Below are positions 1 through 28,584 of a stretch of 28,584 nucleotides of DNA, in pieces. Under the pieces are notes generated by a model. The model was not told where the DNA came from, searched no databases, and worked only from the letters and a program-made list of their open reading frames with translations. Origin of the DNA: a virus. Made by a program: the position numbers and the translations under genes. The stretch spans positions 1 through 28,584 of the IMG/VR virus record IMGVR_UViG_3300032805_000015; one strand, 5' to 3'. Within the stretch, counting starts at the first letter, position 1; the number at the start of each line of letters is the position of its first letter.

Positions 1-2
1 CA

Positions 3-674
3 CTGCGCATCACGGATGCGGATGCGCCGCTTCCCGACGATCAGCTCACGCACGTGCATCTCATCCCCCTTGCTGCTGCAGTTGATTCACCCCCTTACGC
101 AGCGGCAGCCGCCGGGCCTCCCTACCCGGCGCAAGCGCCCGCGCCCTCGAGTACTCCTCCCACCACCAATCCACCGAGGGCGCGGGTCTCCTTCAGTCCC
201 GGCGCGAAGCTGGGCAAGGGTTTCTATTCCTGGCCTGTGGAGCTCTGCAACAATTCCACCGATTCCGGCCAGCAGATCGATTCCGGCCTCGTGGTGGAGG
301 CCGCCATCGCAAGCGGGATTCCCTATGCGCCGGCGAGTGAGGCCTCCATTGCAAATACCGCACAGCGCAATCGATCGGTGCCCGTGGTCAGCTCCAATGT
401 GGCTGCGGGCTTCGGTCACGCCGGCGCGCTGCTCCTCGCTGCAGGCGTTATCGCAGCGAAAGCCACGCCGCTCGTGAGCGTGCTGGTGGGCACGCAGGGC
501 GCGGAATCGCTCTCGAAGTTCTTCAGTTCGCAAGCCACGCCGGATTTTTCGAGCCGCTTCCCGAACCAGCTCGGCGACACGCTCGCCCTCGGCCCCGGTG
601 CTTGCACTCAATCTGTTTTGTTCGCGCGCAAGACGAAGGGCGCGAAGCCCATCGCCCGCGTTCCCATCCAGTAG
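3..674 (+). CDS. Hypothetical protein, 5' end cut by window edge
   Basis: I do not recognise this protein. The reading frame is open from base 3 and runs off the left edge; the first internal start is a GTG at 54, but the residues before it (a run of ITDADAPLPDD type) read like ordinary protein, so the true start is probably outside. The visible part has a Pro/Ala-rich linker at about residues 25-60 and an Ala-rich hydrophobic stretch near residues 140-170 (GALLLAAGVIAAKATPLVSV) that could be a membrane segment. It ends 12 bases before the next gene, with the next gene's Shine-Dalgarno overlapping its stop. Context suggests a late phage gene; no function is assigned. Confidence 0.6.
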   Translation: MRITDADAPLPDDQLTHVHLIPLAAAVDSPPYAAAAAGPPYPAQAPAPSSTPPTTNPPRARVSFSPGAKLGKGFYSWPVELCNNSTDSGQQIDSGLVVEAAIASGIPYAPASEASIANTAQRNRSVPVVSSNVAAGFGHAGALLLAAGVIAAKATPLVSVLVGTQGAESLSKFFSSQATPDFSSRFPNQLGDTLALGPGACTQSVLFARKTKGAKPIARVPIQ

Positions 675-686
675 GAGGATTTTCTC

Positions 687-1223
687 ATGACGCCCGTATC
701 GATGCCTGTTGTTCCGCCGCAGCCAGCCGGCCAGGTCACCTATCCGGTCTCGAAGCTCTATCTGTTCCACGAATATGACAGCGCCGCGCAGTATGCCGCA
801 GCCTTCGCCGTGCAGCCACCCGCTTTCGATCCGACGCGCCGGCAGAAGACCTGGTTTGATTCGACAGTCGACGTGAGCGATCCGCTGGCAACGGTGCCGT
901 ACAAGGCATGGCGGAAGAACCCTACGACGAGTGCGTGGTCGCTGCAGGTGATCGCGATGCCGGCCAGCGAGGCCGCTACGGTGAACATTGTACCGCCGTC
1001 CTCGCCAGGCCCCGCGCCGCTCACGCCCTGGGAAGTGCCCTCGCGCGATCTGCTGCCGAACGAAAAACCCGCACGCATGCCCATGGGCCTGTACATCCAA
1101 AACACCGACCTGCTGCAGCAGGCCGAGCAGGACATGGGCGCTTTCACCGCCGCCGACCGCGCGATGCTCACCGAAATCCTGAGCCTTCTGCAATCGCTGG
1201 CAGCGCAGAAGCTGGCCGCGTAA
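687..1223 (+). CDS. Hypothetical phage protein, 178 aa
   Basis: Unrecognised protein. The ATG is preceded by a good Shine-Dalgarno (TAGGAGG, 672-678) at proper spacing, which fixes the start. The N-terminus is Pro/Val-rich without a signal peptide; the middle (about residues 25-110) looks globular with aromatic residues; a Pro-rich linker follows at about 110-125; and the last 40 residues form a predicted amphipathic helix (DMGAFTAADRAMLTEILSLL) that could mediate oligomerisation. It lies 12 bases after the upstream gene and 10 before a small membrane protein gene, so it is probably in the same transcript. No function inferred. Confidence 0.65.
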   Translation: MTPVSMPVVPPQPAGQVTYPVSKLYLFHEYDSAAQYAAAFAVQPPAFDPTRRQKTWFDSTVDVSDPLATVPYKAWRKNPTTSAWSLQVIAMPASEAATVNIVPPSSPGPAPLTPWEVPSRDLLPNEKPARMPMGLYIQNTDLLQQAEQDMGAFTAADRAMLTEILSLLQSLAAQKLAA

Positions 1224-1233
1224 GAACAATTCC

Positions 1234-1428
1234 GTGCGCGCTGTTCTGAACGAAGATCCTCGCCGCATGTTTGACGCTCTCGATACTCCGGGCGGTCACA
1301 TTGCAGTTTGCTTCGTGCTGCTGTGTCTGGCTGCGGTGTTCTTCGTCCTCGGCCTGCGCTCCGAGGGCCACGATCTCATCATCTTCGCGTCGGGCGTCCT
1401 GTCGCGTTCGATGATGGGCAAGACCTGA
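1234..1428 (+). CDS. Small membrane protein, 64 aa
   Basis: Small protein with one clear hydrophobic segment at about residues 21-42 (HIAVCFVLLCLAAVFFVLGL), then a shorter hydrophobic stretch near the C-terminus. A GTG at 1234 opens the frame 10 bases after the previous stop; no strong Shine-Dalgarno is visible, and an internal ATG at 1267 is an equally possible start. It is followed by a well-marked gene after 24 bases. Its size and position beside other small membrane proteins fit a lysis-region accessory protein, but there is no motif to prove this. Confidence 0.5.
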   Translation: MRAVLNEDPRRMFDALDTPGGHIAVCFVLLCLAAVFFVLGLRSEGHDLIIFASGVLSRSMMGKT

Positions 1429-1452
1429 ATTCCAAAAGGAGAACCTGAAACC

Positions 1453-1752
1453 ATGGGAACCGCACCTGCTCCTGGTCCCGCGCCGGCCACGCCGTTGAGC
1501 CTGACCGCTGCCATTGCCGCTGTTGAAGCTTCGCAGACCGCTGTTACGAATCAGCAATCCGTTATCGCGAATGACACCGCCGCTGCCGCCGCCATCCAAG
1601 CCAAGCTGGATGCTGCGAACGCGGTGGTCGCAAACGATCAGGCGGCGCTCGTGCCCTTGAATGCCACCGCTCTGAACGATCTGCAGAACCTGCTTGCCAG
1701 CACGCAGGCTGCGATCGCCGCCCTCACGCCGTCCTCGCCGCCTGCATCGTAG
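1453..1752 (+). CDS. Ala-rich coiled-coil protein, 99 aa
   Basis: Start supported by an AAAAGGAGAA Shine-Dalgarno just upstream. The protein begins with a Pro/Ala linker (first 15 residues), then has one long Ala/Gln/Asn-rich helix from about residue 18 to 90 with regular hydrophobic spacing, suggesting a coiled coil, and a short Pro/Ser tail. No Cys, no membrane segment, no known domain. The bases just before the ATG include a single copy of the heptamer CTGAAAC seen in the intergenic arrays of this phage, which may be chance. Function unknown; the composition resembles small phage structural or scaffolding-like proteins, but this is only an impression. Confidence 0.6.
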   Translation: MGTAPAPGPAPATPLSLTAAIAAVEASQTAVTNQQSVIANDTAAAAAIQAKLDAANAVVANDQAALVPLNATALNDLQNLLASTQAAIAALTPSSPPAS

Positions 1753-1768
1753 ATCCACGGGAGAACCG

Positions 1769-2080
1769 ATGCTGAGCCTGATGCTTCTCGAAGCGGCCGC
1801 GCAGCGTGGCGCTGAGCCTGTTACGGCCAGCGAATTCATGATTCATGCTTACACCTCGGTCATCATTGCCCTGCTGGGGGTGATTGCCTCGCTGCTGTCG
1901 TATTTGCAGGCGCGCGCTGCCGCAAAGCATGCGGGCGATGCCAAGCACATCGTGGATGAAGTGCAGATCAAGCTGAACGGCCGCCTGGACGAACTGCTCG
2001 AACGCACGCGCGAGGCGGGTCACCAGCACGGCCGCGCCGAGGGCATCATGGAGGAGCGAATGCGGAGGCAATCGGGATGA
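1769..2080 (+). CDS. Membrane protein, holin-like candidate, 103 aa
   Basis: The ATG at 1769 follows a GGGAGAA ribosome site; an upstream in-frame start exists but would overlap the previous gene by about 60 bases. One membrane segment lies at about residues 28-47 (TSVIIALLGVIASLLSYLQA). It is followed by a charged helical cytoplasmic tail rich in Lys, Asp, Glu and His. A single-span protein with a charged C-terminus near lysis-type genes is compatible with a holin or pinholin, but many phage membrane proteins look like this and the endolysin of this phage is 25 kb away, which weakens the idea. The stop overlaps the next ATG (ATGA). Confidence 0.55.
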   Translation: MLSLMLLEAAAQRGAEPVTASEFMIHAYTSVIIALLGVIASLLSYLQARAAAKHAGDAKHIVDEVQIKLNGRLDELLERTREAGHQHGRAEGIMEERMRRQSG

Positions 2081-2541
2081 AATTCGCGATTTTCGCGGTG
2101 ATTTTTTCCCGCGCGCTTCTCGCGCAAACCTCGGTCAACGTTGCGGCCTCCGCGAGCTGCCCGCCGAGCACCGCAACCCGCATCGTGATTGCGCTCTCGG
2201 CTGGCTCGAAAGTTGCGCCGCTGAGCTGCCTGATTCTCGATCCGGCCAGCTTCGTCGTCGATAAGACCACGAATCCACCCACCGTTCACGTCGCATTTCC
2301 GACGCCACCTGCGCCTTCCATCATCAATTTCATGGATGACGACTCAGCCTGCGCGGCCTGGCTGACTTCCACCACGTACACCTTGACCCATCCCCCCAAT
2401 CCGGCGTCGTCGCTTTCCATTACGCAGAACGGCCTGGCGCTGAAGCAAGGCGTGGATTTCACGGTTTCCGGGAGCACGGTCACTTTCCTTTTTAATCCGC
2501 CGGCACCCACCGATACACTGGTTTGCCGCTATCGCTACTGA
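2077..2541 (+). CDS. Exported hypothetical protein, 154 aa
   Basis: Translationally coupled to the previous gene through ATGA overlap, with a GGAGG site about 10 bases upstream. The first 17 residues (MKFAIFAVIFSRALLAQ) form a short signal peptide with a likely cleavage site after ALLA or LAQ. The mature part is rich in Ser, Thr, Pro and Val, with four Cys, and predicted to be mostly beta strand; the segment TQNGLALKQGVDFTVSGSTV resembles the 'N-G-x-x-L-x-x-G-x-D-Y/F-x-x-x-G' turn motif common in phage fibre and baseplate beta modules. It may therefore be a virion surface or periplasmic beta protein. Function not known. Confidence 0.6.
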   Translation: MKFAIFAVIFSRALLAQTSVNVAASASCPPSTATRIVIALSAGSKVAPLSCLILDPASFVVDKTTNPPTVHVAFPTPPAPSIINFMDDDSACAAWLTSTTYTLTHPPNPASSLSITQNGLALKQGVDFTVSGSTVTFLFNPPAPTDTLVCRYRY

Positions 2542-2546
2542 GGCGC

Positions 2547-2744
2547 ATGACTGAGAGGATCGTCGTCAATACCTACGGCGCTCGGCCGCACGCTCCGGAT
2601 TGGCGCGGCGGGGTTCCCGAGATCCGTTTTCGTGAGGAACTGCCGGGTTCGCCACTGCCCGTGAAAATCTTGGTCCGCGATGGCAAGGCGCTGAGCACCG
2701 AGGGTGCGGAGTTGCTCGAGAAGAAGACGCGGGAATGCGCATGA
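2547..2744 (+). CDS. Small hypothetical protein, 65 aa
   Basis: Starts 5 bases after the previous stop at an ATG and overlaps the next gene by 10 bases, so it sits in a tightly packed operon. It is a small charged protein (MTERIVVNTYGARPHAP...), with a basic/acidic mix and a C-terminal helix containing ELLEKKTREC. No transmembrane segment, no metal motif, no recognised domain. The tight spacing on both sides is the main evidence that it is a true gene. Confidence 0.45.
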   Translation: MTERIVVNTYGARPHAPDWRGGVPEIRFREELPGSPLPVKILVRDGKALSTEGAELLEKKTRECA

Positions 2745-2926
2745 AATCTGCACTGTGGTTCACGTGGCTGACCGGCCTCACGCTGCTGGTGCTCTCCGAG
2801 CGGGATAAGCGCCGTGCGACGAAGCAGGTTCCAGCGTCACTACAGTCTGATCTGGCGATACTCGACTCGCGGCTCAAGGTTTTGGAACAGCGTGCGAAAC
2901 GCGCCAGGGCGCGCGGGAAACGATGA
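2735..2926 (+). CDS. Small membrane-anchored coiled-coil protein, 63 aa
   Basis: Begins with a hydrophobic stretch at about residues 5-20 (SALWFTWLTGLTLLVL), followed by a very basic helical region with a heptad pattern (SDLAILDSRLKVLEQRAKRARARGKR). The N-in membrane anchor plus coiled coil resembles the general plan of an inner-membrane spanin, but it is shorter than usual spanins and no partner outer-membrane lipoprotein gene is nested in it. Two ATGs (2735 and 2741) are possible starts; the first overlaps the previous gene by 10 bases. The stop is followed after 1 base by the start of the HNH gene. Confidence 0.5.
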   Translation: MRMKSALWFTWLTGLTLLVLSERDKRRATKQVPASLQSDLAILDSRLKVLEQRAKRARARGKR

Positions 2927-2927
2927 T

Positions 2928-3305
2928 GTGCCCTGGGCCGCTTGCCTTCCCTGCCGGCATCCCGGCTGCGGCGCTTACGCGGTTCGCGAAGGCCGCTGTG
3001 AGGAGCATCGCCAGGATCTCGTCGATCGCCGCGGGAAAACCGCAGAGCGCGGATATGATGTCATCTGGCGAAAGTTCCGCGCGTGGTTCTTGCGCCGGCA
3101 TCCGCTCTGCGTGGGCACGGGCGATCCGCCGGACCCGAACTGGATTCCGTTCGAGATGGAAATGCGCCGCGCGTGCGGTGCGATTGCTACAGAGGTGCAT
3201 CACATCAAAAAGCTCGCTGAGTTTCCCGAGCTGCGCTGCGTCGAAGTGAACTGTCTGCCGCAGTGCGATTCCTGCCACGCCGTCCGCACGCGGCGCGGCG
3301 AATAA
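2928..3305 (+). CDS. HNH endonuclease
   Basis: A phage HNH nuclease of about 125 residues. With the GTG at 2928 as start, the protein opens with the typical PW...CRHPGC segment and Cys residues at about 9, 14 and 24, then the conserved AERGYD-x-x-W-RKFRAWFLRRHPLC stretch, and ends with the HNH core: VHHI (His91-His92), Asn108 and CDSCH (Cys113, Cys116, His117). Family knowledge: such HNH proteins sit beside terminase genes in HK97-type phages and cut DNA during cos packaging together with the terminase. Here the gene is followed by portal-region genes and the large terminase is not seen nearby. The frame is open further upstream but would overlap the previous gene fully, so the GTG is preferred. 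Confidence 0.85.
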   Translation: MPWAACLPCRHPGCGAYAVREGRCEEHRQDLVDRRGKTAERGYDVIWRKFRAWFLRRHPLCVGTGDPPDPNWIPFEMEMRRACGAIATEVHHIKKLAEFPELRCVEVNCLPQCDSCHAVRTRRGE

Positions 3306-3331
3306 ATCCCCAATTTTAAGGAGAAAAACAC

Positions 3332-3658
3332 ATGTCTCAGGTCCCTGGTCTGAACCAAACGCTGATTTCGTCTACGGGCGCGCAGGGCGTCACGCCCACC
3401 GGCCCGGCCGAATTCTTTCCCATCACTGCGGGTGGCGTGGCAAATATCACCGTACCGGCACCTACGATCGACGGCATAGAAGCCACGTTCATCGATGAGG
3501 GCGGCCACGCGCACACCATCGTGTGCACGGGCTGCTTGAACGGCGGCACCACGAATAACAAGCTCACGTTCGGCGGCGCGGCCGGCGATTCGGTGACGCT
3601 CTACAGCCGCAATGGTTCCTGGTGGACCACGTCGTTGATCGGCGTCACGGTCAGTTAG
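3332..3658 (+). CDS. Small beta-rich protein, possible capsid decoration, 108 aa
   Basis: The ATG follows a strong AAGGAG site (about 3318-3324). The protein is Gly/Thr/Val-rich, nearly free of helix formers, with alternating strands; the C-terminal half (DGIEATFIDEGGHAHTIVC and GDSVTLYSRNGSWW) resembles the small beta-barrel proteins found beside capsid genes in many phages, where a W near the end closes the fold. This suggests an auxiliary head or virion protein, but I cannot name a family. It sits between the HNH and portal genes, where a terminase would normally be. Confidence 0.6.
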   Translation: MSQVPGLNQTLISSTGAQGVTPTGPAEFFPITAGGVANITVPAPTIDGIEATFIDEGGHAHTIVCTGCLNGGTTNNKLTFGGAAGDSVTLYSRNGSWWTTSLIGVTVS

Positions 3659-3663
3659 GGCGA

Positions 3664-3894
3664 GTGGAGAAGGCGGCCGTGCGGGGCGCGAGTGAACCGG
3701 ACGCCGCGTCCCGTGAAAATTTCGATCTCCAGGATTTCTTGCTCGCGCTTGGCGTCATTTCTCTCGAGACGGGCGTGGCGCTGCTTTCCGTCCCTGCCGC
3801 GCTGATCCTTGGCGGCGCGCTGTGCCTGTTTTTTGCATGGTTGATCCAACGCGCAAAACAACCGAAGAAGCCGCATGGGACTGCTAAGTCGTAG
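3664..3894 (+). CDS. Small membrane protein upstream of portal, 76 aa
   Basis: A GTG at 3664, 5 bases after the previous stop, gives a 76-residue protein; no strong Shine-Dalgarno is visible. After a polar N-terminus there is a hydrophobic region at about residues 24-62 (FLLALGVISLETG, then ALLSVPAALILGGALCLFFAWLI) that forms one long or two short membrane helices, and a Lys-rich C-terminus. The end overlaps the portal gene by 20 bases, which supports it being translated. Function unknown. Confidence 0.5.
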   Translation: MEKAAVRGASEPDAASRENFDLQDFLLALGVISLETGVALLSVPAALILGGALCLFFAWLIQRAKQPKKPHGTAKS

Positions 3895-5482
3895 GCTCGG
3901 CTTTCAAGCGATGACGGTGGAAGACCCGGCGCAGCCGTGGCTGCCGTATTCGGCCATGGTTGAGTCGCTCTGGTTGGGGCGTTCGGATGCCGGCGTGCTC
4001 ATGAACGAGCACGAGGCCATGCGCATCACTACGGCGCTGGCTTGCGTGAAGATCATCAGCGAGGACCTCGGCACCGTTTCCCGCGAAATCATGCAGAAGT
4101 TGCCGAACCACAGTTTCCGGGTGGCTGACGACCACCGGCTGTGGGGCATGCTGCACGATCAGCCGAATCCCAACATGACGGCTGCGGTTTTCTGGGGCGC
4201 GTTCATCGCCAGCATGCTCGGCTGGGGAGCCGGCTACGCCTGGATCAAGCGCGATGGCGCGGCGCGCGCGACTTCGCTCATCCTGCTTGCGGCCGGCAAA
4301 ACCTCGCCGGTAAAAGTAAACGGCAAGCTGATGTTCGCCACCACGCAAACGGATACGGGTGCGGCAGTAGCGATCGATCCGGAAAACATCCTGTACGTTC
4401 CTTACCTCACTTTCGATGGCGTTACGCCCGTCAGTCCGATCAAGAATTGCAAGAACGCGTTCGGCCTGGCGTATGCCGCGGAGAAGTTCGGTGCGCAACT
4501 GTTCGGCAACGGCGCGCGCGCCACGGGCGTGCTCTCGCATCCGAACACGCTCGAGGGCGAGGCATACGAGAATCTGAAAAAATCCGTGCGCGAGTGGGCC
4601 ACGGGCGAGACGGCGCTGCGCCCGATCATCCTCGAGGAAGGGATGAAATGGGAGCAGATCACCATCAATCCCGAGGATGCGCAGTTCCTCGCCACGCGGC
4701 AGTTTCAGCGCGTCGAGATCGCCTCGCTCTATCGTGTGGCCATGCATCTCCTGCAGGATCTGCAGCGCGCCACGAACAACAATATCGAGCACCAATCGCT
4801 CGATCACGTGAAACACTGTTTGCGGCCGAACGCCGTAAAAATCGAGCAGGAAGTCAACGTCAAGCTGCTCGGCGGTCCGTTCACCATGGAACACAACCTG
4901 AAAGACATGCAGCGTGGCGATTTCGCGAGCCAGGCTGCAGGGTTCCAAACGTTGCGCAATATCGGCGCGTATTCGGTCGACCGCATTCTGGGCGAGATGC
5001 GCGAGAACCCCATCGGCGAAGCGGCCGGTGGCAATATCCGGGTCGTGCAGGGCGCATTCATCAACCTTTTGTCGTTGCTGCCGGGTGGCGGCGAAGGCGG
5101 TGGCTCCACTGCGCCGGCAGATGCCAGTGGTCCGGATGAGTCGCAGCCCTTTGACCGGCTCGGGCCTGCGTTCCGCGTGCTGATGCGCGATGCTGTGGGC
5201 CGGATCATCAACCGTGAAAATCGCGACGCGAAATCGGTACGGAACGCTTTCCGGCCGGTGGTGCTAGCGGCAGTGCAGGCCTCGTTAGCCATGCGCTTCG
5301 GTAATGCCACGTTGACGGACCGTGATTTCAATGAAATCGACGCCATTCTGGCGCAGCTCGAGAAGGCCGCGCCGCAATGGGATCGGAGCCAGGCGTCGGC
5401 GCTTGCCGATCGTCTCACCGGCCTGGTTTACGACACATTTGCAGGCGGACCTGGTGTGCGTCTGCTAACACCTGGAACCTAG
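3875..5482 (+). CDS. Phage portal protein, HK97 family
   Basis: The portal forms the dodecameric ring at one capsid vertex through which DNA is packaged and to which the neck attaches. The 535 residues fit the HK97-type portal family (about 400-530). Recognisable features are the N-terminal MGLLSRRLGF, the AMRITTALACVKIISEDLGTV segment near residues 48-70, the LLHDQPNPNMTAAVFW region near 90-105, and the AYENLKKSVREWATGE and YRVAMHLLQ segments further on. A long low-conservation C-terminal part (from about residue 400, Gly-rich then helical) is typical. Gene order with protease and capsid agrees. The final residues (LLTPGT) and the stop codon are encoded by an intergenic heptamer array, so the natural C-terminus may once have been different. 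Confidence 0.95.
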   Translation: MGLLSRRLGFQAMTVEDPAQPWLPYSAMVESLWLGRSDAGVLMNEHEAMRITTALACVKIISEDLGTVSREIMQKLPNHSFRVADDHRLWGMLHDQPNPNMTAAVFWGAFIASMLGWGAGYAWIKRDGAARATSLILLAAGKTSPVKVNGKLMFATTQTDTGAAVAIDPENILYVPYLTFDGVTPVSPIKNCKNAFGLAYAAEKFGAQLFGNGARATGVLSHPNTLEGEAYENLKKSVREWATGETALRPIILEEGMKWEQITINPEDAQFLATRQFQRVEIASLYRVAMHLLQDLQRATNNNIEHQSLDHVKHCLRPNAVKIEQEVNVKLLGGPFTMEHNLKDMQRGDFASQAAGFQTLRNIGAYSVDRILGEMRENPIGEAAGGNIRVVQGAFINLLSLLPGGGEGGGSTAPADASGPDESQPFDRLGPAFRVLMRDAVGRIINRENRDAKSVRNAFRPVVLAAVQASLAMRFGNATLTDRDFNEIDAILAQLEKAAPQWDRSQASALADRLTGLVYDTFAGGPGVRLLTPGT

Positions 5483-5499
5483 AACCTGAAACCTGGAGG
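5465..5499 (+). repeat. Heptamer array A (portal/protease junction)
   Basis: Five contiguous 7-nt units fitting CTRRMAC: CTAACAC, CTGGAAC, CTAGAAC, CTGAAAC, CTGGAGG. The third unit contains the portal stop codon (TAG, 5480-5482). The last, modified unit CTGGAGG provides the Shine-Dalgarno (GGAGG) for the protease gene at 5507. The array therefore overlaps coding sequence, stop and ribosome site at once. Confidence 0.9.
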
Positions 5500-5506
5500 T
5501 TTTAAC

Positions 5507-6433
5507 ATGCCCCGCAATCTCTCTCGAACGCCGAAAATTCATTCGAGGATGAAACCGTTTTTCAAGGCCGCGCTGCAAGCCGATGGCACGCTCGAGCTGC
5601 TGGTGTACGAAGACATCGGTGAGAACTGGTGGGACGGCGGCGGCATCACCACGAAAACTGTCAAACAGCAGATCGATGCGGCCGGCAACTATTCCAAGAT
5701 CCTGATCCGCATTAATTCACCCGGCGGCGATGCATTCGAGGGCATCGGGATCTACAACCTGGTGCGCGCCACCAAAAAGCCCGTCGAAGTGAATGTGGAC
5801 GGCATTGCGGCGTCCTCGGCCTCGATTATCGCCATGGCCGGCGACGACATCGTCATGGGTCCTAACGCGCTCATGATGATTCACAACGCCTGGTCGTGGT
5901 GCATGGGCTACGCCTCGGACATGCGCAAGATGGCCGAGGCCCTGGACAAAATCTCGGGCGCGATCGCGCAGACCTACGTCACGAAAACGAAAAAAGAGCT
6001 TACCGATGTGCTCGCGTTGATGGACGCCGAGACCTGGATGACGGCGCAGGAATGTCTGGATGGCGGCTTTTGCACCGAGATCGTGAGCGAACCGGATGAA
6101 ACGCAGCCGGCGGCGCTGGCGATGGCGCGGAATTTCAAGGGTCTGAGGCTGCTGAAGAAGGTTCCCGATGCCATCAAACCGAAAGATGGCGTGGCTTGCA
6201 CTTGCGATTGCGACAATTGCGTGGCGGGCGCGTGCGAGAACTGCAACAACGAGGATTGCACCGATCTGAACTGCGTCGATTGCCCGATGCAGGAAGCGGC
6301 TGAAACGGCGGCGCGGGCGTTCGTGCGCCCCGCAGCCGGCATCATGCCGGTGGCTGCGAGCGCGGATCTGGCGGGCTACGAGCGATTGCTCGCCCGCATG
6401 GATCGAGATCGACTTCGGGGTGCTGGCACCTAA
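5507..6433 (+). CDS. Prohead maturation protease, ClpP/S14-like
   Basis: Serine protease of the ClpP fold that matures the prohead by cutting scaffold or delta domains. Core residues 15-210 show INSPGGDAFEGIGIYN (69-84), the nucleophile motif GIAASSAS with Ser103 as the likely catalytic Ser, MMIHNAW with His126, and DAETWMTAQECLDGGFC where Asp173 or Glu175 stands where the acid is expected. This is followed by a feature I do not expect in the family: a Cys-rich segment at residues 231-259 with nine Cys (CTCDCDNC...CENC...C...CVDC), suggesting a metal-binding or disulfide knot in the C-terminal tail. The tail ends in a helix. The start has GGAGG from the preceding array. The stop (TAA) lies in the next heptamer array. 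Confidence 0.93.
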   Translation: MPRNLSRTPKIHSRMKPFFKAALQADGTLELLVYEDIGENWWDGGGITTKTVKQQIDAAGNYSKILIRINSPGGDAFEGIGIYNLVRATKKPVEVNVDGIAASSASIIAMAGDDIVMGPNALMMIHNAWSWCMGYASDMRKMAEALDKISGAIAQTYVTKTKKELTDVLALMDAETWMTAQECLDGGFCTEIVSEPDETQPAALAMARNFKGLRLLKKVPDAIKPKDGVACTCDCDNCVAGACENCNNEDCTDLNCVDCPMQEAAETAARAFVRPAAGIMPVAASADLAGYERLLARMDRDRLRGAGT

Positions 6434-6450
6434 ACCCTAGCACCTAGCAC
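6423..6450 (+). repeat. Heptamer array B (protease/capsid junction)
   Basis: Four contiguous units: CTGGCAC, CTAAACC, CTAGCAC, CTAGCAC, followed by TTGCTTTTTCCC, a pyrimidine tract also seen after other arrays. The second unit contains the protease stop codon (TAA, 6431-6433), so the last residues of the protease (AGT) are array-encoded. Confidence 0.85.
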
Positions 6451-6520
6451 TTGCTTTTTCCCAAGCTTCCCCCTGCGCCAACTAGCCGAGAGGCTGACAG
6501 CCGGGAAGCGTGCGATGCAA

Positions 6521-6538
6521 CGAACGCCAGGGCGTTCG
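6521..6538 (+). promoter_or_regulatory. Hairpin in the capsid gene leader
   Basis: The 120-base leader before the capsid ATG (6451-6573) contains a perfect inverted repeat, CGAACGC-CAGG-GCGTTCG, that would form a 7-bp stem with a 4-base loop in the mRNA. It ends about 35 bases before the start codon. No T-run follows, so it is not a classical terminator; it could stabilise or process the capsid mRNA. The role is inferred. Confidence 0.4.
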
Positions 6539-6573
6539 CGGGCTCGACACCAAACGAGGAGAGCATTTCAGAA

Positions 6574-7953
6574 ATGGCGTACCAGAAGGCACTACGTGAG
6601 AAACTGGCGCGGCTGTCTGCGGACATGCACGCAATTCTGGATGTGGCGAAAGCCGACAACAATCGCGGCCTGACCTCCGACGAGCGCACCAAGTGGCACG
6701 CGTTGCAGGAGGAGTACAACAACGTCGAGAAGGACATCGAGATCGCTGAAGCGACGGAGAAAATCAGCAACGCTCTGGGCGCGCCGGCGAGTCCCGCTGC
6801 TGCGGCGGCGAGGCCTGGCCAACCGCAGATCGCGGAATTCACCGTCGAGCAGATGCGAGATATGTTCTCGCTCAAGCCGGCGCAGGTGCGTGAGCGCGAG
6901 AAGTTGTATGCCGCGAATCCTTACGAGCGGGCGTTCCATAACTATCTCCGGCAGGGCATGCAGCACGAGGGCGCGTCGGGCATCAGCTCGGATGATCGCA
7001 ATTTGCTCACGCAGATTACGGTGCAGAACGCGCAATCGGGCACGGTGGGCAGCCAGGGCGGTTATCTGATCCCGCAAGGATTCTCGGACAACCTGATGGA
7101 GGCGATGAAGTGGTTTGGTGGAATCGATGGCGTGGTCGGAGAGTTTCCGACCTCGACCGGCAACCAGGTGCCCTGGCCGACCATCAACGACACCACGAAC
7201 AAAGGCCGCATCCTGGGGCAGAACGTCCAGGCTGTTGAAACCGATTTCGTGACGGGCCAGGTGATGTTCAACGCCTACATCGGATCGAGCGATATCGTGC
7301 TGATCCCGATCGCGCTGATCGAGGACAGCTATTTCGATATGGACGCGCTGACTGCTCGGCTGCTCGGAATCCGGCTCGGCCGTCTGCTGAACTGGAAGGG
7401 CACGGTGGGCACGGGATCGAGCGAGCCCACCGGCATCGTCACGGCCGCTGCGAATGCGGGTAATGTCGTACAGCTTGCTGCGGGCAACACCACGAGCATT
7501 TCGTACGCGAACCTAGTTACTGTCGAGCACTCAGTCGATCCGGCATACCGCTTCAACCCGGCCACTCGCTGGATGATGTCCGATGCCGAGTTGAAAAACA
7601 TCAAGCTGCTCACCGACAGCCAGGGGCGCCCGTTGTGGCAGCCTAGCCTGACGGCCAGCTTCCGCGAGGGCGCGCAGGTAGACATCACGGCGTCGAAGCC
7701 GACCATCCTGGATCATCCCTACATCATCAATCAGGACATGGCCACGCCCGCCGCAAGCGCGTATTCGCTGCTGTTCGGCGATATGAGCCTGTTCAAGCTG
7801 CGCCGCGTGGCTGGCGGCATTACGGTGCAGCGCCTGGTGGAGCGTTATGCAGAGTATTTGCAGGTCGCGTTCCAGGCGTTCATGCGATTCGACTGCAATC
7901 TGGTGGACGCCGGTACGCATCCGATCGCGGTCATGCAGCAATCGGCGACGTAG
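6574..7953 (+). CDS. Major capsid protein, HK97 fold
   Basis: The shell protein of the head. The ATG at 6574 with GAGGAGA upstream gives 459 residues; the frame is open further upstream but that sequence is low in protein character. Residues 1-about 110 are a charged coiled-coil region (LREKLARLSADMHAILD...EEYNNVEKDIEIAEATEKI) acting as the internal delta/scaffold domain that the ClpP-like protease would remove. The capsid core starts around GSQGGYLIPQGF (about residue 158) and continues with the typical N-arm, the VPWPTINDTTNKGRIL segment, DSYFDMDALTARLLGIRLGRLLNWKGTVGTGSSEPTGIV, RWMMSDAELKNIK and the C-terminal YLQVAFQAFMRFDCNLVDA. These are hallmarks of the HK97-type Phage_capsid family. 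It follows the protease in the usual order. Confidence 0.96.
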   Translation: MAYQKALREKLARLSADMHAILDVAKADNNRGLTSDERTKWHALQEEYNNVEKDIEIAEATEKISNALGAPASPAAAAARPGQPQIAEFTVEQMRDMFSLKPAQVREREKLYAANPYERAFHNYLRQGMQHEGASGISSDDRNLLTQITVQNAQSGTVGSQGGYLIPQGFSDNLMEAMKWFGGIDGVVGEFPTSTGNQVPWPTINDTTNKGRILGQNVQAVETDFVTGQVMFNAYIGSSDIVLIPIALIEDSYFDMDALTARLLGIRLGRLLNWKGTVGTGSSEPTGIVTAAANAGNVVQLAAGNTTSISYANLVTVEHSVDPAYRFNPATRWMMSDAELKNIKLLTDSQGRPLWQPSLTASFREGAQVDITASKPTILDHPYIINQDMATPAASAYSLLFGDMSLFKLRRVAGGITVQRLVERYAEYLQVAFQAFMRFDCNLVDAGTHPIAVMQQSAT

Positions 7954-7960
7954 AAAAAAG

Positions 7961-8026
7961 CAGGTTCCAGGTGTTAGGCGTCAGGGACATCCTAAAACCT
8001 AACACCTAACACCTAGCACCTAACAC
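7961..8026 (+). repeat. Inverted plus direct heptamer array C (after capsid gene)
   Basis: Two heptamers in reverse orientation (GTTCCAG, GTGTTAG at 7964-7977, preceded by a partial unit) face five in direct orientation at 7992-8026 (CTAAAAC, CTAACAC, CTAACAC, CTAGCAC, CTAACAC). GGTGTTAG pairs with CTAACACC, so the transcript could fold into a stem of at least 8 bp with several alternative registers. It lies between the capsid stop and the next gene. Confidence 0.85.
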
Positions 8027-8050
8027 CTCGTGAGTAAAAGGAGCAACTCA

Positions 8051-8383
8051 ATGAAGAAACGCGTAAAAATTCTGCAATCCATCGCGGGTACGGGCGATCC
8101 GTCCAAAGAGGACCTGGAGCGCAAGTACACGCGCATTCGAAGCGAGGCTATCGTGCGCTCCAATGCGGCGAAGCAGATCGGTAAGCCGGGAAAGACCGAA
8201 GCGGAAATTGACTCCCTCGTGAACGAGGAGAAGAAGCGGGACGCCGCCATTCCGCGGCTGTCCGGTCACATCGGCCAGTTCGCCTACAAGCCGGGCGACG
8301 AAGTGGCGCTCGACGCGGAGCTGGCAGAGAAGTGGGAAGCGTGCGGCGTCTGCACGCTTCTGCCGAATCAAAAAGCGGCGTAA
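8051..8383 (+). CDS. Small capsid-associated hypothetical protein, 110 aa
   Basis: The ATG follows AAAAGGAGCAACTCA, a good ribosome site. The protein is very charged and basic at the N-terminus (MKKRVKILQ), helical in the middle, with a C-terminal part (GQFAYKPGDEVALDAELAEKWEACGVCTLLP) whose 'Y-K-P-G-D-x-V-x-L-x...A-x-x-W-x-x-x-G' pattern is typical of small proteins encoded just after capsid genes in many phages; those have a short beta-rich fold and usually no assigned role. Two Cys lie near the end. It is flanked on both sides by inverted-plus-direct heptamer arrays. Confidence 0.6.
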   Translation: MKKRVKILQSIAGTGDPSKEDLERKYTRIRSEAIVRSNAAKQIGKPGKTEAEIDSLVNEEKKRDAAIPRLSGHIGQFAYKPGDEVALDAELAEKWEACGVCTLLPNQKAA

Positions 8384-8386
8384 AAA

Positions 8387-8465
8387 CAGGTGCCAGGTGT
8401 TAGCGAACGCTGTCTGCTGAAACCTGAAATCTGACACCTAGCAGCTAGAACCTAGCACCTGATTT
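8387..8465 (+). repeat. Inverted plus direct heptamer array D
   Basis: Two reverse-oriented units (GTGCCAG, GTGTTAG at 8390-8403) followed by six or seven direct units at 8417-8465: CTGAAAC, CTGAAAT, CTGACAC, CTAGCAG, CTAGAAC, CTAGCAC, then CTGATTT leading into TTCC and the ATG at 8469. Same design as the array after the capsid gene, so a hairpin can form between the arms. No Shine-Dalgarno lies in front of the next gene; the array and its pyrimidine end occupy that place. Confidence 0.85.
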
Positions 8466-8468
8466 TCC

Positions 8469-9362
8469 ATGGCTTTGACCCTTGTCACGCCGCCGCCGGT
8501 TGAGCCGGTGTCGCTGCTCGAGCTGAAAGAGTTCGTGCGTGTGGACGCCGGCGACACCTCGCAAGACAATCTGCTGACCACTCTCGGGATGGCGGCGCGC
8601 ACATGGGTCGAAGCCTTTCTGCAGCGGCGGCTGGTGCAGCAGGTGTGGAACCTGCAGCTCGATTACTTCCCTGGCCAGATCGATACCAAGCTCGCGAACC
8701 AGGCGTTCTCAACGCCGCTGGTGAGTGGCGGAACGGCGCTGCTTTCGGGGCTGCGCTACGCGATCCGGCTTCCCTATCCGCCGGTTTCGCAGATCGGCAG
8801 TTTCACGTTCACATCGCCGAACGGGAATGTGATCGCGCTCGAGCCGGGCGTGGATTATACGGCGGATCTGGCTGCTAATCCGGCGCGCCTGGTTCCGTTT
8901 TTCGGCAAGATGTGGCCGCCGGCGATGGTGATTCCGAATGCGATTTCCGTGATCTACGTCTTGGGTTACGCCATGTTCCTGGTGGTGAGCCTGACGAGCA
9001 CCAGCGCGCCGTACACCGCAATCCAGGCGCAAAATTACGTGTTCGAGCCCAGCGATATCAACCGGCCGATTTCCATCGATGGCGCTGGGCCGAACGGGAG
9101 CGCGCTGAACACAGTGATAGCGAGCATCTCGTCGCCGCCGGATTCGAACGCCGTATTGCGCGATGAGGCCATTTCCGGCGTAAAAAACGCGGACGCACTG
9201 CTGGTGAACAATCCCAACGCGAATCCCGCGCACTGGGAGCTGGCGAAATCGGGCATCAAGCTGCTGGTGGAACGTTGGTTCGAAATCCGCGTGCCTGACG
9301 AGAACACGGTGCCGGCAGCGGTGCGATCGCTACTCAGCCCGGCCAGGAATCTGATCGTCTGA
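8469..9362 (+). CDS. Head-tail connector (gp6-like) with internal insertion
   Basis: A neck protein that sits under the portal. The N-terminus (VTPPPVEPVSLLELKEFVRVD...DNLLTTLGMAARTWVEAFLQRRLV) is the classical gp6/gp15-like helical start. The usual PLPYPPV-type loop, beta region (GSFTFTSPNGNVIALEPGVDY) and 'P-N-A-I-S-V-I-Y-V-L-G-Y' follow. At about residues 168-238 the family pattern is interrupted by a beta-rich segment (including EPSDINRPISIDGAGPNGSAL) that looks like a tail-fibre or tailspike module. The chain then returns to the family's C-terminal helices (HWELAKSGIKLLVERWFE...VPAAVRSLLSP). Length 297 is well above the usual 100-200. Coupled to the next gene by TGATG. Confidence 0.85.
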   Translation: MALTLVTPPPVEPVSLLELKEFVRVDAGDTSQDNLLTTLGMAARTWVEAFLQRRLVQQVWNLQLDYFPGQIDTKLANQAFSTPLVSGGTALLSGLRYAIRLPYPPVSQIGSFTFTSPNGNVIALEPGVDYTADLAANPARLVPFFGKMWPPAMVIPNAISVIYVLGYAMFLVVSLTSTSAPYTAIQAQNYVFEPSDINRPISIDGAGPNGSALNTVIASISSPPDSNAVLRDEAISGVKNADALLVNNPNANPAHWELAKSGIKLLVERWFEIRVPDENTVPAAVRSLLSPARNLIV

Positions 9363-9736
9363 TGCCCGTCAGGATCGTGAATGGCGTCCCCGTGCTGGAC
9401 CCGGCCAGGCTGCGGCACCAGGTCTTATTCCTCGAGCCTACCGCTGGAAGCGACGATTCCGGATCTATTGTTACGTGGGCGCCCGGCAATCCGCCGGATA
9501 TCGCCTGGGCCGAAATCGTGCCCACGCGCGGATCGGACATCATCAAGGCCGGCCAGGACATTTCGCAGGTTTGGCTGACGATCACCATGCGCTACAACGC
9601 CTCGAAAACACGCACGCCGAACACGCGGCTGCAAACGCCGAGCGGCAGCATCTTCGTGGTCCAGGCCATCGAGAACGTGCTCGAAATGAACGTCTGGCTG
9701 GTGCTAACCTGCCTGGGCCTCGGAGCGAACGCATGA
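9362..9736 (+). CDS. Head closure / head-tail joining protein, SPP1 gp16-like
   Basis: A short 124-residue neck protein matching the plan of the head-tail joining family: a start of the 'LRHQVLFLEPTAGSDDSGSIV' type, then WAEIVPTRGSDIIKAGQDISQVWLTITMRYN, then PSGSIFVVQAIENVLEMNVWLVLTC. Members seal the connector and contact the tail completion protein. Start ATG overlaps the connector stop (TGATG), so translation is coupled. Length and position directly after the connector agree with this role. Confidence 0.8.
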   Translation: MPVRIVNGVPVLDPARLRHQVLFLEPTAGSDDSGSIVTWAPGNPPDIAWAEIVPTRGSDIIKAGQDISQVWLTITMRYNASKTRTPNTRLQTPSGSIFVVQAIENVLEMNVWLVLTCLGLGANA

Positions 9737-10038
9737 ATACGAACGTGGCGTTGGCGGACTGCAGGTCCGCCAAATCGGTGTTCGCGGCCTATTCGGCTAA
9801 GCCACATGGCGGGTTTTCGGCTGCAGCCGCCTCTTCCCAAGTGCCAAACTTTAGTTCGCGGTTTGAGGCTGGCGACCATGAGTCCTCATTCCGAATCAAC
9901 TCTCCTGCTGGTTTCCTTGAAGACTTATCGAACAGTGAAAAACGAGTGGGTTCCGTCTCGGACTGATAAAGATCGAAGGGCATCAGTGCCCGATTCTAAC
10001 AGGAAAGTATCGACGTAACGCACTGTTTGCGTCCCGAA
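9737..10038 (+). other. Non-coding stretch with palindromes, REP-like
   Basis: About 300 bases between the head closure gene and the glycosyltransferase. It holds a perfect stem-loop at 9751-9773 (TTGGCGGAC, loop TGCAG, GTCCGCCAA) and a 12-bp palindrome at 9818-9829 (CGGCTGCAGCCG). A frame of 77 codons opens at 9733 but has no ribosome site of its own, poor protein character and no similarity I recognise, so I treat it as non-coding. The composition differs from the flanking genes. It may be a dispersed repeat element or the scar of an insertion that brought in the glycosyltransferase. Confidence 0.45.
9751..9773. repeat. Perfect 9-bp inverted repeat
   Basis: TTGGCGGAC and GTCCGCCAA are exact inverted copies around a 5-base loop, TGCAG. 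The hairpin starts 14 bases after the head closure stop. There is no T-run, so it is not a typical intrinsic terminator. It resembles REP-type palindromes that are scattered between genes in many bacterial genomes. Confidence 0.6.
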
Positions 10039-10704
10039 ATGAATCCGCTGGTCACCTGCCTTTGCCTCACGCACAATCGCCGCGAATGGCTGCCCGCCGC
10101 GATCAGTTACTATCTGCGCCAGACCTATCAGCCGCGCGAGTTGCTCGTGGTGGCGACGGGCGATGAGCCGGTGTGCGACCTGGTGCCTCGCGACGATCCA
10201 GCCATCACGCTGCTGAACATCGGCTGGACGGTGAAGGTCGGCGAGAAGCGGAATCTGGGGTGCGAAGCTGCCCGCGGCGGAATCATCGCCGTGTGGGATG
10301 ACGACGATTACTCCGCACCGAAACGCCTGGAGTTTCAGGTTGTGCGCCTCGAGGCCACGCAGAAGGCGGTCACCGGCTTCCGCGTCATGAAGTTCACTGA
10401 TGGCCGGCGCTGGTGGCGATACACGGGGCATTCCGGGTTCGTGCTGGGCACGTCGCTCTGTTTCCGGCGCGAGTGGTGGCGAATGCATCCATTCGCCGAT
10501 CTGCAGGTCGGCCAGGACGAAATGTTCGGGGCCGAAGCGCAGCGCGAGCAGCAGCTCGCTTTCGAAGGCGATCACGACCTGATGTATGCGACGGTCCACC
10601 CCGGCAACACCAGCCCGCGCGTGATCTCCGGTCCTGCTTGGGCCGAGCTCCCCGCCTTCGTCTGGCCGGAACTCGAACTGGCTGGAGTGTTGAGAGAACC
10701 ATGA
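10039..10704 (+). CDS. Glycosyltransferase family 2
   Basis: A GT-A fold glycosyltransferase of 221 residues. The N-terminus (VTCLCLTHNRREWLPAAISYYLRQTYQPRELLVV) is the nucleotide-sugar binding start of family 2, and the VWDDDDY motif (Asp87-90) is the DXD-type metal and sugar-nucleotide site. A later segment (HSGFVLGTSLCFRREWWRMHPF...GQDEMF) fits the acceptor side, with DE as a candidate catalytic base. It has no membrane segment, so acts in the cytosol. The ATG at 10039 has no clear Shine-Dalgarno; a TTG lies at 10027. The position between neck genes is unusual; it may decorate a virion protein or alter host surface sugars. It is probably an accessory insertion. Confidence 0.85.
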   Translation: MNPLVTCLCLTHNRREWLPAAISYYLRQTYQPRELLVVATGDEPVCDLVPRDDPAITLLNIGWTVKVGEKRNLGCEAARGGIIAVWDDDDYSAPKRLEFQVVRLEATQKAVTGFRVMKFTDGRRWWRYTGHSGFVLGTSLCFRREWWRMHPFADLQVGQDEMFGAEAQREQQLAFEGDHDLMYATVHPGNTSPRVISGPAWAELPAFVWPELELAGVLREP

Positions 10705-10719
10705 AAGGTAGGAGAAAAC

Positions 10720-11088
10720 ATGCAGCCTAACTCTCTCGGCTTGATTGCTGTTCCGAGTCCTGGAACGGCTGTGCGGGTCACGGCGAATACGAATCTGTGG
10801 GCGAACCGCATCCGTTTCGCCGACGTGATCGGTGAGACTGGGCGGAAATTTCTCGGCGTTCAGGGCATGAACAAGGGCACGAGCGCCGGCGTGCTGAAGG
10901 AGTTCTGGCCCACCGGCTCGGGCGGCGGCATGGCGGACGCGTACGAGATTTGGGCCGCAACGGAGCACGATCTCCTGCGGCTCTCGGATTACTGGATCGA
11001 CGCGAACAATGCAGGTGAGGGTTTGATAGTGGCTTACTGGACGCCAGCGACGCCGGATCAGGTGGCAGCGGAACCGCAGATCGCATGA
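10720..11088 (+). CDS. Small beta-rich virion-type protein, 122 aa
   Basis: Start well marked by TAGGAG. The protein is mostly beta, with segments such as NTNLWANRIRFADVIGETGRKFLGVQGMNKG and LSDYWIDANNAGEGLIVAYWTP. The second part ('Y-W-I-D-A-N-N-A-G-E-G-L-I-V-A-Y') resembles a closing motif of small phage structural proteins encoded between neck and tail genes, whose role is not known. No Cys, no membrane segment. Its position after the glycosyltransferase and before the tail completion gene suggests a head decoration or neck-associated protein. Confidence 0.55.
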   Translation: MQPNSLGLIAVPSPGTAVRVTANTNLWANRIRFADVIGETGRKFLGVQGMNKGTSAGVLKEFWPTGSGGGMADAYEIWAATEHDLLRLSDYWIDANNAGEGLIVAYWTPATPDQVAAEPQIA

Positions 11089-11104
11089 TTGAGGGTGCCC
11101 GAGC

Positions 11105-11530
11105 GTGATCGAAGGCGGGCTGGTCGAATACATCCAGGCAGGGCTGGCGGCGCTCTCCCCGCCGGTGAATGTGCCGGGCGGATTCGCCGACGTGCTTCCG
11201 AAGGATACGATTTCGAGCGGCACGCCGCAGGCTTGGCTGTATCGCTCCGTGATGTCCGCACCGAGTTATGTGCTGGCAGGACAAACCGGGTGGACGGACT
11301 GGCATGTGCAGATCGACTGCCACGGCATCACGCCGCTACAGCGGGATCAGCTCGCGCGAGCCATTAACGTGGTTCTGCGCGGCCTGCTGCGGCCCGTCAC
11401 GCTGCCCGATCAGGCGCAGACCTTCGTGTTCGGCGCATTTTGTGAGGACGAGAGCAAAACCGGTTACAGCGACGCGAACCGCACCTGGGTGCGTTCGCTC
11501 GAGTACGTCGTCTCGTACCAGCAGGTTTAA
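11105..11530 (+). CDS. Tail completion protein, DUF3168-like
   Basis: A 141-residue protein with the layout of the DUF3168/gp17-like tail completion family: a short N-terminal helix (EGGLVEYIQAGLAAL), a loop and beta region around PQAWLYRSVMS, then the GWTDWHVQIDCHGITPLQRDQLARAINVVLRG core and a final beta strand (RTWVRSLEYVVSYQ). These proteins cap the head-proximal end of the tail tube and join it to the head. GTG start with GAGGG about 9 bases upstream. It lies directly before the tail tube gene, as expected. Confidence 0.75.
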   Translation: MIEGGLVEYIQAGLAALSPPVNVPGGFADVLPKDTISSGTPQAWLYRSVMSAPSYVLAGQTGWTDWHVQIDCHGITPLQRDQLARAINVVLRGLLRPVTLPDQAQTFVFGAFCEDESKTGYSDANRTWVRSLEYVVSYQQV

Positions 11531-11588
11531 TTTCCGCAGATACCGGTGGAAGCCGGTGTCTGGATAGCTCAACCAAAGGAGAACCACC

Positions 11589-12071
11589 ATGCCGAATCCG
11601 ACGCCTCCGGCATACGCCGGCTCGAAAGCGCAAACCAGCCAGGGCACCTGCATCTGGGTGAATCCCTCGGGTAGTTCGCCGCCCACCTGGGTCTTCATCG
11701 GCGAATGCCTGGGCGCGCAATTCAGCGATAAGAACATGTTCGACAAGTCCACGAACCTGCAATCGACGGCAGAGGAGTTCCTCGCGCTGCTCTCCGATCC
11801 GGGCAAGCTGAACGTCGAGCTGAACCGCGTGAGCACCGATGCCGGCCAGGCCGCGCTCAGCGCTTCATATCACGCGACTCCACCGACGCGCCTGCAGTAC
11901 CTCGTGGTGTTTCCTATCAACGAGGCCGCCGGGCAGACGACGCAGGGCGATAGCCGCACCTTCCTGGCGTATGTCGAGGAGTTCTCGCCGCAGATCAAGG
12001 TGAACACCCGCATCACTACGAAGTTCACGCTGCAGATCAGCGGCCCGATCACGGAAGCCGAGGGTAGCTGA
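11589..12071 (+). CDS. Major tail tube protein
   Basis: A 160-residue protein, the usual size for a siphovirus tube subunit. The start is fixed by AAAGGAGAACCACC. Beta-rich sequence with the features of tube proteins: an early GTCIWVN strand, a FSDKNMFDKSTNLQS loop, LQYLVVFPINEAAG and a C-terminal IKVNTRITTKFTLQISGPI strand. It is followed immediately (TGATG) by the tail assembly chaperone gene, the standard order tube, chaperones, tape measure. Subunits stack as hexameric rings around the tape measure. Confidence 0.8.
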   Translation: MPNPTPPAYAGSKAQTSQGTCIWVNPSGSSPPTWVFIGECLGAQFSDKNMFDKSTNLQSTAEEFLALLSDPGKLNVELNRVSTDAGQAALSASYHATPPTRLQYLVVFPINEAAGQTTQGDSRTFLAYVEEFSPQIKVNTRITTKFTLQISGPITEAEGS

Positions 12072-12520
12072 TGGCGAAACGTGAGACTGCGGCGAGCACG
12101 ACGTCCGATCCGGTGGTGGATTTCGCGGCACTCAAAATCGACGGCGAGACCTATCGTCTCGCCTATGATTTCAACGCCATTGCGGACGCCGAGAAGCTGG
12201 CGGACGCCAATCTGCTGCACGGAATTGCCGGGTTGCTGGGCAAGGGCGCGAATGCTGCGCAGATTCGCGGCCTCCTCTACGCGGCGCTGCGCAAGGCGCA
12301 TCCGAAATTGACGCTACCCCAGGTCGGTTCGTTGATCCGGATTGACACCATTCCCGATATTTACGGGGCAATCGAAGCGGCGTATCGACTCTCGCTGCCG
12401 GAGGCGAAGAAGCACCTGCTGGACCCTCTGCCGGGCGGAAGCGATCGAAGCTCCCCGCCCTTACCAATCGAGAGCTCTGGCAGCGATGCTGGTCCACCGC
12501 CCGCTTCGCGCTCGGATTGA
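12071..12520 (+). CDS. Tail assembly chaperone (G-like)
   Basis: A 149-residue protein (AALKIDGETYRLAYDFNAIADAEKL...) matching the small tail assembly chaperone family, which binds the tape measure and delivers tube subunits. The conserved part is about residues 15-115; the last 25 residues are Ser/Pro-rich and disordered (GSDRSSPPLPIESSGSDAG). The start overlaps the tube gene stop. The 3' end overlaps a second frame (-1) that carries clearly protein-like sequence, the classic arrangement in which a longer fusion is made by ribosomal frameshift. Confidence 0.75.
   Translation: MAKRETAASTTSDPVVDFAALKIDGETYRLAYDFNAIADAEKLADANLLHGIAGLLGKGANAAQIRGLLYAALRKAHPKLTLPQVGSLIRIDTIPDIYGAIEAAYRLSLPEAKKHLLDPLPGGSDRSSPPLPIESSGSDAGPPPASRSD
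12346..12520 (+). other. Probable -1 programmed frameshift window
   Basis: The chaperone gene reads in one frame to 12520. The following gene's frame, one base back, is open from 12346, just after a stop at 12343-12345. In that -1 frame the stretch 12463-12516 reads LTNRELWQRCWSTARFALG and continues without break into TDEQFYGLTPRQYALL, which looks like one conserved domain; in the 0 frame the same bases give low-complexity Ser/Pro. A shift must occur between 12346 and 12518. I found no perfect X-XXY-YYZ heptamer; the C-rich run at about 12451-12460 (CTCCCCGCCC) is the best weak candidate. Confidence 0.55.
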
Positions 12521-12843
12521 CCGATGAGCAATTCTATGGACTCACGCCGCGCCAGTACGCGCTGCTGCTCGAGCGGCATCGCGAGCGCGAGCGGCACACG
12601 GAGTATCTTGTTGGGCTGGTGGCCGCAACCATTGCCAATTGGAGCATGGGCGCGCCTAAGGAGCCGCTCAAACCACGCGACTTCCCCCTGGTGCAGTTGC
12701 AGGAGCCGGAAGTGCCGAGACGGATCAATCGCAAGCGGATCGCGCGCGAGATCCGCGCCGGGTTCGACCGCGCGGCCAGGCATCAGCCGAAAGGCCCGGT
12801 CATGAAGACGGCAGACCTTTTGCGCGGAGCAACATTCCAGTGA
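12517..12843 (+). CDS. Tail assembly chaperone, T-like second frame
   Basis: The continuation frame of the chaperone region. TDEQFYGLTPRQYALLLERHRERERHTEYLVGLVAATIANWSM matches the pattern of the frameshifted (T) domain in lambda-like and HK97-like tails, where 'F-W-x-L-T-P-x-E-x-x-A-L' is typical. It then has a basic C-terminus. A TTG at 12517 overlaps the previous stop and could start a separate protein, but good protein sequence upstream in the same frame argues that it is made as a fusion by -1 frameshift. The end overlaps the start of the ASCH gene (GTGA). Confidence 0.7.
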   Translation: MTDEQFYGLTPRQYALLLERHRERERHTEYLVGLVAATIANWSMGAPKEPLKPRDFPLVQLQEPEVPRRINRKRIAREIRAGFDRAARHQPKGPVMKTADLLRGATFQ

Positions 12844-13292
12844 GTGCCGGTCCCTTTCTGACGATTTCGTTGTGGCAGCCATGGGCCTCCCTGGTGGTGC
12901 TCGGCGCGAAGCATTACGAAACGCGGATTTGGAAGTATCCGCAAGACTATCGCGGCAGGCGCGTCGGCATCCACGCGGCGAAGGACTCGCGGTATCTGTC
13001 GCTGATCCGCACCGAGCCGTTCGCTTCTGCGCTGGCGAACGCGCCCTGGCAGACGCCATGTCCGCTGGGGGCGATCCTTGGCAGCGCTGTGCTCGGCCAG
13101 GCGCAAGTGGCGGTGGCCGCGAATGTGCCTCTGATCGAGCGGCAATTTGGCGATTTCGGACCTGGGCGGTGGGCCTGGGAGATGCTCGAGCCGAAGATTT
13201 TCGATGTGCCGATCCCTTACAAGGGCCGGCAGGGATTTTTCTACTCGGATCTGGAAGCCGCGCAAAAGCAGAGTCTGTTCGATGGCCAATGA
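12840..13292 (+). CDS. ASCH-domain protein
   Basis: A 150-residue protein whose N-terminus carries the ASCH signature: ISLWQPWASLVVLGAKHYETR, with the conserved G22-x-K24-x-x-E27-x-R29 pattern. ASCH domains have a PUA-like beta-barrel fold; they are proposed to bind RNA, and some (YqfB type) hydrolyse N4-acetylcytidine. The Trp pairs (QPW, GPGRWAWEM) line the expected pocket. It begins with a GTG overlapping the previous stop and ends overlapping the next gene, so it is fully embedded in the tail operon although it has no known tail role. Probably accessory cargo acting on nucleosides or RNA. Confidence 0.8.
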   Translation: MSAGPFLTISLWQPWASLVVLGAKHYETRIWKYPQDYRGRRVGIHAAKDSRYLSLIRTEPFASALANAPWQTPCPLGAILGSAVLGQAQVAVAANVPLIERQFGDFGPGRWAWEMLEPKIFDVPIPYKGRQGFFYSDLEAAQKQSLFDGQ

Positions 13293-13734
13293 TCTGGTTC
13301 CCATCGAGGGTCTCGAAGAGGTCCAGCAGATGCTGGCGGGTGCCCCGCGCGTCATCGTGGGGACGGCGTTTGCGCGGGCGCTGAAGGCGGGCGCCACGGT
13401 GATCGAAGAGGCCCTGGTCGCGCGCACGCCCGTGCGCGAAATCCGATCCGGCGGCGATATTGACGAACCCGCGCTGATCGAGAATCTGAAGGTGGACATC
13501 ACCCTCGACGCCGATCTCCGCGGCGGCACGGCCGAGATCGGCTTCGGCAAAGCGGGCTACGTGGCGAATTTGGTCGAGTACGGCCACCGCATGGTGAGTC
13601 ACGAAGGCAAACAACTCGGGAGCGTCCAGCCGCACCCTTTCATGCGACCCGCAGCCGAGCTATCGGCGGATGCGGCGATAGAGGCCTTCGGCGACACGCT
13701 CGTGGAAACGCTGCGGGGTCAACTGTTGGATTAG
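13282..13734 (+). CDS. HK97 gp10-like tail component
   Basis: A 150-residue protein of the HK97 gp10 type found between neck and tape measure genes. Features: N-terminal helix (LEEVQQMLAGAPRVIVGTAFARALKAGATVIEEALVARTPVR), the polar loop with beta strands GTAEIGFGKAGYVANLVEYGHRM, and the PHPFMRPAAELSADAAIEAF closing motif ('P-x-P-F-M-R-P-A'), which is diagnostic. The ATG at 13282 overlaps the ASCH gene by 11 bases; the frame is open further back, but the family starts here. Role: minor tail or head-tail joining component. Confidence 0.85.
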   Translation: MANDLVPIEGLEEVQQMLAGAPRVIVGTAFARALKAGATVIEEALVARTPVREIRSGGDIDEPALIENLKVDITLDADLRGGTAEIGFGKAGYVANLVEYGHRMVSHEGKQLGSVQPHPFMRPAAELSADAAIEAFGDTLVETLRGQLLD

Positions 13735-13789
13735 GATATGTGCCTTTGGGCTATTGAGAGGAAGCCGCTGCGACAGGCACTATGTTGAC

Positions 13790-14275
13790 ATGAAGCCTCT
13801 CCTCTGCTGCGCGGCTATCGTGGTTCTGATGCTTGTTTTCTGTGGCTGTGACCGGGACCGGGAAAAGCTTATGGAGATCCGGCACGAGTCGAGAATGAGC
13901 AGTAGCCTGAGGCTTGAGAATGACGAGCTGCGGCTGAAAAATGACCAAACCGCGAACGAGATCGCTGAACTGGAGCACAGGCGCAAGGACCTCCGCAAAA
14001 TCGCGGTCGATGAGGCGATCATCCGGGAGGACTACCTGGCCAACGATGTTGCCCGGCGCATCTACGAACTGAGGAACAACACTGCGGTGCGGAAGCAAAT
14101 CGATGCACTAGATGAAGGTCTCGACGAGATGGTTGAGCGCTGCGGCTTGGGCGGCTTGGACAAGGGCGGCATCAAGACCATGCAGGATTTGGAAACGCGC
14201 TGCAGTGACCTGAACGCCGCAGCGAAACAGATCGAAGCGATCTGGCTGTCCACACAACCCGTGGCTGAACGCTGA
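13790..14275 (+). CDS. Lipoprotein-like coiled-coil protein, 161 aa
   Basis: N-terminus MKPLLCCAAIVVLMLVFCGC is a signal sequence ending in FCGC, with Cys20 as the likely lipidated residue, although the lipobox is imperfect (Phe at -3). The mature part is a long charged helix (HESRMSSSLRLENDELRLKNDQTANEIAELEHRR) with heptad character, then a helical region with two more Cys. An exported lipoprotein between the gp10-like and tape measure genes is not part of a standard tail; it may act at the envelope in superinfection exclusion, as many prophage lipoproteins do. No strong ribosome site; a TTG at 13754 is an alternative start. The stop (TGA) lies in the first heptamer of the following array. 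Confidence 0.6.
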   Translation: MKPLLCCAAIVVLMLVFCGCDRDREKLMEIRHESRMSSSLRLENDELRLKNDQTANEIAELEHRRKDLRKIAVDEAIIREDYLANDVARRIYELRNNTAVRKQIDALDEGLDEMVERCGLGGLDKGGIKTMQDLETRCSDLNAAAKQIEAIWLSTQPVAER

Positions 14276-14376
14276 CACCTAGCACCTAGCACCTGAAACC
14301 TGTCTTTCCGCTGACACCTAGCACCTAACACCTGAAACCTGTTTTTCCCTAGCACCTAACACCTGGAACCTCTCTT
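14272..14376 (+). repeat. Heptamer array E, three blocks before tape measure gene
   Basis: The longest array. Block 1 (14272-14310): CTGACAC, CTAGCAC, CTAGCAC, CTGAAAC, then CTGTCTTTCCG. Block 2 (14311-14348): CTGACAC, CTAGCAC, CTAACAC, CTGAAAC, then CTGTTTTTCC. Block 3 (14349-14376): CTAGCAC, CTAACAC, CTGGAAC, then CTCTCTT and the tape measure ATG. So the array has a higher-order 38-39 base period: heptamers plus a pyrimidine tail. The first unit holds the lipoprotein stop codon. There is no Shine-Dalgarno before the ATG. Confidence 0.92.
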
Positions 14377-17112
14377 ATGGCCCGCAAAGCCGGCGTCATC
14401 ACCATCAATCTGAACGCGGGTACGGCGCAGTTCTTCGCCGACATGGACCGCGCGAACGCCAAGATCCGCGAATTCGGAACGGGTCATGTCACCGAGGCGC
14501 GCGCGACCGCCGCGGCGATGAAGACGCTCGAGGGGAACCTACTCAGCAACACGCGTGCGGCCGATAAGTTCCTGGAATCGGTGCTCGGGATGGGGCCGGT
14601 GATGCAGGCGGCATTTCCGATCATAGGCGGGATCGCCTTCGGCGGGATGCTCGTCGATATCGGGAAAAAAGCGTATGAGTTCTGGAAAGGCATGCAGGAA
14701 GGCCCCAAGAAAATCGCTATTGCTTTCCGGGAACTCAACGCGCCGCTACGCCTGACCAACGACGAGCTGGCCCTCTCGAATGCGCGCCTGGCGAACGATA
14801 TCGCGCAGCTCGAGGGAAAGCGGCAGAACAATCTCGCCGTGGCGCTCGCCGAGGCCGTGGTGCAGGCAGATAAACTGGCCGATTCTCTGGACAAGGATCT
14901 TAGCGGTTTGGACAAGCTGCTCGAGCAGCAAAAGGTGGGATTTTGGGAGCAGCTTTTTGGCAAAGCGGGCACATCAGACCTAAAGGAAGAAATTGGCGAC
15001 TTTCGGGAGCGAATCGCCGACATCACTGCGGAGGGGAATGAAAAGATACGCCGGGCGACGGATCTGAAGGCGAAGGATGCCGCGCAGCTCGAATTGAACA
15101 CGAAACTGCAGAAGGCCTATGGCGACGAGCTGGCCAAAGTGAACCAGCACATCAAAGAGGCGCAGGACCTGGCCAAGCCGCGTACGGTGGAAACCTACGG
15201 ATATGCGCAGGGGCCGGTGATGCGCACGACGGTGGGTGCAGATGAGAGCGCGCGCCTCAAGATGCTGGAGAGTATGCGTATCCGGCTTCAATATGAGTCC
15301 GCCGGGATCGATTTGAGCGCGACTCAGGGCAATTTGGCGGCGCGCAAAACGGCTCTCCAGGAAAGCGCCGCCGCCGCCGTAGAGCGGCCATTCGAAGACC
15401 GGATGAACGCGATTCGCGCCCAGATCGACGCCGTGAACGAAAAGATGAAGGCCATCGGCCAGCCCGAAGCGGCGCAGATCATGGCCAAAGCCTTCGGCGA
15501 CGCGGAAAAGGCGATCACCGAGGTGAATAAAACCCTCGAGCATCACCAGACGCAGTTGACCGGTGCGCAAAAGGCGCAGATCACCGCAGCCGAGCAGACG
15601 CTGGCCACCGCCGAGGCCGAGGCGCAGTGGCGCACGCGCCTGGCCGCGTCTACGACGGCGATCAACGATCGCATTGCTTCCACGAATTTGCTCACAGCGG
15701 CGATCGGCAAGGGCTACGAAGCCGTGCGTGCGGCGAATGTGGAGTCGCGCCTGATGGAATTCACGGCGCAATATGGTGCAGATTGGGCGCGCACACCAGA
15801 GCACAATGCGGAAATCGCCCAGCTCCGCTCCCGCTACCAAGCCGAGTTCGACGCCAAGCACGGGGAGCAACAGGCGCAGGCGATTGCCCATTTGCACGAG
15901 CAGATTGACCTTGAGCACGCGCTTGCGGCGGCGCAGGCGCAGGGCGCGGAAGCGGTCCGCCAGGCCGCGCTTGCCGAACGTCTGCGCCAGCTCGGCATCG
16001 CCGGTGCGAGCCGTGAGCAGTTGGCGGTCGAGAAGGAGCTGGCCGAAGCGCAGCGCGAAAACGCAGTGGCGGCCGGCATCGCCAAAATTGACGAGCGTAT
16101 CGAAGCGACCGAGCGCCTGACGGCAGCCACGCTCAAGAGCGCGGCAGCGGTGCGTGAGGCAACACTCGCTAATCGTCTGGCCGCGATCGCGCGCGAGGGC
16201 GATGTGGGTGGGCAGCGTGCGGCGGCAGCGACGCGCGAGGCCTCTGCCGATCGGGGCCTGGAGCTGGCCCGCGTGGTGGCGCGCACGGACCGAGTTCGCG
16301 CGATCGATGATGAGATCGCCACGCTCGAAGAAGCTAGAGCCACGCTCGGCGATACCGCCGGCATCGAGACACGTCTGCTCGAGCTGGAGCAGCAGCGGCT
16401 CAAGGCCGCGATCGATGAAACCCTGGCGCTCGGCCGCGCGCGCGATGGCGTGAAGGCGTTCTTCGAGGAAATGCAGATGCAGGCGAAGACCTCGGCCAGC
16501 ATCATCTACGATGCGCTGAACGAGGCGCTCGATCGCACCTCGGCGAACCTGGCGAAGCTCATCACTGGGCAGGGCAAAAAAGGCGATTGGGGCGCGGAGT
16601 TCAAGGAAATCGGTACGCAGATGACGGAATCCACCATCAAGAGCGTCATGCAAAAAGGGCTCGGAGCGTTCGGTGGGGTCTTTGGCATTGGCGGCAAAGC
16701 GGACGGATCGAGCGCCGCAAGCGCGCTGTGGGTGCGTATCGCAGGCGGCGGTGGCGCGCCGTCATTGCCTCTGCCCGGCGCTGGTGGCGGCGGTGGTGAG
16801 GGCGGCGGCGGCACGCCCTGGTTCGCATCACTGTTCAGCGGCTGGATGGCCGGCGGCGGCGATGTGCTTCCGGGGAACATCTACGGCGTCGGCGAAAGCG
16901 GCCCGGAATTTTTCATCCCGTCGTCGAGCGGGCAGATCGTGCCGCGTGCGGCGGTGAGCGGCACTTCGGTTCTGTACCACATCGACGCGCGCGGCGCGGA
17001 CCTTGGCGCCTCGAACCGCATCCGCCAGGCGATCGAAATGTCCCATCGCGTGGCGGTGGCCACGGCAGTGCAAGCCAGCCACGAGCGCGCCCGGCGCGTC
17101 CCAAGCAAGTAG
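14377..17112 (+). CDS. Tape measure protein
   Basis: The 911-residue protein that sets tail length and is ejected ahead of the DNA. The start (KAGVITINLNAGTAQFFADMDRANAKIREFG) is the usual 'tape measure N-terminal' pattern. A hydrophobic stretch lies at about residues 68-92 (LGMGPVMQAAFPIIGGIAFGGMLVDIG). Long Ala/Glu/Arg helices fill residues 110-690, including three repeats centred near residues 450, 527 and 592. A Gly-rich linker follows at about 785-815, and the C-terminal GGGDVLPGNIYGVGESGPEFFIP motif (about 828-850) is diagnostic. At about 0.15 nm per residue it predicts a tail near 130-140 nm, a long siphovirus-type tail. No Shine-Dalgarno; a pyrimidine tract from the array precedes the ATG. 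Confidence 0.95.
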   Translation: MARKAGVITINLNAGTAQFFADMDRANAKIREFGTGHVTEARATAAAMKTLEGNLLSNTRAADKFLESVLGMGPVMQAAFPIIGGIAFGGMLVDIGKKAYEFWKGMQEGPKKIAIAFRELNAPLRLTNDELALSNARLANDIAQLEGKRQNNLAVALAEAVVQADKLADSLDKDLSGLDKLLEQQKVGFWEQLFGKAGTSDLKEEIGDFRERIADITAEGNEKIRRATDLKAKDAAQLELNTKLQKAYGDELAKVNQHIKEAQDLAKPRTVETYGYAQGPVMRTTVGADESARLKMLESMRIRLQYESAGIDLSATQGNLAARKTALQESAAAAVERPFEDRMNAIRAQIDAVNEKMKAIGQPEAAQIMAKAFGDAEKAITEVNKTLEHHQTQLTGAQKAQITAAEQTLATAEAEAQWRTRLAASTTAINDRIASTNLLTAAIGKGYEAVRAANVESRLMEFTAQYGADWARTPEHNAEIAQLRSRYQAEFDAKHGEQQAQAIAHLHEQIDLEHALAAAQAQGAEAVRQAALAERLRQLGIAGASREQLAVEKELAEAQRENAVAAGIAKIDERIEATERLTAATLKSAAAVREATLANRLAAIAREGDVGGQRAAAATREASADRGLELARVVARTDRVRAIDDEIATLEEARATLGDTAGIETRLLELEQQRLKAAIDETLALGRARDGVKAFFEEMQMQAKTSASIIYDALNEALDRTSANLAKLITGQGKKGDWGAEFKEIGTQMTESTIKSVMQKGLGAFGGVFGIGGKADGSSAASALWVRIAGGGGAPSLPLPGAGGGGGEGGGGTPWFASLFSGWMAGGGDVLPGNIYGVGESGPEFFIPSSSGQIVPRAAVSGTSVLYHIDARGADLGASNRIRQAIEMSHRVAVATAVQASHERARRVPSK

Positions 17113-17116
17113 TTAC

Positions 17117-17129
17117 CTAACATCTGATG
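17117..17129 (+). repeat. Heptamer remnant F
   Basis: The 14-base gap between the tape measure stop and the next ATG reads TTACCTAACATCTG. CTAACAT plus CTGATGT are two degenerate units; the second contains the ATG at 17127. It looks like a short or decayed copy of the arrays found at neighbouring junctions. Confidence 0.5.
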
Positions 17130-17708
17130 TCCACTTTCAACGGCTGGAACATCATCTCGATGCCTGCCTCGCCCGCTCCGGATGCCATTGAGTGGCAGAT
17201 GGAGGATGTGGTCGGCGCGAATCGCAGCCCGTTCAGCTTGCAGCAGCAAATCTACGATTGGGGCGCAGCGATTCTGCGGGCCTCGCTCTCGTTCCCGCTG
17301 ATGCCCAACGCGCAAGCGCAGGCCTGGATCGCGTTTCTCATGGCTGCGCAGGGCATCGGCAACATTTTCAGCTTCGGCGATCCGGTGAATACGGGGCCGC
17401 AGAATCCATCCGCGACGGCCGGGTCGGTGAGCGGCTCCGGACAAAGCGGCTTTACGTTGGTCACCAGCTCGAGCGGCCTGACGCCCGGTGATTGGTTCTC
17501 GCTCGGTCTGCGCCTCTATCGCGTGACATCGGTTGCGGGCGGCACGCTCGGCATCTGGCCGAATATCCGCGAGAGTCCTGCGGACGGCACGAATCTGGTC
17601 ATCACGAATACCTCGGGTCTGTTCCGGTTAACGAAGAACACGCGCAGCGTGCACATGGACAAGCACCGCCATCACAAGATCGTTTTCGAAATCGAAGAAG
17701 CCATCTGA
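17127..17708 (+). CDS. Distal tail protein, lambda M / GTA Orf12-like position
   Basis: A 193-residue protein directly after the tape measure. The N-terminal half (FNGWNIISMPASPAPDAIEWQMEDVVGANRSPFSLQQQIYDWG) and the central FPLMPNAQAQAWIAFLMAAQGIGNIFSFGDPV fit distal tail proteins. The C-terminal half carries GDWFSLGLRLYRVTSVAGGTLGIWPNIRESPADGTNLVITNTSGLFRL, a beta module common in this position. It ends with a His-rich stretch (HMDKHRHHK). By position and shape it forms part of the ring that ends the tube. No clear ribosome site. Confidence 0.7.
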   Translation: MSTFNGWNIISMPASPAPDAIEWQMEDVVGANRSPFSLQQQIYDWGAAILRASLSFPLMPNAQAQAWIAFLMAAQGIGNIFSFGDPVNTGPQNPSATAGSVSGSGQSGFTLVTSSSGLTPGDWFSLGLRLYRVTSVAGGTLGIWPNIRESPADGTNLVITNTSGLFRLTKNTRSVHMDKHRHHKIVFEIEEAI

Positions 17709-17718
17709 CCTCCGTTCG

Positions 17719-17744
17719 CTAGCACCTAAGCACCTGGAACTTCT
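17719..17744 (+). repeat. Heptamer array G
   Basis: CTAGCAC, an 8-base variant CTAAGCAC, and CTGGAAC, then TTCT and the TTG start codon of the next gene at 17745. The insertion of one base breaks the strict period. Again no Shine-Dalgarno is present. Confidence 0.8.
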
Positions 17745-18326
17745 TTGCCGCGCCCCAACGTTTCCACCGCGATGCTCGCCGCGCTCGCTGGCTCCGAGCT
17801 TCAGTGCGCCTTTTTCGTTGCAGCGAATTTTGCGAGCGGCCCGGTCTACATGTGGACCGGGTTCGGGCCGATCACCTGGAACGGGCAAACGTGGATCGGC
17901 ACGGGCTCGCTCGGCTCGGTTTCACCGATCGATGAAGCATCCACCGTGGAGGCGAAGGGCCTCACGCTCACGCTGAGCGGTATCGATTCGTCGCTGCTCG
18001 GCGACGTGATGAGTGAGTTCGCGCTCGGCCTGCCCGTCACCGTTTATCTCGGTCTGTTCAATGCCGGCGTCCTGATCGCGAGCCCGATCACCTCATGGGC
18101 GGGGCGCATGGATCAGCCGCTCATCGAGGTAGACGGCAAGCTCGCCACGATTTCGATCAATTGCGAAAGTCGGCTACTGGACATGAACACGGCCGTCGAT
18201 CGCCGCTACACGGCGGACGATCAGCAGCGCGACTGGCCCGGTGATCTCGGCTTCAATTTCGTGAACGCGATTCAGGAGATGACGCTGTACTGGGGTACGG
18301 CGCCGACGACTTCAGGGACGATCTGA
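17745..18326 (+). CDS. Tail protein, DUF2163-like (GTA Orf13 type)
   Basis: A 193-residue protein matching the N-terminal half of DUF2163 tail proteins of gene transfer agents and siphoviruses. Visible features: SELQCAFFVAANFASGPVYMWTGFGPITWNGQTWIGTGSLGSVS, then TVEAKGLTLTLSGIDSSLLGDVM, WAGRMDQPLIEVDGKLATISINCESRLLDMNTAVDRRYTADDQQRDWPGDLGFNFVNAIQEMTLYWG. The 'R-R-Y-T-x-x-D-Q-Q-x-x-x-P-G-D-x-G-F' region is typical. The TTG start is unusual but is the first start in frame and sits right after a heptamer array. Role: baseplate/tail-tip hub component. Confidence 0.75.
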   Translation: MPRPNVSTAMLAALAGSELQCAFFVAANFASGPVYMWTGFGPITWNGQTWIGTGSLGSVSPIDEASTVEAKGLTLTLSGIDSSLLGDVMSEFALGLPVTVYLGLFNAGVLIASPITSWAGRMDQPLIEVDGKLATISINCESRLLDMNTAVDRRYTADDQQRDWPGDLGFNFVNAIQEMTLYWGTAPTTSGTI

Positions 18327-18344
18327 CCATCTCTCGGGGGATCT

Positions 18345-19292
18345 ATGCCACGGATGACTGCGCAGGAAGTGAGCGGATGGTCCAGCGACATGACGCTGGA
18401 CGAAAAGTGCGCCTGGATGCGCGAGGAGCAGGCCAGAAAGCGCCGCAAGCCGCAAGTTCGGAAAACAAACAAGCTGTTCAATCCATACGGGGGACTCAAG
18501 CAAATGGCAACGGCAGCACTGATGCAGGAAGTAGTGCCGGCCGCGGTGTTGGATCCCGCCAGGGCCGCAGCGGATCTTCGGCCCGTATCGCTGGATGTGC
18601 CAATTGGCGTTACGCAGCACGATGAGCTGCGCGAGCCGCGGGCTGAGCCGGTGCGTTGCGGCCTGCCTCGCGTTCACCGGCGGGTACCTTTGCCCTTGCC
18701 TCCCTCGGTGCGCGTGCCGGTGGTTCAGCGCGTGCGCCCGGAACTTTGGGATGGCATTGCCGCAGCGAACGCACGCTCGAGCTGTCGGCGCTGCACCGGA
18801 ATTGGCTTCCGCACCGGGCGCGGCGGCCGCGAGGTTGTCTGTAATTGTGTTCTGCGTGGCGTGTTTCGGGCGTGCCTGCGCCGGTACCGCAATTGCTCGA
18901 TGAAGCTGCCACAGCTTGCGCACGTCAGCTATACGTGCAGTTTTGGACGCGATCGCCGGCGAATGTATGAGCTTAAGAACCAGGATTTCATCGCCGACTT
19001 CTACCTAGTCAGCCGCCGCACGCTGGCGAACGATCCCACGCTCTGGCAGATTTTCGACCTGCATCACCTGCAGGGCCACGATTGGAAAATCTGCTGCCGG
19101 CAGATCAGGATCGACCGCGGCACGTTCTTCCACGCCGTCTACCGCCTCGAGGAGCGGCTTGGCCGGGTCTTTCGCGAGTTGCGTCCTTACGGGCTGTATC
19201 CGCTGGACGAATATTTCGCCGGCTATTTGCGAAAGGATCACGATGACCAGGTATCCGGACTGGCCGGTCAGGTTAGAGCGGTTCCTGCTTGA
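18345..19292 (+). CDS. Zinc-motif and HTH-like protein, possible regulator
   Basis: A 315-residue protein with no tail signature. The ATG has CGGGGGAT upstream. Residues 1-140 are charged and Pro-rich. A zinc-ribbon-like motif follows: C147-x-x-C150 with a G-x-G turn, then C166-x-C168. The last 110 residues (NQDFIADFYLVSRRTL...FDLHHLQGHDWKICCRQIRIDRGTFFHAVYRLEERLGRVFREL...LYPLDEYF) resemble a sigma region-4 or antiterminator-type helix-turn-helix. I have an impression of similar proteins in other prophages, without known function. A role in late gene control is only an idea. It overlaps the next gene by 50 bases. Confidence 0.6.
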   Translation: MPRMTAQEVSGWSSDMTLDEKCAWMREEQARKRRKPQVRKTNKLFNPYGGLKQMATAALMQEVVPAAVLDPARAAADLRPVSLDVPIGVTQHDELREPRAEPVRCGLPRVHRRVPLPLPPSVRVPVVQRVRPELWDGIAAANARSSCRRCTGIGFRTGRGGREVVCNCVLRGVFRACLRRYRNCSMKLPQLAHVSYTCSFGRDRRRMYELKNQDFIADFYLVSRRTLANDPTLWQIFDLHHLQGHDWKICCRQIRIDRGTFFHAVYRLEERLGRVFRELRPYGLYPLDEYFAGYLRKDHDDQVSGLAGQVRAVPA

Positions 19293-19671
19293 GCACGAGG
19301 GCCACCGCTTCCAGTACGGAACCTGGGACTGCGGTCTGTTCGTCGCGGGCGCGATCCGCGCGATGACGGAGACTGATCCCGCCCTGGACGTGCGCGGCCT
19401 GTACGCGTCTCGAACCGAGGTTATGGACCTGATGCGCTTGCATACCGGGACAGCGCGGCTGAGCGGGATGGTTGAAAGGATCGCCACGCGGATGGGGATG
19501 CCGGAGATTCCGGTTTCGTCGGCGTGTCGCGGCGATGTGTTACTGTTGCGGCGTTCGCGTGGAAATTCACTCGCGCTGATGGCGCTGGATGGTCACAGCG
19601 CACTGGTTTTGGGATGGAAAGGCATCCGCAAAATCGCCGAGCCCGCGATCGCCCGCGCCTGGCGAGTGTGA
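19243..19671 (+). CDS. Tail peptidase, NlpC/P60-like (DUF6950 type)
   Basis: A 142-residue protein in the place of lambda K / GTA Orf14. The start ATG at 19243 has AAAGGAT upstream and overlaps the previous gene by 50 bases. The key motif is FQYGTWDCGLFVAGAIRAMT with Cys30 as the candidate nucleophile. CRGDVLLLRR (the GDVLL turn) and DGHSALVLGWKGIRKIAEPAIARAWRV follow; the closing 'A-R-A-W-R' is typical of DUF6950. These proteins are thought to cut peptidoglycan at the tail tip during entry or serve as assembly factors. The His of the catalytic pair is not obvious (His at DGHSAL is the best candidate). Confidence 0.7.
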   Translation: MTRYPDWPVRLERFLLEHEGHRFQYGTWDCGLFVAGAIRAMTETDPALDVRGLYASRTEVMDLMRLHTGTARLSGMVERIATRMGMPEIPVSSACRGDVLLLRRSRGNSLALMALDGHSALVLGWKGIRKIAEPAIARAWRV

Positions 19672-20068
19672 CGGCGACGTTTTCTGCTGCTCTGGCGGAT
19701 ACGAATGCTGCTGCCGGAGTGCTGAAGGACATTCCGTAGCTGATGATGTGAGGACAATCGAGCCCTGTGAGGGCGATGTATATGTGCTCATGTGTGAAAG
19801 TCCGGACTTGACCTTGCATATCGCCCTGTCCGATGCACTCGCGACTGTCAGATTTGAGGCAAGAGCGCACTTCCGGAAGCCAAACTTCAAACTAGGCCCG
19901 ATTCGTTCGTGGCCACCAAGGACCCCCAAATCTCAGCAACGCGGGTTTCCGTCAAGTTTGACTGGAGGTTTACAGTCATAAGAATTAGCTTCCGACCCCC
20001 GGCCGTCGCTCGCCCAGGGCGCGCCAGCCCGCGCGAAACACGAAAATCAGCGAAAATAACAAAAACCC
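19672..20068 (+). other. Long intergenic region before the NACHT gene
   Basis: About 400 bases, large for this tightly packed phage, between the peptidase and the NACHT gene. It is AT-richer at its right end (AAACACGAAAATCAGCGAAAATAAC) and has a promoter-like pair at 19958-19985. A weak open frame starting at 19790 (63 codons, ending at 19981) has no ribosome site and I do not call it. No heptamer array is present, unlike the other large gaps. This is what the left flank of an inserted cargo gene could look like. Confidence 0.5.
19958..19985 (+). promoter_or_regulatory. Candidate sigma-70 promoter for NACHT gene
   Basis: TTGACT (19958-19963), a 16-base spacer and AAGAAT (19980-19985). The -35 matches TTGACA at five of six bases and the -10 matches TATAAT at four of six. 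It lies about 84 bases before the NACHT ATG in a gap without other function, so an own promoter for the cargo gene is plausible. Single promoter matches by eye are weak evidence. Confidence 0.3.
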
Positions 20069-22093
20069 ATGCGCTGGCGCCGAGGACTCGTCGTTGCTGT
20101 TCTTTCCGCGGTGCTGCTCATGGTGGCGGATGTCTTCAAAAACATCATTGCCACTATCCTCTACGATCCATCGAAGCACGTTTCGTACACCAATAAATGG
20201 GTAGCTCTGGCCCTTGCTTTCTTGGCTGCACTGGTCGTTGGGGCCTCCGCGTACAGGGTGTGGAAGCGCGATAAAACGGACAGAGCCGAGGAACCCGGCC
20301 AGCCGCATCTGGAAATGCGTCAGAGGCTCATCAATCGTGTGCTGGAGTTCGCCCAATCCCAATTCGATAGCGGTCTTTATACCAAGGCCCGTAAGGAGTT
20401 TCACCTTGCCGAGCGGCCGTTGCGCATCACCACGGTTGAGGATCGCGCTTTGGAAGTCACGATTGAGCATTATTACCGGAGCCTGCAGGTGCCACTGGTC
20501 ATCTTAGGCGAGCCGGGGACCGGTAAGACTACGCTGCTCTATGAACTCGCCACACTACTTGCGCCTCGCAATGACTACGACCCGATATCGGTTCCGTTTG
20601 GCCTCTCGAACTGGGCGCTGAGCGAGGGACCGCTCGAAGAGTGGCTCGCGGCCGAGCTAAAGCGCGACTACGGCGTCAGCCTTTCGCTCGCCAAATCCTG
20701 GGTGAAGAACGAAACAGTTTTGCCGTTGCTAGACGGCTTGGACGAAGTGCCCGCGGCAGGACGCGCCGGCTGCGTAGATCGCATAAACGCGTACCGAACG
20801 GCACACCCGGAGATCAAGCCTGTGATCACATGCCGCGAAGCGGAGTACGGGGAACTGAAGGGCGGCATCGAGGCTACATCAGCCGTGGTCGTGCGCACGC
20901 TTGATCGCCCGGAGGTGAAAACGTTTCTCGAAATGAACGCGCAAAAGTTCGGCGGGCTGCGCAGAGCATTGGATACCGAGCCCGGCCTGTGGGATCTGAT
21001 GACCACACCCCTAATGCTTTGGATTGGGACGTTTGCCTTCGAAGACGATCACGTTCTACCGGCAAGCACGGAAGTCGACCAGATGAGGGAACATCTATTT
21101 ACGCGCTACGTGAACCAGATGCTGAGGCGGGAAAGAGGTCAAGATAATTCGCGCCGTGATGAACTGTTTTCTGTACCGGCTGCCAAATTCTGGCTGCATC
21201 AGACAGCGGTGTGTATGGGACGCGCTGGGTTGTTCAGCTTTCATCTAGAGGATCTTTCTGTGAATTGGCTGCCGGAGCCACAGGGTCAGGCAGCCAATTG
21301 GAGAATGCGTGAAGTCGTCGCGCTGGTCGGCGGGCTGGGTGGCGCGCTGGCCGGTGCGGTGGTCGGCTGCCTGGACGGCGGGCTTGTCCCTGGGCTGGTT
21401 GGCGCGGTGGCGGGCGGGCTTTTCTCCGGGCCGGCCTGGCTGGTGGGGGGCGGCGGGCTGGGTTCTCTGGGTCCCGTTGACGCAATCAATTGGTCTGGCG
21501 CGGGAGCGATAAGGGGGCTGGCCGGCGGCGGGCTGGTCTTCGCGCTGGGCGGCGCGCTGGCCGGTGGGGTGGTCGGCTGGCTGGCGCGCGGGCTGGTCTT
21601 CGGGCTGGGCGGCGCGGTGGCGGGCGGGATGGTCGTCGCACTGGTCCTCCTGCTGTTCGGCGGGCTGTCTGCCTCTTCAGTGCAACAGAGGTCTGTTGTA
21701 AACGGGGGGCTTAAACAATCAGCAACCTACGCGGGAAGGATGTGGTTTTGTGGTTTGCTCAGTTTTTCGGTAGCTCTTTTGGTGAGGAGCCAGATCAGTA
21801 ACCGTCAAATCGATATTCTCGGCGCTGTATTTGTTTTGTTTGCGTCCCTGTGCCCCTATCTGATGGTACTCGGCTTAGTAAAAGGCGGCTGCTTTTGCAT
21901 CCAGAACCTCACGATGCGCTACCTTCTCGCGCGAAGAAAACATATTCCATGGCGCTATGCGACCTTCCTCTATTTTGCGGTCGAGCGGGTTCTGATGATT
22001 CGCCAGGGAGGTTCGTTCCGCTTTATCCATCGCATGCTTCAGGAGCACTTGGCTAAACATCCTCCTGCCGAGCAGCCGCATGCGCGCCCGTGA
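20069..22093 (+). CDS. NACHT-domain NTPase with N- and C-terminal membrane segments
   Basis: A 674-residue STAND NTPase. Two membrane helices at about 6-24 (GLVVAVLSAVLLMVADVF) and 43-63 (KWVALALAFLAALVVGASAY). NACHT core from about 140: Walker A GEPGTGKTT (147-155), Walker B LLDGLDEV with Asp222, Asp225 and Glu226, followed by CREAEY (sensor-1-like, 'T-C-R') and the helical WLHQ region. Residues about 415-530 are a Gly-rich, multi-span segment built of repeated GLVFxLGGAxAGGxV units, then more spans, and the FIHRMLQEHLA end that is common to membrane NACHT proteins. Bacterial NACHT proteins protect against phage; a membrane C-terminus could sense or disrupt the envelope. It is inserted among tail genes with its own gap and possible promoter, and has no ribosome site in view. 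A prophage-encoded defence or superinfection-exclusion gene is inferred. Confidence 0.85.
   Translation: MRWRRGLVVAVLSAVLLMVADVFKNIIATILYDPSKHVSYTNKWVALALAFLAALVVGASAYRVWKRDKTDRAEEPGQPHLEMRQRLINRVLEFAQSQFDSGLYTKARKEFHLAERPLRITTVEDRALEVTIEHYYRSLQVPLVILGEPGTGKTTLLYELATLLAPRNDYDPISVPFGLSNWALSEGPLEEWLAAELKRDYGVSLSLAKSWVKNETVLPLLDGLDEVPAAGRAGCVDRINAYRTAHPEIKPVITCREAEYGELKGGIEATSAVVVRTLDRPEVKTFLEMNAQKFGGLRRALDTEPGLWDLMTTPLMLWIGTFAFEDDHVLPASTEVDQMREHLFTRYVNQMLRRERGQDNSRRDELFSVPAAKFWLHQTAVCMGRAGLFSFHLEDLSVNWLPEPQGQAANWRMREVVALVGGLGGALAGAVVGCLDGGLVPGLVGAVAGGLFSGPAWLVGGGGLGSLGPVDAINWSGAGAIRGLAGGGLVFALGGALAGGVVGWLARGLVFGLGGAVAGGMVVALVLLLFGGLSASSVQQRSVVNGGLKQSATYAGRMWFCGLLSFSVALLVRSQISNRQIDILGAVFVLFASLCPYLMVLGLVKGGCFCIQNLTMRYLLARRKHIPWRYATFLYFAVERVLMIRQGGSFRFIHRMLQEHLAKHPPAEQPHARP
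21313..21660 (+). repeat. Gly-rich tandem repeat inside NACHT gene
   Basis: Imperfect DNA repeats encode units such as LVGGLGGALAGAVVGCLDGG, LVPGLVGAVAGGL, LVFALGGALAGGVVGWLARG and LVFGLGGAVAGGMV. The unit is about 18-20 codons. The two right-hand copies are the most similar. GxxxG-type packing fits membrane helices; the repeat number could change by slippage or recombination. Confidence 0.7.
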
Positions 22094-22231
22094 CTTCATT
22101 CGCGCTTTCCAGCGTTGCCGTTTCCTTTTCCATGGTGCGCTGGATTCGACCGCGCGACCTTGAAAACGTGTCCGCTGATTCCAGCGGCGCATTCGATGTC
22201 CGTGAGGTCAAGTTGAAGCTATTACAGCTTC

Positions 22232-22321
22232 ATGTATCCGGATCACCTGCGCATGGAAGCGTACGAGGGCATCAAGGTCGCATGGCACGCAATCTTCGGT
22301 CCGGATACGCCGCGGGTCTGA
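22232..22321 (+). CDS. Possible mini-protein or gene fragment, 29 aa
   Basis: MYPDHLRMEAYEGIKVAWHAIFGPDTPRV reads like ordinary protein (balanced, with aromatic residues) and not like a random frame, but is only 29 codons, with a stop 15 bases upstream and no strong ribosome site. It may be a small phage gene or the end of a gene broken when the NACHT gene arrived. Uncertain. Confidence 0.25.
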   Translation: MYPDHLRMEAYEGIKVAWHAIFGPDTPRV

Positions 22322-22378
22322 TTCTCGATGGCGTCGCGACCATTGCCACAATACAGACACCTCCGAAGTTTGGGCCTG

Positions 22379-22417
22379 CTGGCACCTAACACCTAACACC
22401 TGAAACCTGCCTTTTCG
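22379..22417 (+). repeat. Heptamer array H (before tail-tip gene)
   Basis: CTGGCAC, CTAACAC, CTAACAC, CTGAAAC, then CTGCCTTTTCG and the ATG at 22418. Same design as the blocks before the tape measure gene. No Shine-Dalgarno is present. Confidence 0.9.
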
Positions 22418-25400
22418 ATGTCCAAGTTCCTCACCGAAGCGATCGGCGCGGCTGAAATCGCGGCGGGCGCGTTCGCCGAAGCCGCAGGCGCAGGGCCGCT
22501 CGGCCAGTTCCTGATTTCTGCGGGCATCGGCACGGTCATGTCGGGTATCGGCACGATGCTCTCGCCGGGGCCGATGCAGGGCCTCGCCACCACGGTACGC
22601 AACCCGGTTGCGCCCTGGCGTGTGGTGTACGGCCGCGCGCGTGTGGGCGGAACGGTCGTCTACATGCATATGTGGCCGGGTACGGGCGGCGGCAGCGATC
22701 AGATGCTCGATCTGGTGATCGTGCTGGCGGCGCATTCCTGCCAGTCGATCGACGCGGTTTTGTTCGACATGCAGCGCGTGCAGATCGATACAACGGCTGC
22801 GGCTCCGGGCGCGGCGGCGGGCAGCGGCTCGAGCTTTACGCCCGTTCAGCAGAAAGTTGTGATCGCGAGCATCGCCCGCTCGAACGGCGTGGTGACCGTT
22901 CAGCTCAACGCGAACATCCCGTATCTCATCGCCGGCGATCACGTGCAGATCACCGACGTGCCCGGCGACACCACTCTGAATGGTACGTTCCAGGTCGCGG
23001 AAATTCTCAGCCAGGTGTTCGGCAATCCGGGCAGCATCACATTCACGTACCTTTCGGGCGGCATCAATTCCAACGTCACGAATGCGGGCCACGTGCATAC
23101 GCAGTGGGCGGATTACGGCCGCACGGTTTATTTCGAACTCATGCTTGGAAACCAGGGGCTCGGCCACACGTTCGCCGGCATGACCGAGGGCACGCCGCTC
23201 GATGGCAACATGGGCGCGTGGGTGTATCCGGAAAGTCCTGAGCCCTTTTCGAGCGATGCTCAACCGAATCCGTGGACTGCGAACTGCTCGCTCCAGGGCA
23301 AGACGGCAGTTTTTCTGCGGCTGCATTACTCGAGCAAGTATTACAAGGGCGGGCTGCCGCAGATCAGCTTCCTGATGCACGGGAAGAACGACATCCTGGA
23401 TGTGCGCACTTCGCCGCCTTCGACCGGCTACACCGAAAACGCAGCACTGTGCATCGCTGATTTTCTCTCGAACCAGACCTGGGGATATAAGGCGCAGTAT
23501 GGAACCGAGATCCCCACGGCGAACCTGATCGCCGCGGCGAACGTGTGCGATGAGCCGGTCGAGCTCGCCAACAGCGGCAGCCCGCCGCGCACCGAGCCGG
23601 CGTATGCGCTGAACGGCACATTCGAAGTCACCATGAAGCGCGGCGAGGTCCTGCGCAACATGCTGACTGCGTGCGGCGGCCGAATTACATATACCGCCGG
23701 GCAGTTCATCATCTGGCCGGCGGCGTGGGTCGGATATCAGTTCGCTATCGGCTCGAATCCGGGCGGCGGCGTGGTTTCGCTGCCGGCGTTCTCGCAGATT
23801 GCTGCGGGACCGATCCGCTGGCGTCCCACGGTCGCCCATCGCGATTTGTTCAATGGCGTGAAGGGCACGTATATCTCGCAGGCGAACAAGTGGCAGGCGA
23901 CCGATTTTCCGCCGTATTGCCAGGATTCACTGCACGGCTACAGCGGGCCATCGGGCTACGAGGGCGATGCGAACCTGGCGGCGGACGGCGGCGATCGACT
24001 CTGGCTCGATATCCAGCTTCCGTTCACGATTTCGGCTTGCGCCGCGCAGCGTCTGGCGAAGATCGAGCTGCTGCGCCGGCGGCATTTCGGCACGGGCACG
24101 CTCGTGCTGAACATGACCGCCTACCAGATGGCGGTTCCCGATCCGATCTACGTGAGTATCCCGTTCCTCGGCTGGAATCAGAAGCAGCTCGAGGTGATCG
24201 ATGAACGCCTGCGCGTCGAAACCGGAGGCGCCGAAGGCCAGGGGCCGCGCCTGGTGGTGGAACTCGACGTTCAGGAGACCGACGCCAGCATTTATTCCTG
24301 GTCGACTTCCGAAGAACTCACGCCGCAGGGGTACACGCAGCCCTTCATTCCGGCGACGTTCCTGCCTACCGAGCTGATTCCGGGTTTCGATACGCCGTAT
24401 CCGTGGGAGCCCGGTTACATCGGGCCGCTGGTGGGCGATGCCGTGTTCACCGGCCCGGTGGGGGGCTCGCCGCCGGTGAATGAAGGGCGCGGGACGTTTG
24501 GAATGCAGGTGATCTACGGCATCGACGCGCAGGGCCACGCCACGGCCAGCATGGAAATCCAGGGCGTGCTGCCGCCGAATCAGCTTTCGAGCATTGATCC
24601 GCCGCAGATCACGTGCGCCGTGGGAACCGCGGGGAATCTGCCGCCGGGCATCTACATCGTGGCGGCTTCGGCGCTCGATACCGGCACGCCGCCGAAAAAC
24701 AGCCCGCTCTCGGTTCCGGTTGCGGTCACGATTCCGGCATCGAGTCCGCCGGCGAATAATGGCTCGATCGAGGTCGCGATGAGCTGGCCTGCGGGCTCGA
24801 ATGGCGGCGAGATCTACATGGCCGAGGATTACACCGCGCCCGGCTCGAGCGCCTCCGGGTACTACTTCCAGCAGTCGCTGACTTCGGCGCAGACGACCGC
24901 CACGATCACCGCATTCGATCAGATCACGCCCGGTGCGCCCGATGCCACCTTCGATCATCTGGCGGTCGCGTGGAAAAAAGTGGTGCACGGCGGCCGCTTC
25001 GCCGCGCAGGTGCAGGCAGTCACCGCAAACACGGTCACGCTTGCGCTCAACGGCGTTATAGCGAATCAATACGCCGGCAGCGTGCTGACGCTTTACGGCA
25101 AGCAGGATTCCACGCAGGAATTGATTGTCCTGAACATGCCGATCGCCTCGAACACGGCCAGCTCGAGCGGCCTGTTCACGTGCACCATCGGGGCGAATGC
25201 AGCGGGTTACACGCTGCCGGATCTCACGAAACTCCTGGTCGTGGGCGACCTGCTCGTAATGCGCATGAATCCGACGTTCACCGCGACCAGCTTCTCCGAT
25301 CCGCTCGTGGCCAATGCGCTCTATCCGCAGGGTGCGACCGCAGTTGAGGCCGGTCACGTGGCCGTGGTGTTGAGCGGCGAGGACGCGGGCGACGTGCAGA

Positions 25401-26320
25401 CGATCGCGAGCGTTTCGGTGGATGGCAGCGGGCATTACACGATTTTCGAGCTGGCCGCACCCTGGACCATCACGCCCGCTGCCGGCGACATCGTCATTAT
25501 TTGTGAGGCGGCCTGGGGTCCGGAGTTTCACACGCATCCGTTCTCGGTCCCGAGCCGGGGCGCGGTGAGCGGCGTGGTGGCCTCGCCCGAAATTGCCAAT
25601 CTCGCCGGCCAGACTTGGCTGTTCATTGTGCGCGCGCAGAACACACAGGATGATAACGGCCTGGATCTCTACGCGCCTATGCGCGAGATCTACGTGTTCG
25701 GCGCTCTGGGCACGCGGACCATCTACACCTCGCAGACCATGCTGTCCACCGACAAAACCATCAAGGTGGATGCCAGCGCCGGCGATGTGGTCTTTACGCT
25801 GCTGCCCTTTTCCACGCTGCCAAACGAGGACCTGTTCATCCAGAAAATCGATTCCACGAGCAATGTCGTTACCTGGCAGACCGCCGGGGATGCCGGCCAG
25901 CAGTACACGATCTCGTTCGAGGGCTTCCTGGCCGTTATCAATGATGTGGCTCCGGACGTGATCGTCGAGACGCCCGCGCCCTCGGTTTACCAGGTGCTGG
26001 CCACGATCCGTGCGGCTCCAGTCGGCAGCGCTGTCGAATTGCGCATCAACCAGAATGGCGTTTCCTGGTGCACGCTCACGATTCCGGCCGGAGCCTATCA
26101 ATCGAACATCGTTTCCGGAGGCACTCTCGGGGCGCTCGTGGCGGTCGATGTTCTGACGTTGGATATCACGGCGGTGGGTTCCTCGAATCCGGGGGCGGAT
26201 CTGACGGTGTTCATCCAATTCGCGGCCGGCGTGGGTGTGGACACGGTGAACGGCCAGACATCCGGCTTCCTGCTGAGCCAATGGGACGGCATCACGATTC
26301 ACATCCACGGACAGGGATAG
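22418..26320 (+). CDS. Tail tip / host specificity protein, J-like
   Basis: The largest protein (1300 aa), at the place of lambda J / GTA Orf15. N-terminus: Ala/Gly-rich helix, then RNPVAPWRVVYGRARVGGTVVYMHMW (about 61-86), the hallmark of J-type hubs, and LVIVLAAHSCQSIDAVLFD. A beta-rich insertion follows at about 150-235, then the hub continues (QGKTAVFLRLHYSSKYYKGGLPQISFLMHGK; DFLSNQTWGYK...; CGGRITYTAGQFIIWPAAW). The second half (from about 700) is fibronectin-like or fibre-like beta repeats (GIYIVAASALDTGTPPKNSPLS), ending in a beta domain at about 1190-1270 that is related to the next protein. It binds the host and starts DNA entry. Array and pyrimidine tract precede the ATG. Confidence 0.92.
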   Translation: MSKFLTEAIGAAEIAAGAFAEAAGAGPLGQFLISAGIGTVMSGIGTMLSPGPMQGLATTVRNPVAPWRVVYGRARVGGTVVYMHMWPGTGGGSDQMLDLVIVLAAHSCQSIDAVLFDMQRVQIDTTAAAPGAAAGSGSSFTPVQQKVVIASIARSNGVVTVQLNANIPYLIAGDHVQITDVPGDTTLNGTFQVAEILSQVFGNPGSITFTYLSGGINSNVTNAGHVHTQWADYGRTVYFELMLGNQGLGHTFAGMTEGTPLDGNMGAWVYPESPEPFSSDAQPNPWTANCSLQGKTAVFLRLHYSSKYYKGGLPQISFLMHGKNDILDVRTSPPSTGYTENAALCIADFLSNQTWGYKAQYGTEIPTANLIAAANVCDEPVELANSGSPPRTEPAYALNGTFEVTMKRGEVLRNMLTACGGRITYTAGQFIIWPAAWVGYQFAIGSNPGGGVVSLPAFSQIAAGPIRWRPTVAHRDLFNGVKGTYISQANKWQATDFPPYCQDSLHGYSGPSGYEGDANLAADGGDRLWLDIQLPFTISACAAQRLAKIELLRRRHFGTGTLVLNMTAYQMAVPDPIYVSIPFLGWNQKQLEVIDERLRVETGGAEGQGPRLVVELDVQETDASIYSWSTSEELTPQGYTQPFIPATFLPTELIPGFDTPYPWEPGYIGPLVGDAVFTGPVGGSPPVNEGRGTFGMQVIYGIDAQGHATASMEIQGVLPPNQLSSIDPPQITCAVGTAGNLPPGIYIVAASALDTGTPPKNSPLSVPVAVTIPASSPPANNGSIEVAMSWPAGSNGGEIYMAEDYTAPGSSASGYYFQQSLTSAQTTATITAFDQITPGAPDATFDHLAVAWKKVVHGGRFAAQVQAVTANTVTLALNGVIANQYAGSVLTLYGKQDSTQELIVLNMPIASNTASSSGLFTCTIGANAAGYTLPDLTKLLVVGDLLVMRMNPTFTATSFSDPLVANALYPQGATAVEAGHVAVVLSGEDAGDVQTIASVSVDGSGHYTIFELAAPWTITPAAGDIVIICEAAWGPEFHTHPFSVPSRGAVSGVVASPEIANLAGQTWLFIVRAQNTQDDNGLDLYAPMREIYVFGALGTRTIYTSQTMLSTDKTIKVDASAGDVVFTLLPFSTLPNEDLFIQKIDSTSNVVTWQTAGDAGQQYTISFEGFLAVINDVAPDVIVETPAPSVYQVLATIRAAPVGSAVELRINQNGVSWCTLTIPAGAYQSNIVSGGTLGALVAVDVLTLDITAVGSSNPGADLTVFIQFAAGVGVDTVNGQTSGFLLSQWDGITIHIHGQG

Positions 26321-26707
26321 ATGGGGCAAGCGCTCGGGTTTTCGACCAGCGGCGCGGGATCGACCGGCAATCCGCTGGTGATCTCCGTTCCCGGCACGCT
26401 GGCAATCCAGTCGAATGCCGGCCAGGTGCCGGCATTTTACAACCGGGCGACGGCGCTGCAGGGAGCCACGCTGCAGGTGGGCTCGGCTCCGCTGGGCGCG
26501 TCGCTGGTGGTGCAGGTAGCGCTGGTGACTTCGCCGCTGACCGTGCTTTTCACGCTTACGCTGGCTGCCGGCTCGACCGCGGTCTCGGCGACCGGCGCGC
26601 AAATTTCCGCCGCAGCTTCGATCCCGGCGAAGACGCCCGTGGTGGTCAACATCACCGCGGTCGGCAGTACCTTTCCGGGGCAGAATTTAACGCTGAATCT
26701 CTGGTGA
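26321..26707 (+). CDS. Small tail-tip protein, beta domain, 128 aa
   Basis: Begins directly after the J-like stop (TAGATG). It is Ala/Ser/Val-rich, beta throughout, without Cys. The second half (SAPLGASLVVQVALV...VNITAVGSTFPGQNLTLNLW) aligns by eye with the J-like protein's terminal domain (AAPVGSAVELRINQNG...LDITAVGSSNPGADLTVFIQF), including the ITAVGS-x-x-P-G-x-x-L motif, so it is likely a duplicated receptor-binding or tip-decorating domain. No family name is assigned. Confidence 0.65.
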   Translation: MGQALGFSTSGAGSTGNPLVISVPGTLAIQSNAGQVPAFYNRATALQGATLQVGSAPLGASLVVQVALVTSPLTVLFTLTLAAGSTAVSATGAQISAAASIPAKTPVVVNITAVGSTFPGQNLTLNLW

Positions 26708-26714
26708 GGAAAAA

Positions 26715-27101
26715 ATGAATCGATCTCTCGACGCACTCCATCCCGATTTCAAAGCGAAAGCCATCGAACTGCTCGCGCGGGCTGCCGAGGCCGGTTATCC
26801 GCTGATGATTATTGAGACGCTGCGCACGCCGGAAGAACACGCGGCGAACCTCGCGGCGGGCCGCTCGTGGACGCAGCACTCGAAGCATCTCGACGGCCTG
26901 GCGATGGACGTTGCGCCTTATGCGACGTATCAGCTCCACGGCGCGAACAAGCTCGACTGGGACGCGGCCGATCCCGTATGGCAGACGCTCGGCGAAATCG
27001 GCGAGAAGCTCGGTCTGCGCTGGGGCGGCCGATGGCAGCAGAAAGACATGGGTCACTTTGAGCTGGAGGAATTCGTCCGCCCATCACCTCTGACGGCCTA
27101 A
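26715..27101 (+). CDS. Endolysin, M15 L,D-peptidase (VanY-like)
   Basis: A 128-residue zinc peptidase that cuts the peptide stems of peptidoglycan for lysis. The zinc motif is S-K-H58-L-D-G-L-A-M-D65 followed by G-H114-F-E near the C-terminus, the HxxGxAxD ... HFE set of the M15 family; LDALHPDF at the N-terminus and IIETLRTPEEHAANLAAGRS are also typical of L-alanyl-D-glutamate type phage endolysins. No signal peptide or wall-binding domain, so it needs a holin or other export help. The start has GAGGAAAAA upstream. It closes the tail module. Confidence 0.93.
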   Translation: MNRSLDALHPDFKAKAIELLARAAEAGYPLMIIETLRTPEEHAANLAAGRSWTQHSKHLDGLAMDVAPYATYQLHGANKLDWDAADPVWQTLGEIGEKLGLRWGGRWQQKDMGHFELEEFVRPSPLTA

Positions 27102-27125
27102 AGAAACAAGACACCCAATTTTGTC

Positions 27126-27154
27126 TGGACTGCGAAAGCAAGCTCTGTTAAATT
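27126..27154 (+). promoter_or_regulatory. Candidate promoter for the right-end gene
   Basis: TGGACT (27126-27131) and TTAAAT/TAAATT (27148-27154) with 16-17 bases between. Each box matches the sigma-70 consensus in about four positions. It lies in an AT-rich gap 125 bases before an ATG with a strong ribosome site. Weak, by-eye evidence. Confidence 0.25.
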
Positions 27155-27278
27155 ATTGAAGATTGTCGGTCGAGTTGTAGTTTGCCACGTGTTACCGGAC
27201 GCAAACGGTTGGGGGTGTTGTCCTCTAACGGGTCCTGTCAATCGGTATCGCTCTCGGGCTCAAGGAGGCTCCCACATC

Positions 27279-28584
27279 ATGCGCCACTCCCCCTTCGTGA
27301 TGCTGCGAGCAGTCGCAGCACTTCGCCAAAAACTATCGCTACAAATGAAATCTTCGGTAAAACGGCTGGCAATCACAGCATGCCTAATAGTAACTTTCTC
27401 ATGGCTGACAGGTGACACGGCCGCACAAATCACTCTTCAGACGTCGATCGGAGAGGCGATAGACGGACTCGGCAAGTTGGCAAAGACACTCGAGGAGTCT
27501 GGTCACTCTCTGCTTGACCACGGCAATGTTGTTGCCGGGCAGCAGCAGCTCGTTCTGGCCGGTGTACTTGCTGGGACTATTAGTCAACTAAAAGACGCAT
27601 ATTCATCTTCACTTAGCAAAACAATCGACGGATTGGAGCTTGAACAGAGAAACGCGTTCGAGCGACTTCTAATGGCTGCTGGAACTTTAGGCAGTCTCGA
27701 GAATAAGACATCGTCTGACCTTGAGAACCTCGTCACTCAGACGCGGAACTCGGCGCACTCTTTACTCGATCGAATACCTTTGACAAATAAAGACCCCATA
27801 TACTTTGGAATGCAGACGCGTGATGTGTTGTCGAGCTTTGATCCATCACCCGACGACATAATAGTGCTTGGATATCATTTTGTGGACAGTCACCTGAATT
27901 GGCGCAAACCTGAAATTACTGTTGACGATCAGCCGATCGATTCAAAGAACGTCAACCCGGAATTTGATCGCATCAGAGTTAACTTACCGGAAGAGCTGCG
28001 AACCAAACTCAAAATGGCCAACGTTCCATGCGACCCGATGAAAATATTCCGGGTAAATGCCCGCATCTTTTATACGAATGGCCTCTTCCACACTTACCAC
28101 TATGTGGACTTCCAACGTCAAGCTCTACCCGGCAGACGGCTGTATTCATTCCAAGCGCATGTCGAAGGATCTCGCACGGCAAACCAGCTTGTCCCGAACT
28201 CTTACTCGAATACATCGAATCAGGTTACTTTTGGTTGCGAGGAGACTGCGAGCGCTTCGGTTTCGTGGGTTGCTCCGAAGGGTGCCGAACAGATAAACGC
28301 ACAGGCCCAGTGGGTTAACACAGACAATGTTAAATCACACGCACAGAATGCCGTACCTCCTGCGCCAGGTAGTCTTGTCGCGACCGCATCTGGAACGATT
28401 ACGGGCTACGACAGGGACTGTATTACCATCCTCGGTGCGCGCGTGTGCAACTGTCGTGGTGGTGGCCACGGCGCTCTTCAGATCTACGGCACCTATATGG
28501 TGACGCAGAGTGTGACATCGCCATACGTTCTTGACCGAGCGACGGTATCGCGTGAAAAGGCGGATATCACCCTTCCATCGGAGA
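27279..28584 (+). CDS. Exported protein of unknown function, 3' end cut by window edge
   Basis: An open frame that runs from an ATG at 27279 to the right edge without a stop (435 codons). The start is strong: AAGGAGG (27262-27268) with 10-base spacing. The N-terminus is a long basic region, then a hydrophobic stretch (LAITACLIVTFSWLTG, about residues 31-46) and TAAQ, so a signal peptide or anchor; an internal ATG at 27345 gives a more usual signal peptide length. Residues about 55-175 are helical (DGLGKLAKTLEESGHSLLDHG...); from about 190 a beta-rich part begins (IVLGYHFVDSHLNWRKPEITVDDQPIDSKN) that resembles an IPT/TIG-like domain; Cys appear later (CITILGARVCNC). Codon use is AT-richer than the phage genes. 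Likely cargo or host gene. Confidence 0.75.
   Translation, partial: MRHSPFVMLRAVAALRQKLSLQMKSSVKRLAITACLIVTFSWLTGDTAAQITLQTSIGEAIDGLGKLAKTLEESGHSLLDHGNVVAGQQQLVLAGVLAGTISQLKDAYSSSLSKTIDGLELEQRNAFERLLMAAGTLGSLENKTSSDLENLVTQTRNSAHSLLDRIPLTNKDPIYFGMQTRDVLSSFDPSPDDIIVLGYHFVDSHLNWRKPEITVDDQPIDSKNVNPEFDRIRVNLPEELRTKLKMANVPCDPMKIFRVNARIFYTNGLFHTYHYVDFQRQALPGRRLYSFQAHVEGSRTANQLVPNSYSNTSNQVTFGCEETASASVSWVAPKGAEQINAQAQWVNTDNVKSHAQNAVPPAPGSLVATASGTITGYDRDCITILGARVCNCRGGGHGALQIYGTYMVTQSVTSPYVLDRATVSREKADITLPSE

What the first reader, a model, noticed from the sequence alone, without database searches (positions are those of the whole stretch)
5465..22417. Degenerate 7-nt repeat (CTRRMAC)n fills the gaps between phage structural genes
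At least seven junctions carry short tandem arrays of a 7-base unit: 5465-5499, 6423-6450, 7961-8026, 8387-8465, 14272-14376, 17719-17744 and 22379-22417, with a remnant at 17117-17129. The units vary at three sites (R, R, M) but keep CT and the closing AC and the strict period of seven. The arrays are always between genes, never deep inside one. Heptanucleotide tandem repeats are known between genes in some cyanobacteria (STRR sequences); I know of no such family described as spacing the virion genes of a phage. The spread over so many junctions of one operon suggests an active copying process or selection for function.
Basis: partly seen in the sequence, partly recalled or inferred. Interest (0 to 1): 0.82.

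Follow-up and report, generated by a model that had tools for sequence, protein, structure and literature searches.

The report
Four-heptamer boxes between phage genes
Between its virion genes this soil phage carries short boxes of about four 7-base repeats, a kind of box also scattered between genes in several groups of bacteria including its probable acidobacterial hosts, and because the boxes keep a fixed size and their constant letters while three letters vary freely, they look like a widespread, undescribed type of gene-junction element rather than random repeat expansion.

Summary
The arrays are real: 29 double-unit matches against 0.11 expected by chance, all at gene junctions. They are not a phage invention. 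The same mixed CTRRMAC arrays occur between genes in many bacterial genomes (Acidobacteriota, Gemmatimonadota, Desulfobacterota, Lentisphaerota, Chloroflexota) and in other, unrelated phages. The window's mix of units matches one Bryobacteraceae genus, and that family also holds the nearest cellular relatives of its capsid gene. None of 46 related phage contigs has them, so they were gained in this lineage.

New anatomy: (1) array size peaks sharply at four units, (CCTRRMA)4CCT, about 31 bp. (2) Two arrays often pair in one polarity only, (GTKYYAG)n-centre-(CTRRMAC)n, roughly 120 against 3. (3) Positions 3-5 vary independently. Between congeneric species the other four positions are 98% conserved at shared sites and these three only 68%; in a third congener the boxes are decaying. 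(4) Hairpin pairing and all-frame stops are not what is selected.

Best explanation (inferred, 0.4): cooperative double-stranded DNA sites for an unidentified host heptad-binding protein, working like parS/omega heptads but not members of that family. In the phage they also supply stop codons for four upstream genes and form the hairpin behind the capsid gene.

The parts
5465..5492 (+). array of 4 heptads between portal and head protease, running into CTGGAGG; stop codon of portal (TAG 5480-5482) lies inside it
   Evidence: relatives' portal ends mostly 0-5 aa after residue 523-525
6423..6450 (+). array of 4 heptads (one with 1 mismatch) between protease and major capsid gene; protease stop TAA 6431-6433 inside it
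7964..8026 (.). inverted dyad behind the major capsid gene: 3 reverse units (7964-7984), 7-nt centre, 5 forward units (7992-8026); predicted hairpin -26.9 kcal/mol
8390..8458 (.). inverted dyad between ORF 8030-8383 and ORF 8469-9362: 2 reverse units, 13-nt centre, 6 forward units; predicted hairpin -26.8 kcal/mol
14272..14299 (+). first of three consecutive arrays before the tape measure gene, 4 heptads; stop TGA 14273-14275 of ORF 13754-14275 inside it
14311..14338 (+). second array, 4 heptads
14349..14369 (+). third array, 3 heptads, 7 nt before the ATG of the tape measure gene
17719..17740 (+). imperfect array (7-8-7 nt units) between the distal tail gene and the next tail gene
   Evidence: read from sequence
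17117..17129 (+). possible single-unit remnant before the distal tail gene; not distinguishable from chance
22379..22406 (+). array of 4 heptads before the tail fibre J gene; stop TAA 22387-22389 of ORF 22090-22389 inside it
3875..5482 (+). portal protein gene
   Evidence: PHROG 12, 1.8e-85
5507..6433 (+). head maturation protease gene
   Evidence: PHROG 94, 1.6e-75
6451..7953 (+). major head protein gene
   Evidence: PHROG 10, 1.2e-53
14377..17112 (+). tape measure protein gene
   Evidence: weak PHROG 10574 tail tape measure hit; match to L213
22418..26320 (+). central tail fibre J-like gene
   Evidence: PHROG 5616, 6.4e-51 and PHROG 31, 2.6e-22

Best explanation
SHOWN: the phage junctions carry copies of a modular element that is common in some bacterial genomes. 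One module is about four 7-bp units, (CCTRRMA)4CCT, alone or as an inverted pair with fixed polarity around a variable centre. Letters C1, T2, A6 and C7 are kept; letters 3, 4 (purine) and 5 (A or C) vary freely and independently. INFERRED: each unit is one binding site, and a run of about four is a cooperative platform for a multimeric, heptad-reading, double-stranded-DNA-binding protein of the host. R (shared purine N7) and M (shared amino group) are the degeneracies expected when a protein reads major-groove chemical groups rather than exact bases. The phage gained the sites in its host's unit mix, probably by recombination with or long residence in such a host. They settled at gene ends because an array in coding orientation brings its own stop codon (TAA/TAG/TGA in most units) and because a dyad can stand in for the hairpin that related phages have behind the capsid gene.
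For: Array size peaks at 4 units: 3/4/5 units = 1/25/6 (G005), 6/23/2 (G016), 7/23/2 (G009), window 2/5/1, with a fixed end register. Polarity -+ against +-: G005 14:0, G016 8:0, G009 16:0, G014 7:0, 120 genome loci 52:2, viral 21:1, window 2:0 (the sets overlap in part). Positions 3-5 are independent in window and G016 (observed/expected 0.94-1.07) while the other positions hardly vary. Congeneric G005 and G016 share array sites in synteny: constant positions 98/100 identical, R,R,M 51/75, Fisher P = 2e-8; in G314, which has only 2 perfect triple units, the orthologous arrays are eroded at constant positions too. No common orientation to transcription: 15 G-strand to 3 C-strand in the Bryobacteraceae, 15 to 31 in viral contigs, 25 to 23 in the 120 genome loci, which favours recognition of double-stranded DNA. 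Arms do not covary and hairpins are no more stable than with redrawn units. Host-type unit mix and nearest cellular capsid relatives in the same family. 0 arrays in 46 related phage contigs. Precedent: pSM19035 ParB (omega) dimers each bind one 7-bp heptad, bind direct and inverted pairs with high affinity, and need at least 4 contiguous heptads for full ParA activation (PMC9499535).
Against: No binding protein was identified. Omega_Repress (PF07764) gave no hit in 8 genomes, though the control did not ring either. Hundreds of sites next to functionally unrelated genes would be unusual for a regulator. Different genomes leave different positions free (CTGAMAC, CTGRAAC, CTRAAAC, CTRRMAC), so a family of proteins with shifted specificities is needed. 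Unit gain and loss inside arrays (site 12699, and the 16-unit array at the dnaK-like junction) shows that slippage also acts. The host link rests on unit mix and 54-65% capsid identity, not on a direct host record.
Confidence: 0.4

Rival explanations
1. Neutral or selfish repeats: 7-bp slippage and template switching create and spread the arrays, and selection merely removes those that land in genes. Phages pick them up from hosts.
For: Heptamers are the commonest long simple repeats in many prokaryote genomes, and polymerase slippage over 7 nt has been proposed (Mrazek 2007 as cited in PMC4679880). Unit gain and loss is seen between congeners. Control heptamers are amplified in other genomes, e.g. 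G189 with 257 reversed-pattern matches on each strand, and in viral contigs. Distribution is very patchy: 31 of 396 Acidobacteriota genomes.
Against: Slippage predicts homogeneous arrays and falling counts with length. Observed: mixed units with no adjacent-unit similarity in the window and a peak at four units. Fixed polarity of pairs, about 120 to 3. Constant positions conserved at 98% against 68% for R,R,M between species.
Confidence: 0.27
2. Intercistronic RNA hairpins or attenuators: dyads fold in mRNA and regulate termination, processing or reinitiation; single arrays are half-decayed dyads.
For: All five relatives examined have a strong hairpin at the capsid/next-gene junction with unrelated sequence (-21 to -45 kcal/mol), and the window has a heptad-built one there (-26.9, z -5.7). 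Gemmatimonadota centres are often stem-loops themselves.
Against: Arms do not covary. Folding energy equals that of randomly redrawn units (mean z about 0). Many arrays are single and unstructured, e.g. 14276-14376 with z +0.8. A hairpin alone does not explain the polarity.
Confidence: 0.14
3. Translational spacers: each unit holds TRR, mostly a stop codon, and the period of 7 puts stops in all frames; arrays end one cistron and space the next start.
For: Four upstream genes in the window end on in-array stops. All single window arrays have the stop-bearing strand as mRNA.
Against: TGG units are not avoided (observed/expected 0.97 in window and G016). Bacterial single arrays are not in this orientation. 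The reverse strand has few stops in most unit mixes.
Confidence: 0.08
4. Templated addition: a reverse-transcriptase-like enzyme copies a short RNA template with three ambiguous positions onto broken 3' ends, which are then joined, as in head-to-head telomere fusions.
For: Fixed length near 31 nt, fixed end register, independent draws at three positions, and polarity with both G-strand 3' ends facing a variable centre.
Against: Orthologous arrays persist at the same sites across species with some shared R,R,M states (68%, above the roughly 53% estimated from the base frequencies), so arrays are not rewritten often. No enzyme or template was looked for. Single-arm arrays are common.
Confidence: 0.06

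Closest known systems
TAACTGA direct repeats of marine Beggiatoaceae, cyanobacteria and some Bacteroidetes (MacGregor 2015, PMC4679880)
   Same: 7-nt units, short arrays of mostly 2-6 copies, intergenic, close to start codons, also inside ribosomal protein operons, patchy across phyla, proposed post-transcriptional binding sites
   Different: One fixed unit there and related heptamers almost never repeated; only one inverted case reported. Here three free positions, frequent fixed-polarity dyads, a size peak at four, other phyla, and phages
STRR heptanucleotide repeats of cyanobacteria
   Same: Heptanucleotide tandem repeats between genes
   Different: Described for cyanobacteria with defined units; here mixed units and non-cyanobacterial hosts. 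Compared from general knowledge only
parS of pSM19035 bound by ParB (omega), heptads WATCACW (PMC9499535)
   Same: Contiguous 7-bp asymmetric heptads, direct and inverted, degenerate positions, at least four contiguous heptads needed for full activity, placed by genes
   Different: Different heptad sequence, few sites per replicon, RHH protein not detected here; the inverted arms here are separated by a centre
Start Associated Sequences and inverted-repeat extensions of Cluster K mycobacteriophages (PMC3203893) and Microbacterium phages (PMC7302621)
   Same: Short repeated elements placed before many phage genes, some with inverted repeats and variable spacer, function unknown
   Different: 13-bp and 17-bp single motifs, phage-specific and nearly absent from the host; here heptad arrays shared with bacterial genomes
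REP/BIME palindromic repeats
   Same: Many intergenic inverted pairs in one genome
   Different: No heptad periodicity in REPs; Y1 transposase genes do not track array number here (G314 has most among the three congeners, and fewest arrays)

Membership tests
TAACTGA repeats | unit TAACTGA with single-base variants rarely repeated | tested here: not met
   units are a mix of all eight CTRRMAC words; feature taken from PMC4679880
TAACTGA repeats | short intergenic arrays near start codons | tested here: met
   window arrays 0-14 nt before downstream starts where called
STRR of cyanobacteria | heptanucleotide tandem repeats in intergenic DNA | tested here: met
STRR of cyanobacteria | homogeneous defined unit in a cyanobacterial genome | tested here: not met
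   mixed units; nearest cellular relatives Bryobacteraceae
pSM19035-type parS/omega | contiguous 7-bp heptads, direct or inverted | tested here: met
pSM19035-type parS/omega | heptad sequence WATCACW | tested here: not met
   unit CTRRMAC; consensus from PMC9499535
pSM19035-type parS/omega | omega (PF07764) gene present | tested here: inconclusive
   0 of 8 array-bearing or congeneric genomes, but no control genome rang
REP/BIME | palindromic single unit rather than tandem heptads | tested here: not met
   units are non-palindromic 7-mers
REP/BIME | array number follows a Y1 (RAYT-like) transposase | tested here: not met
   Y1_Tnp hits G005 7, G016 2, G314 15 against triple-unit matches 104, 74, 2
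Start Associated Sequences | conserved 13-bp motif at the ribosome binding site, absent from the host | tested here: not met
   heptad arrays shared with bacterial genomes; feature from PMC3203893
intrinsic terminator/attenuator hairpins | base pairing maintained by covariation | tested here: not met
   no arm covariation within genomes; energies equal to redrawn units

The most novel reading that the evidence does not exclude
A bacterial enzyme copies a short RNA or DNA template with three ambiguous positions, a telomerase-like process, onto broken DNA ends and leaves fixed-size (CCTRRMA)4CCT tracts, head-to-head pairs and host-specific variants, including in resident phages.
Probability: 0.06. 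Interest if true: 0.95.

Novelty: new variant of a known kind. Interest (0 to 1): 0.62.

Why it matters
Heptanucleotide repeats between bacterial genes have been noted for decades without a mechanism. The size peak at four units, the fixed dyad polarity, the three independently variable positions, the conserved sites with eroding copies in one congener, and the presence of the host's unit mix in a phage together turn a vague repeat family into a testable element. One DNA pull-down or one comparison of array-rich and array-poor congeners could reveal the factor behind it. It would also give a way to assign phages to hosts by unit mix.

Tried and rejected
All-frame stop codons as the selected feature: TGG units not depleted and no matching orientation in bacteria. 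Simple slippage: no adjacent-unit similarity in the window, size peak at four. RNA hairpin selection: no arm covariation, no energy advantage. Omega-type repressor: no PF07764 hit, inconclusive. REP/RAYT: transposase number does not follow array number. Exact window word CTAGCACCTAACACCTGRAACCT in viral contigs: no hit. Megablast of the head region against named phages: none. Portal search in 17 array-bearing genomes: none. Raw abundance of the pattern in viral contigs is not special against two control patterns. Searches of 5.39 million open papers found no description of mixed CTRRMAC arrays; subscription papers are not covered.
Full report
OBSERVATION. The window is a 28,584-base virus record of IMG/VR type with a standard tailed-phage module: portal, head protease, HK97-type capsid, connectors, major tail protein, tape measure, distal tail protein, J-like fibre. 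CTRRMAC arrays lie at its junctions far above chance (29 double units against 0.11). Four single arrays overlap the end of the upstream frame and provide its stop codon. In related phages the portal usually stops 0-5 residues after alignment position 523-525, i.e. at about residue 528, which is where the array begins in the window. In many relatives the portal and protease genes abut or overlap. The array is therefore an addition at a gene end.

WHERE ELSE. Of 46 contigs of related phages (portal or capsid mostly 46-66% identical), none has an array of two units. Two relatives show other heptamers: L209 has CTGAATT-type arrays and L206 has CACTGACC-like sequence at the junction behind ORF 8030. 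Mixed CTRRMAC arrays are common in bacterial genomes. In the richest single genomes 100-300 matches stand against control counts of 2-6. In 396 Acidobacteriota genomes only 31 have a triple unit and few have many. Each rich genome has its own free positions: CTGAMAC in Desulfobacterota, CTGRMAC in Gemmatimonadota, CTGRAAC or CTRAAAC in some Acidobacteriota, and all three free in G005, G016 and the window. G005 (Terriglobia MAG of locus L156) and G016 (Bryobacteraceae MAG of L178) are in one genus by the search tool. The nearest cellular relatives of the window's capsid gene are in that family: 65% in G521, and 54-62% in G016 itself. A Bryobacteraceae host is likely but not proved.

OTHER PHAGES. 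The same arrays sit at junctions of unrelated phages. L025 has a dyad before a portal, arrays between protease and capsid, and a dyad upstream of the tape measure region. L046, L055 and L079 form one family with arrays flanking a tape-measure-like gene. L077 has three successive dyads. L040 has an array directly after a head protease. Raw counts of such arrays in viral contigs are similar for control heptamers (69 against 51 and 35), so only mixed composition and polarity set them apart: neighbouring arrays are -+ 18 and +- 1 here, against 2 and 4 for the reversed control.

ANATOMY. In genomes sampled with a pattern that only needs three units, array length peaks at four (1/25/6, 6/23/2 and 7/23/2 for 3/4/5 units). 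Ends are in register, usually nothing or C before and CT or CTR after, giving (CCTRRMA)4CCT, 31 bp, about three helical turns. Pairs are nearly always (GTKYYAG)n-centre-(CTRRMAC)n with centres of 4-60 nt. Letters 3, 4 and 5 combine independently in the window and G016. Adjacent units are not alike in the window. Arms of a dyad do not match each other beyond chance in most single genomes (G014, with multi-copy elements, is marginal at z 2.1), and predicted hairpins are no better than with randomly redrawn units.

EVOLUTION. A 19.6-kb stretch of G005 aligned to G016 and G314 at 75-85% identity shows that four of five array sites are shared by all three species at the same intergenic place, often with the same unit number; the fifth is absent from the other two. 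Across 25 aligned units of G005 and G016, constant positions are 98/100 identical and R,R,M 51/75 (Fisher P = 2e-8). In G314, with two perfect triple units in 9.1 Mb, the orthologous arrays have changes at constant positions too. A further shared dyad lies after a gene whose end reads like dnaK (my reading of the translation). It has expanded to 16 units in G005 and is eroded in G314. This pattern means constraint on CT--AC with freedom at R,R,M, and loss of that constraint in one species. The counts rest on few sites, and the units were aligned by hand.

FUNCTION. Orientation to transcription differs between sets: the Bryobacteraceae have 15 G-strand to 3 C-strand single arrays, viral contigs 15 to 31, the 120 genome loci 25 to 23 (gene calls were simple ORFs). 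An RNA-strand role is therefore unlikely to be general and double-stranded DNA recognition is favoured. The closest working model is parS of pSM19035: 7-bp heptads, direct or inverted, one ParB dimer per heptad, full ParA activation only with four or more contiguous heptads (PMC9499535). The arrays here are not members of that family: the heptad differs and no omega gene was found, though that search had no positive control. In the phage, secondary roles are plausible. The dyad behind the capsid gene sits where five relatives carry an unrelated strong hairpin, and the single arrays supply stop codons.

KNOWN KINDS. The nearest published family is the TAACTGA repeats of Beggiatoaceae and cyanobacteria (PMC4679880): intergenic, short, near starts, in ribosomal protein operons, of unknown function. 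It has one fixed unit and almost no inverted cases. I therefore rate the present element a new variant of a known kind. The binding-protein mechanism is an inference at 0.4. Slippage with selection is the main rival, and a templated-addition process is the most novel reading not excluded.

Noticed in passing
L296:292-2333 (G016:C683): A capsid gene related to the window's is split into at least five pieces; three of the gaps match the group I intron family RF00028 (E about 1e-14 to 1e-15), so one phage capsid gene carries at least three group I introns.
   Followed up: partly
window 20069-22093: A NACHT-domain protein (PF05729, 1.2e-9) with long Gly/Leu-rich 12-base repeats (21314-21667) sits between tail genes, possibly a defence or cargo gene.
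   Followed up: partly
window 10027-10704: A family 2 glycosyltransferase gene lies inside the head-tail connector region and is found at the same place in several related phages (L205-L209).
   Followed up: partly
L209:476-510 and L209:19009-19043; L206:2340-2425: Related phages carry other heptamers (CTGAATT-type, CACTGACC-like) at intergenic places, as if each phage bore a different host's unit type.
   Followed up: partly
L113, L117, L124, L338-L344: In Desulfobacteraceae (Eth-SRB2 and relatives) several dyads share an identical or near-identical 18-nt centre CGCCTCTGTTCATCATTC and flanks, so there the dyad seems to travel with a longer multi-copy element.
   Followed up: no
L323 (G005:C26:270958-271069): A 16-unit array largely of alternating CTAACAC/CTGAAAC at the dnaK-like junction shows recent 14-bp expansion.
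   Followed up: partly
window 27100-28584: The right end looks lower in GC than the rest, has only short ORFs and was not annotated; it may be a separate module or host DNA.
   Followed up: no
G189, G214, G325, G371: Several Acidobacteriota genomes have dozens to hundreds of matches to the reversed control heptamer CAMRRTC, i.e. other amplified heptamer families.
   Followed up: no
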